This document shows, in pieces, positions 1 to 64,000 of a DNA stretch of 64,000 bases. The notes under the pieces were generated by a model, which was not told where the DNA came from, made no database searches, and saw nothing but the letters and a program-made list of their open reading frames with translations. The translations under genes and the position numbers were made by a program. The DNA comes from Gavia stellata. Lineage: Eukaryota; Chordata; Aves; Gaviiformes; Gaviidae. The DNA is taken from contig NC_082637.1 of NCBI RefSeq assembly GCF_030936135.1, positions 11,917,001-11,981,000 of the forward strand, in the 5' to 3' direction. The first letter of the stretch is position 1; each line of letters begins with the position of its first letter.

Positions 1-669
1 CCTCAGTCCCTGAAGGTCCCGGCAGGAAGGGGCTGTGGGATCAGGGTGGGGGGCAGTGGCCAGAGCTGCCCATGCCAGGCCAGGTCAGAGCCACCCTGCA
101 GTGCAGAGGTCTGCTTGTCCCCCTGCCTGCCCATGCAGGTGAGGGATCCTGGGGACATCTCCTGCAGCCCCAGGAGCTGGAGCGGAGGGGACCGAAGGGA
201 GGTCAGCCCTTGGCATTGGGGCTGGAGGCTTTGGGGGATGTACCTGGGGGAAAAGTGATGCCCTCCCTCAGAGGATGGGCATTTGGGGCTGCCCTGGGAA
301 GGGACAGAGCTGTGCTGAGTGTGGGGACGACCGTGCGCAGGTGGCCCAATGCTCAGGGGAGGTGGACAAGGAGAGGCAACGTGGGAACCCCCCTGCTGCG
401 GGCTGTGCTGTGGCCAAGAGTGTCCATGGACACAACAGTGGATGGGGGAGTTTCATGGATGAGTCATCCTTCACGCTTTGGGTGCACAAGGAGAGCCCGC
501 TCCCAACACTCGTTGTGACGGGTCATGTCCTGGCTGATGGACGTGTCACCTTCCCCCTCCCTTCAGGGGCTGGAGGATTGCTGGGGACTGCTGATACCCC
601 ACCACCTACCCCTGCCACACCTCCTCAGCACTTTACACCCCAACTAACACCCACTTTCAACTCTGACAG
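1..669 (+). other. Gene A intron, first duplicated unit
   Basis: Intron sequence upstream of the first visible sushi exon, ending in CTCTGACAG. The whole stretch is repeated at 1133-1801. No additional exon was seen. Confidence 0.6.
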
Positions 670-893
670 AAATGTGCCAAAGACCCCTATGGGACTCAAG
701 TCTCCGTATGGAACCAGACCAGGAGAATTACAAGAAGAATGAAGAAGTGATGCTCAGCTGCCCTGAGGGTTTCCAGCCACCCTTCACCCATGTCAAATGT
801 ATGGGAAAAGTCCTGTTCATTAGCAACGGGAAACCTGTACACAGAGAAGCTTGGAATGGAAGGGACAGCAGAGGCAGATGGATCAACATTCAG
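1..893. repeat. Tandem duplication, copy 1
   Basis: Positions 1 to about 893 recur at offset +1,132 with no difference that I could find, through intron and most of a sushi exon. The unit begins at or before the window edge. After about 893 the copies differ by a few bases, then by unrelated intron. The absence of divergence means a very recent duplication, conversion or an assembly duplicate. Confidence 0.85.
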
Positions 894-3800
894 CCCACCT
901 TCAGCGTGGAGTGCGATGGTAAGGGAGGCATCAGGAGCTCTCCTGGCTGCCCCATTCTGCCCTTCCCGAGCAGGGGAAGGCAGGCTGTGCGTGCACAGGA
1001 GGTTCCAGGCTCTCTGCCTGCCTGGGGAAATGGTCGGTGCTGCTGAAGGCAGTGTCGAGGCAGCCCAGGAGCCTGCCCCGTACTTGCCCCGGGGCTCCAG
1101 GGGAGCCTCTGCAGAGCTGGGTCTGGTGCCAGCCTCAGTCCCTGAAGGTCCCGGCAGGAAGGGGCTGTGGGATCAGGGTGGGGGGCAGTGGCCAGAGCTG
1201 CCCATGCCAGGCCAGGTCAGAGCCACCCTGCAGTGCAGAGGTCTGCTTGTCCCCCTGCCTGCCCATGCAGGTGAGGGATCCTGGGGACATCTCCTGCAGC
1301 CCCAGGAGCTGGAGCGGAGGGGACCGAAGGGAGGTCAGCCCTTGGCATTGGGGCTGGAGGCTTTGGGGGATGTACCTGGGGGAAAAGTGATGCCCTCCCT
1401 CAGAGGATGGGCATTTGGGGCTGCCCTGGGAAGGGACAGAGCTGTGCTGAGTGTGGGGACGACCGTGCGCAGGTGGCCCAATGCTCAGGGGAGGTGGACA
1501 AGGAGAGGCAACGTGGGAACCCCCCTGCTGCGGGCTGTGCTGTGGCCAAGAGTGTCCATGGACACAACAGTGGATGGGGGAGTTTCATGGATGAGTCATC
1601 CTTCACGCTTTGGGTGCACAAGGAGAGCCCGCTCCCAACACTCGTTGTGACGGGTCATGTCCTGGCTGATGGACGTGTCACCTTCCCCCTCCCTTCAGGG
1701 GCTGGAGGATTGCTGGGGACTGCTGATACCCCACCACCTACCCCTGCCACACCTCCTCAGCACTTTACACCCCAACTAACACCCACTTTCAACTCTGACA
1801 GAAATGTGCCAAAGACCCCTATGGGACTCAAGTCTCCGTATGGAACCAGACCAGGAGAATTACAAGAAGAATGAAGAAGTGATGCTCAGCTGCCCTGAGG
1901 GTTTCCAGCCACCCTTCACCCATGTCAAATGTATGGGAAAAGTCCTGTTCATTAGCAACGGGAAACCTGTACACAGAGAAGCTTGGAATGGAAGGGACAG
2001 CAGAGGCAGATGGATCAACATTCAGTCCAGCGTGGAGTGCATCGGTAAGGGAGGCATCAGGAGCAGGATGATACTTTGGAGGGGGGGGGTGCTGGGAATG
2101 TGTCTGGGTGAGAGTCAGCATGGGAAGGTCATGGTTTTCCCCTGGGGCCAGTGCCGTGCGGTTTGATGACCGCGGAAGCAGCTCCTGCAAGACCAGGATG
2201 AAATGTGTCCCATTGTGCTCTCCTGTGTTACCAAAGGATGACTCCAACCACACAACTCAGAGGGTGTGAGGGCAGAAGGACCCTTTTGTTGCTCCCTGTA
2301 AGCTGTGATGTAGCCCAGCTGGTGACACACTGTCCTGTGCTTCCCACTTTTTCCCCCACCATGTCCTGATGTGTGACTGAATGGGGGCAGTTGCCTCACT
2401 GGGGGAATTCTGCCAAAAGGTCATGTCCACCTTCTGAGCGCACCATGAACCCAAACTCCTCCTGATCCCCTACCAGAGTTGGAGTGACCAGTTTTCGCCT
2501 CTCGCTTTCTCACCCACCCAACTGGATGGGGAGCTGGGCTGTCTGACCGCAGAACCCTTGCAAGGCTGGGAGGGGAAGGGAAGAAAGTGACCCTCTGGCA
2601 ATGTTTCCTTCACAGAGATCCTCCAGGTTGTCCCCGAGACCTTGGAGATTTCCAGCACCAGCATCAAACTGAACTGGACCTGCAGGCTCACCGACACCTG
2701 CCAGCGCATTCGGGCCAGGTGCCGGCTGGAAGAGCGTTCCTCCCCTCCCTGTAAGGCTGAAGAGGTGAAGGGAGAGGAGATGTTACGCGGCCAGGAGGGA
2801 ACATTTACATGCCCCCCTCTGCAGCCCTTCACTGTCTACAGAGTCACCATCTTCCTGCCCCCCAGCACGATCCTGTACACACGGCTCCTCACGACAAAGG
2901 AAACGGGTACGTGTCCTCCTACATGAAATGTAAAGATGGCCTTTGCCCGTCAACTCAGTCTGATCATTCACTCCCTGCAGTGACAGTCCTGAGATCAGGG
3001 CTGCTCGGATCCTGTGGGGCTCAGAGAAAGGGGCTGTGCAGGGCTCTGGAGCACAGCATGTTCCCTCCTCACTCTCCCCTGGGCCAGGAGCTGCCTGCAC
3101 CCTGCTCTGGGCTCAGCCCCTCCTCACTGGCCCCGTGCGTGACCCCGTCCTCCTGTGCTTCCAGTGCCGGACAAACCCAAGAAGCTGTGGCTGGATCCCA
3201 GCACGGGGTCCCTCAGGTGGGAGCCGCTGCCTTCCTGCAAAGGGGAGATCATCGGATACCAGGTACCAGGGGACCAGGGACTGCCCACAGTCCTCCTCAC
3301 CTTGCCAGGTGCCTCCCTGCCTGGAGCTCTGTGCAGGATGCCTAGGGGAGAGTTGGGAAGGGAAAGCCATGATGACCTGCAGGAGGAAAGAGAAGTTCAG
3401 GGCTCCTTTTGTGGGGGATGTCACTACGGTGGCTGCGGTGTTGCAACATCATGCCAGTGACCTGGCCTCAGCCTCTTTACACCTATATCTATCTCTTCAA
3501 AGGAACCGCCTCCCTCTTGCTCTCAGCTCTTCACAGAGCCCTGGTCCTTTGCTGATGGAGGCAGCCCCTCTGACGTCTTCAGCGTTGGCTCCAAATGCCT
3601 CCTCTCCTCCTCTGGCCTGCTTTGCGGTCCGCGCATGGGGCCAAGGCTCCTGCTGGTTCCGCTCCAGGAGCCTTCCACAAGCGGGGCAGTCGCAGGGAAG
3701 GGCAGGCTTGCAGGGGTGCTTCGCTCTCTCTCATTGTGCTGTGGGCAGTTTCCCAGAGGGCAGCTGGGAGCTGCCACCCTCCAGCTCTGCCTCCTGTCCC

Positions 3801-6800
3801 CAGCTGAACGTCACGGCCAGGAGCGCGCAGGACGGTGCCTTCCTGGAGGTGCAGCGGCTGCGGCTGAGCGGCTCCGTCACTGAGCACCCGCTGCCCGAGC
3901 ACAGCCCCAGCAACAGCTACGTGGTGACGATGCAGGGACTCACGGCCGCCGGAGCCGGGGCTGCGTTGCTGTGGGAGTTTCAGACCAACAGCTCGGGTAA
4001 GGCTTGTTGTGCCCCGGTCCCTCCAGAGCGGCCACAGCGTGCACCCTGGCTGAGGCAGCTCTCTGTCCCCAGCCCCGTGGCCGCCTGGCCGGCATGGAGG
4101 AGCCTGGGCACAGAGGAGCTGTGCTCTGCAGCCTGCATCGCCCGGGGCTGCCCCTGCTCCCCACACAGCCCCTGCCCTGCTGCCCGCTGATGCTCGTGCC
4201 CCGCTCTTCCCCTCCAGACACTCCGCACCCTCTTGACATCGGCTGCCACAGCGCCCGTGACATCTCCCCAGCCCAAGGGACAGCCGTGCTTCCACTCCGC
4301 CCCATCGCCCAGCTCCCCGAGGCGGCCAGGTGAGTGCAGCCCCCGGCAGCTCTGCTCTCCGCAGCCCCGAGATGGGTTTCCCCACCTGCAGCGTCTGCCC
4401 GCAGCCGCCTCCATCCTGCTCTCCCCGTCTGCCCTGGCCCTCTCACCACCCTGCCTTGCAGGGAGTACCAGCTCATCGTGGCCATGACACACAACGGCAC
4501 GGCGGTGGAAGGCGCCTGCTCGGGGGAGCCGCAGCCCTTCAACGCCAGCCGGCAGCCCGGTGCCTACGTGGCCGCCGTGCTCAACCTCACCGCCCCCACG
4601 GACTTTGTGCTGGGCGACGGGACCCGCGGGCAGGGTTACCACAACGCTGCCCTCCGGCCGGGCTCGGACTACACGGCCCTTCTCCGCCTCGTCCACCGCT
4701 CGCAGCAGGTACCTGTTGTGGGGGGCTCCTGCTCCCCGGGGACGCTGCCAGCCGGGGCCACCGATGGTGAGCGGCAGTGCTGCACAGACTCCACTCCCGG
4801 TCCCGGCGCTGAAAGCCCAGGTGCCTTGGCAGAACAGTGTCCCCGGGGTCCTTGGCCACAGCTGGGACTTTTGGTGGTTGTGGCTGGGAGGTCTTTGCCC
4901 CCAGGGTGGGCAGTGGGGCAGGAGTGGCCTGAGCTCTCCCGCCTGTCTCTTCCAACAGGCAGAGAAGTTCACCTGCGTGTGCTACAGCTTCTCTACTGGT
5001 AAGTGGGCTCCTCGCTCCCTGTGCCCGAGCCTCTCCCTTTTCCCAGACTGGCCGCTTCCCTTGGAGAGGAGCTGGCCCAGCACAGGATTGGTGGGGTCTC
5101 ATTGTCCTACTTCCATATTTGTGGAAGTTCTCTGAATCTTGAGGCTATCCGTGGTAGATGGGATTTGGGCAACCGCGGGCCACTTGGGCAAGTGTGGCAC
5201 TGATGGCAGCTGGACACTGCATCATCCCTGCCACGATCACATATTGCATCTTAGTCCTAGTGCAACCCCAGAAATGCAAAAAATACCTCACCAGGCTCTG
5301 GCCATGCCTGGGGCAGCCAGGGAGACAGGGTCCACGCTGAAGGGTATCACACCGAGCACCAACCTACTGTTTCTGCAGCAGCTTAGCTATTCTCCCATGC
5401 AAATCCTGTGGGGGGAGATGAGGGAAGCTGCTTTTCACCCCACACCCCTATGGGATCTCCTGACGCCTGGTTCAGGCTACGTGGGAGCATGACTCTGGGC
5501 TGTGCTGGTTGCAGGACAGGAGCCGGTGCCTCTGCTAAGCAGGATGCCCGTGGTTATGGCAGTAGCGCTTGTCATTGCATTCCTGGCACTGGGGATTTTG
5601 CTGCTCTTCGTGCTCTTCAGGTCAGTATGTGCCTCACCTCTCCTGCTCTCTGTGAGGCATCCAGTACCTCACGCTGCCAGGGAGTGTCCAAGTGGACCCT
5701 GAGATAAAGCAAGGTAGGAGGCAGGGCTGTTACACAGGCAACAGCCTCTCCTCTGTCTGTCTCTTCTGCTCATCTATGGGCCTGATTTGCTGTTTTGCAG
5801 GCGAAAGTACAACAGTTCAAAAACCTCGGAGAACAACAGCACTATCCCCCTGCGAAGATTTCGAGGAGGTGCAGTATTAGCAGAGGGCCTGCATGCCTTT
5901 TCTGGACAGGCTGTCTGTTAAAAGCACAGGCAGGGTGCTTACAGGGTCTGTAAGGTCCTTACAGGAACAAGGGGACCAGGGCTGGCTGGCGTGGGTTAAG
6001 GGACACCTCCCAGGAGAAAGGGACATGCGTGGGGAGGGACAGTCTAGGGTTCGGTGGGGTCCTGACCACCACAATGCCAGCTCAATCCCAGCTACAGAGC
6101 TCCAGGGCCAGACATCGGGTGCATGCTCAAGTCCTGGCCTCGTGGTCTCCATAGGTGCGTGCAAGCTGAACACTCAGATCCCGGTGGAGGAACTGCTGGA
6201 GGCTCTGAAGAGGTTTAAGAGGGCAGAAATAGAGGCAGAGCAGATAGAGGATGAATCAGTCGACAGCCATGGTGCTGGGCGTCTGAGGGAGTATCAGGTC
6301 TGGTTTAGCTTTGCTTTCCCACCTGTCTGCACTGTCCACGCAGTGCCAACCCCTTCCTTGGGTGTGCAACGCAGCTGGCCTTGGCCAGCCTCAGAACACG
6401 TGCCAATGCAGAGTGGGCTTGTCTTCTTCCTCTGCAGCAACTGTCCTCCACTTTGTTGCATCCCTGCGATGCTGGGAAGGAGCTGTGTAATCAGAGCAAG
6501 AACCGCTACAAGAGCATCATCCCATGTAAGCAGAGCTCTCCAGGGGTTGGCACAGGCACTTGGAGGTGGTTGGGCAGTACAGGGTGCTGGGCTGGTGTAG
6601 GTGCCCCTTCGGCTACTCAGCAATGCTGAGCTCCTTGCCTCATCCTCTATGGCCGCTGAACCCCAGAGGGATTTTCCAAAATTGTCATGTTGGTCCCACT
6701 GTTTTATATCCAGTTGGAGAATCCTTGTTCTGCTCCTCAAATCTTCCTACAAGCTTAATCATTCATCATTGTATTCCCGTTCCTGCTCTTAGTCATTGCT

Positions 6801-9800
6801 GAACACTGCCGTGTCCCATGCAGGTGTGGCCATTTGTGGAAAAGCAGAGGGAGTGGCCCAATTTCTATCAAAACTTAAAGCTCCTCTGGGCCCCACATGG
6901 TGTGGACATTTAGCCATTGCATTAACAGTCTTCCCCAAAAACACATTGCATTTTCTGCTGTGCCATGTCACCTTTTGTGTCATTAGCTGTTCTTTACCTC
7001 TGAACATGTCCTGAGGCCTGGAGTGCTGCTGAAGAGGGAGCAGACAGTCCTGGGCTTTCCTAAATTACATCCCTCTCCTTAAACAGTCATTTTCTTGCTG
7101 CCCCAAAGAGACAGTCCACCGACTCCCACTCTTCTCTTTCAGACGATCACTGCCGTGTGGTGCTGCAGCCCTCTGACACGGGGAATGGCTACATCAATGC
7201 CAGCTACGTGGATGTAGGTAGCAAGGAATTGCTGCCCTGGGCAGGGTAGAGGTGCCTGAGCACGGTAGGAGGGGTGCTTGGCTGTGCTGGGTGCGGACGG
7301 TCCTGCTCACATGGGTGGCCCCCGGGTCTGGCACTTGTTGCCCTCAAGTGCTGGCAGATTTTGGGATGTCACTTTCCTTGCGTCCTCTCTGAGCTGCCCA
7401 GCGTACTCTGGGTTTGTGTGCAGTTCTTATCCCTAATGAAAAGGGACCTGTGTGGGGGGACAGGAGCCAAGATGCAGCCCCTGGGTACCCACTCTCCGTG
7501 GTGGCCAGGAGTGGTGCCGTGGGACACGTGCCGAAGGCTCTGGCCTCTGGTGCCTGTGGCGTTGGGTTCTTTGTCTCATTCCGTGTTAAACGTTTAACCC
7601 GTGTGATCAGAGCTGTTTGAACCTCTCCCCCACAGACCTACCGGAGTCCACGCTTCTTCATTGCAGCTCAAGGTGGGTGCTCCCAGCTTTCATGCTCAGG
7701 AGATGCCAGTCCCTGCCCTGAGCATTTTGGGGAGTGCGGACTGGTACAGCAGCCTAGGAGCTGTTAATGGCTCAGTCCAAGGCCCTGTATCTCTCGGGCC
7801 TCTGTCTTGGACAGTGATTACGGCTGCTGTAGGGCATGGAAAGCCTCAGTGGCAGTTTAGCAGTGGCCAGCTGGAGGCAGTCCCGGCACTGCACAGGCTG
7901 AGGACATGGTCCTTCCACCCACAAGCCTGGTCTGTTCCCTTTGGTGGCTGGCATGACAGGGACAAACCTGCAAATACCTGACACGTCTGCACTCAGTGCA
8001 CTCAGAGGCTGTCTCCAGTGGTGCAAAGCCGAGATGTGTTAGTCTGCTCTGTGCAGCATGCGGTGGGGATGTCTCAGGCTCCTTGCAAAAGCTGCAGAAA
8101 TGCTCTTTAAGAAATAGGACCCTAAATGCGGGAGCTGCTCATGGTCGTCTTGAGAGTCTGGATGGGGAAGCATCAGTGAATCCCTGACATACCCTGGGCT
8201 CACCTGCCCTCCCGCTTCCCTGTCCCAGTTTCTAATACGGGTGATGATCCAAGGTGCCCAGCACCCCCTGCCAGGTGCTGCTGTGCCCAGGCTGTGCAGT
8301 GTCAGTCCCTGAGCAGAGGGAAGCCCAGGGCTGCTCGTAGCCTGGGAACGTCTGAGCTGTGTCTGGGAGCAGCTACACCCCCATGGCTTGGGGTTGAGAA
8401 CACAGGGTTCTCCTCTTCCTCCCCAAGGCCCCTTGCCTGGGACGGTGCTGGATTTCTGGCAGATGGTCTGGCAGGAGAAGACCTCAGTCATTGTGATGCT
8501 GACGGGCTTAGTGGAGCAGAACAAGGTAGAGAAACCATCTCAGCCTGTGCTCAGCTTGGGCCTCCCCAGAGCCCAAGCTTCCTTGCCTGCTTTGCTTTGC
8601 TTTGCTTTGCTCCCAGTGCAGCTGTCAATGAGGGCAGAAAGCAGCTCCACACCACTGCTGGCTTGCAACGCTCCCCTCATGAGTTTGCTCGTGCTTAGCA
8701 GTCTCGCTGCTGTTGACAGACCAAGTGCGAGCAGTATTGGCCAGAGCAGGAGCAGGTCTACGGGGACTTCACCGTGACACTCAACAACACCAGGACCACC
8801 ACGGGCCTTGTCACACGCATCTTCTGCCTGCAGAAGGTAAGCCTGGCGTGTAGCTGAGGTGGGGATGCAGGATGGTTTTGGGTTTCAGCAGCTGGTGGGA
8901 GCTGTTGGCCACAAGACACTGTGGGGAGCCCTGCCTGGTCTCCAGAAAGGGCAGGTCAGCATTGCTATCACTGGATGCCATGCCAGGGCATCAGCCCCAG
9001 GTTTGTGTACCAGGCAAAGGCAATCGGTCAGCTCCAGTGGTCACTCCAGCTGAGTCTGGACTGATGATGCACATGGGCAGATCATGTATCCTTGAGGGCT
9101 TAGGTGAGGTCATAACAAAGGGTATAAAAGCAGCTAAAGGGTATAAAATGGCATCTCTGTACATCCAGGATGATGGGACAGGTGCCTGCCTGTCACCTGG
9201 ACCAGTCTGCAGAGGGTCCACACTGAAGCTCCGTGGTCACTTACAGCTCCTAAACCTGAACAGATAGTTTATGATTTAAGATAATTTACGTGATGACATT
9301 TCGCAAGACGGGTACTTCTGCTGAAGTTATACCTCAGATAATAAGCAGAAACTGAAGGAGCTGCAAGGAGGGGAGAACAGGTACAATATAAAGAAATTGC
9401 AGCTATGCATATTCTTGTCTTTTCTTGTCTTGCCCAGAGCAAAGTCTAGCTGAAAGGTAAAGCTCCAAGAGCACCTGATAGCGGGACATAGCAGTTCATT
9501 AGTTCAGGCCAAATGAATGTGATGTTTGGGGAAAAATACATGATGGGCTGGTAACAAAAGTGACTACATTCACATCAGTGCGGTACCAGCCTTAGGAAAT
9601 ATCTTATTTGGGGAAGCAGGGCTTTTCAATGACTGTGGAAACACTCTACGCTCTATTTTTTTTTCCCCTCTGGGGCACAAGCTGCATTTACTGCCCTGAG
9701 TTCACTGTTCACAGCATGGGGAAGAGGAGAACAAAGTGAATTGTGTGGCAGTGTGCTGGTGAATTTGCCCTTTGCCATCTGATGAGCTATAGTGGAGCAG

Positions 9801-12800
9801 TCATTGTGGTAGGGGTGCTGGGGGGGGACACTGTGTGCTTTTGCCCCCCTGAAGTGGTTTTGTCCACTGCTCCCTACTTGTTGGCATGCAATTACTTCAC
9901 GCAAGTTTCCAGGTTGGTTCCTGCTTCCTGCTCCCAGCCATGTCTCCTTTGCAGGCAGGCTGTGCTCTCCCAAGAGTGGTGGAGCAGTTTCACTACCTGC
10001 TGTGGCCAGACCATGGTGTCCCCACAAACCCTGCTCAGCTCCTGGGCTTAGTGGAGGTGGTGAACAAGAAGGGGTTGGAAGCACCTGCTGGACCTGTGCT
10101 GGTGCACTGCAGGTACTGGGACTGGGAGCGCTTGGGTGCTGGGGCAAGGCTGGCCAGGGCAGCACTGACCCCCGATTTTCTGTGTCCTCAGCGCAGGGAT
10201 TGGGCGAACAGGTACCTTCATTGCCCTGGACTTCCTCCTGAAGATGGGTAAGGCCGAGGGGAAGGTGGATGTGTTTCACTGCGTGCAGAGGCTGCGGGAG
10301 CAGCGCGTCAGCATGGTGCAGACAAAGGTGAGGAGTGTTACTTGCTCCCTGCACACTGTCAGGCTGCAGATCTGCTCCCCACCCTTCCCAGGGATGTGGC
10401 ATGCAAAGACACACTGGCCATGCCCTTCATGGTCTAGCCACAAGGACTGGAGCTGCCAGGTGATGGAGACGGCAGGACCTTGTTTTCAATGCCATGTCCA
10501 AACCTAGTCGGGATCCATGTTCCCTTGAGACCCTCTCAGGTGCCAGCAGCATTCATATGCACCAGTTGCCCTGGTATAGAAGGGCTGTCTTGTAGGCAAG
10601 GAGCATGAACGAGAGTCCACATGTCCTTCAGGCTTTCTGGATGTCTGCCCTCGTGGCATCTTCTAGGCAGCAGTGTCCCAGTCGAGGGACTACATCCCCA
10701 TGGTCTTGCTCAGTGCTGGGACCCTTTGGAGGAAACTAGGCAGGGTAGGACCATCCAGCTGTTTGTAGGATTAACTAGTTCACTGATTTTCTGGGTTTCC
10801 TTCCCCAGAGCAGAAGTCTGGTCTGAGAGGGAGCATTAAACCACAGGAAGATGGTCTTGGCTGGGTTGTTGCAGTTGCTGGCTGTTTCTCAGAGCAGGGC
10901 TGTCTGCACTGAGAGGTGTCTGGCCTCAGGGCCTGACAGCAGGAAGGTGAAGGGTGGACCTGGCTCATTCCTGGCACAGGTCGATGCCAGTGAGCTGGTG
11001 GTCTGGAGTCCCAGGGCTCCTCATGGAGCTGCTCCAGACTGTGGAGCTGACCCATGTCCTCATGCAGGAGCAGTACATCTTCCTGTACGAGGTGCTGCTC
11101 GAAGGCTTGCTCTGCGGCAGCACCGGGGTCCCAGTGGAGAGCCTCACCAGCCATGTCCGCTGCCTTCGAGAAGCTGAGACCTCAAGGCACAACAATGTCC
11201 TTGAGAAGGAGTTCAAGGTACCACCAGGATCTGGTGCACTGGGTGTGGTGCTGCAGGGACTGGTCTGCGGTGCCTCCCCCCTACTGCTCCCCTCCCCAGC
11301 TGTGGGATGGAGATGGGGGAGCATTTCTCTGGGGTGGCTGAAGAAGGGGAGGAGCTGACAGGCAGGACTTCCTTGGCTGAATCATCCCTACAGGCCCTGC
11401 GGAAGTTTTCCGAGTTGTTCCAGCTCCTGCCATGCAGAGAAGCGGAGAAACCCAGCAACCAGCCAAAGAACCGCAAGCCAGGGATCCTGCCAGGTACCAC
11501 TGGCAGGGCCGGGCAGCCCCTTGCTCTGTGACCCAGCACCTGAGAGCAGTGGGGGGGGAAAATGCTGCCCTGCTGCTTCCCTCCCCAGCACCATGCTGCT
11601 AGCAGGTTCTGCCCAGGGTCCAATCGTCATTTTCTGGTTGGTAATAAACATAGATTAGGCTGGTCCCTCCATGGGAACAAGACCCTATCCCTGCTTCCTT
11701 CTGGGCTTGCTGGAGGCATGTGCTCATGGGGTACACCTGGCATAAACATGCCCCTGGATCTAATCTGTCCCAGAGGAGGAGCCCAGATGAGGCATCAGGG
11801 AGCAATGAGGAGGGTGGACCTGCTGCGCCTCTATGCCTCCGCCCATGGGGTTTTGGACATCCCACGTCAGGCAGCCCTGAGCTGTCATAGCCATGGGGCT
11901 GGTGGGGCCTCTTCATCCGAGCCTCTCCAGCTGTGCCGCAGGGAGCCACGCTGACCCCACCACTTGCAGGCAAAGTTGTGTGGGGAGAGGATGGCTCACC
12001 ATTTCACTCTCTGCCCCTTGCCTCTGCAGCGGATTCCTGCCGGCCCATCCTGATGTCCTCATTGAACACGGACGGCTCACCAGGTTACATCAATGCCGTG
12101 TTTGTCAACGTAAGGCTCCAGCCCCAGCCAGGGGTGGGAGCTGCTGACAGCGGCAGCCACCCCCCCAGGCACCACTGCTTAAGGCAGGGGTAGACCATCC
12201 CACCCTGGTTTGAGGTGTCCCAGCTCTGGGGCTTCTTCACAGTGACTACTTCCCAGCAGCTGGGGCCCGGCTGCCAGGAGATGGCCCCCGTGATCAGCCT
12301 AAGCCCTGCCTGCACAGGCAGCTCAGCGGGCACAGCTGCTGGCTTTTGCCTGCTGGGAGCAGAGCCCGGGTGTGATGAGCTGAGAGGGCAGCGAGGTGCG
12401 AGCCTGCTCCAAGCAGAGCCCGGGTGTGATGAGCTGAGAGGGCAGCGAGGTGCGAGCCTGCTCCGAGCAGAGCCCGGGTGTGATGAGCTGAGATGGCAGC
12501 GAGGTGCAAGCCTGCACTAAGCAGGGCTGGAGTGCCCTGCATCTCCTTGTGCTCTGCCCCGGTCTGCAGAGCCCTGGCTATGGGGAGGTGAGGAGCCGCT
12601 CCAGCTGTCAGAGGGGCTCTCAGGGGGATGGATCGTGTGACTTTGTCCTCCCCCACACCCCGGTGTGTTTTGCAGACATACATGGAGGAGGACAGACTCA
12701 TCATCACCCAGCTGCCTCTGCCCACCACACTGGTGGATTTCTGGGCTCTGGTCTGGGATTACACCTGCACATCGGTGGTTGTGCTGAACCAGATCCAGGA

Positions 12801-15212
12801 GCTGGATGAGGTCAGCAGCCCAGGCGCAGCCCTCCCCTCTCCCGGCTCCCCATGGGCTGGGCAGTATGCTTTCCGCCTTTGCCCCTGCACAGCTCTTCCC
12901 ACGGAGAGCCCTGCTTTCTGCAGGAGCTCACGGTAAGCTTGTGGGCTCCACCTGGGAGAGCCCTGAGGACAGTCCCAGCACCATGGCACTACAGAGGTGG
13001 GGTGTCCCCAGTCTTACAGCAAGGGAGCATCCCTCAGGTTTTGCTTACCCCTGCTCAAGCGTCCTCTCTGTGGGAGTGTTATTTTTCTGACTGCAGCACC
13101 ACGAGTTGGTCCCCAGGAAACGGCAGGCAGAGCACCCACGTGCACGCTGTGGCTTATGGGCGAGGGGCTGGTGTGAGCACACCCGTACAAGGTGCAGAGC
13201 TCTGCCACGCGTGCAGGATGGGGCTATGTGTGATCACATGCGTGTCTTCCCCCCCCCACCGCAGACATACATGGACTTCTGGCCCACCCAGGGCGAAGCT
13301 GCTTACGGCCGTTTCCATGTCCACCTGATCTCAGAGGAGCCCGGAGCTGGCTTCACAGCCTGGACACTTGCCCTCACCAACAGGCAGCAGGTGGGCTCTT
13401 TGCACAGAGACAGCGAAGTCCTTTGAGAACAGCCCTTGCAAGAGCTGGGAGGACCAGCCTGGCTCCAGCATCAGCAAGCTTTGATTTGGGGTCAAAGTCA
13501 CAGCTAGGGAGGGCAGAGTCCACAACAGTCAGAGGGATCTGATGGGGTCCTGGAAGGGCACTGGCCGGAGCAGGGCCTTTCACCTGGGGAGAGAGGTTAG
13601 TCCTAAGAGGGTGAGGCTGCAGGCAGAGGTACAAGGCAGTGGTACGTTTGTGTACCTTTCTAACTCGGAGGACAGCAGCTGTGGATAGAGTTTGTGCATC
13701 TTGGTGGTGGTTCGTGGATGGGGACAGCTATTACAGGTAGCTGGGAGCTGGACTGGCATAAGTCTGAGCTGCACCTGGTGCTCTGCTCTTATCTTGTGCT
13801 CTGTCTGTCTGCTGATCTTGGCGCACTCAGTGGAGAAGGGCAAAGTCTGGGACTGGGCCATCCCACTGTGGAGCTGCTCCCTTGATCCAGTGTGCATGGC
13901 TGAGCCAGGACTGATACACGCTGTCCCTCCCTTCCCTCCATGAAGCCAATGGGTTTCTTCTCTTCCCAGACCACTGTCTTTCTTCCCCACTAGCCCAAGA
14001 AGTCTGCACTGGAAGTCCGGTTCTGGCAACTGAAGGACTGGCCCATGCAGCAGCGTCTTCCCTCGCACCCTGCCACTGTCATCAGCCTGCTAGGGAAGGT
14101 GGAGACTCACCATCGGCAGAGCCAAGATGGACACATCCTCGTCACCTGCTGGTGAGCAATGTCTCTCGGAGGAGCAGCTGTGGCACAGAGCTGTCTCAGC
14201 CCAGGCTGCCTCAGTGAACTTGGTTCACAGCTCCATCTTGGGTGGACACACGGTCATGAATTCAGCTGTGTTCAGGGAGGAAGGCTTCACTGTGGAGGCT
14301 GGCTGGGTGCAGATCATCCTGATAGCCTGCATATCTAGTGGGACACCTCTGAGGCTCTGAGGCTCAGCCCTGGTGATCCCAGAGCAAGTGACTCTACCCT
14401 TGCTCTCCTCCGCAGGGATGGTGCCAGCCGGAGCGGAATCTTCTCTGCTGCTAGTTTCCTCTGCGAGCAGATCCAAAGCGAGGGGCTAGTGGATGTATCC
14501 CAGGCTGTGAGGATGCTGAAGAGGCGGCGGAGACAGCTGATTAAAGATGTGGTAGGTGCTGACTTCAAACCCAGTTAGGATGGCAACACCGGAGCAAGAG
14601 CCATAGCCTGAACTGTCCCAGCAGCTGCCCTAGCACCTATGTGCTCAGATCATGGGGGGGCAGCAAAGGCAGATGAGACCTCTGAAAACCCTGTTTTCTG
14701 CCGCTGGGACATACCCACTCACTCAGGGGCAGGTTCTGCAGAACTGCATGGGCACCAAAGCATTCTGCAGGCTGAGTTGCCCCTTTCTGGTCCACCTGGC
14801 CTGTGCAGAGGGGGACTGCACGGGTGGGTGCTCAGGTGCCTGTTCTGCACCGACCTCACCACCCGGTCTGGGTGCTAGAGGCCATCATAGGGTGAGCACC
14901 CCAGATGGGAGTGAGTAGCAGACGCTTCATGCAATGGATGCTGGCTCTCCTCCTGAGACCAGCTGGCTCCAGCATTGGGGTAGCCCAGCTCTTGGCTACT
15001 GGAGCACGTGCCTATGATTCCTCATCAGGGGAAGGTGGGCTCCGACTGGAAGGAGGAGAAGCTGTTGGCAGCCAAGACTGGTCTTCCACTGCAGGTTTTG
15101 GTGCACCAGGTTCTCATGCGTATACTTCTGTCCACAGGAGCAGTATGGGTTCTGCTATGAACTAGCCCTCAGTTACTTGAATTCATTTGAAACCTATGGG
15201 AATTTCAAGTAG
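670..15212 (+). CDS. Gene A: R2B-type receptor tyrosine phosphatase with sushi/FN3 ectodomain (5' partial)
   Basis: Predicted membrane receptor that dephosphorylates phosphotyrosine in the cytosol. Exons: 670-918, 1802-2044, 2616-2906, 3165-3262, 3804-3996, 4218-4329, 4462-4708, 4959-4998, 5515-5620, 5801-5868, 6155-6297, 6438-6525, 7143-7213, 7636-7672, 8428-8525, 8720-8836, 9955-10112, 10192-10327, 11068-11217, 11394-11493, 12030-12109, 12676-12810, 13265-13390, 13994-14151, 14416-14551, 15138-15212. All have AG/GT borders and phases that chain without a break, giving about 1,150 residues. Order: two sushi-like modules (four Cys each), FN3-like modules, an R2B-type membrane-proximal domain (GDGTRGQGYHNAALRPGSDY), TM helix, D1 and D2. 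D1 keeps KNRY, NASYVD, AAQGP, WPDHGVP and HCSAGIGRTG, so it should be active. D2 resembles the R2B second domain (LPLPTTLVDFWALVWDYTC). The first exon and signal peptide lie left of the window. No mammalian orthologue is recognised; the ectodomain is not the MAM-Ig-FN3 array of PTPRK/M/T/U. Confidence 0.87.
700..1218. repeat. Block shared with gene C (inverted)
   Basis: This sushi exon and the intron after it match the reverse complement of about 31,235-31,753 in gene C almost base for base. Homology stops sharply near 1218, which is also within copy 2 of the tandem duplication. Confidence 0.75.
1133..2025. repeat. Tandem duplication, copy 2
   Basis: Second copy of the 1,132-bp-offset repeat; it contains sushi exon 1802-2044 up to the divergence near its 3' end. 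Confidence 0.85.
2616..4998 (+). other. Gene A FN3-like and membrane-proximal ectodomain exons
   Basis: Exon 2616-2906 encodes a module rich in Cys. Exons 3165-3262 and 3804-3996 together make an FN3 fold split by a phase-0 intron (LRWEPLPSCKGEIIGYQ, then LNVTARSAQD). Exons 4218-4329, 4462-4708 and 4959-4998 encode the segment just outside the membrane. That last segment aligns by eye with the corresponding part of PTPRK/PTPRM (a YQxxV start, then GDxxxxQGxxNxxLxPxxxY), which is the best extracellular evidence for R2B ancestry. Several NxS/T glycosylation sequons occur. Confidence 0.75.
3380..5097. repeat. Inverted repeat arm 1 (gene A)
   Basis: Position p here pairs with 23,065-p on the minus strand over most of 1.7 kb. 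It covers FN3/membrane-proximal exons 3804-4998 and their introns. Only a handful of substitutions were seen, plus one short indel near 5035. Homology stops just before the TM exon. Confidence 0.85.
6155..11217 (+). other. Gene A PTP domain D1 (predicted active)
   Basis: Ten exons from 6155 to 11217 carry the first phosphatase domain. Hallmarks seen in order: IPVEELLEALKRFKRAEIEA lead-in, KNRY substrate loop, GYINASYVD, FFIAAQGP, DFWQMVWQ, WPDHGVP (WPD loop acid), and VHCSAGIGRTG (P-loop Cys and Arg) formed across the 10112/10192 splice. MVQTKEQY supplies the Q-loop. All residues needed for C-x5-R phosphatase chemistry are present. Confidence 0.88.
8590..8610. repeat. (TTTGC)n microsatellite
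   Basis: About four TTTGC units in a gene A intron. Confidence 0.7.
11394..15212 (+). other. Gene A PTP domain D2 (degenerate)
   Basis: Seven exons encode the membrane-distal domain. The signature reads TCWDGASRSG instead of HCSAGxGRTG: the His before the Cys is Thr, though Cys and the downstream Arg remain. The WPD position reads DWPMQQR, with no general-acid Asp in place. GYINAVFVN and the C-terminal EQYGFCYELALSYLNSF are preserved. As in most RPTPs, D2 is probably a non-catalytic, regulatory or binding domain. The protein ends ETYGNFK at the stop at 15210-15212. Confidence 0.8.
12361..12522. repeat. Intronic minisatellite, 54-bp unit, three copies
   Basis: Three consecutive 54-bp units starting AGAGCCCGGGTGTGATGAGC at 12361, 12415 and 12469, with a few differences in the last. 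They lie in a gene A intron between D2 exons. The unit is a multiple of three, which makes spurious open frames on both strands. Confidence 0.85.
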
Positions 15213-15324
15213 AGGCATGGCCACAGGCCTTCTCTGGCCAGGACTTTGACTCTCTTGACAGCCCTCCATCGGTAACAGTGGAAACCAGAGGAGACGAGGT
15301 GGGGTGTGCACAGCCCCAAGATGC

Positions 15325-15330
15325 TTTATT
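15325..15330 (-). terminator. Minus-strand AATAAA inside the gene A 3' UTR
   Basis: TTTATT on the plus strand reads as AATAAA on the minus strand. It could end read-through transcripts of convergent gene B or be chance. There is no other support. Confidence 0.2.
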
Positions 15331-16035
15331 CCCCTGAAAAGCCACCCCAAGGGTCCTCTGAGGCTGGAGAGCACAGGCTGGACTGTCTCCAAATTGTGGT
15401 CAGGCTTTGAAGTGGGAACCTGACCCTTTGCGCAGGGTTTGTGCAGGAACTTACCTGGAAACACAGCCTGAGTATGCAGACCAGAGCTGAGGCACTAGGA
15501 CCTGTCTGTGCCAGGGATGAAGAGAACCAGCTGTCCCATCCAGGCTCCCTTGTCCCTTCAAGCAGCCCCAGGGAAAGTGAGGTAGCTCCACCAACACCCA
15601 AATTGTGTTTTGCCAGGGGAGCATTAAACCTCTGTAAGATCCATGGGGCTCAGGAGCACAGGCTATCTGTCCTACTTTGGGAAAAGCATGAATCCCAAGG
15701 CCAACAAGAGCCAAGGGAGGGACAGTCCACAGCCCTGTAGTGCTAGCCTGGTCCTTCCCACCCCACGCAATCCCTTTCTGCAATTCCATCTGCCTGATGC
15801 TGACCTAGGTGCCACAGCCCTGCCAGGTCCAGAGAGGCTCCCTCACCAGCCTGTCTGGCTCCACCATGGCAATCACCAGTTGTAGCAGCTCAACTCAGAT
15901 ACCCTGAATGTTATTCTGGCAGTCTACAGCCCAGGAAAGGCTGCTGCACCATGGAGACTGGTTCTGCTTTTGCTGCTCAAGGGCAAGGGGCCTCAGGGAC
16001 GGGACTGACCCCATGGCTCTGTTCTGCATCTCACC

Positions 16036-16041
16036 AATAAA
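16036..16041 (+). terminator. Gene A poly(A) signal
   Basis: AATAAA about 820 bases after the gene A stop, followed by GT-rich sequence (GGTGGTGGTGGTGACC at about 16,060). It gives a plausible 3' UTR of about 0.84 kb. The convergent gene B signal lies only about 420 bases further on. Confidence 0.7.
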
Positions 16042-16454
16042 GGTTCTGTGCTGGCCTTGGTGGTGGTGGTGACCTGTGATCTTCACTTTTCTTCGAGGTT
16101 TGACCTGGCATGGGGGCCGCAAAGGAGCTGAGAGCATGCAGGTCCCTCAGCTCTGGCCTCAGTATGGGCATAGAACACACTTCTGCCCAAGACGTGCGTT
16201 GAGGGATATCACCCTTCACTGATTCCCACCACGCACCCCATCTAAACGCACATGACAGCTGCCCAGCACAGCGCTGGGGTCAGGAAGGCTGTCTGGCACC
16301 ACTTGGGGACACGGGGTCACAGCAGCCCTGCTCATGGCCTCCCCTCAACAAGGTGCAGTCAGCTCCCTTGCATGGGGATGTGACCCCACAAGGGCAGTGA
16401 GGGGACCAGGCAGGAGCTGTAGTGGGGCGGGCAGCCCCCTCCAAACCTCAAGTC

Positions 16455-16460
16455 TTTATT
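16455..16460 (-). terminator. Gene B poly(A) signal
   Basis: TTTATT on the plus strand (AATAAA on the minus strand). The surrounding block is homologous to the 25.25-25.70 kb block downstream of gene C, including the shared stretch TTGTCCAGACAGAGCAGGCA. It gives gene B a 3' UTR of about 1.1 kb including introns. Confidence 0.6.
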
Positions 16461-16915
16461 GGTTGTCCAGACAGAGCAGGCAGAGTCACGAAGGCAGCCC
16501 AGTCAGCAGAGCCCTGGGTTTGGCTTAATATCAGCAGACAGAGCAGGAAGAGGGTTTGGGAACCCCAGGCATGGCAGGAGCATGGACCATCCCTCAGCAT
16601 GAGCCTATGTGAGTCAGTGAGTGGGAAATCTGGTGTACAGTTCCTGCTTCCAGGAAAGCAAAAATGAAAGCAAAGCCTAAGAAAAGGAACTACAGAAAGT
16701 CACATTCAAAGGCCTTAAAACAGCGGTCAGTGAAACCTGGGAGGTGGAGGGGGTAAGGAAAGAAAAAGCTCGCAACCCTCCTTGGCCTCCTGTTTTCCTC
16801 TTGCTCTGCTGAATTGGATGGGACCCCCCGTGCTGGTCACAGTCACAGGAGAGCCAGGGGGCCCGGCAGCCGTCAGCACAGAGCTGGCATCATCCTCCCC
16901 ATCTTCTCCGCTCCC

Positions 16916-16965
16916 TTACTGCTCTGAATGTCTCCAGTGGTCCTGAGCAGGGGCTCCTCCTTTAC
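16916..16965 (-). pseudogene. Orphaned last tail exon of gene B
   Basis: After a CTCCACAG acceptor, 50 bases read GKGGAPAQDHWRHSEQ and a stop. They match the last coding exon of gene C (26947-27017, GEGGQAGEPLPQ...) in position, acceptor and opening residues. The B frame already stops at 17553, so this exon can only be 3' UTR or unused. The intermediate exon with YENL and YCVI was not found between 16,966 and 17,548. Confidence 0.55.
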
Positions 16966-17552
16966 CTGTGGAGACCAAGGGCACCCTGGGCAGAGGCTGC
17001 TGCGTGCCCTCGGCTGTGTGGGGACCTCACGCCACCACAGCTGCCTGCACACACGAGTGTCCGAGACAGGCTGGAGCACAGGGCAGCGCCTGCCACAGCC
17101 CGACCTCTTCGTCCCAGCTGTGCCCAACCCCAGAGGTGCCCACCTGTGCCCAGGTGAGAGCAGCAGTCCCCCAGCCTGACCCTCCTGAGACCCCTCCCAG
17201 GAGATCTCTCCCCTGGGGGGGGTGTGACACAGCCATAGGTCCCTCAAAGGCCTGAGCTATGAGCCACCCTTTGGGATGCCCGTCTTTGCCCGCCCCTGCC
17301 CCTGCTCCAGGCTGGGAGCACTGCCTGGAGCTGCGCTCTGCTGCGGCGTGGGGCTTAGCAGGCAGAGCCGTCCTGACCATCCCGGCACCACGGGGCTGGA
17401 GCAAGTGGGGAGGAGTGTCAGTGAAGAGGATGAGCAGATGTTTCTCCTGAGGCCAGGCTCTCCTGGGAGATTTCTGCTCTCCTTCCAGCTGCCACCCAGC
17501 CCTACAGCCCTTTCTGTGATGGCAGTCCAGAAAATTGCATTTTCCTACCTTT

Positions 17553-20500
17553 TTAATTATCCTCCTTAGTTTTGCTGGGCAAAGACTTCCTTTTCCTGGA
17601 AATGTAAAGGGAAGTCCGCAGTAAGAAAGTGGTGTTGCCCCGTCCCTGCTAAACCTGTCCCCTTCCTACTCACCTGGAAAGCACCAACCACAGGATCGCT
17701 GCAGACAGGAGGAGGAGCACCAACAGCACAACCATCCCAATCACAGTCCCATGCCACTGACCCGGACCCGGAGGCTGCCCTGCAACTAACACACAGCCAG
17801 GAGTGGGTGCTACAGCCTGGGCCACTGCCGGCAATGGCCCCAGTGGTGGCAAAGCGTGTGTGCAAGTGTGCAGATGTGTGTCGTGGCTTAGGTTTCTTCT
17901 GGGATGGAGGATCACCCCATGTATGGTGAATAAAAGGTTTCCTATGCCCCCATGGACCCCACCGCTCCTATGCTGGGCCAGCTCCTCTCCACGGGAAGCG
18001 GCCAGTCTGGGAAAAGGGAAGATGCAGGAGAGAGGCTCGGGCACAGGGAGCGAGGAGCCCACTTACCAGTAGAGAAGCTGTAGCACACGCAGGTGAACTT
18101 CTCTGCCTGTTGGAAGAGACAGGCGGGAGAGCTCAGGCCACTCCTGCCCCACTGCCCACCCTGGGGGCAAAGACCTCCCAGCCACAACCACCAAAAGTCC
18201 CAGCTGTGGCCAAGGACCCCGGGGACACTGTTCTGCCAAGGCACCTGGGCTTTCAGCGCCGGGACCGGGAGTGGAGTCTGTGCAGCACTGCCGCTCACCA
18301 TCGGTGGCCCCGGCTGGCAGCGTCCCCGGGGAGCAGGAGCCCCCCACAACAGGTACCTGCTGCGAGCGGTGGACGAGGCGGAGAAGGGCCGTGTAGTCCG
18401 AGCCCGGCCGGAGGGCAGCGTTGTGGTAACCCTGCCCGCGGGTCCCGTCGCCCAGCACAAAGTCCGTGGGGGCGGTGAGGTTGAGCACGGTGGCCACGTA
18501 GGCACCGGGCTGCCGGCTGGCGTTGAAGGGCTGCGGCTCCCCCGAGCAGGCGCCTTCCACCGCCGTGCCGTTGTGTGTCATGGCCACGATGAGCTGGTAC
18601 TCCCTGCAAGGCAGGGTGGTGAGAGGGCCAGGGCAGACGGGGAGAGCAGGATGGAGGCGGCTGCGGGCAGACGCTGCAGGTGGGGAAACCCATCTCGGGG
18701 CTGCGGAGAGCAGAGCTGCCGGGGGCTGCACTCACCTGGCCGCCTCGGGGAGCCGGGCGATGGGGCGGAGTGGAAGCACGGCTGTCCCTTGGGCTGGGGA
18801 GATGTCACGGGCGCTGTGGCAGCCGATGTCAAGAGGGTGCGGAGTGTCTGGAGGGGAAGAGCGGGGCACGAGCATCAGCGGGCAGCAGGGCAGGGGCTGT
18901 GTGGGGAGCAGGGGCAGCCCCGGGCGATGCAGGCTGCAGAGCACAGCTCCTCTGTGCCCAGGCTCCTCCATGCCGGCCAGGCGGCCACGGGGCTGGGGAC
19001 AGAGAGCTGCCTCAGCCAGGGTGCACGCTGTGGCCGCTCTGGAGGGACCGGGGCACAACAAGCCTTACCCGAGCTGTTGGTCTGAAACTCCCACAGCAAC
19101 GCAGCCCCGGCTCCGGCGGCCGTGAGTCCCTGCATCGTCACCACGTAGCTGTTGGCGGGGCTGTGCTCGGGCAGCGGGTGCTCAGTGACGGAGCCGCTCA
19201 GCCGCAGCCGCTGCACCTCCAGGAAGGCACCGTCCTGCGCGCTCCTGGCCGTGACGTTCAGCTGGGGACAGGAGGCAGAGCTGGAGGGTGGCAGCTCCCA
19301 GCTGCCCTCTGGGAAACTGCCCACAGCACAATGAGAGAGAGCGAAGCACCCCTGCAAGCCTGCCCTTCCCTGCGACTGCCCCGCTTGTGGAAGGCTCCTG
19401 GAGCGGAACCAGCAGGAGCCTTGGCCCCATGCGCGGACCGCAAAGCAGGCCAGAGGAGGAGAGGAGGCATTTGGAGCCAACGCTGAAGACGTCAGAGGGG
19501 CTGCCTCCATCAGCAAAGGACCAGGGCTCTGTGAAGAGCTGAGAGCAAGAGGGAGGCGGTTCCTTTGAAGAGATAGATATAGGTGTAAAGAGGCTGAGGC
19601 CAGGTCACTGGCATGATGTTGCAACACCGCAGCCACCGTAGTGACATCCCCCACAAAAGGAGCCCTGAACTTCTCTTTTCTCCTGTGCAAGGTTGGACTC
19701 TGAAGGCTTTGTCTACACCAAAAGGCAAAGACAGAATTCCCACAAGGGATACAGATGGAGGCTCTCTATTTGCCAATGCATCATCTGAATTTCTCCTGTG
19801 ATCCCGGGCCATCCTCAGTGCTGTCAGGGTTTTTATAGAAATGGCATCTTGGGAATATGCCAAAAAGGAGCTAACTGAAACCAGAAAAAAGGGTTCTTTT
19901 CACAAACTGAGGTGTCTGGGAGTAGGGAAGCAGCTGGAACAGACCTGCAAGCCATGCCGTCAGGGCCCCTGTTTGCTGGTTTCTCCAAGAAATAGCTAAG
20001 AGCGGCACAAAGAACCAGCATGTCTGGGTCCCTGTCACCCCACAGTGAGGTCCGTCCTCAGAGAGGGCATAGGGCACACTGGTAAGGGTCTCACACCCTC
20101 TCGGTGCTAGAAAGCAGGTCTGCACTGTGGAAAGAGCCTCAAACCCACAGACAGAAGAGGTGCTTTGAGCCGCGCACTGAGGAAAACTCAAAGGAATGTT
20201 GCAACTCTCCCAGAAGAAGAGAAGTTTTCAGAGAATGACTCAAACCACAGGCTTACCTGTGGCAGGAACCGGAAACAAGCACGCAAGAGGCACAGGAAAC
20301 CCTGGGAGGCCACCCCAGCAGACACATCACCAAGAGCTGCACACCAAGCTGCAAAGTCTGCCAAACCCCAGGCTGAGCAGACCCAGGGAGGAAGCCCAGA
20401 GGGGGGGGAGCACCCACCACCTCTCCGGGCAACTCAACAGCACAAGGAATGTTGAGGGTGAGACAGAAAATGCTCCTGCTCATCACAGACAGATATTCAC

Positions 20501-23500
20501 CTGGACTGGCTGGGAACTGAGGGTCATCACGGCTTTCCCTTCCCCACCCTCCTCGCCCGCCTGCACAGAGCTCCAGGCAGGGAGGCACCTGGCAAGGTGA
20601 GGAGGACTGCGGGCAGTCCCTGGTCCCCTGGTACCTGGTATCCGATGATCTCCCCTTTGCAGGAAGGCAGCGGCTCCCACCTGAGGGACCCCGTGCTGGG
20701 ATCCAGCCACAGCTTCTTGGGTTTGTCCGGCACTGGAAGCACAGGAGGACGGGGTCACGCACGGGGCCAGTGAGGAGGGGCTGAGCCCAGAGCAGGGTGC
20801 AGGCAGCTCCTGGCCCAGGGGACATGCTGCAAAGGGATCCCCCAAGCAGGGTTTTGTCCCCTACAAAGGCTGCAGGTCTCGCACCAGCAGCAGGGGCAGC
20901 AACGGTGTGGTGAGGAGCGGGAGAGTGAGGAGGTAACGTGCTGTGCTCCAGGGCCCTGCACAGCCCCTTCCCCAGAGTCCCACAGGCTCCAAGCAGCCCT
21001 AAACCCAGGACCATCAAGGCAGGGAGCAGATGATCAGGCTGAGTTGCCAGGTGAAGGGGATGTTTATCCACCTCCCCGACCTGTGACACAGCCCAGGACT
21101 GTCCCTTTTCTCCTATACTTGTGCGCACATACCTGTTCCCTCCGTCCTGACCAGCCATGTGAAAAGGATGGTGCTGGGGGGCAGGGAGATGGTGACACTG
21201 TAGTCGGTGAAGGGCTGCAGAGGGGGACAGGTGAATGTTCCCTCTTGGCCGTGTAACATCTCCTCTCCCTTCACCTCTTCAGCCTCACAAGGAGGGGAGG
21301 AAGGCCCTGCCAGACGGCACGTGCCCTGCATGTGCTGGCAGGCGTCAGTGAGCCTGCAGGTCCAGTTCAGTTTGATGCTGGTGCTGGAAATCTCCAAGGT
21401 CCCGGGGACAACCTGGAGGACCTCTGTGAAGGAAACATTGCCAGAGGGTCACTTCCTTCCCTTCCCAGCCTTGCAAGGGTGCTGCAGTCAGACAGCCCAG
21501 CTCCCCATCCAGTTGAGTGGGAGAGAAAGCGAGAGGCTGAAACTGGTGACTCCAGCTCTCTGGTAGGGAAGCACGAGGAGTCTGGACAGGAACAAATGTG
21601 GGTGAATGAGTGGACTGCTATTGCTCAAGGCAATTTTCCCCACCAAGTCAAGACTGAGGTGTCTGTGGGTCCCAGCATCTCTAGAGTCCAACAGATGCAG
21701 CTCTTAGAAAGACCTACCCTTTTCCTGCTCTGCATAGATCCCAGGAGAAGGGTTCATTTTCCCTGTTAGTGTATTGAGAGATGGAGCTCTAGGACAGCAG
21801 GCAGAGTAGCCCTCCTACACCAGATCCCCAGGAAGGGCATAAGGGGAAAAAGGGCCCCAAGCTGCTTCCCCCAGGCCTCCCAAGAAAGGCCAGGAGAAGC
21901 AGAAGCTCCAGGGACTGGAGCACCCATGAGGGGCTCATACTATGCACAAAGCTTTCACAGGGTCTGATGGACCAGCATTTGACCCTGGTGCCTTCTGGCA
22001 TCATCTAAGAAGGCAGGGCTATTTCACGTCTTAGGAACCTTCCACATGAGGACAGCAAAGCACCCAAGGGGACCAGGCGAGACACCCCGAAAGCCTGGGC
22101 CATGCATGGAACTGTCCCCAGGGGGCATGTCACAGGAGAAGCATCCCCTTCCCCAGACCTCCCCATACTACCCATGCCCACAGCTGCCTGCAGGGAACCA
22201 GCCCCGAGCCCTCTTCCTGCGGCCCAGGTCTCAGGGCACTCAATGAGCTGGGGAGCATCAGAGGACTATTGTTTTCAAAACTTCAGGGACCTCTCACCAG
22301 GTTCCCAAATCAGCCCACTACTGCCCTGTTCTCCCTTGAAGAGGACCAAGCTGTGAGAAGATGGTGCAAGACTGTGTCCACCAAGAAGGGGTGGTGGGAG
22401 GGGGACCAGCCTACAGTAAGCAAGCTGTGACACTCACAGCTGCACGGTCTGAGAGGACACAGGCAGCAGAGCCCTCTGATCCCCCTGCCCCAACCGTGAT
22501 GCCATGCAGACCGCAAACTCCACGACACATAGCTCTCCCATGCTGCTTTCCTTTGTGCACATGCTGTTGCCAGAAGCCCTCAATGACACCCTTATCGCCC
22601 GCACCTTCAGCAAGAACCTCCCACCCACTGGTGAACTGCAGGCTGCCTCGACACTGCCTTCAGCAGCACCGACCATTTCCCCAGGCAGGCAGAGAGCCTG
22701 AAAGCTCCTGTGCACACACAGCCTGCCCTCCCCTGCTCGGGAAGGGCAGAATGGGGCAGCCAGGAGAGCTCCTGATGCCTCCCTTACCAGTGCACTCCAT
22801 GTTGGACCTAATGCGGATCCAGCCACCTCTGCTGTCCCTTCCAAGCCAAACTTCTCTGTATACAGGTTTCCCATGACTGATGGACTGGACTTCGCTCGAA
22901 CATTTGACATGGGTGAAGGACGGCTGGAAACCATCAATGCAACTCAGCATCACTTCTTCGTTCTTCTTGTAATTCTCCTGGTCTGGTGCCAGCTGGAGTC
23001 TCGAGTCCCACCGGGGCCTTCGGCACATTTCTGGCAGAGGTGAAAGTGGGTGTTAGTTGGGCTGGGCGGTGATGAGCTGGGGCAGGGGTGGGTGGTGGGA
23101 GACAAATCACCAGCAATCTCTCCAGCCCCTGAAGGGAGAGAAAAGGTGACATGTCCATCTGCCAGGGTGTGACCCACAGGGAAGGCTTGTTGGGAGGGGG
23201 CTCCCCTTGTGTACCCGAACCGTGAATGATCACTTATTCATGAACCTCCCCCATCTACCCTTGTGTACAGGGACGATACATTCCCTCCTCTACAGCCCAC
23301 AGCAGGGAGTTTCCCAGGACAATCACCCCTGAACTAGGAGACCCCCTCCAGTCACTCATTCAAACATGTCACCCACCCCAGCTCCGGCTGCCCTTGATGG
23401 CCCACGGTTCACCAGCCCTGCTGGGGTGCATTCTCTCCAGCCATGGCTCACCCCTTTTACAGGGATCAGAGATGCCCCTGTTACCCTTCTGGGGTCTCTG

Positions 23501-24473
23501 ACTTGGTTCAGTCAGTCCCTTAGCTACTCTCCTTCTTCCACACACCACCTTGCATTGGGAAATGGGGATGAGCAATGCCTTTTCCATTCACATCCCCTGC
23601 TTTACCACAGCCTCTGCCCCTTTTCCCTGCCACAAGCCCTGCTGCCTCCTCCACATCCCCTCCTCACCACATTCACCATCCCCTGGGCTGAGCAGGCACA
23701 GCCTGTCCCAGCAGTTTGCTGAGTGCTGCAGGGGGAGGCTTTGTGGCAATGATTCCTACAGGCAGGGATGTTGGCACCTGGGAAGGTGCACATCCCTGTT
23801 CCAGCCTCTGCAAGGGCCTCTGGGAGGCCTCAAAGCACTTAAAATGCAAACTTTCTTCTCTCAAAGGGGCAGGGAAGGGATCTTACAAGGTTCAGACCAC
23901 CTTCTGAGCAGCCACGAAGAAGTACAAACGTGCTGGTGAACTAGCCACTTAGGGCCAGGCTTTGCTCTCAAACAACCCTGATTACAGAAGGCAAGACATG
24001 CCTTCTGCCCTGCTCTCTGAAGACCCTTCCCCTGATTCACGATGCGTGAATTCATGCCTGATTCATGCCTGCAGCCTCCAGGAAACCACTGACAAACAGG
24101 CTCGGTGCAGGGCATGACCTATCCCTGACCATCCAGCCCCAGCCCAATCCCATCCTTCCCACAGCACCCCCATTGCACCCACACCATAGCTCTTGCCCCC
24201 TGGGATCTCCCAGAGGCAGCAGGCACCCCAGCTGACACAGCCCTAAGGGGTGCGTGCCCCTGGGCTCCAGCCCAGGGCTGCATGCGGTGAAGTTGTATAT
24301 CAAACTTGCAGGGGGAGAAGCAGCAAAATCTCTCCAGGGGAGAAGAGGAACCGCTTCTTACCTGTTCCCCAGGGCACTCCTTGGACCTTGGGATGAGGTT
24401 CTTCCTGGCCCTGTGCTGCCAGCAGAGATACAAGCACCAGGAGAAATCTCAGAGCCAGCAACTGCAGAGCCAT
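17553..24473 (-). CDS. Gene B: sushi/FN3 receptor with TM and a short basic tail, no phosphatase domain
   Basis: Predicted type I membrane glycoprotein of 494 residues, paralogous to the gene A ectodomain. Exons in transcript order: 24473-24362, 23030-22788, 21423-21133, 20732-20635, 19261-19069, 18847-18736, 18603-18357, 18106-18067, 17779-17674, 17595-17553; 1,485 nt in one open frame. Exon 1 encodes a signal peptide (MALQLLALRFLLVLVSLLAA). One sushi-like module, FN3-like modules and the R2B-type membrane-proximal domain follow, then a TM helix (GTVIGMVVLLVLLLLSAAIL). The tail is RKRKSLPSKTKEDN and then TAA. Gene C reads TAC at that codon, the first tyrosine of its ITAM-like motif, so B appears to have lost signalling capacity of its own. 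A decoy, ligand-sink or co-receptor role is possible. B is convergent with A, and downstream of C on the same strand. Confidence 0.82.
17955..19685. repeat. Inverted repeat arm 2 (gene B)
   Basis: Partner of 3380-5097. Residue differences between arms include YVAA/YVAT, SPSN/SPAN and IAQL/IARL. Introns are as similar as exons, so the similarity reflects recency rather than selection. Confidence 0.85.
19690..20540. other. Extra intron sequence in gene B at the inverted-repeat border
   Basis: Gene B has about 0.83 kb here that gene A lacks: the corresponding A intron is 541 bp against 1,373 bp in B. It begins exactly where the inverted repeat ends. No exon, known repeat or coding homology was recognised. 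Confidence 0.5.
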
Positions 24474-24602
24474 GCTAGTACAAGGTCTGCAGGCGGGACT
24501 GAAATTTCAGCCCCACTGAGCCTGGGCATCCGCAACTGACTGCAAGACTTGCAGCCACAGGAAGGAAACAGACACATGGGGAAATCTTATGAGATACAGG
24601 AG

Positions 24603-24629
24603 GCTTCCTCTTTGCGGAGGGAACTTCCC
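24603..24629 (-). promoter_or_regulatory. Gene B promoter: PU.1/ETS-like box beside a kappaB-like site
   Basis: On the minus strand AAAGAGGAAGC (24603-24613) matches the PU.1 consensus core about 130 bases upstream of the ATG. Six bases away, GGGAACTTCC (24619-24628, read on the plus strand) fits the GGGRNNYYCC kappaB pattern. The ETS box is conserved at the same place in gene C. Both factors point to leukocyte expression; this is motif-level evidence only. Confidence 0.4.
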
Positions 24630-24639
24630 ATCCAGATCA

Positions 24640-25249
24640 GTGCTGCTGCCTTTTGCTGCCTTTTTTCCCCAGGGGCATCCAGGCTCTGGTACTCAACAGA
24701 AGAACCCCTGTCACCAGGATCCCAGAGTTTCTCCCCAAAACCCTCCTAGTTACCAGAGTGCGTTCAAGAAGCACTGCTCCTATTTCTGAGGCAAATTCCA
24801 TTCCCAGCGCCACTGGATGGGTTTTAGAGTTGTGATGAGTCACTGTACTTCCCCTCAATGATCACAGGAGATGGAGGACCCTTGAGAAAGCACAAGAAGA
24901 GCTGGCAAGAAGCGGGGGTAGGAATGGGGACATGAACTTCAAGGAGTACCTCAAGGCCTGGAACAGTCCTTGGTCCTTCTGAAAGACACACTCATCCCAC
25001 ACCCTCTCGCATCCTTCCCTGCTCCTCCATCCCCAGCCTGGCAACACTCCTCTGTCCCCAGGTGTGCAAACTACCCTGCCCTCCAGTGCCAGCTGAGTGC
25101 CTGAGGAAACTCTCAGAGCTACTAAACCATCTCCCTTGCTTCTCAGCAGCTCCTGCTCTTCTCTTCCTCCAGAACCTCCCATAGGCCCACCTGGGATATC
25201 CCCGATCCCAGAGGGCTGGGTGATCAGACACGGGGGCTGCGGAGGAGCA
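24640..25249. other. Spacer upstream of the gene B promoter
   Basis: No exon or repeat was recognised. It may contain the gene B transcription start region. Confidence 0.4.
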
Positions 25250-25960
25250 AGGACCACACTTGTCCCTCAGCTTTGCCTGGGGCACAGGCACAGGACACAC
25301 TCCTGCCCAGGACATACTGGGGGGACCACCACCTCTCACTGGTTCCCATACGCACACCCCATCCAAATGCACATCAGAGCTGCCTGGCACGGCCATGTGG
25401 GTTTGGGGAGGCTGTCAGCCACAGCTCCAGGCTACAGCAGCCATGCTCATGGCTTCCCCTCAACAAGGTGCAGTTAGCCTAGCACCCCACAGGGAACACG
25501 ACCCCACAAGAGCAATGAGGGGACCAGGCAGGAGCTGGCGGGCAGGGTGGGGTGCGGTGGGGTGGGTGGGCAGCCCCCTCCAAACCACAAGCCTTTATTT
25601 CTTGTCCAGACAGAGCAGGCAGAGTCACGAGGCCAACAGCCCAGGGTCTGACTGCATATGGGGATATGGAGCGGGGAGTGGGCAACCAAGGAGGTGGCAG
25701 GAGCACAAACCAACTGTTTCCCCATATCCCAACCCTGCACATTCCCCTTTCTCAACCAGCAGCAACCACATGGGGCTAAGCTCCCTCTTCCCCTCACTGC
25801 TCGATACCCATTGAGAGCAGCTCCATCAGGCATGCAGGTCACACCAATGAGAGCCCATGGGAAGGAGATGCTTTGGTCCCAGGGACCAGTTACAGGTACC
25901 ACGATGATGGTCAGACACCTCATATGAAGGACTGTCAAAACATGTCTTTACTGGCACATG
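25250..25960 (-). repeat. Duplicated 3'-end block with a second AATAAA (25594-25599)
   Basis: This stretch aligns with the gene B 3' end (about 16,140-16,560) and more weakly with the gene C 3' end (about 26,490-26,760). Shared landmarks are CCCCTCAACAAGGTGCAGT and TTGTCCAGACAGAGCAGGCA. It could be a distal gene C poly(A) region or the 3' remnant of a lost receptor copy between B and C. No coding exon for such a copy was found. Confidence 0.5.
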
Positions 25961-26509
25961 TGGGTCATCCCACACTAAAAAAATGTCTGGAGAAGAGAGT
26001 GGTTGATTGTCTCATCATCTTCCACCAGCGTGCTCCTCACCAAGGAGAGCCTTCAGGCTGCACCTCAACTCCAGGCTGCACCAGGCACCTGCATCCCACA
26101 GTGTGGGAGATGCAGTGGCTGCTGGAGGCTGCGCCGGGGCAACAGCAGCAGCTGAGATTGAGCAGATTCCAAAGGCTGCAGGATGGGGATATCCCAAGAG
26201 GGCCAGGGCCAACTGCACCTCACAAAATGGGCACCAACACCAACAGAGGGGTTCACAGACCAACACAGAAGTCCAGCTAGGCCTAGTTGAGACCGTCTTT
26301 CTTGTCGGATGGGGAGGGGGGAAAGTAGGAACATGAAGCATTGCACTAGGAGCGTGCAGCTCCTCAGGTGTGCTTCCTCAGGGCTGCCAGGAGATGGAAA
26401 AGCCTAGCGCAAGCTCCTCTGTGAAAATTCATAGGGACAGGGCTTTCACACACAAAACAGGGAGGAACCACAAGACAGGAGCTGTCGCAGGGTAGGCAAA
26501 CCAGAACAA

Positions 26510-26515
26510 TTTATT
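26510..26515 (-). terminator. Gene C poly(A) signal (proximal)
   Basis: AATAAA on the minus strand, 432 bases after the gene C stop and within a block homologous to the gene B 3' end. This is the likelier of two signals for gene C; the other is at 25594-25599. Confidence 0.55.
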
Positions 26516-26946
26516 GGTTGTTCAGACACAGCAGCACAGCTGTGAGGGCAGCGCAGTTGGGTCAAAGTCAGGCAGAGGCTGGGGTCTAGGTGGATATGGG
26601 GATACGGAGGGGAGAAAGAGGGGCTGGGACCCAGAGAGCTGTTTTGGTTTCAGAGGACAGTTGCAGGCACCAGGATGTGGGTGAGATGGCTTTGCCAGAG
26701 CACTGGAGGATTACCAGAAAACATCCTTGCTGGCACAAGCAGGTGGTCCCAGGCTTTGGGCTTCTCCTTCTCTGTGACAGAGGATGCTGGAGCTTGGTGA
26801 GGGAGGAAACCTGAGGTCAAGCAATAACCCAGCACAAGCTATATGAGGTCCTGCTTCCAGTGGTGGAGGACCGAGCCTCAAGAAGGGGCTATGGGAAGTG
26901 TCATCAGCACTGAGCCTCAGATATCCACCGCATCTTCTCCTCTCCC

Positions 26947-29900
26947 TCACTGTCTCACTGAGGGCTCCAGGACAAGCGAGGGCTGGGGCAACGGCTCTCC
27001 AGCCTGGCCACCTTCACCTGTGGAGACCAAGAACACCCAGGGCAGAGGCTGCTGTGTGCCCTTGGCAGCGTGCAGAGCTCATGCTGCCACAGCTGCCCCT
27101 CTCCACCCTCTCCCTGCCATGTGTGGGAACAGGCAGGGCACTCCATCTCCTACCTGCATCTTCTTCTGCCCAAATAGTCTCCTTGATCACACAGTAATTA
27201 TCCAAGTTTTCATAGGGCTGGAGCTCTGGGGGGGGCAACATGACAAAAACAGCCTGAGAGACCCAGGGGCTGCGGGAGACGGAGCAGGGCAGACCCAAGC
27301 AGGCAGCAGCACTGGGGGCTACTCTCCTCCCAGTTCCAACCCCAGCCCTACAGCAGTCTCTGTGATGGGGACCCTACCTGTGTAATGATCCTCCTCGGCT
27401 TTGCTGGGCAAGGCCTTCCTTTTCCTGGGAAGGCAAAGGGCAGTCCTGAGTCAGGGGAGAGGCTGACATGGCCCAGGGTCCTGCTGAACCCAGCAGCAGA
27501 GGCATGGAGGGCTCTGCACACCCTCCCTCTGGGCCTCTCATGAGCTGGCAGGCATTGCCCATCAGCACCCCAGGCGACAGCAGCAGTGGCAGGAACAGCA
27601 ACAACGGAGCGGGGCTCTTAGCACACACGGTCCCTGCCCCAGCCCTGAGGAAGATGCTTATGAGCCCCAGCCGGGAGCCCTGCAGCCGAGCTATGGTAGG
27701 ACCAGCCAGCTGCACCTTCCACACCTGGAGAGGGATGGGAGCAGCTGGGGGAACCCCTTCTCCGTCCCCAGCCACCCCACAGCATAGCATGACCTGAGGC
27801 AGAGCAACAACTCCAAGTCTCCTACCTACTCACCTGGACAGCACAAACCACAGGATCCCTGCTGACAGTGGGACCAACACCAACACCATCACCACTACCG
27901 TGACCGCCAACCGAGGCCACGGGCCCAGAGGCTGCCCTGCAACTAACACACAGCCAGGAGTGAGTGCCACAGCCTGGACCATGTGCCAGCAATGGCCCCG
28001 ACCTTGGCGTTGGGTGTGTGCATGTGTGTAGACACATGTGTCCAGGCTCTGCTGTCCTGGCTGCTGCAGGGACAGGCAGCGAGGCACAGTCTTCCCCTGC
28101 TCCCACGTCTGCTGGGCAGGGCAGGGCAGAGGGAGGCTCTGGAGCACAGGGACTTGCACCATCTCCCATACACAACAGAGGGTCTGGAAGCCCAGTCAAC
28201 CAGCCTGTGGACAGCAAGAGGACACACAGGCCCAGGCTCAGCAGCCCTAGTGCTCTCTGACATCAAGCCCCCCCTGCCTCCGTGCACCCGAGTGCAGGGA
28301 TGGGTGTCTTTGTCTTCAGTGGAAGAGTAGAGGGGCCAGCTCTGCTCTCACATGCACGAACAGGTGCATGAAGCTCTGGGGACCAGGCAATGCACCCCCT
28401 CGAAGCAGGACTCACCCAGCCCCACAGCCCCCACTGCTGAGTTGGGCTCTCGGGGTGACCACGCTCTCTTGGTGGGGACAGAGCGGGTGCACACACAACT
28501 CCGAAAGCTGCTCCAGGCTCAGCACTCACTCCCAGGGAGGTCACCTCAGCCAGACCCAGGGCAGAACAACCATTACCCGAGACATAGGTTTGAAATTCCA
28601 GCAATGAGGCAGCCCCAGCACCAGCCACTGTGAGGCCCTGCACCGTCACCGTATATTTGCTTCCAGGTGTCTGACGAAGTGGTGTGTACTGAGTGACAGA
28701 CTGGTTCACCAACACCTGCTTGAATTCAAGGAAGCTGCCATCGTGTGCTCTTCTGGATGTGATGTTCAGCTAGAGGAAGGACAGGGAGCTGGTGGGGAGC
28801 TGCTCCTGCAGCTCTGCAGAGAGGGGCTGCTACTGCTGGCTGGGGACAGGTCCCCTCCTGTCCCCACCAGAAACACCAGCAGTGTAGAGCTGTGGGCCCT
28901 GGCTGAGGAGGGTTCACCCCTCTCCTCAGACTGCCTGCACAGAGCTCCAGGCAGGGAGGTGCCTGGCAAGGTGAGGGGGACCACGGGAAGTCCATGGTTC
29001 CCAGGTACCTGGTATCCGATGATCTCCCCTTTGCAGGAGGGCAGCGGCTCCCACCTGAGGGACCCCGTGCTGGGATCCAGCCACAGCTGCTCCGGTTTGT
29101 CTGGCACTGGAAGCACAGGAGGACCAGGTCACGCATGAGGCCAGTGAGGATTTGTCCCCCACAAAGGCTGCAGGTGCCGCAGCAGCAGCAGCAATGGTGT
29201 AGTGAGGACAGGGAGAGTGAGGAGGGGACGTGCTGTGCTCCAGGGCCCTGCACAGCCCCTTTCTCTGAGCCCCACAGGATCCGAGCAGCCCTGATCCCAG
29301 GACATCACTGCTAAGGCCACCTTTACATTTCATGTAGGAGGACACGTACCCGTTTCCTTTGTCGTGAGGAGCCGTGTGTACAGGATGGTGCTGGGGGGCA
29401 GGGAGATGGTGACACTGTAGACAGTGAAGGGCTGCAGAGGGGGGCATGTAAATGTTCCCTCCTGGCCGCGTAACATCTCCTCTCCCTTCACCTCTTCAGC
29501 CTTACAGGGAGGGGAGGAACGCTCTTCCAGCCGGCACCTGGCCCGAATGCGCTGGCAGGTGTCGGTGAGCCTGCAGGTCCAGTTCAGTTTGATGCTGGTG
29601 CTGGAAATCTCCAAGGTCCCGGGGACAACCTGGAGGACTTCTGTGAAGGAAACATTGCCAGAAGGTCACTTTCTTCCCTTCCCCTCCCAGCCTTGCAGCT
29701 GACCTCTGTCATCCCCACCACTCCCTCACTAGCTTGTCCCTGGCACGGTGCAGACAAGGCCATCCCGCCTTCTCCAAGACTACACTCAGGCACTGCCTGC
29801 ACCTTCCTCTGGCCCTGGACGGTTCCCAGGGGTACTCTGGGTGCTCCAGTGATTGTGGGAGGGTAAGAGCAAGTACTTGTGGCCTCTCTGCAGCCACCAC

Positions 29901-32900
29901 CCTGGGGCTAGCAACTGATCTGGTGACTGCACCCTTTCATACCAGCAATGACTTAGCCAACAAATCCAGCAGCCAAAGCAGGGCACTGCCCTCCTGCTCC
30001 TGGGCTATCGTGCCCTTCTCCAGGCAGACCCATCTGGCTGTTCTGGGCACGCTGCCTGGGGCCCTATGGACAGTGGCGAGGACTTGACCCCCTCGGTGCT
30101 GTGCAGGGTGCCCCAGCTGCCAACAGCACAGACAAAAACCTGGGATGCATCAGCAGCAGTTTTCTCTGGAGTGAATGCCCACGCCATGCCCTGACCACCC
30201 CGAGCACAGGGCACTAATGCTGTGGGACATATGCAGCACTGTTCTCCGTGCTTGGGGAGAACAGACTGAGAGCACTGGGAGAGTGGCTAGTTCGCTCACT
30301 TACCCACACAGGTCATGTTCCCCTCCATCGGGTGCCAGTGGCCTGTGCCATTCCTCACAATCCAGCCACTGCGAGGAATCGTGGAGACTTTCCTTGGGTT
30401 CAGCTTCACACATTTGATCTCCATGGGGGGAGGCCAGTGCCCCTCAGGGCATCTCATCTTTACCACTTCATTTGGGTTGAAGGTCCCCCGTTCTTGGTCA
30501 AAGATAAACCTGGGATCCCACTGGGGCTTCTGGCATTTCTCTGCACCAACAAGAAGGGAAGGTGTTAGCAGGGCAGAGGGTGGCCACGCAGGGCATGCCA
30601 AGGGGTGGAGCAGGGGATCCCCTTCCCTGGCACAGCAGGGTGAGGGACGGAGCTCCAGCACACCATACGGAGCAGCCCTCCTGCACCACATCCTTGGCAA
30701 GGGGATGAGGGCAAGGAGGGCCCCGAGCTGCTTCCCCCAGGCCTCCTGGGAAAGGCAAGAGAAGCTGGAGTTCCAGGGATTGGGGGCACCCACAAAGGGC
30801 TCGTACTATGCACAAAGTCTGCGCAGAGACTGATGGGCCAGCATTTGACCCCGGTGCCCTGTTTGTCCCTCACGGAGGACAACAACCCCTGAGTCCTCCT
30901 GAGAAGGCAATAAAGCCTAAGCCCAAAAGCTGGCTGCTGCAGTGATGGCATGCAGCAGAGACTGGGAGACCAGCACATGAGGAGGACGCCAGAACTTTAC
31001 CCTGCCTGCACAGGCGGAGAGGACACAGGGAGCAAAATCCTGTGATCCCCCAGATCCTGATGCAATGCTTTTGCCACAAATGCCTGTCAGACCTACACCA
31101 CTGTAGCCCCCGTCTTTGCTGCACATGCTCTTGCCAGAACCCTTCAGGGAGACCCATGTCACCCACGCACCTCCACTGGGAACCTCCCACCCACCCATGA
31201 ACTACAGTCTGGAGCCCGGCATGCCGGGCTCCTTGCCCTGGCCTGGCATGGGCAGCTCTGGCCACTGCCCCCCACCCTGATCCCACAGCCCCTTCCTGCC
31301 GGGACCCTCAGGGACTGAGGCTGGCACCAGACCCAGCTCTGCAGAGGCTCCCCTGGAGCCCCGGGGCAAGTACAGGGCAGGCTCCTGGGCTGCCTCGACA
31401 CTGCCTTCAGCAGCACCGACCATTTCCCCAGGCAGGCAGAGAGCCCGGAACCTCCTGTGCACGCACAGCCTGCCTTCCCCTGCTCGGGAAGGGCAGAATG
31501 GGGCAGCCAGGAGAGCTCCTGATGCCTCCCTTACCATCGCACTCCACGCTGAAGGTGGGCTGAATGTTGATCCATCTGCCTCTGCTGTCCCTTCCATTCC
31601 AAGCTTCTCTGTGTACAGGTTTCCCGTTGCTAATGAACAGGACTTTTCCCATACATTTGACATGGGTGAAGGACGGCTGGAAACCCTCAGGGCAGCTCAG
31701 CATCACTTCTTCATTCTTCTTGTAATTTTCCTGGTCTGGTGCCAGCTGGAGTCCTCGGCCCCAGCGAGGCCTTTGGCACGTTTCTGGCAGAAGTGAAAGT
31801 GGGTGTTAGTTGGTCTGGGAGGTTTCGAGGAGGGGCAGGGCTGTGTGGTGGGGTATCAGCAGTCCCCAGCAATCCTTCCAGCCCGTGAAGGGAGGGGGAA
31901 GGTGACACATCCATCTGCTAGGATGTGACCCCTTGGCAAGGCTTGTTGGGAAGTGGCTTTCCTTGTGGGTCAGTGTCAGCCAGGGCTGGGGCCTGACAAG
32001 GCAAGTGATGAACAAAGATGTGCCAGAATTCAGTGGGGGAATGGTCTCAGACATCAAAACCAGGAAGATCTGAGTGGCCCCAATCAGGCATCAGAAGTGC
32101 ATCCCTGGACACAGTGGTGATGGTGGAAGCTCAGAGATGGATGATTGTGGCAGGATTTGAGCACAGAGCTCCGTAAGAGGCACCTCCTGACACCCTGCTT
32201 ACCAATGCACACTACGTTCCCCTCAATGTGGATCCAGGCATCACTGCTTTTCCTCCCCAGCCACACATCTCTATTTAGAGATCCAGAATAATTAAATGGC
32301 TGCGCTCCCCCTGCACATTTGACGTGGGTGAAGGAAGGCTGGAAACCATTGTTGCAGCTCAGAGTCACTTCTTCGTTCTTTTTGTAATTCCCACGGACTG
32401 GTGCCATCTGGAGTCTCGGGTCCCACCAAACAGGCCTTTGGCATGTTTCTGTCAGAGGTAAAATTGGGTGAGGAGTATTTTTGGGAGGTGACAAGAGAAG
32501 GCTTGGGACGGGTCTCTGCTCCCCGTGACTCTGAGCAGTCACTCATCCTGACACACATAAGTCCCTCTACTCCCACGATGTGCCCAGGCACTGTTCAGAG
32601 GCACAGGGCTTATCGTCACCCCTATCTCCAGGAATCCCAAGCCTCCCCTGGGTTCTACCCACCCATGGGGTGCTTGAGACCCCATTCTCTTGCCCCACTC
32701 TATGCCCAGGTGAGCAGTGCAGCAGTGACAGCCTCCCCCACCAGCGCTCACCCAAACCCCAGAGAAGCTTCCCAGGGAAACAAGGAGCACAAAGTGCCAA
32801 AGCTTCAAGCTGAACCCCTCCAGCTACTCCTCCTCCTCCCAGCTTCACATGTGCAGCTCTCCATGTGGAGGCAGGAGATGCTGGCCAGGAAGGGTTCCCA

Positions 32901-35900
32901 CCTTTGAATCCCTCCCCAGAAGCACAGATCCCCAGCAGCTGCCCACAGCAAGGTGCTGAGACAAAAGGTGCCCCGGCACTGCCAGGACAGGGGGGAAAGC
33001 CAAGGCATCCAGGTCTCTAATTCCCCGACTGTCACCCGTGTGGGGCTGAAGCACGACCATGTCATGGAGGGTCTGCTGCCAGCCCAGGACCCCGGGGTCA
33101 GGGTGATGCGGGGCTGTGCGTACCCTTGCAGGTAGCAGTCCCGTTCCACAAGGTCTGGGTCCCGCTGGCAATGTACCTGATCTGGGGGACCGGTGGCACA
33201 TACTCCCCAGCACAGCTCAGCTGCACCAAATCGTTCAAGGCATAGCTGCTCTGGTTTGGGGTAACCTGCAGCTTGGGGTCCCAGTCGGAGGGAGCTTTAC
33301 ACCTTCCTGTGTGCAAAGGCCATGAGGGAGAGCCCTGAGGATCACTGGGCTCCGGCAGCGTCCTCGGGGGTGAGGAGGCTCCGTCCAGAGGGGTGCTGGT
33401 CCCCCTCACTTCAGAGGGGAGGCAGAGACGAGCACCTCCCAGGATGAGGCCCCAGACCCCAGGTGCATTAACCCTCCTTGCACCCCCAGGTGCAGTGCAG
33501 GAGGGTTACCCGCAGGCCCTCCTGCCCACCCAACGCTCTGCGGAGGGATCCCAGCCAGCGGGATCCAGCAGCCCAGTGGGTGCTGCTCCCTCCTGCGCTC
33601 TCTGCCCCAAAGACAGGGGCTGTGGAGGGGCACCAGACCCAGTGGGCTGCTGTTGCCATTGCACACCCTCCTGACTTGACCCCACAAGGCAGCTGCCAGC
33701 ACCAACAGTCTGCCCTCAGACCTGCACATGCATGTTCACAGCATTGGCCACAATGACCCCACTCCATGCACCCAGACTTTTCTGTGCGCTTCACCCAAAA
33801 TGAACCTGCCTTGTCCTACCCTGGTAGACAAGTCACCCAGACTTGCTCACCCCGTGCAAACCAAGTCCATGAGGAGGCATCGGGGTCGGAGGTCGCCTCC
33901 CCTAAATTAGGATGAAACACCTCTCCTCAGCTACACGCATCTCTACAGCTGCCCGCTTCCTGCCAGCCAGCACTGATGGGGCTGCACTCCCTTACACTGG
34001 AACAGGGGCATCACCACACTTCCCTTATCTGGTGGCAGGTCTTCATGCCATCCTCTCAACCCGGCACCCTGGGCCCTCCACCACAAAGGACAGTGGCCAC
34101 CACCCCCGTCCTTTGAGACCACGTGTGTTGTCCAGATAGGAAACTTCTTCCCCGCAGCTGGATCCCTCCCAGTGCCCTCAGATCACACACTTCACTGTGA
34201 CAGCCAAAAGCCTTGACAAACCTGAAACCCTTGACTCAGTCCAAGCCTAGTTAGGCATCCCCAGCATGCACCTTCCCTCCCATCGTTAAAACCCCCTGAA
34301 GCAGCGCACACACCCTCACACTCCTGCCCCAGGGTCCTTCCCCCCCCCCAGCAGAGTCCGGGCTACCTGCCCAGCACCAAGCCTTTGACCAGGGACACCA
34401 GCCAGCCAGGAGGAAATCCCTCTGCTGTGGGAAAATGAACCACGCTTCAAAGAGCAGATTTCCACCTGTGGGGAGGAATGTGGTTTTCCTATTGGTACTT
34501 GTCAGGAAACAGGTCCCGAAGGCTGGGTGTCCCTGAGATGCTCTACGATCTGAAAGGCTAGCCAGAAACACCCTTACACAGAAGGAGGACGGGGGATGCA
34601 GTAAGAGCACAGCCTGGCTCAGTCAGAGGCTGTGGTAAGCAGGTTGCACTCCCAAGGGAGTAGGAATCAACAAGAAGGGCCAGTGAGGAAACAGCTGGCA
34701 AGGCCAAGCCACAAGAAGGGGCATAGCAAGCAGGAGCAATGGGAGCACGAGGCTGTCTCGTGCAGACCTCAGTGGGGAAAGGAAGGTGAGCAAAACTGGG
34801 CCATAGCAAGTAATGTCAACTGTCAGCAAGTAATGCAAGCCTTTGTTGTCTAGGTCTGCTCTAGAAAATGCATGTGGGTCGTTCAGATGTTGATGGCTCT
34901 TCCTGAACAGCAAGGACACAGGCCACAAAAAGAAAGTGAAAAAAGCACATGTCTATGGCAGTCATGATTCCGTGATGATACTTGCAGAGCACCGACTGCA
35001 GCAAAAGCAGGGGCTTTCCTCTCAGTGCAGGTGGAGGCAAGCTCAGCCCCTGCCTGCAGCTCTGCCAGGCCACCCATAATCCAGACTCCAACAGCCTCAT
35101 TTGGTGCTGCAGACATCAGCGGCATGGTACAGGACAATGGTCAGAACCCCAATTTGGTGCCCCACACCTCTTCTGCAGACACAGATTCAAGAAAAATCCT
35201 CCAGCTGCCCAGAGCCAATGCCTCCCCCGAGCCCATCACAGCCTCCTCCAGCTGGGACCCCTCAGGCCAAGGAGGGGAGATCCATGACTATCAACAGGGC
35301 TTGTCCGGGATGGGCTGTGGGGAATGGGAGAACGGGGCAGGAGCTGCTACTGAGTCGAGGGGAACAGGCTCCATCCTGCCCCTGATAGCTGAGGGCTGCC
35401 CATTGCTGGAAGGGTAGCATCCCTCCAGCCACCAGCGATGGGTAATGTGACTCATGACCCATTCGGTGACTTGGCAAGCCACTTCTGCTCCCATTTCCCT
35501 GCGGAGAGAATGACTCACACCTCAGGCCCCCTAGCCCCTGCTGCAAAGAGCAACCGCTCCCGCTGTGCTCCATGGGAACCTCGACAGGTGCCGGCAATCC
35601 CAGGGCACAGCACACAGTCTCTGTAGAAAAGCCCACGTTCTCCATAGGAAAGCCCTCATTCTCCATAGGAAGAGGCCAGCAGAGACCCAGGAGGGTCTAG
35701 CCCTAGCCCTCCTGGCACAGAGAAAGAACAGAACACTGGTAAAGAACAATCCCACCGAACTACAGCTCCCCCAGCCCAGGGACTCCAGGAGAGAGCATGC
35801 ATCCCAGCTAACATAGGGATCCATCTCGCAGCTCCCCACATCTTTGCTGAACACCACCCCCCCTCTTCCCTTCCGGTAGGGATGCTGCCTGGATTGCACC

Positions 35901-36363
35901 AGGAATGGCACCACTGCTCTGACTGTTCTGGCTTCATCTGTCCACCGTGCAACAAGAACGAGCCACGTCCTGCTCCCAGGGACACTGCCCACTCCCCGGA
36001 GGGACACTGCAGCTCCCGCACCCATGGAGGCTTTCCCAGCACACCGAGGCTTGGTGCCCTCCATCCCCAAACAGAGCTTTGCCCCAGCACAACCCAACGG
36101 ATGCCCAAGTGTCTCAGGACTGATGCAGACACCAGCTTCAATCCTCTCCAACACAGCCGCTGTGGGCTGAACAGAGTAAAGCCACATAGCAAACGTGCAG
36201 GGAGGAGCAGCAAAACCTTTTCTGTAAGAGAGAGGCGCAACCCACTCTTACCTGCTTCCTTGGATTCCCCCTGGTTCTTGGGACCAGGGTTCTTTTGGCC
36301 CCATGCAAGCAACAGAAGGGCAAGGACCAGGAGAAAGGCCAGAGCCAGTCCTCGCAGGGCCAT
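26947..36363 (-). CDS. Gene C: four-sushi/FN3 receptor with an ITAM-like tail
   Basis: Predicted type I receptor of 633 residues. Exons in transcript order: 36363-36252, 33306-33124, 32448-32203, 31783-31535, 30540-30304, 29640-29350, 29106-29009, 28769-28577, 27936-27834, 27424-27378, 27225-27154, 27017-26947; 1,902 nt in one frame with consistent phases. It has a signal peptide (MALRGLALAFLLVLALLLLA), four sushi-like modules (the first short, with three Cys), FN3-like modules, a TM helix without charged residues (LAVTVVVMVLVLVPLSAGIL) and a tail of about 63 residues. Across the 27378/27225 splice the tail reads EEDHYTELQPYENLDNYCVI. Y585xxL-x8-Y597xxI fits the ITAM consensus, with an acidic residue two before each Tyr. 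YENL between them also fits a Grb2 SH2 site (YxN). It lacks the membrane-proximal domain of A and B, skipped in phase. An activating role is inferred. Confidence 0.83.
27154..27424 (-). other. ITAM-like motif of gene C (two exons)
   Basis: Exon 27424-27378 ends at D-H-Y-T plus one base. Exon 27225-27154 begins by completing Glu and reads LQPYENLDNYCVI. The joined sequence D-H-YTEL, eight residues, then YCVI meets D/E-x0-2-YxxL/I-x6-8-YxxL/I. Spacing between successive tyrosines is six residues. None of the three has the V/I/L/S at -2 expected of an ITIM. In known receptors such motifs are phosphorylated by Src-family kinases and recruit tandem-SH2 kinases such as SYK; that is family knowledge, not shown here. 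Confidence 0.72.
31235..31753. repeat. Gene C partner of the 700-1218 block
   Basis: Inverted counterpart covering the third sushi exon (31535-31783) and its following intron. Beyond the block towards the preceding intron, similarity drops noticeably (about 31,784-31,930). Confidence 0.75.
35176..35297 (+). pseudogene. Possible relic FN3 half-exon inside gene C intron 1, opposite strand
   Basis: After a TTCTGCAG acceptor the plus strand reads through ASSSWDPSGQGGEIHDYQ. This resembles the FN3 half-exon of A/B/C ending in CKGEIIGYQ, with aligned TGGGA, GGGGAGATC and TATCA/TACCA blocks at DNA level. No GT donor follows the YQ. Orientation is opposite to gene C, so it would be left from a plus-strand copy. 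Chance resemblance cannot be excluded. Confidence 0.3.
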
Positions 36364-36493
36364 GCTGGCACGAAGTCCCCGGGCAGGGCTCAGTCTGAGC
36401 CGCTGCGGAAAGGTATCTGTGTAACCCAGCATAGGAGAGGTGCAGACACAGAAATGAAACAGCCACGTAGGGAAATTGCATGTGGTGCAAGGA

Positions 36494-36504
36494 GCTTCCT
36501 CTTT
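36494..36504 (-). promoter_or_regulatory. Gene C promoter PU.1/ETS-like box
   Basis: AAAGAGGAAGC on the minus strand, about 130 bases upstream of the gene C ATG. Sequence and distance match the gene B box at 24603-24613. In the decayed copy near 37.9 kb the corresponding position is no longer a match. Confidence 0.4.
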
Positions 36505-36519
36505 GGAAAGAGAGCATCC

Positions 36520-39500
36520 CACCGGCCGCAGGGCTGCTCCTCACCCATCTGCCCACAGGCCGTGGGTCCAGGCTTGATGGGGTCTCCTGGGTGCCTCGTT
36601 CCAGCCTTTGTACTGGTTACTTCAGGCCCCCGTAGCCCTCCTCCCACAAACACCCCCAAAACTTTCTCAGGTCTGCCTCACTCCTCTGTCCCTCCAGATC
36701 CAGCGGTGGATGTTGAGGAAAACACCCCGGTTCATGTGCCCACGCCCACCCCAGGCTGCTCTCATTATGCATCACTTTTGCCTTGAAATCTCTCTACTTG
36801 TTACCTTGAACTGTCCCAGCTGCACCAATCTTGCTGTTGAACCCCACCAATAGGCCTTCCAGATCTGAGAACCTCCTGAACCAGCCAGATGTGGCCCATC
36901 TCCTTTCTCCTCCAAATCTTTCCTGCTACCCTGCTCTGAGCTCCACTTCCTCAGTGCCTTCTAGGATGTGAAGTGCCCTCAACATGGACAGTGCATACCG
37001 CACTGTGGGTAGGAGGGTCTTCCTGGAGCTGGTTGGAGAAGACTTATTCCTGTCTGTGGCTAGGCCAGGCAGGGTCTTTGGGTATGGGAGGGATTTCCCT
37101 GGGTGTTCCTCTTTTTGGGCCATAACCCCAAGACCAGCTTGCTCACACTCCCCCAGTCTCCTGTCCCTGAAGATGCCACCACCAAGCTCATCTCTGAGCC
37201 TCCTTTCCAGCTCACACACCGTTGCATGGCCTCAAGCTTCCATGAGTCCCGGCTGCTGTGCTATTGCAGCTCTCCTGGGCAGATCTTTCAACTCTGTGGT
37301 TTATACGGCCTCTCTGTTTCCCTGGACAGAGGATCATGATTGCTCTACGGTCCAACACAATCAGTGTTCTGGGAATGGGTGCTGTCACCCAGGGTGCTCT
37401 TCACCACCCGGCTGGGACTGGTTGGCCCAGAGCTCCATGGCAGATCCTTTCCCAGGCACCACCATGGCAGATCCTTTCCCAGGACAGTGCTTGGTGTACC
37501 TGCATTACCCCGGTAGAGCAGCAACACTGAGGGGTTTCAGGAGGCTCGGTCTCTCCTAAGATCCATTCAGGAACATCAGTACATCAAGTCCAGCTGTCTC
37601 ACACACAGCTGTTTTGAGATCAATGGGGTAAAGTCTTCTAGCAAGCTTGCTGCAAGAGAAGCAGCAGCACTAAGTCATGTCCTCCCTCTTTCCTTGGTGG
37701 TTCCCTGGGCTTTGGGAACCAGGCTTTTTTTGTCCCTGTGCAGCCAGCAAAGGTGTAAGCACCCAGGAGAATGGCCACAGCCAGCACTCACTGGGTAATG
37801 TCCTCATAAAATCCCAGCGCGTTAGATGTAGACACTCTCACTGCCTCCCTTTGCCACATGAAAGAAGCAAAAACAGTGAAAGAAAACAGCCAAGCTACAA
37901 AAATGTTCATGTGGTGCAAGAGGCTTGCTGTGGCAGCTGGTGTGAGTATTTATTTTCTTTTCCCCTACCCTGAAATGCAGTGGAGGAAATGCACTTCCTC
38001 CTTAGAAATGTATAATTTTTTGAGATTTGTTGTCTTGGTGTATAGCACGCACTAGAAAAATTTTGGAGAAATACTGAAAGCCAGCACACCTAGTCATATG
38101 CCTAGCTCTTTCACAGTCTAACATTAGAGCTGCTAGTTCAATTCATGATGCCTTACTTCACTGGGAACCACACAGCAGAGTTCAAATGAGAGAAGGTTGC
38201 CAAGGGACTGTCAAGTCACACAGCAACTCATGAATCCAAGCTTGGCATGGCATGATCAATGGGAGGTGATGAGCTCCAGCTCTGTGAGACCACTCACTGA
38301 GCTTCCAAGAGCACATCACGTGTGGGCTGCACATATTCTGCGTACACAGCTCTAGCCCTTGCATCAGGACTAAGCCTCACAAAGCAAGTTTTACTTCTGA
38401 TAGGGAAGAACGCTGAGGGCTCAAAACCATCCACAAAACCACAAGTAAACGAGAAGTAGCTGTGGCTTTTGAGGATCAGGTTTTGTGGAAAGCACTGCTG
38501 ACATATCTACCACGTTCCCCTATAGTAAAGTCTATTCTTGTGTCAGACCTCACAAATAACAGAAGTATATTTGGGGCTCATCCCCGTCCCTAACACATAC
38601 CTGTCCTTGAGGGAGCCCAGTGTGGGGCGTATCTAGAAACCATCAGACACGGCCATGGTGATGGGGGTGGGCTGAGGCCAGGCTGGGACGTCATTCCCCA
38701 GGTGGTGGGTCAGGATCAGGCCTGGGGAGGGCAACCCAGTCAGATCCGGCCCCGAGATGGCCAGGCAGGGGTCTGGTCCCTGTGCAGAACCAGCACATGA
38801 CCCGGTGAGATCTGGGGGGCTGGCTCCCAAGGCTTCCTCTCCAGGACGCAGCACCTGCCTCAGTCAGGGCTGCAGCCTGCGTTGCTAGAGCCCAGAGGAT
38901 CTTCTGTCAGGGAGAGCTGGAAAATGCCCACAGGATCCCGGCTAGAGCCCTGCCCCAAGCCCTGCTGTGGCATCTTCCTCATCCCTCCAGCAACCTTCCC
39001 AACCCTACCAGCCCTGAATCTTCTTCCACGCGGGGATCTTGCAGTGCCATGGTGGGGACAAAGGCCAGTGCACCATGCCACCCTGAACTTAGGAACCCTC
39101 CAGCCCCTTCCCCAAGGTGACGATAAAACCCAGACATCCCTGTCCCCTACAGCACATCTCCCCCAGAGCTGAGGGGACAACCCCCAGACCTACGGGCAGC
39201 AGGAGGGTAAGGGGAGCCCCAGTAGTGCCAGGATGCAGAGGGATCCCTCCAGGATGACAGCCTCGTCATGACGGGTTATCACAGTCTGCCTTGGGCCCAG
39301 CAAAACACCTGGGAGGTCTGCATGGAGCTGCGCTGGCCTGGGATAGGGGTGGCATTGGGGCATCTTGGCCATCACCCAGTTGGCGGCAGCAGCCAGGGCA
39401 GGGACTCCCTCTTGTGGCATTGGCCACCCAAGGCTGCCATCTCTGCTCCCGAGGTGGCTTACAGAGCTGCCAGGTCTGCCCCCCCTGCCATGTCCTTCTC

Positions 39501-42500
39501 CCCAGAAGCATGGACCCAAGCCAAGCAAGACTCTCTGCCCTGCAACTGCTGCCTTGAGGCATGTCCCTCTGCAGTGACAGCCAGCCCACGGCCCCCCACC
39601 CAGCCTGCCCAGGCCCATCTGGCCTTGTGCTGCAGCCCACACCTACCCCAAATACACCCCCGCTCCCCTTCGCTCTCAGACTGCAACCCTTTCCCATCTG
39701 GCTGCACATTTGCTGACCACCCAGAAAGATATTTTTAGCACACAAAATTGGACATAAGCAGTTCGCAGCTGGGAGCAGGGTGGAGTAAGGCTGGAGGGGT
39801 GTGGGATGCTGCGTTTTGGTTTGAGGAAGATGTGCTCAGAAATGGGGTTTCCAGCTCTGACCTCCAAGCAGTTCCACATCTGGTCCAGCCATTCCTGCTC
39901 CCATCCCCAGGGCCATCTTCAGCACGTCCCACCCTGGTTCTTGGACAGGGAACCTGGCTAAGCCCAGGAGGTGGGAATTGTAAGATTTGAAGCAGCATCT
40001 CAGGCCAGACTAGCTTTCCCCCCAAAACTGCTGCCTGAAGATGCTGCTTTCAGGGCAGGCTGTCTGCACCAGGACCAATGCTTCTGACCTCCTCTTTCTG
40101 CCTCCGTGTTTCAGACCCACATCCCCCCATCTGCCCTCTGGCAGGGGCAGCATATTGTGCCTGTGGTCTCTCTCTCTGCCTGAGTGGAGCAGCTCTCTAT
40201 CTCCTAGACAAACCCTTTGCCCTGCACCTCCTTCATTGCACAAGCCTCTCTACATTGCCCCCATTCAAATGCTCCGCCCAACCCAATGTGCTGGCCCCAC
40301 ACGTCAGAGCTCTTTTTCATAGGCAGCTGATGGAGTGCATGTGTTTGGTGGAGTCATGAGTCTCTCCTTCCATACACAGGTCTTAAATAAAGGGCTTGGC
40401 ATTTCCCCTTTTCAGTTCTCAGCCTGTACAGCTTCCAGAGGAAAGCAAATCCTGAGGAACCGCCTATGCCACCCAGGGTAGCTGGGAACAGAGAAGTGCC
40501 CAAAATATCCTGAGCCCGGAAGCAACCAGATGAATAGGGAAGAAAAAGCCAAGTAGCTGTTTCCCCAATGAACTGAAGTCAGTGGCCCAGTGGAGGGGGG
40601 AAGGTGGCACAGCTGGAGGTGTTAGCTGGTCTTCTGGGGGCTGCACAGCCCCATCATCATGCCTGGTGCTTCACCAATGATGCCTTGGGGGAGGCATCGC
40701 TGCTGCTGGGGGGACCCCGAGCTGGCACAGCTCCCGCCTGACCCATCCGAGGATGTCTGTCCATGTCCTGGCTGTGCTGTTGCCATCAGCAGCGTGCTGT
40801 GCCTCCCCAAAGCAGCTTCCCTCACACATGGGGCACTGGAAAGCCAAGGTCTGCGCTGGGCCCTGCTCACCCTTTTTCTCAGTATGTGCCTCTGCAGAAC
40901 CCCCGGGAGCCAGCTGGCTTCCCCCAGCCTTCAGCCTCTGACCAAGGCTTGTGGTGGGGTGACTTGGTTCCCCACAAAGGCTGGGCAGGTGGAGGAGAAG
41001 GAGGGAGGCAGGCACTGCATCCTGGTACGTCAGAGAGAGTGGTGGGGATGGCACGGTGCCCAGGGCACAGGGAGCAGCTGCCCTTTGTTGTATAAACACG
41101 TGCATAAAGTCATGTGCATTTCCAGCCCAGGATCAAGCCAAGGGGGAACCCTGAGCAGACCTACAGCAGTGCCACAGCTGATGGGGGGTAAAGGGAAGGT
41201 CCCATCTCATGCCACAACCCACAACCTCCCATGGGGAACCCCCACTTAGCCTGGCCCGCTCCCCCTTGGCCAGCAGAAATCCCGTGGAGCTGATGGCCAT
41301 GAGACAAGCAGGCTGGGGAGGCAGGTTCCCAAGCTGGAGGCAGTGGGGAGGGAAGTTGAATGCTGCTTCACCTCTGACACAGGGGACGTCAGGTCTCTGG
41401 CTGGCACTGGGAGGGGGATATCAGCCTCCCTCCGGTGAGCCTGGCGCGATGATGCCTGTGATGGTCCCTCTTCATGAAATCCCAGGCTACAGGGCATCCA
41501 CACAGATGCTCCCGAGTGTCCCGTAAGAAAGGACTCATGGTGTGACTCACATGCCAGGCGCTGGACTGGTGGTGACACACTTGGCTCACGCACAGCCTGC
41601 AACACCGGGTCTCTCCTGGCTGTAATTACCCCAGGAGACCAGTTTGTCCAGTGCTGGCGCAACCAGCCACTGTAGAACAAGGGCTCAGCAGGGTGGGGTG
41701 ACCAACCACCCATGACACAGGTGGACAGAAATTAGGCCATGGTAATCAAAGGTTTTAATGTGTTGTGGTGGCATGCAGGTGCTGCCTGGGAACAGGGCAC
41801 AGCAGGATCAAACCCCTGCCCCATTCATCTCAGCTCTACCTTTTGCTGGAGCCAGCAGAGATCCCAGGTCAAGGCAGCACTACCACCACTTGTCCTGGCT
41901 CAAGTATCATTTGCTTCTACTGCTGCCAGCCTGGGACCATCAGCCTCGCATGTTTGCCACTAACACAGCTGAGTAGGACCCGCTCTCCTTCCTGTTTTTT
42001 ACCCACCGTGGGGTACAAGGCTGCTGTGTGTGGACAGCCCTGCTCCCTCGCTTTGTTGTGTGGTAGAGATGTCCCCACACAGAACACCACCACACCTCCT
42101 TTCCTGGTCCTTGTCTTCGTGACAGACCCTGGCACACCTTGTCCGTGACAGACCGGTCCACGTACACCAGGGTGCAGGAAGGTTTTTTGGCCCAGGCCCC
42201 ATGGAGAGTGCTGACGCAATTCCTTGGAGGTCAGGGTGCCTTGACTCATGGGAGAAGGCAAGAGATGAGAAAGGCTGGCAGCGCTGCTCACAGAGCTCGC
42301 TAAACCTAATGAGATTTGCAACAGCCGGGAGAAGCAATAAAGAGTTGTGCTTGAATCGGCTGCAAGCAGCAGCACGACGGCGACTTCCACGCCAAACACA
42401 GCGCAGCTGCCTTCCCTCCCCATACTGGGCCATGCTCCAGCCTGTGCTGCCTCAGCCTGTCCTGCCTGGACAGGGTCTGGACAGGGCTCGGGGACAAGGG

Positions 42501-43860
42501 AAAGGGCTGGGAAGTGCCCCCGGTCACAGGGAGCTCCCGATGTTGCTGGTGCGCAGAGAGCTGATGCTCCGCTTTCCAGCCCCTCTGACACAGGGGCAGA
42601 GCACCGCTGTCCACACATGGCTGTGGCATCGGTGACCTCCAGGCAAAAGGCTCCCATGGACATCCAGAGCCCAGCACCGTCACCCTGCTCCTCTGTGCCC
42701 TGGCACAGAGAGGGGAAGCTGAAGGGGAAGGCAGCAGCTACAGGAGGACAGGCACACTGCTCAGCTCTCCTCTCTGCGTGGAGGTGGCCGTGTCTGTGTT
42801 TCCTCCTGGGAACGGCGCCGGCCCATGACCTCCCTTAAACCTGCCCTATTTAGCACAAGCCAAAACTGTGTCAGGGAACCAGCCGGGCAGTGTGGATGAT
42901 TACAGGGCCATGCTCAGGCTGAGGAGTTACTCAGAGAGGTGTAGCCTGAGTGACCGCTGGCTCAAGGGTGGGGAGCCCCTTGCAGCACCTACCTCTTGCT
43001 CGGGCATCTGGGAGAATAGGCAGGGCTCCACAGCCTCTACTTGGGGGCAGGAGAGCAGAGGGAGCTGAGACCATCTCTCTCACCCATGCTGCTGTGGCCA
43101 GGACAGGAAGCGCCCTTCCCGAACAGAAGCTCGGAGTTCACAGGGGAATGGTTCTCCAGCCTGATGCATTGCTTTCCTCTAGAAGGTTTTCCTTTTGTCA
43201 GCTCCAGGATGGGTAAGGAAGCCAGGGCAAGGCTGAGGATGTTGGTTTGTTAATGTAGGGTTTCTGGGGTGGACTGCGCACGTGGGTTTGTTCTGTAGGG
43301 TCTCTGGCAGGCACTGTGCTGAGCTATGCATGCCCTCACCAGCCTTTCCCTCCACATTGCTGTGCTGCTTCTGAGTTCCTCCCTGCAGCAACGCCAAGCC
43401 GTGCAGATCAAAGGGCAGCGATGAACCTCAGGTGAAGGCTCTTCCCCAGAGCCATAGGCCAAGACCCACTGAGCACTTTCAACCCTGTTCCCTGCCCCTG
43501 CTCTCCTGCAGCGGGTGCCGTGGGTCACAGGGCTGCTCCCACCAGCTCAGCCAAGGCCAGTCCTGGACCTGCTCTGATGTGGTGCCGCTCGGCCCATCAC
43601 TGCAGCCAGACCAGCTGCTTGTTGTCTCTGCTCCTGGCTTACGTCTGGCAGAACCACAAGCGCTTCAGGGACGCTGCGCTGTGGCTGGGGAGTATTACAA
43701 ACAGCCTGTCAAGAGGCAGGAGATGGAGCAAGGCTGGCACAGCCTCCTGGGATGAGTGTGGAGCTGCTGAGAGCCGCATTTCCCAGGGCCAGGGCAAGAG
43801 GGCAAGAAGCAGCCCTGTTACCTGCTGGGCAGCCTTGGAGGATGGGAGCACGGCAGGTTT
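36520..43860. other. Intergenic, no gene recognised
   Basis: Apart from the decayed receptor first exon at 37.68-37.95 kb, no coding exon was recognised. Plus-strand AATAAA motifs occur at 40386-40391 and 42336-42341 and could end non-coding transcripts. Long open frames here are GC-rich and low in complexity, with no recognisable domains. Confidence 0.4.
37680..37945 (-). pseudogene. Decayed first exon and promoter of a fourth receptor copy
   Basis: On the minus strand this aligns with the signal-peptide exon of gene C at an offset of about 1.43 kb (TTCTCCTGG, then GGGACAAAAAAAGCCTGG against GGGCCAAAAGAACCCTGG), and continues into the promoter (CATGTGGTGCAAG shared). The codon at the position of the start Met is not ATG, and the GTAAG donor is replaced. 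No sushi or FN3 exons accompany it. This is a dead 5' duplicate. Confidence 0.6.
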
Positions 43861-43866
43861 TGGAAG

Positions 43867-44469
43867 TGTCGTGGTTTAACCCCAGCCAGCAACTAAACAC
43901 CACACAGCCGCTCGCTCACTCCCCCCCTGCCCCAGCGGGATGGGGGAGAGAATCGGAAAACTAAAAGTGAGAAAGCTCGTAGGTTGAGATAAGAACAGCT
44001 TAATAAATGAAATAAAATATTATTGTTGTTGTTGTTGTTGTTGTTGTTGTAATGAAAAGGAAAATAACAACAACAAAAAATAAAACCCAAGAAAGACAAG
44101 TGATTCAAATGAAAGCAATTGCTTAGCACCCTCCGACCAATGCCCAGCCTGTCCCCAAGCAGGGGTCCCCCAGCCAGCTTTCCCCCTAGTTTATATACTG
44201 AGCATGACATCATATGGTATAGAGTATGCCTTTGGTCAGTTGGGGTCAGCTCTCCCAGCTGTGTCCCCTCCCAACTTCTTGTGCACCCCCAGCCCACTCG
44301 CTGGTGGGTGGTGTGAGGAGCAGAAAAGGCCTTGACTCTGTGTAAGCACTGCTCAGCAGTAACTAAAACATCCCCGCTTTATCAACACTGTTTTCAGCAC
44401 AAATCCAAAACACAGCTCCTTACTAGCTACTGTGAAGAAAACTAACTCTATCCCAGCCAAAACCAGCAC
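43867..44469 (+). mobile_element. Solo LTR of an endogenous retrovirus, copy 1
   Basis: About 603 bp starting TGTCGTGGTTTAA and ending CCAAAACCAGCAC, with TTTATATACTGA as a TATA-like part. Flanks TGGAAG and TGGGAG look like a 6-bp target-site duplication with one difference. No internal retroviral region is attached. It resembles an LTR type widespread in neoavian genomes; family assignment is from memory and tentative (class II/III avian ERV). It contains a (GTT)n tract at about 44,025. Confidence 0.7.
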
Positions 44470-44475
44470 TGGGAG

Positions 44476-45040
44476 ATAAGCTGTTCAAGCTGGTTCAGGA
44501 GCAGGGTGGGAGATGCTGGAGGTGGTAGCATTTCCCCCACCTGTGTGGCACAATGTGACCAGCTCCTGGTGACCAGTGAAACTCTGCAGTGCTGGTTCAC
44601 TGCAAGGATGTAGTTGCGTTCACATGGCTACATGTCACAACACCGTGTGTCACAGGTGGTGCAGGCATGGCCAGAGCTGCCTGTCCCTCCTTTTCAGAGG
44701 TGGTGGTTGGTTTTGTTTTATCAGTGTTCTCAATGTTTTCAAATTCACAGCCTACAGGTCTTCCAGCAGGTATGCACACAGCTGGGCTCAGGCATCAGCT
44801 GCTCAGTCCCCTGCCACCCTGTTGTGCACCCTGGCAAGGTCACCGGGGCTTGTTTGAGAAGTAGAGCAGGAGGCTGAAATCACTGCCAACCCCTAAGAGA
44901 CAAGGATGGGATGCGGATGCTGCCTCCACAGATGTCACAGTACCAGCACCGAGGCGTAAGAAGCATCAACAGGAGATAACAGGAGGCAGTGAGCACATGC
45001 TGCCAGGTGCTGTGCTGACTCTGCTTGTAGAAAATTTATG
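44476..45040. other. Sequence between the two LTRs
   Basis: No retroviral gag, pol or env similarity and no gene was recognised; it looks like host sequence. Confidence 0.4.
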
Positions 45041-45046
45041 ACCCAA

Positions 45047-45656
45047 TGTCATGGTTTAGTCCCAGCCGGCAACTAAGCACCACACAGCCACTCGCTCGCT
45101 CCCCCCAGGTGGGATGGGGGAGAGAATCGGAAGAGTAGAAATGAGAAAACTCATGAGTTGAGATAAAGACAGTTTAATAGGTAGAGCAAAAGCTGTGCAA
45201 GGAAGCAAAGGAAAACAAGGAATTCATTCACTCCTTCCCATCAGCAGGCAGGTGTTCAGCCATCTCCAGGAAAGCAGGGCTCCATCACGTGTAACGGTTG
45301 CTTGGGAAGACGAACGCCATCACTCCGAATGTCCCCCCTTTCCTTCTTCCTCCCCCAGCTTTATATACTGACATCATATGGTATGGAATATCCCTTTGGT
45401 CAGCTGGGGTCAGCTGTCCTGGCTGTGTCCCCTCCCAGCTCCCCGTGCACCCCCAGCCTACTCGCTGGTGGGGTGGTGTGAGGAGCAGAAAAGGCCTTGA
45501 CTCTGTGTAAGCCCTGCTCAGCAGTAACTAAAACATTCCTGCTTTATCAATATTGTTTCCAGCACAAATCCAAAACACAGCCCCATACAATCCAAAACAC
45601 AGCCCCATACAAGCTGTTATGAAGAAAGTTATCTCTATCCCAGCCAAAACCAGCAC
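45047..45656 (+). mobile_element. Solo LTR of the same family, copy 2
   Basis: About 610 bp starting TGTCATGGTTTAG and ending CCAAAACCAGCAC, flanked by an exact 6-bp duplication ACCCAA. Its own target-site duplication shows it is a separate insertion from copy 1, 578 bp away. The exact flanks suggest moderate to young age. Confidence 0.75.
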
Positions 45657-45662
45657 ACCCAA

Positions 45663-48640
45663 CAATTATTTGCCACCCTCCTGCTGCAGACAGCCCCGCG
45701 TTGCTCTTGCAGCTGGAGTGCTGGGGAGGGAACGGGGCAGGCAGCAATATGCCTGCACAGTGGGGAGCTTACCAGTCCCTGCTCACGGCTGGACATGGGC
45801 TGCTGCAGCTTGCAGCCACGGTGCTGGGTGAGATGCGTGCACGGCCCTGTGCTCGCCAAGCTCAGCAACACACAGCGCTCTGGGAAATGTAGTCCTGCTG
45901 CATCGCCTGTACCGTGTGATGTTGGGCATAACCAGACTGCACATGAACCACTGGGTCTGGGACCTTCTCACATGTACTCTGGGCTCCTCACACTGACCAG
46001 GCCTCCTAGCAGGTTGCAACAGACCCTGCTGCATCCCCATCTCCTGTTTTCTATGGTGCAGAAGAGGGAGATGTTTGTCAGGGATCAGCCCTCTCATAAG
46101 CAGGGCACGGGCAAAGATGCAGGACACAGGCAGGTGCAGAGATCTGCTGGGTGATATGCGGTCATGTGGGAAAAGAGCAGAGGTTGTCGGGGGACAGGGG
46201 AGAGAGGATACCTGGGACGAAAAGGGTGCACCCACATTCTGGAAGAAAGCACCAGAGGGTGTAAGTCCTCTGAGTCAGTCAATGCTCCTTGTCCTGCCCA
46301 CCTCTGGGTCTGCACAGCCCCTCCAGGCTGGAAATCCCTCCTGCAAGGAAGCCTTGTGCCTGCTCTCGCACAGCTTCAGGCACTCACTCCCTGCAGGCGT
46401 CCCTGGACCCCCTGCAGCAGCAGCCATTGGTTTTCCTGAATGTTTGCAGAGAAGAAGCCTCAGGTACGGATGGGCTCTCGCACATGGGTGCAGCAGAGAG
46501 GACTGTTCCAGGTCTGGCTCAGGTGCTCTGAGCAGGACAAGCCTTCAGTCTGGCTGATGCCAACCAGAGCTGTGCTGCATGGACCTGGTGCTGCAGGTGC
46601 TGGTGTGAAATAGAGGTGGGGGTGCAGCGAGCACCAGGCTTTCTGCATGGAAGCCCCCCTGCATCCCTCACTACCCTGAACACAGCCTGGCCACCCGACA
46701 GCTGTGGTGTGCCCTGATCCTTACAGGACACCCCCAGCCCCTGCACCGCTCCAGCACCAGCATCCCTGGGCTGTTTGAAGGCTCCTGCCCCTGCCTTGCC
46801 TGGGTGATGCACCATCCCCAGCAGGCAGGGAGATGTTTGTTAATCCCTGAGCCTTCTCCCGGTGAGAGGGGGAGGGTGCAGAGCCCAGATGGAGAAGGGC
46901 AAAGAGGACAAAGCCCCCCTCCTCTCCGCCCTGCAGCTCCACAGGAGCAGAGCACAGCCGGAGAGACCTCCTTCCTGCTCTTCCTCACTAGGTCTTGAGG
47001 AGCCTAATTCAGTGTTTTCTGCAGGCTCAGCCCCACCTGGCTTTGCACCCAGCTGCCCAGAGTGTACTTGCCTGCACCACAGGAGGGATTTGGGGCACTG
47101 AGGACCTTTAGCCATGTCCCAGCTCAACGCTGCTGTGCCAGGCAGGAACAGAGAGTGGTGGAAATAGCACAGTAGAGTTACTAGCGCTGATGAGAGAAGG
47201 GACCGTAAATCCTGCAGCAGCAATTTCCACAGTCAGGGCTGTCTCCAGGGCTTTAATTTATCCGTTACAACTTAATTGGATGCAAACCCTGTCGCTTGTA
47301 AGCAGCAGGAGCCCTGAACAGGCGGTGGTCCTGAGCTTCTCTCAGCAAGATGCCTCGCCAGGACTCCCCATCCCTGCTGCAGTGCCTTGACACTCAGGGG
47401 GCTGCGGCTCATGTGCACTCAAGGGAAAGAGATAGGCAATGTTCACTCTCCTTCTGGCCCCATCTCAGCTGGCTTTGCTCCTCTGAGCGGCTCCCTACAT
47501 CACTGAGGAGCTGGAGGTCACTGGGCTGTGGGCACAGCAGGGTGCTCAGATTTCGGGTACCAGGCAGGAAAGGCACCCACTGCCATCTGAGCAGCTGCAG
47601 CTGGCCGTCGTGGAAGGGCAGAGCCTGCAGCCTCCTGTCCCTACACACAGACACTGGTCTTTCCCGTCTGTGACTATCACAGCAGGCCCGTGAAGCTGCT
47701 CCTGTCATTCTGTCAGGCTGTTGTGAGTGGGACGGATGCATGAGGCCTGGGAAGCCTGAGAATGTGGTCTGTTGCACAGGGTGTTTCCCCACAGCTGCAG
47801 CAGCCTCCCTGGCTTACGCCGTCAGTCACTCTGGCAGGCAGAGGCACCAGGCTGGAGAGGTACTGGTGAGGAAAGGGATGGCTCAGACCCCACCAGATAG
47901 GGACTGGCAGAGCCCTGTTCCCAGGCTCTGCCTCCCCACACGCAGGAAACTTGCCTCGCACCGTCCCACTCCCCTCTGTGGACCTGGAAGAGCAGAAATA
48001 CCGTGCATTTCTAGGGGTGGGCAGGGGGCTGCTCCGACTATAAGGAAGACAAGCTCAGTTCCCCTGCTCTAGCCCACAGGGTTATTCACCTTCCTGGGAC
48101 AAGGAAGAAAACCCAGCGCTCGTGGTCCGTGGTGTTCACACTGTGTTTGGTGGCACCTGGAGCACAAGAACTGGCCAAAAAATGCCACACCAGGAGACAC
48201 TCCATGTGGCTGCTTTTCCCAGCAGAGAAAGCAGCTAGAGCGGTGCGGGGCATGTGGAGCCAGCCGTACTGCACAGGGAAACAACTGGAGCAGAGCAGTT
48301 GTGGGGTAGCTGCGGTGACAGGGCAGCACAGGAGGGTTGTAGCAGCGCCCAGGGAGGCAGCTGGGGCAGGGCTGGGCCAGCACAGGCAGGTAGATGCCGA
48401 GGAGAGCAGCAGCAAAATGTGTGGGACAGAACAAGGGCAGATCCAGCTGCAGGGACTCCCTGGGCAGGAAGGACAGGACAGATCAGCCTCCGAGCAGGGA
48501 AAAGGCCTGCGGGGGAGCGGGAAGCAGGAGAAAACCAGAGAGAAGTGGAAGAGCTCAGAAAAGGGAGAAATGCAAAGGGGTGCAACAGGCATTGGGCATA
48601 CTGTCACTGAGAGGCTGCACTTCCCTGCTCCTCTGGAGGA
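45663..48640. other. Intergenic, no gene recognised
   Basis: No exon with recognisable homology. An AT-rich island at about 47,250-47,300 (CTTTAATTTATCCGTTACAA) stands out from GC-rich flanks and could be regulatory. Confidence 0.35.
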
Positions 48641-48659
48641 CAGACCCCACAGCCCCTGG

Positions 48660-49070
48660 GACACTGTCCAGGCAGGGGTGGGTGCAAGGGGAGAATCAGA
48701 GCCCCCACAGCTTCTATCCAGCCTAGTGATGGCTGTGAGGAGAGATCTGAGCCTGTACCAATGGGGTCCATCCTGGCATCGGCTGCTTGTATGGGGGAAT
48801 TGCACCCACGACACTGCATGGGGTGGGGCTGGATACATGGGGAGATCAGATCCGCATGCCCGTGGTCCATCCACTCAGGGACTGGGTGCTGTGAGGAAAA
48901 AGAGTCCCGCGGCCACAAGGAGCATCCAGGCAGGGCCCAGTGGAGGAAGACAGTCCTGCATTTACAGTGCGCATCCAGGTGGGACCCAGGGGAGAAGGAG
49001 TCCCACCTCTACGAGGACCATCCAGGCAGGTCCCGGGGTGGAGGAGGATCAGAGCACTGCGTCCAGGGGG
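48660..49070. repeat. Imperfect minisatellite-like units upstream of TESK1
   Basis: Units of about 50 bp containing ATCCAGGCAGG or a variant recur at about 48,928, 48,974 and 49,019, with more diverged relatives back to about 48,665. The repeat accounts for unusually long open frames on both strands. Confidence 0.4.
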
Positions 49071-49239
49071 TCTGCCCAAGCCCTGCACCGGGAGCTCAGG
49101 GCCCCACAGCCCATCTAGGCGCGTACCGAGATGCCAGCTCGGCACGCACGGACCCTGCAGGGGCCGGTGCTGGTGCCTGCGGACACAGGGCTTGCGGGAG
49201 CCCCGCTGCCCGCCGCTACGGGGTGGGGGCCTCCGGCAG

Positions 49240-49960
49240 GTGTCGGCGGCGGGTCCCAAGGAGTTAAGGGCTGTCCCCGCCCCGGCTCCGCCCCGCCGGT
49301 GCCAGCGCTCGGGGCGGCGGCGGCGCAGCGCCGGGCGGCGGCGGAGGTCGGGGCGCCGCTGCCGGGCCATGAGCGCCGTGCGCCCCGCCGCGCCGCCCGC
49401 CCCGCACCGCCGCTAGCGTCGGGCCGGGGGCCGGGGGGGGGCAAGGCGGGAGGCGGCGGCGCCCCGGCCGCGGGGCTGCCCGGCCGCACCGCGCCCGGCC
49501 GGGGATGTGAATGGCGCTGGGGGTGCTCGGCGGGACCGACATGGAGTGGGAGAAGCTGCCGCGGCGGCCCGGGGAGGGCGAGGGGGAGGCGGCGGGGCCC
49601 TGGCCGGGCTGCGGGCGGCTGCGGCCCTCCTCGTACCGGGCGCTGCGCAGCGCTGTCTCCACCCTGGCGCGCATCGACGACTTCTACTGCGAGAAGATCG
49701 GGGCCGGCTTCTTCTCCGAGGTCTTCAAGGTGTGCGGGGCGGGAGCGGGGATGGCGGTCCCCGAGGCATCCCGCCGGCTTTGGGCGTCCCCCGGGGAGCG
49801 CGGCTCCCGGGCAGCTCTGGGGTGCGGCGGGGGGGGGGGTACGGCCGTCAGCCCCGGCAGCCGGGCGAGGCCGGGGGGGTGATGCGAGGCGGTGCCGTGC
49901 GGCGGGGACCGGGGTCGGCGGGGACCGGGGTCGGGTCGGCGGGGACCTGGGTCCCCCGGG
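49240..49960. promoter_or_regulatory. CpG island over TESK1 exon 1
   Basis: Very GC- and CpG-dense sequence (for example GGGCGGCGGCGGCGCAGCGC near 49,313) spanning the probable TESK1 start, exon 1 and the first part of intron 1. A TATA-less housekeeping-type promoter is likely. Confidence 0.65.
49505..49510 (+). promoter_or_regulatory. Start-stop element (ATG TGA) abutting the first TESK1 ATG
   Basis: The bases read ATG TGA ATG GCG, so a minimal one-codon upstream ORF sits directly before, and in frame with, the 49511 ATG. If the cap site lies upstream, it could slow or divert scanning ribosomes and favour initiation at 49541. Confidence 0.35.
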
Positions 49961-52900
49961 GAGCCCCGTCCCCGCCGGGGGTGTTGTTCCTCCGTCGCTC
50001 CGTGCAGGGGGAGGGGAGCGCCGGCTCTGTTTACACCCCGAGAAGGCTGAGCGCTCCGGAGCGCTGCATCGAGGATCGCGGCGGGGCCGCGGGTGGGGAG
50101 GGCGGGTGGGCAGCCCAGCCCCGGGGACCCCTGTAAAAAGCCTGGAGCCTCGACCCCGCCAGGCCCAGGGTGTGCCTGTGGCAGGGGATGCAGGCAGTGT
50201 GTGCAGCCGGTCCGGGGTGTTTTCCAGCGTTGCTGGGCCTGCTCCAGCCTGCACTGGGCAGGTAGATGTGCGGGGCATCCCACCGGAGCCTCCGGAAGGT
50301 GTCCGGGTCTAAGGAGAGGGGTGTGATGCTCCAAATAGGGTGGAGGCTGGCCCCCGGCTGGGAGCCCGGAGCTGCCTTTGTCCTCCATCCTTTCTGGGAC
50401 TGCCAGAGTGGGGACACCCGTCCCTGGGGACGACCCTGGTTAGGGGTGGGTGGGTGCTGGTGGGGAGCTCAGGTTCCCAACAGTGTGGCAGAGGTGCGTG
50501 GTGACAGTACCTTGCCAGCCCACACAGTACTGCCAGGGTCGAGGGCCCTGCCCCGATGCCACGGCCACCTCTCCCTGCCCGAGGGGAGGTGTGAGCATGG
50601 CTTGTTTTTGTCCTGGGCGTCACTTCAGGCGCCACAAGCCATTGGGCAAGGACTGCCCGTAAGAGCAGCTTTGGGCTGGGCAGGACCATACCACCTCCCA
50701 CCAGAGTCACTGGGGTCCTGGGCAGCACTGTGCTGTGTCCCCTGCATGGGACCATGCTCCCACGTGCAGTACACCAGGGTGGCCGTGACCCAGCAGGACC
50801 CTGGGGCCCTCTCCAACCCTGCTGCTGTTCCCCATGCAGCAGAGAGTCCGCAAGACCCAGCTCCTCTGCATCCAGAAGAGAGGTGTCCTGCGAGGGGCTG
50901 TGGCAGGCATGCAGAGGGGTCCCTCTCCTCCATGCTCCCTCCTGCCCCTGCGGAGCCGTGGCCTCTCCGCTGGCCGGGTTCCTGCTATTGATCTCTGGCT
51001 TGGAGCGCACAGCAGCACCTCAGAGCAGAGGGAGGCATTTAATAATGTCAGGCGTGGATACAGCTCTTTAATAATGGATGCTTCTGTGTCTTGGTCAGGC
51101 CACGATCTCTCCTTGCCTCGCTGTTTCTGTTTCCCCAGGCCCTGCGGGAGCCACAAAACGCTCCTTCTCCCACCCGTTGTTCATGTTCTTGCAGAACCAC
51201 TTGCACGTAGGATTTGGGGGAGCAGTGGAGGTTAGGGGGTGGGAGCAGGATCAGGTGGCAGGAGCCGACGTGTGTGCATGCCGGAGAGGAGGAAGGGGCA
51301 GGAGGGGGCCAGATGGGCTTTGTGCTCGTGCGGTGGGTTGCGTCCAAGATCTCAGCAGGATGGTGGGGCAGGCCCGGGATCTGAGCTGGGGTTTGGCTGC
51401 CTGAGCTTGTGAGGAGGAAGGAGCTTGGCAAGGCAGTGCAGGACCCGTTTTCTTCCCACCTCCCTTGTTCCTGCCGTTGCTTTCCATGGCCGTGGGCACT
51501 CATGGCTCCCTCCTCCGTCTGGCTGCTGGGTCCTGCTTCATTCCAGCCTTGGTGGGTGTGGGGGACGGGGAGGGGACCTGGGCATCTCTGTCCCTACACA
51601 GGTAGCTCAGCCCTGGTGTGCAGCCGAGCCAGAGCCAGGTGGGGTGCTGAGGTACCAGCACGGGTGTCTGATTGTGTTCCCAGCATTAAAGCCAAAGGGC
51701 TCAGCGTGTATGAGCCCTGGTGTCCCAAGCTCGCCCCTGGATGGAGCCTTATCCCACTCCAGTCAAGCGCTTCTCTCAGAAAGGCTGTCTAGAGTGGATA
51801 GGAGACACCAGTGATGAAAAGCTGCACTTTTCCCTGGGCTTTGTTCCCAGCTGATCCCCTGCTGCGCTGCAGAGCTGGGCTGTTTCCCTCTGGAGCAGCT
51901 GGTTCCCATTGCCTTTCCCTGTGCGATTTCAGAGACGCCAGGGCCACCCATTTTCTTGGGTACACGGGCATTGCAGCGAGCTGCCTCTCTTATCTCCAGT
52001 AGACTGAGCAGATTGAGCCGGGTGTGTTTGTGCCAGACATTTTCTCCAGCCCTTAAACCACTGTTGCATCTCTTCCCCAAATCCCTCTCTTACTTTCCTG
52101 TGTGCGGTCTGCAGCAGACACGGGGGCTGTGGGCAGCATCCTGGCTTAGCTCTCCTGGGGGCTGTATCCAGGCATCTTTGCTCACCGTACTCTCCACCTT
52201 ATGCCCCGCTGTCACACATCCTCTTGGAGACGCTGCTTCCCAGGGTGCAGCCCTTCAGTGTGCTCAGCCCAGCGCCCCATTTCCATGGTGCCAGGGGGGA
52301 TTAGCAGCTCCCAGCACTGACAGAGCTTGGGAGAGGGCTTCGGCGCCGCTGCCACCCACCCGTCTCTGCTCGCTTCCCCGCCAACCTTTGAGATTTTGTG
52401 TTTACTCCCAATTTACCAGCGCAACTAATGACACAACTCCCTCACTCTTATCTACTGCCCTTCACCAGTGGACCTTGCCTTGTTTTACAGAGGAGGGTGG
52501 AGCAGCGTGACACAGACAGGGAAACTAAGGCAGGCAGGGAGGAAGTGGATTTGCCCAGGTCAGCCAGCCATGGCGAGGCCGGGAGCAGCCCAGGCCTCAC
52601 TGTTGCCGCTCAGGAGCCCCGGGCACTGGAAACGTGTTGTGCTGACTACCCTGGGACCCACTGGCAGCTCTCCTGCGCTGTCATGGGGCATGCTCCGGGA
52701 TTGCTGGTGAGGGTTGGTGATGCCCCGGCTCCTGGTGTGCCCATGGTGCCACACCTGGGAGCGCAGGAGGTGAGGGCTGCTGATGCTGATGCATCATCAG
52801 GAGTGGGTGCTGCATGCCCTGCTCCTTTCACTTTCCCAGAGGAAGTCTGTCTTGACTGGTTCTGCCTTTTCTGTGTGATGAGCAGGTTTTCCAGTCCCCC

Positions 52901-55900
52901 CCGGTAAAAGACCAGTTGCGGTACCGGGATTCCCGCGAGCTCAGACGCAGCTGTCACGGGTGGCTATGGGGTTACTGGTGGTGTAAGCTCCCTTACCTGC
53001 CCTCCTGTCTTTCCCCGCTGGGCTCCCCAGGGCAAGGGGTGCAGGATGATGTCCCTGTGTGACTGTGCCTTGTCTGTGTCAGGCTGCAGCAAGGGGACGT
53101 GCGCTGAGTGGGGTGATGTGCAAACCTGTCCCTGGCATGGGGTGCAAGGGGCCTGGCTGCTGAGATTCCCCCGGGTGGGGGACTAGTAGGGGGGTTCATC
53201 CCACGTCTAGACAGGAGCGCCGGCTGCATGGGGGGAGCAGGCCGTCTGCTCGCTCTGATTAGCATGCTCTTTAAATAAGACTCTAATTTCCGCTGTTAAA
53301 AGAGCTCAGATCCCTTGTGCCCAGGCTGGGGCCGCAGCCAGCCCCGTCCCATCCCCCAGCCCTGCACGCTGGCAACAGATGGGATGGGGATCCACATGCC
53401 GCAGCACCCCAGCTTGGCCACGGTGCCCCCGCAAAGCACCCAACGGAGGGGCCGTGTGGGGTGCTGGGGGGCATTGGCGAGGGTTTGCATGGCTCCTGGG
53501 TGGGGGCCGGTGGCTTGTCCTCCTCTTGCACCCCAGCGTGGCTGCCCGGCTGAGCTCAGCTCCGGGGAATGCGCTGGGATTCCTGGGCGCCATGCCAGAG
53601 CACGGAGAGGAGAGGGCGGATGCTGTCCTGCCTGGGGAGGCTCTGCTGCCCGCTGCCTTCCCCAGACGGCGGCGGGGAAGGAAACCCCCTTAGCAAGGGG
53701 CTACGTCCCGCCTGGAGTCGTGGCTTGCTCCCTCCTCTGTTATGCCTGCTTCTGGAGGGTGGCTGGGGCTCTGTACTGGTGCTAGCACCTGGCTGGACTG
53801 GGTAAACTGGCCAGCACATGTGGGAGGCTGTGGAGAGCCCAAGGGAGCATAACCCTTTCCCTGCCTGCCCGGGCAGGTGCTGGCCTTGAGCCACAGAGCA
53901 TGAGGGGGAGATGGCAGGACAGACCCTCACAAACAAGCTCAGGGCGCTGGACGCCCTTGAGGAGGACATGCCCTGTGTGCGAGGAGCTGTCCTGGGAGCC
54001 CCCTTCCTGTCCCTGGAGATGGAGTCCTGGAGCAGAGCACTGGGGCAGGGTTGTGCTGTCCGGGGGGCTCTTGGGGTCCCTGGGAGAAATCCCGTGGAAG
54101 GGGCTTTCATTGGACATTCCCTCCCCCAGGCTGCCTCTCCTCCAGGATTAAGGTGTTAGAGGCCGTGCGGTTGCACTCAGACCTGACCCAGCCTATTGCA
54201 ATGGCAGAAGGCTTATTAACGAGGAATTAAGCCATGGACGCGTAGCGACTATATGGGGCTGAGCCAGTGCCTGCCAGGGGCTGCTCCCTGACGCAGAGGC
54301 ACTGCTGCTGACGGGGACCCGGCCAGCCCCACGGTGCGTGGCCACTGAGTGCCAGCACTGTGCGTGCCACCCATTGTTCCCGTCGTGGGCGCATGGCGCT
54401 GGAGCCTCACCACCCACAGCCATCCCAGTGGGACCGAGCCTGCCTGCGCCATCAAGCCGGGTCCTGGCGCCTGGCAGCTGCCGGTGCCAGCCAAACCAAC
54501 CCAGCCAGTCCTGCCAGCCCCATGCAGCGTGGGAAGGGCAGGCAGCACTGCTGCGGGGTGAGCTGGGTTGGGAGCGCTGGGCTTTGCTGGGCAGCATTGA
54601 GCGCCTGAGACTTGGCAGAGCCGGGGGCTCCCGCTAGCCTTGTCCAGGCTCTGACTCCCTTGGCCCCTGGCTCTGCAAGGAGCTGGAGGGGCGAAGGGTG
54701 GGCCAGGCAGGTCCCCTCCTTAAAGCCCGCACAGCCACTGAAACCAGATTGGGAGCCCTGTTTGTGTGTCTGGTGCTGCCTCCAGCTGTCCTGCACATGG
54801 GGATGGGGGGGAGGGAAGGCAGTGATGATGGGGATGGGGTGGGGGTTCCCCTTGCCCTGCCTGCTGGTGCAGGTGTAGGCAGGGAGCCCCCAGGCACCAG
54901 GATGTGACTGGCAGCAGTGACGGGCGCTGCAGGTGCTGGGGTGGGCTGAGCAGGGTGGTGGGCACAGGGACGGCCTGCGTTACCATTAGATGGGGAGCCC
55001 TGGGTGCACACAGGGCTGGAGGAGCTGTGCTCCCCACAGCAGGGACTGCGCTGTCCCCCTGGGATGGGCTCTCCCCGAGACCAGGCATTTTGTCTGGTGC
55101 TCAGTGAGGAGGAGGCATGGGGGAACGCATCCTCCCTTCTCCCCGCAGCGTGGTGGGGGGATGGGATGGGGACCCACGGTGGCAGGTGTCTGGGGTGTCC
55201 CCTTCTCCCTCGTCCAGGGTCTCTGGATGGCTCCTGCACACGGGCCAGGAGTCCTGGCTGGCTGGCTGGAGCACGCTGGAGGTGACGCAGGTGTAACCGG
55301 AGCGGGGTGCCCGTGGGCAGGCAGCTGCTGAATTATTCGTAGCCTCTCCATGAACTCAGTGAGCTGGTGGTGGCACAGCAGGGTCGTCGTCGAGGCAGGC
55401 TACTGCCTCTTGCTTCCACTCTGCCTGGGGCTGGTGTGGCCTTGGTGCACCCAGACTTGTAGAGGGATCTTTATAAAGCACTTACTCTACCCTACACCCT
55501 TTGGTGGGGGGGAGCTGCTGCCCATCCCCTGCATATTGGGTGCTGGATGGGTCCCCCTCTCAGCATGCACCCCAGGACAACTGCTCCCCAAAGCAATGTC
55601 AGCTGTGGGATGGGAAGAGAACCCCGGAGGGTGCAGCACACCAGCCTCTCCCCCGTTGTGATGGGGACAGGGGCCAAGCTGTGAGCAGGGTGCGGGCACT
55701 GGGGACCCTGCCTCTAACCAGCCCCCCATGTTTTGCCAGGGAAGGTGATCCCTGAGGCGAGGCAGGGTGTGGGGCTGGCCAGGGGCTGGCACCAGCACAG
55801 CAGCCTCAACCAGCATCGACTAAAAAGGAGAAGAGCCGGGAGCTGACGGCAGCACCATGGAATGCCTGTGCCTCCATGCACAGCTCAGCGTGTGCTGGGG

Positions 55901-58900
55901 GGCAGCTGGGATCCACTGGGTTGTCCCCCACACCGGCTGCTGCTCCAGGGGGGTCCCATCCCACCTCGCAGTGCCCATACAGGAGGGGACCCTCAGCACC
56001 GGTTTGGCCTCCATAGTGTGGTGCTGGGGCAGGGGATCCCGTGCTCATCCCTCGCCCCACACATGCCTGGGGGCTGCAGAAGGACGGGGTGTCCGTGCTT
56101 GGCCACGCTCCCAGCTGCTGTTCCTGGCAGGAGGCCAGGCACCCAGCTCGCATGACAGCGTCAGGCTGGGGACTGCTAAATATACAGCCTCGTCCAAGTG
56201 CCGTGCCCTGCCAAGCTGGGGTCATGCACCGCGGCAGCATTGGCCACCCCTGGGGCTGGTTCAGGGGGCAATGTGCCCCCTTTGTCCTCCACCCCATGCT
56301 GGTGGTGGTAGCTGGGTGGTACTGACCCTAAAAAGTCCTCCCTGGTGTCCCCAAATCCTGCACTGCCTGTCCTTGCAGCAGGGTTGGGGTCATAGCTTGC
56401 ACGAACTGCCATTGCCTCTCCGGGAGGTCTGGGCAGTGTAGTGCGGTGGGGTGAGCACGATAAGCGGGGTGCCCCAGGGAGGATGGGGATGTGCGTCATT
56501 GACACTGGGGGTCCTTGGGGTACCGTTGTGTTGGGAGAACCCCATCTAGTCCTAGCGCACCTTGGGGTGCAACATGCCTCAGGTGTGTGGGGTGCTCAGC
56601 TCTTGGGCTGGGGCGGGTACCAGGTGCAGGCTGGTGTCCGCGGGGGCTGCGGACACATGTGGGGCTTAGCCTCCCCTGCACCCCCTCCAGGTGCGGCACC
56701 GCCAGTCGGGGCAGATCATGGTGCTGAAGATGAACAAGCTGACCAGTAACCGGGGCAACATGCTGCGGGAGGTGCAGTTGATGAACCGCCTCTCGCACCC
56801 CAACATCCTCAGGTAGGACCTGCTCCCCCACTGCCATCCCTATCGCCCCCCTTTTACCTAGCCTGGGTGGTTTGGAGCTACCACGGCACTGGGTGAGCTC
56901 CTGGGGCTGGTCCCTGCCGTGGCCACCCTTAGGTCCCTTCTGTCTTGCAGGTTCATGGGGGTGTGCGTGCACCAGGGACAGCTGCACGCACTGACGGAGG
57001 TGAGAGCGGGGCAACAGCCGTGAGTCTTGGGGTTCCTGCAGGTGTGGAGAGGGGACAGTGATGGCTATGGGGACACTTTCTCAGCCCGTGGCACATGTGC
57101 AGGGCAAGGTTTACCAGGGGGCTGTGCCGTGGGGCGGTTAGGGAATGCGTTGGTTTGAGAGATGGGCATCCAGCATTGTGGGAGGGAGGGGGGGCGCAGT
57201 GATGCGATGGCCCGGCTCTTCCCATCAGTACATCAACGGTGGGAACCTGGAGCAGCTGCTGGACAGCCCTGTGCCCCTGTCCTGGTCCATGCGTGTCAAG
57301 CTGGCCCTCGACATTGCCCGTGGCCTGCGCTACCTGCACTCCAAAGGCATCTTCCACCGTGACCTCACCTCCAAGGTACGGGATGCTCCAAGGCATCCCA
57401 TTGCCCTCATTGTCCCATACCCACGTTGCTGCCCTATGCATGGCTGGCTGGGGAGCGGGAGGCTGCGCTGTGCCGGGGCATCCCAGGGGCAGTGGCCGGT
57501 GAGGCAGGGCTGGGGCAGTCGGTGTGACAGGGGTCCTCCTGTGCCCCCAGAACTGCCTGGTGCGCTGCGAGGCCAATGGCTACACGGCTGTAGTGGGTGA
57601 CTTCGGCTTGGCGGAGAAGATCCCCACCTACAGGTGCGTGGGGCAGCATCCATCCCTATCGTTGGAGTAGGGGGGTTCCAGCCCACTTGGAGCAGGAGCT
57701 GGGGAGGGATGGACACTTGGGGTGCAGCTAGAAGAGCAGGGATGGGAGCGGTGGGGACTCATGGGGCAGATGGACACATTTGGAGCTGGCTAGGATGGGA
57801 TGGAGAAGGGGATGGTGTGGATGAGGAGAGATGAGTTTGTGGGGTGCATGGAGGAGGATTAGCCCAGGAAGGGAGATGGAGATGGTGATTTGGGCTGCCC
57901 CCACGGGAGGATGGGAGGTAGGAAAGGGGCAGGGGACTGCGGGCAGCCCCTGACATCTCACTGTGTCCCCCAGCGAGGGCAGCGAGAAGGAGCCGCTGGC
58001 TGTGGTGGGCTCCCCGTACTGGATGGCGCCTGAGGTGCTGCGAGGGGAGATCTACAACGAGAAGGTGAGGCTCCATGGCTGCCGTGCACGGGGCTTTATC
58101 CAGGCTTGCGCTGCCAGCGGTTTGCAGGATTTGCAGCCCTGGGGGCGTTTGGGCACACAGAGGGACGGAGCTGGGCATCCCTCAGGTGGCAAGGTGGCAG
58201 GGCCCCTGGTGTGGCTCTGCAGAAAGGAGGGGGGCTGTGGGTTCACAGAATGGTGGGCACATCGCCTCGGGGCTGCAGGGCCCCCCCCCCCCGACTCTGT
58301 GCTTTTTGCAGGCTGATGTGTTTGCGTACGGCATCATCCTGTGCGAGACCATCGCTCGTGTCCCCGCTGACCCTGACTACCTGCCCCGCACCGAGGTGAC
58401 TCCCTGGGATGGGGACAGGGAGGGAGGGTGGTGGGCAGCACCGCCGGGGCTGGGACCACTTCACCAAATGAGGGGGACCATCCCCCTGTGGTGGGCAGAG
58501 CCCCACGTACAGGAGCTGCCCCACATCTCAGGGCAGGGGTGCTGTGTCCCAAATCACAGTGTTGCCTGGAGAGGGATGCTCTCTGCCAGTAACCTGTCCT
58601 CAGAGCCCATAGTTGGCCTGGGTGGGAGAAAGGGACAGTTGGATTCAGGCAGAGAGCGGGAAGGTCCCAGCATCCCCTCGCCTTGCCCCAACTTGGGGTG
58701 ACCCCAGGGTCCCTCCTTGCTGTGCCCCAGCCGAGGTGCTGCCAGGTCCACAGCACGGAGTGGCACGCAGTCAGTGCGGGGAGGGCTGGCCAGGCCATCC
58801 TGGGTCCCCCGGGCTGTGTCGTGCCCCAGGGGACCCAACCTCACTCTTCCTCCTTTCCCCGGTGCAGGATTTTGGCCTGGATGTCACCACTTTCCGCACC

Positions 58901-60554
58901 ATGGTGGGAATCGACTGCCCGGTGGCCTTCCTCCAGCTCGCTTTCCACTGCTGCAGTGTGAGCCTCCCATCTCCGCTGCCCTTCCCTGCCAGGGCAGCCA
59001 GGCAGGACAGGCAGCCTTGCCTGCAGAGGGGGAGAGGCAGGGAGCTGCCTTTGCTGGGCAGGGCTCCCTGGGGTGCTTGGGGGGCTGCAGACCTGATGGG
59101 GAACCCCTCCTGCCCGCAGATGGAGCCCACCTCCCGCCCCTCATTCCTGGAAATCACACAGTGCCTGGAGGGCGTCCTGCAGCACCAGCCGGGCACGGAA
59201 GGCGCCGGGGCCACCCTCTTCGGTGGTGGGGAGAGCCTGCCCACGCCTGGGACTGCAGCCACGCTCGATGGTATGTGGGCACCCCGGGGACAGACCACAG
59301 AGGGGTGCAAGGAGGGGGGATGTGAGGTGTCCCATCCTACCCCGGCAGCTGCAGGGGAAGGAGATGGGGGTTGCATGAGGTCTGCAGGATGGAGCCGGTC
59401 GCTGTTCCCCCCTCAGGGAGCACCCCTGGGTTGTTGGGTGCCCGGCACACCGTAGCACCCTGCACTGGCAGCTGCTGGCAGCTGGTGACCCACTCCTGTG
59501 CCCATGCCCAGGGGTAGCCGGGAGGGCGGCCGGCCATGCCGAGCAGCTGTGCCTGCACGAGCTGGGGACGCAGCACCTGGAGCCGGACCAGCGCCTGTCC
59601 CGCAGCCAGTCCGACATGTTCTCCCCCAAATCGCCCACCCTGCTGCGGTCGCCAGAGCCTTACGGTGCGGCCAGGACCAAGGAGACGCTCCCCCGCGTCA
59701 ACCCCTTCTCCCAACGCGAGGACCTGAAGGGGGGGAAGATCAAGCTCTTCGACACACCGAGCAAATCTGTCATCTCGCTCACCTTCGACCTGCCGCCCCC
59801 CGCCCCACTCCAGCTCGGCACCCCCGTGACGCCTGAGCCCGCCGTGGAGGTGCAGTGTGACTTCTCGGCCCCCTCCGCCGCCCCCCGCAAGTGCCACTCG
59901 CTGCCCGCCTCCCCTGAGCTGCCCCGCCGGGGGGGCCTGGTGCTGGATGTGGAGTCCCCTCATCCTGCTGAGAACCCCCAGTCCCCCACCCTCCTCCCGC
60001 CCCCAGCTTGGGGACAGGGCTTGCCCGCCAGCACCGGGGCGGAGGAGCGGATGGACTGCGGCCCCGACAGCCCTGAGCCACCGCAGCCCCCACCACCACC
60101 CCCCAACAGCAACTTTATCCGCACAGCATCCTCGGGCGCCCGACCCTGGCAGCCGGAGCCACAAGCCCCCAGTGGGCTTCTCTTCAACAACAACCACGTG
60201 GTGGTCAGCAAACCCCTGGCTTGGGGCAGCGGGCTGGAGCACGGCTTCTCCGAGCTCAGCATCCCCTGCGCAGCGGCGCTGGAGCGGATGGAGCGCACAG
60301 CCATGCTGCCTGGGCACAGCTCCAGCACCATGCTGGAGCAGGACGAGGTGCTGCCCTGCCCCGGCTGCTGCCTGGGTCCCTTCAGCTTCGGTTTTGCCTC
60401 CCTCTGCCACCAGCCGGCACCCAGCCCGCCTTGCTACCAGAACCTCAACTGCGAGGCCAAGAGTTTGCTCTACCACGACCGGGGCCGCCACCAGAAAGCC
60501 CCGGGGCCGGTGCTGGCGGAGCCCAGCCTGAAGCTGCCGGAGTCACAGTCCTAG
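49511..60554 (+). CDS. TESK1: TESK1, testis-specific (dual-specificity) protein kinase 1
   Basis: LIMK/TESK-family kinase; in mammals it phosphorylates cofilin at Ser3 and promotes actin stress fibres. Exons: 49511-49729, 56691-56812, 56951-56999, 57229-57375, 57551-57633, 57974-58064, 58312-58395, 58868-58957, 59120-59270, 59512-60554; 2,079 nt, 692 residues (human is 626). Kinase landmarks: P-loop [11 protein letters not shown], catalytic Lys in [29 protein letters not shown]. The large last exon carries the proline-rich tail with family signatures [43 protein letters not shown] and NLNCEA. The frame allows starts at 49511 (weak context, just after an in-frame TGA) or 49541 (GACATGG, stronger), the latter giving 682 residues. 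Intron 1 is nearly 7 kb; the others are short. Confidence 0.96.
49730..56690 (+). other. TESK1 intron 1, with AT-rich islands
   Basis: Large first intron with no coding exon recognised. AT-rich islands at about 51,030-51,085 (two TTTAATAATG copies), 53,255-53,305 (TGATTAGCATGCTCTTTAAA) and 54,205-54,232 (TTATTAACGAGGAATTAAGC) contrast with GC-rich flanks and contain homeodomain/POU-like cores. They are candidate enhancers by appearance only. Confidence 0.35.
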
Positions 60555-61509
60555 TGCTGGGGACCGCTGGGGAGCGGGGCTGCGTCCGGCCGCCCCTCGG
60601 ACCCCACCGTGGCCACAGTGCCGAGCAGGCGTGGGGCCCCAGTGTGTCCCTGTGGTCCGTCCTCGCTTGCTCCGTGCTTGGTGGCCTGCGGTGGCCGCGG
60701 TGCCCTGTGCCATGGCTGCCACGGCGCTGCCCAGGCGCTTGGGCACCTGTCCCGCCGGGATCGGCCTCAGGGGTCTGCGGGGAGCCCCGGGGGCAGGCTG
60801 GGTCCCTGCCAGGGCTTGAAGTGCAATAACACCCCTGCCCCGGCCACGCTCCAGCACTGCCCTGGGCAGCAGGGCTGGTCCCCCGCGGAGCCCCCGGGGC
60901 TCAAACCGTGGATGCGGGACCCCCCCTTCCCAAAGGGCTTACCCCTCTGTGGGCTCTCGCAGAGGGGTGTACAATGAACCTGCTCCCTCGGGAGAACTGG
61001 GAGCCCCCCGCAGTCCCCCGGGCTGGGGGCTGAGCAGGGGCTGGGCTGAGGGCAGAGGGGTCAGTGTGTGTATGTGTGTTTTTGGGGATGCTGTGGGGCT
61101 GGTGGGTGTCCCCGTGCTTCCCCACCAACTTGGGGAGCGCAGCCAGTCCCTGATGCGGGGGGAGGCGTGCAGGGGGCTGGGAGAGTCCATGGGGCAGCGC
61201 ACGGGGAGGATTGGCAGCACTGGGGTTGCCCCAGCCCGGCCAACGCCGAGGGATGGGTGCTGAGCCGGCATGGTACTCCACATCCCCCCGGCACACAGGG
61301 TCGGGAGTGAGGCGCTGGCAGAGGGGCCAGGGTGCCATCCTGGCGCTGGGGGGAAGGGGATGGTGGGCAGCACAGCCAGGCTGTGCGGCCCCTGCCAAGG
61401 GTGGGAGCCGGCTTTCCTCCCTCCTGCACAAAGCACTGGTGAATGCAGAACTCTTGTGTTTTTTATTAATAATTGCTAGTAATATATACCCAGCTTATTT
61501 AAAGTGTTG

Positions 61510-61515
61510 AATAAA
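61510..61515 (+). terminator. TESK1 poly(A) signal
   Basis: AATAAA about 0.96 kb after the TESK1 stop, in AT-rich sequence (TTTTTTATTAATAATTGCTAG upstream) and followed by a TGTCTTTTGG stretch. Confidence 0.75.
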
Positions 61516-61559
61516 AACTGAATGTCCCAGCATCTCAGGCTGCCGCTTCTGTCTTTTGG

Positions 61560-63963
61560 ATGCACATCAGTTGTGGAGGGGAGACTAGCCCCAAAAGGTT
61601 GCATGGGCTTGCCTGCGGCTTCTGCGGAGCCCCTCAGGGACCACAAGCCAGCCTGGCTCAGCCCAAGATCTCAGTGCCCCCAAAGTGGCCATCTCGGTTG
61701 AAATGGCTTTGGTCAAATTCTCATCTATTATTTAGGTTCGTGCCCTTGAGTCCATGTTTGTGGTGGTACACAAGAAAGCAAAGAGCAGACAAGCTGTGTC
61801 TCTTTATTGCTGCAAAGTGGGTTCAGCCAGCGGACAAGACAGAGGAATGACACATGCCACTTCCAAAAAGCGTGCCTTTAACACCCTTTTTCTCTTCAAG
61901 CAAGCTAATTCACACAGCAATTAATCAACTATATATGGCACACATGACCCCATGATAAACTGAGAGCATCTTCGCCTGGCTGAACATGACTTCCTCTGCT
62001 CTTACCTGCCTGCAATGTTACATCAGAGCTGTTTTGCTTAATCTTCCGCGTGCACGTGTGTAGTAACTATTTAAAGTCGTGATGACTTGTCTCGCAAAGC
62101 GTCAGTCTGCTGCAAGTGCCAGAGTTGCTTTTGCTTTTGAAAGGTGCCATTGCATCATGCAGTCCTAAAGGTCGTTGCTCTACTTCCTAATTAGCAAAAA
62201 ACCTCAAATCATCAGCACAGGCGCTGGCTGGTTCAGGCGCAGTTTCCCTCCTTGGGTGCTGAGACTTTGCCGAGGCCGTTGCTTGCTGGCTTGCCTGAAA
62301 GCTGTGGCCAAGCTGCTCCTGGGATGAGGCCAGGTGGAAAATCCCTGCAGTGGGGAGGGGACCTGGCCAGGTGTGGGGCTGTGCCATCCCCTGCTCCCGC
62401 TTCCTTGCACCTCAGCACCGCGGCTCGCTCCATGCTGGGGATGTTGCCTGGCTGCAGCGCTGAGCATCAGGGCTTGCTCTGCTCTGCAGCCCGCTCCGGG
62501 CTCCCCATCGCAGACCAGCCCCTGTGCTCAGGAAGACCCAGCGTACTCTGTGCAGACGTGGGGCTGGGCTGTGGGGCCTGTACTGCTTTGCTGAAGCACA
62601 TCAGATGGGGGGGAACGGGCACTGCTGCCACCTCCCCCAGCCTGTGTGATGCCAGAGCATCACTGGGCATCACTGGGAAGGACCTGGGCAGGAGTCTGTG
62701 AGAGGGAATTGCGTTGCTTGCGTGGATGGGACATCCCGTGCAGGGGTGCGGCAGGGCTGAAGCGGAGGCAGTGCGGGGTGCAGGTGCTGCAAGGGAAGGC
62801 AGAGGGTGAGGGTGAGGTGCTGCCCAGCCTCCACGGCATGCAGCGGGGCTGGGAAGGCAGCTTGCAAAGGGGTTTCCCCCATCTTGCCCCTTTGCTGCCC
62901 CATAGCTTGGGTGGGGTCTCTTGAGCTACCACAGACCAGGGGCTCCCATGGCAGCAAAGGGATGGAGGCAGGCTCCATCCAGCACAGCGAGGTGCCTGCA
63001 TCCCTCTCCCTTTCCAAGGGAGGGGGTCAACATGCCCCACACAGAGGCCCAGGCTCCCCACTTTTCCTCCTCACACACCCCACGGACCCGAACCCCAGGC
63101 CTCGGCAGAGCTTGGCACGGGCATGCTCACCGCAGCAGTGCTGGGGTCAGCGGCCATCATCCGATGAAAGGGGAGCTCGGCCCCGCCGCTTTCTCGCAGA
63201 TCCAGAGGTGCAGGTCTTCGGGACCAGCGCACTGGGCAGGTTTGATGTTCCCGCGGCTTATTATGGCACAGGACCCGTTCGACTTCGACTGCCACGGCCT
63301 GGATGGGGACATGACACATCAGGGGGCTGCCACCGCCCTATCCACCACCCCCTGCCGAGGCAGCCGCGGCTGCTAAGGGCTGCCTCTTGCACGCTTGCAC
63401 TGGAGGATTGAATGCTGCAGTCAAAGCGGGGATCCCCCAGTCCTCCCCTACCGATTTCACAGACTGAAGCCTCAGCCGACACATCATTGCCCTTCCTCGG
63501 GCAGGCTGAGAAACCTCTCTGCAAAAGGTTTGCATTGCTTGCAACTCCCCTTAGCCTTCCCCCCGCCCGCTTAAATCTCAGCCTCGCTGCTGGGGGATAT
63601 TTCGCCCCTGCAGCACCCGGCAGTGGGGAGAGCCCCGTCCTTCCTGAGAGCACATGGATGGACGGAGGAGCTGCCCTGGGCCGTGGCACTGCGGTGGGGT
63701 GCAGCCCCCCACGGCAGGGCTGAGGATGGAGGGGCAGGCAGCGGGCAGGGGCTGGGTACCCAGCACCCGGCCAGACGGGTCTGTTCCTCCCCACTGCTCT
63801 CAGACACCGCAAGAGGAAGCGGTGGCGAGCGGGGAGGGGGTGCACGTGTCAGGGAGGAGCCTGGGACCCTCTGCGGGCGGGAAGGATTGGTTTCCCCTCG
63901 AGGAGGGGCCGGGGAGGCACGTGGGTGATAGAGGTGATGCTCGAATACTTTGTCTAGACCCCA
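61560..63963. other. Downstream of TESK1, no gene recognised
   Basis: No exon recognised on either strand. In mammals CD72 follows TESK1, but no C-type lectin or CD72-like exon was seen. An AT-richer stretch at about 61,700-62,170 with a minus-strand AATAAAGAGACACAGC is weakly LTR-like but has no clear ends. Confidence 0.35.
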
Positions 63964-63969
63964 AATAAA
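63964..63969 (+). terminator. AATAAA near the right edge
   Basis: AATAAA followed by CTTGCGGTTTCTTTTGTCCCC. It could be a distal TESK1 site or the end of an unrecognised transcript. Confidence 0.3.
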
Positions 63970-64000
63970 ACTTGCGGTTTCTTTTGTCCCCTCTTGCTGC

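Follow-up and report, generated by a model that had tools for sequence, protein, structure and literature searches.

The three receptor genes described here are best explained as the avian Trojan locus, with gene A of Mystran type, gene B of Trojan type and gene C of Thracian type, and with the roles proposed below (probability about 0.88). They lie in a stretch of 64,000 nucleotides from Gavia stellata that was analysed as a whole (the window). Judged from the sequence, membership of the Trojan gene family is close to certain; it follows from the gene order, the strands, the putative TESK1 flank, the 494 aa, 10 exons and basic tail of B, the ITAM of C and the tandem PTP domains of A, and orthology to the chicken trio rests on architecture, synteny and lengths. 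The trio is already known, having been published for birds in 2015 (Petrov et al. 2015, PMC4372362). In chicken, Mystran is a receptor phosphatase, Trojan has 494 aa, 10 exons and a short basic tail, and Thracian has an ITAM tail; the genes lie on chromosome Z between RUSC2 and TESK1, homologues occur in ten other birds, and expression is highest in macrophages (PMC4372362). A preliminary description of the window knew of no described set whose inhibitory member is a receptor phosphatase with the ectodomain scaffold of the ITAM member; this does not hold, since PMC4372362 describes the same trio in chicken.

The exon-intron models of the three genes were built by hand (Table 1). All introns were GT-AG (45/45), the phases were all compatible and no internal stops occurred; the gene structures of the preliminary description were all found in place, with open frames. 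The strands run A (+), B (-), C (-), followed by a kinase gene. We take this gene to be TESK1, in line with the published chicken synteny; it stands on the side expected for the Trojan locus, and the RUSC2 flank would fall outside the window. With A on one strand and B and C on the other, the layout agrees with that in PMC4372362. Neither tRNA genes nor Rfam families were detected in the window. With the A, B and C proteins as tblastn queries, no further PTP copy turned up in the window beyond A (weak D1-D2 matches inside A aside), nor any copy of the C tail in A (the B/C tail match aside). Searches with the A PTP region in viral contigs (13 pattern matches) and with the C ectodomain in genome contigs (17 pattern matches) found no relatives, as expected of collections not aimed at animals.

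Table 1. Features of the window (positions counted from its first nucleotide)
Feature	Position	Strand	Basis or remark
Gene A (Mystran-type)	670-15212	+	26 exons within window; 5' end off left edge
A sushi exons	670-918 and 1802-2044	+	within 98.9% tandem duplication
A FN3-1	2616-2906	+	gene model
A FN3-2	3165-3262 + 3804-3996	+	gene model; Pfam fn3
A block shared with B	3380..5098	+	98.8% identical, inverted, to B 19685-17955
A membrane-proximal FN3-3	4218-4329 + 4462-4708 + 4959-4998	+	gene model; PTPRM FN3-4 match
A transmembrane (TM) exon	5515-5620	+	gene model
A juxtamembrane exon	5801-5868	+	gene model; donor weak
A tandem PTP domains, exons 11-26	6155..15212, stop codon 15210-15212	+	Pfam PF00102; PDB receptor phosphatases
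Gene B (Trojan-type), 494 aa, 10 exons	24473-17553	-	gene model
B signal-peptide (SP) exon	24473-24362	-	gene model
B sushi exon	23030-22788	-	gene model
B FN3-1	21423-21133	-	gene model
B FN3-2	20732-20635 + 19261-19069	-	gene model
B FN3-3	18847-18736 + 18603-18357 + 18106-18067	-	gene model
B partner of A block 3380..5098	17955..19685	-	98.8% identical, inverted
B TM exon	17779-17674	-	gene model
B tail exon	17595-17553	-	gene model
B tail exon up to aligned donor	17549..17595	-	39/47 bases as in C first tail exon
Gene C (Thracian-type), 633 aa, 12 exons	36363-26947	-	gene model; splice scores
C SP exon	36363-36252	-	gene model
C sushi-type exons, four	33306-33124 (first, short), 32448-32203, 31783-31535, 30540-30304	-	gene model
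C FN3-1	29640-29350	-	gene model
C FN3-2	29106-29009 + 28769-28577	-	gene model
C TM exon	27936-27834	-	gene model
C tail exons	27424-27378, 27225-27154, 27017-26947	-	gene model
C ITAM-like motif, split by intron	27154..27424: EDHYT (27424-27378) + ELQPYENLDNYCVI (27225-27154)	-	gene model; splice scores
Protein kinase gene, read as TESK1	49511..60542	+	Pfam kinase models match 3/5 exon pieces; ends approximate

Within the window, gene A comprises two sushi exons, three FN3-type modules, a transmembrane segment and tandem PTP domains. Positions 1-669 are a 98.9% copy of A intron 1133-1801 and hold no signal-peptide exon, so the 5' end of A lies beyond the left edge. The two sushi exons have the same base at 241 of 242 aligned positions. 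Pfam PF00102 matched the phosphatase region in two stretches (E 8.8e-141). Domain 1 carries the catalytic motifs WPDHGVP and HCSAGIGRTG; domain 2 has TCWDGASRSG and lacks the WPD aspartate, from which it is probably inactive. The exon-10 donor is weak (63rd percentile in the splice matrix), and six further splice sites of A fall between the 78th and 90th percentile.

The cytoplasmic part of A was compared with single-domain PDB chains, and its top scores were 276 bits with PTPRK, 274 with PTPRT and 262 with PTPRM, followed by 242 with PTPRU; domain 1 of a tandem PTPRS chain scored 258 bits. The R2B-like call for domain 1 is based on these bit scores. In a further PDB search, PTPRS, PTPRA and LAR led, and no R2B domain 2 was among the best 60 matches. 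The FN3-3 module of A matched PTPRM FN3-4 (z 9.0) and gave no alignment with PTPRM FN3-3 (z 0.6) or the EphA2 FN3 (z -0.3). FN3-2 was unspecific (EphA2 z 10.4 vs PTPRM z 6.6), leaving FN3-3 as the only specific module; the joint use of FN3-2 and FN3-3 as an R2B mark (z 13.8) was dropped after the EphA2 control matched FN3-2 better. Together, the bit scores and the FN3-3 match support the R2B assignment proposed earlier for the A phosphatase, and the match to PTPRM FN3-4 is apparently additional to the portions of PMC4372362 consulted.

CCP and FN3 ectodomains were present in A, B and C by gene models and Pfam, and the common sushi/FN3 ectodomain with differing tails claimed at the outset is right on these models. 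The Pfam sushi model gave 16.4 bits on A, under its 20.7-bit cut-off, was not among the matches listed for B, and on C reached 29.2 bits over the whole protein, above the cut-off yet in no single stretch. The predicted structure of the sushi exon (pLDDT 87) had complement proteins as all ten best structural matches, none of them significant (best E 0.68); that of FN3-1 was poor (mean pLDDT 57). B combines a single sushi exon with the same FN3 modules as A. C has two FN3 modules and lacks the membrane-proximal module of A and B (tblastn within the window), so the A and C ectodomains are not common in full.

The C tail contains EDHYTELQPYENLDNYCVI, with the ITAM-like spacing YTEL-x8-YCVI, and fits the pattern [DE]xxYxx[LI]x6-8Yxx[LI]. 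In 200000 shuffles of this 63-residue tail, a post hoc test, the pattern arose in 0.057%; widening the spacer to x6-12 raised this to 0.14%, and leaving out the acidic residue gave 0.74%. The splice sites of tail exons 10-12 were at or above the 98.3rd percentile of all GT/AG, scored with a matrix whose training sites came solely from A and B. The ITAM-like tail reported earlier for C matches the consensus and is encoded by exons with strong predicted splice sites. The B tail, RKRKSLPSKTKEDN, bears out the 14-residue basic tail of the same account; four of its residues are basic and two are serines. The C codon TAC for the first ITAM tyrosine (YTEL) corresponds to a TAA stop in the B tail exon, and no ITAM-exon remnant was recognisable in B (local alignment score 22; shuffled mean 20.1, maximum 40, 200 shuffles). 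That the B tail exon is that of C, with a stop at this codon, apparently also adds to the consulted parts of PMC4372362.

The A/B introns were identical at 603/603 bases. Informative sites joining A-B, A-C and B-C numbered 7, 29 and 10 in the sushi block, 0, 30 and 5 in FN3-1, and 73, 1 and 1 in FN3-2, an unevenness equalled in 0/20000 permutations with sites taken as independent. The dS of A/C was 0.014 in FN3-1 vs 0.68 in FN3-2, and that of A/B was 0.21 and 0, respectively. These results point to mosaic ectodomains, with exchange between A and B and also between A and C, and gene conversion may uphold the similarity of the homologous ectodomains as one reading of the mosaic identity. That A shares recent sequence not only with B but also with C seems to be additional to PMC4372362, as far as its consulted parts go; the 8 rows of its Table 2 do not include an A-C exchange of this kind. 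The dN/dS was 0.32-0.52 in the more diverged pairs, indicating that the coding sequences of B and C are under constraint.

In the mechanism that we propose, A, B and C would be leukocyte surface receptors meeting related partners. C would signal via its own ITAM, phosphorylated by Src-family kinases and recruiting Syk-type kinases; domain 1 of A would dephosphorylate C or its kinases wherever A and C are engaged together; and B would compete without signalling. From its motif, the C tail fairly likely functions as an ITAM. A role of B mainly as competitor has slightly less than an even chance, and dephosphorylation of C or its kinases by A is less likely still. Possible competition of Trojan with Mystran for a single partner is suggested in PMC4372362; that paper lists only one co-evolving residue pair for Mystran-Thracian, and the chicken Thracian tail splicing rests on a RefSeq gene model. 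More doubtful is the full scenario, in which a receptor phosphatase would go on exchanging ectodomain modules by gene conversion with an ITAM receptor and also with a receptor whose ITAM was lost through a stop at its first tyrosine, and one locus would keep phosphatase, activator and non-signalling competitor for the same partner, all three derived from an R2B-type phosphatase. The trio would be a rare natural case of an immune-receptor brake that is a phosphatase with the outer modules of the ITAM member. To the published family this adds a sharper hypothesis of phosphatase-ITAM gene exchange and a traceable ITAM loss in a third gene, which would make the shared-partner idea directly testable.

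Other explanations were weighed against the Trojan locus with these roles. The C tail could instead be Grb2-binding, MAPK- or TRAF2-docking, or endocytic, with the B tail signalling via serine/14-3-3 motifs. The YENL of C, located between both ITAM tyrosines, presumably fits the Grb2 SH2 pattern. The motifs predicted in PMC4372362 are of MAPK and TRAF2 type for Thracian, and for Trojan of MAPK, 14-3-3 and PKA type. However, the spacing and acidic residue of C agree with the ITAM consensus (0.06-0.14% of shuffles), and no ITIM ([SILV]xYxx[ILV]) or ITSM pattern was found in the tail of any of the three proteins; we regard this alternative as unlikely.

B and/or C might also be non-functional copies, with the A/B identity due to very recent duplication or assembly error. 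Either would produce the identical introns and the 98.9% tandem copy in A, and dead copies would accord with the missing ITAM part in B. Intact splice sites and frames and the dN/dS values argue against this, as do the chicken Trojan protein and the RNA-seq for all three genes in PMC4372362, by analogy with which unexpressed pseudogenes are unlikely; gene conversion between members is reported from chicken too, where that of Mystran and Trojan spans almost 350 residues (PMC4372362). This explanation is very improbable. Hardly credible at all is an undescribed paired-receptor system unrelated to published families: further literature searches, judged by titles and abstract openings, listed no matching paper, but PMC4372362 sets out in chicken an equivalent trio that agrees in order, strands, flank and tails, with homologues in ten other birds.

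Compared with the chicken family (PMC4372362), the A-B-C locus has the same order, strands and, by the reading of the kinase gene, TESK1 flank, matching CCP+FN3 ectodomains with PTP, short basic and ITAM tails, and gene conversion between members. The accessions given there for the chicken genes are XM_003642970.2, FN643572.1 and XM_003642971.2. Chicken Trojan equals B in its 494 aa, its 10 exons and the numbers of basic residues (four) and serines (two) in its tail, but spans 5.4 kb vs 6.9 kb. Thracian shares with C the ITAM and two FN3 modules; it has 493 aa and 10 exons, against 633 aa and 12 exons in C (140 residues and two exons more). For Mystran one CCP domain is given, whereas A has two sushi exons, and its exon total of 26 is already reached by A inside the window. 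Chicken residues listed there as positively selected, matched by position and unaligned, agreed at 3/9 in B, 2 or 3/19 in C (by anchor) and 4/34 compared in A (52 listed). The predicted A, B and C proteins of this bird differ from the published chicken ones.

The R2B phosphatases (PTPRK, PTPRM, PTPRT, PTPRU) have tandem PTP domains, as does A with its R2B-like domain 1. They start with MAM-Ig followed by four FN3, whereas A has sushi exons before three FN3-type modules within the window; Pfam listed no MAM domain in this part of A, whose first exons fall outside. B and C differ in carrying no phosphatase. To our knowledge, CD45 and CD148 have no ectodomain in common with the receptors they oppose. 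Mammalian CD45 and CD148, both receptor phosphatases, dephosphorylate the dectin-1 ITAM (PMC10815196), which parallels the action proposed for A on C. Paired receptors such as CEACAM1/CEACAM3 and Siglec-11/16 resemble A, B and C in their similar ectodomains, differing tails and gene conversion, but have an ITIM member where this locus has a tandem receptor phosphatase.

Genes A (Mystran-type receptor phosphatase), B (Trojan-type, with a short basic tail) and C (Thracian-type, with an ITAM-like tail) were modelled from splice sites, phase and homology among the copies. The results showed that 45/45 introns (25 + 9 + 11) were GT-AG with compatible phases, and no internal stop was found in the three models, indicating that the three gene structures of the preliminary description, which occupy 670-36363 from A's first in-window exon to C's ATG, are real. 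The boundary of the juxtamembrane exon at 5801-5868 is the least certain in A because its donor, GAGGTGCAG, is weak (63rd percentile).

Gene models in the window
Gene	Coordinates	Strand	Remarks
A	670-15212	+	26 exons in window; gene extends beyond left edge
B	24473-17553	-	10 exons, 494 residues
C	36363-26947	-	12 exons, 633 residues
TESK1-like kinase gene	49511-60542	+	Pfam kinase models match 3/5 exon pieces

The tail of C, RKRKALPSKAEEDHYTELQPYENLDNYCVIKETIWAEEDAGEGGQAGEPLPQPSLVLEPSVRQ, was spread over three exons, with splice sites ranking at or above the 98.3rd percentile when scored by a matrix trained without C. It fitted the ITAM pattern, as previously described, and a third YxxL (YENL) sat between the ITAM tyrosine motifs. 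Among 200000 shuffles of this tail, 0.057% fitted the x6-8 form with an acidic residue, while looser forms were fitted by 0.14% (x6-12) and 0.74% (without the acidic residue). The cytoplasmic parts of the three proteins contained no ITIM or ITSM pattern. The B tail exon matched the first tail exon of C at 39/47 bases; the YTEL tyrosine codon is TAC in C and TAA in B, and this change accounts for the 14-residue B tail noted earlier. A counterpart of C's second ITAM exon was not recognisable in B. We infer that the ITAM was lost in B, not gained in C.

The trio had been put forward as an undescribed paired-receptor set; this novelty fails, since Petrov et al. (2015, PMC4372362) published it for chicken as Mystran, Trojan and Thracian, located on chromosome Z and flanked by RUSC2 and TESK1. 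In chicken, Mystran (plus strand) is a receptor phosphatase that carries a pair of PTP domains. Trojan (minus strand, 494 residues) combines one CCP and two FN3 domains with a short tail, where four residues are basic and two serines are putative sites, and Thracian (minus strand) carries CCP + FN3 pairs and an ITAM. Homologues were reported from ten further birds, three reptiles and coelacanth, with none found in mammals, and RNA-seq reads of the family peaked in macrophages. Positive selection was chiefly extracellular, with two sites in the Thracian tail, and the authors suggested that Trojan and Mystran compete for one partner. The main text of PMC4372362 does not mention decoy, inhibitory, paired, stop codon, pseudogene, truncation or frameshift, and no other paper about the three genes appeared, judged by title, among the literature matches listed.

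Set against the text of PMC4372362, the present locus agreed with the Trojan family in gene order and strand, in one of the two flanks, and in its domains and tails. The positively selected chicken residues listed there, compared by position number alone, agreed at 3/9 in B, at 2/19 (N-terminal anchor) or 3/19 (C-terminal anchor) in C, and at 4/34 compared, of 52 listed, in A, which shows only that the window proteins differ from the published chicken protein. Three observations appear to go beyond that text: the A-C exchange, the stop at B's ITAM tyrosine codon, and a membrane-proximal module that matches PTPRM FN3-4. Separately, two segments about 81% alike and about 1.2 kb apart lie at 43867-45656, where no gene was recognised by eye.

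In Pfam searches, PF00102 was found twice in A (E 8.8e-141) and the fn3 model matched all three proteins. The sushi model fell below cut-off in A (16.4 vs 20.7 bits), gave no entry for B, and reached 29.2 bits in C for the whole protein, above cut-off, with no single stretch passing. An alignment of seven sushi-type exons contained nine invariant columns, including C2, W7, C30, W61 and C81; C's first such exon (33124-33306, minus strand) is about 20 residues short, lacks the third cysteine, and is degenerate or specialised. The AlphaFold model from this alignment had a pLDDT of 87, and Foldseek returned complement proteins in 10/10 top rows, with 0/253 matches significant (best E 0.68). Two C sushi exons matched complement receptor 1 in the PDB (E 5.7e-6 for all stretches combined, each alone weak). 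FN3-1, the most N-terminal FN3-type module, was assigned from position and a poor all-strand model (pLDDT 57).

Across both domains, the intracellular part of A matched tandem receptor phosphatases in the PDB. The best single-domain chains were PTPRK (276 bits), PTPRT (274) and PTPRM (262), followed by PTPRU (242) and PTPRE (235); a tandem PTPRS chain reached 258 bits with its domain 1. For domain 2 taken alone, the leading matches among the best 60 PDB rows were the D2 domains of PTPRS, PTPRA and LAR, and no R2B second domain occurred there. With the A ectodomain, phmmer found four PDB sequences at E < 1 (EphA2 0.018, PTPRM 0.019 and 0.14, KIAA0343 0.1), and only PTPRM aligned over two modules. 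In shuffle tests, FN3-3, the membrane-proximal module, matched PTPRM FN3-4 (z 9.0, 0/1000 shuffles as good) and matched neither PTPRM FN3-3 (z 0.6) nor EphA2 (z -0.3). FN3-2 scored higher with EphA2 (z 10.4) than with PTPRM FN3-3 (z 6.6), so this match is not specific beyond FN3. We infer an R2B-type phosphatase as the ancestor of the family. For birds, PMC4372362 takes the membrane-proximal part to be a region without assessed domains and with many disordered binding sites, gives the lizard proteins three FN3 domains, and does not name R2B, PTPRM or PTPRK in its text.

Comparison of the copies showed that A is 92.8% identical to C and 81.5% to B in the sushi exon, and 97.9% and 88.0% in FN3-1, while the values were 94.9% and 100% in FN3-2a and 73.2% and 99.0% in FN3-2b; the FN3-3 exons, absent from C, were 99.1-100% identical between A and B. 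Synonymous distance was 0.014 in FN3-1 and 0.68 in FN3-2 for A-C, against 0.21 and 0 for A-B, and the 156 informative sites sorted unlike between blocks (0/20000 permutations equally uneven). Judged by sequence, A is thus a mosaic, with C-like sushi and FN3-1 exons, B-like FN3-2 and FN3-3, and its own transmembrane and PTP exons. A-B introns within the block 3380-5098 / 17955-19685 were identical at 603/603 bases, and the stretch upstream at 423/424. We read this pattern as probable gene conversion; partial duplication or mis-assembly could lie behind some of it. Gene conversion was reported for the family in six species (PMC4372362), with the longest tract in chicken Mystran-Trojan and corrected P-values of 0.02-0.24; Table 2 there has 8 rows, 0 of them Mystran-Thracian, and its S1 Table was made with default settings.

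The dN/dS ratio was 0.32-0.52 in the more diverged pairs, and the few differences in recent pairs were mostly nonsynonymous (A-C FN3-1, 4/5; A-B FN3-2 and FN3-3, 4/4, across 690 exon bases of the block, too few for a test). At the left edge, 1-938 and 1133-2064 form a 98.9% identical tandem copy bearing a sushi exon of A, which is a recent duplication or an assembly error. In B, several hundred bases separating the FN3-2 exons (19686-20521, minus strand) could not be aligned with A.

Beyond the genes, motifs and mosaic ectodomains observed here, we propose that A, B and C may share a partner, that C would signal via its ITAM, that A would strip phosphates from C, and that B may act as a competitor. 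Large phosphatases are excluded from tight contacts (PMC10815196), which could hold A away from engaged C. In mammals, phosphates are removed from dectin-1 by CD45 and CD148 (PMC10815196), and a corresponding role of A as the phosphatase of C is therefore plausible by analogy.
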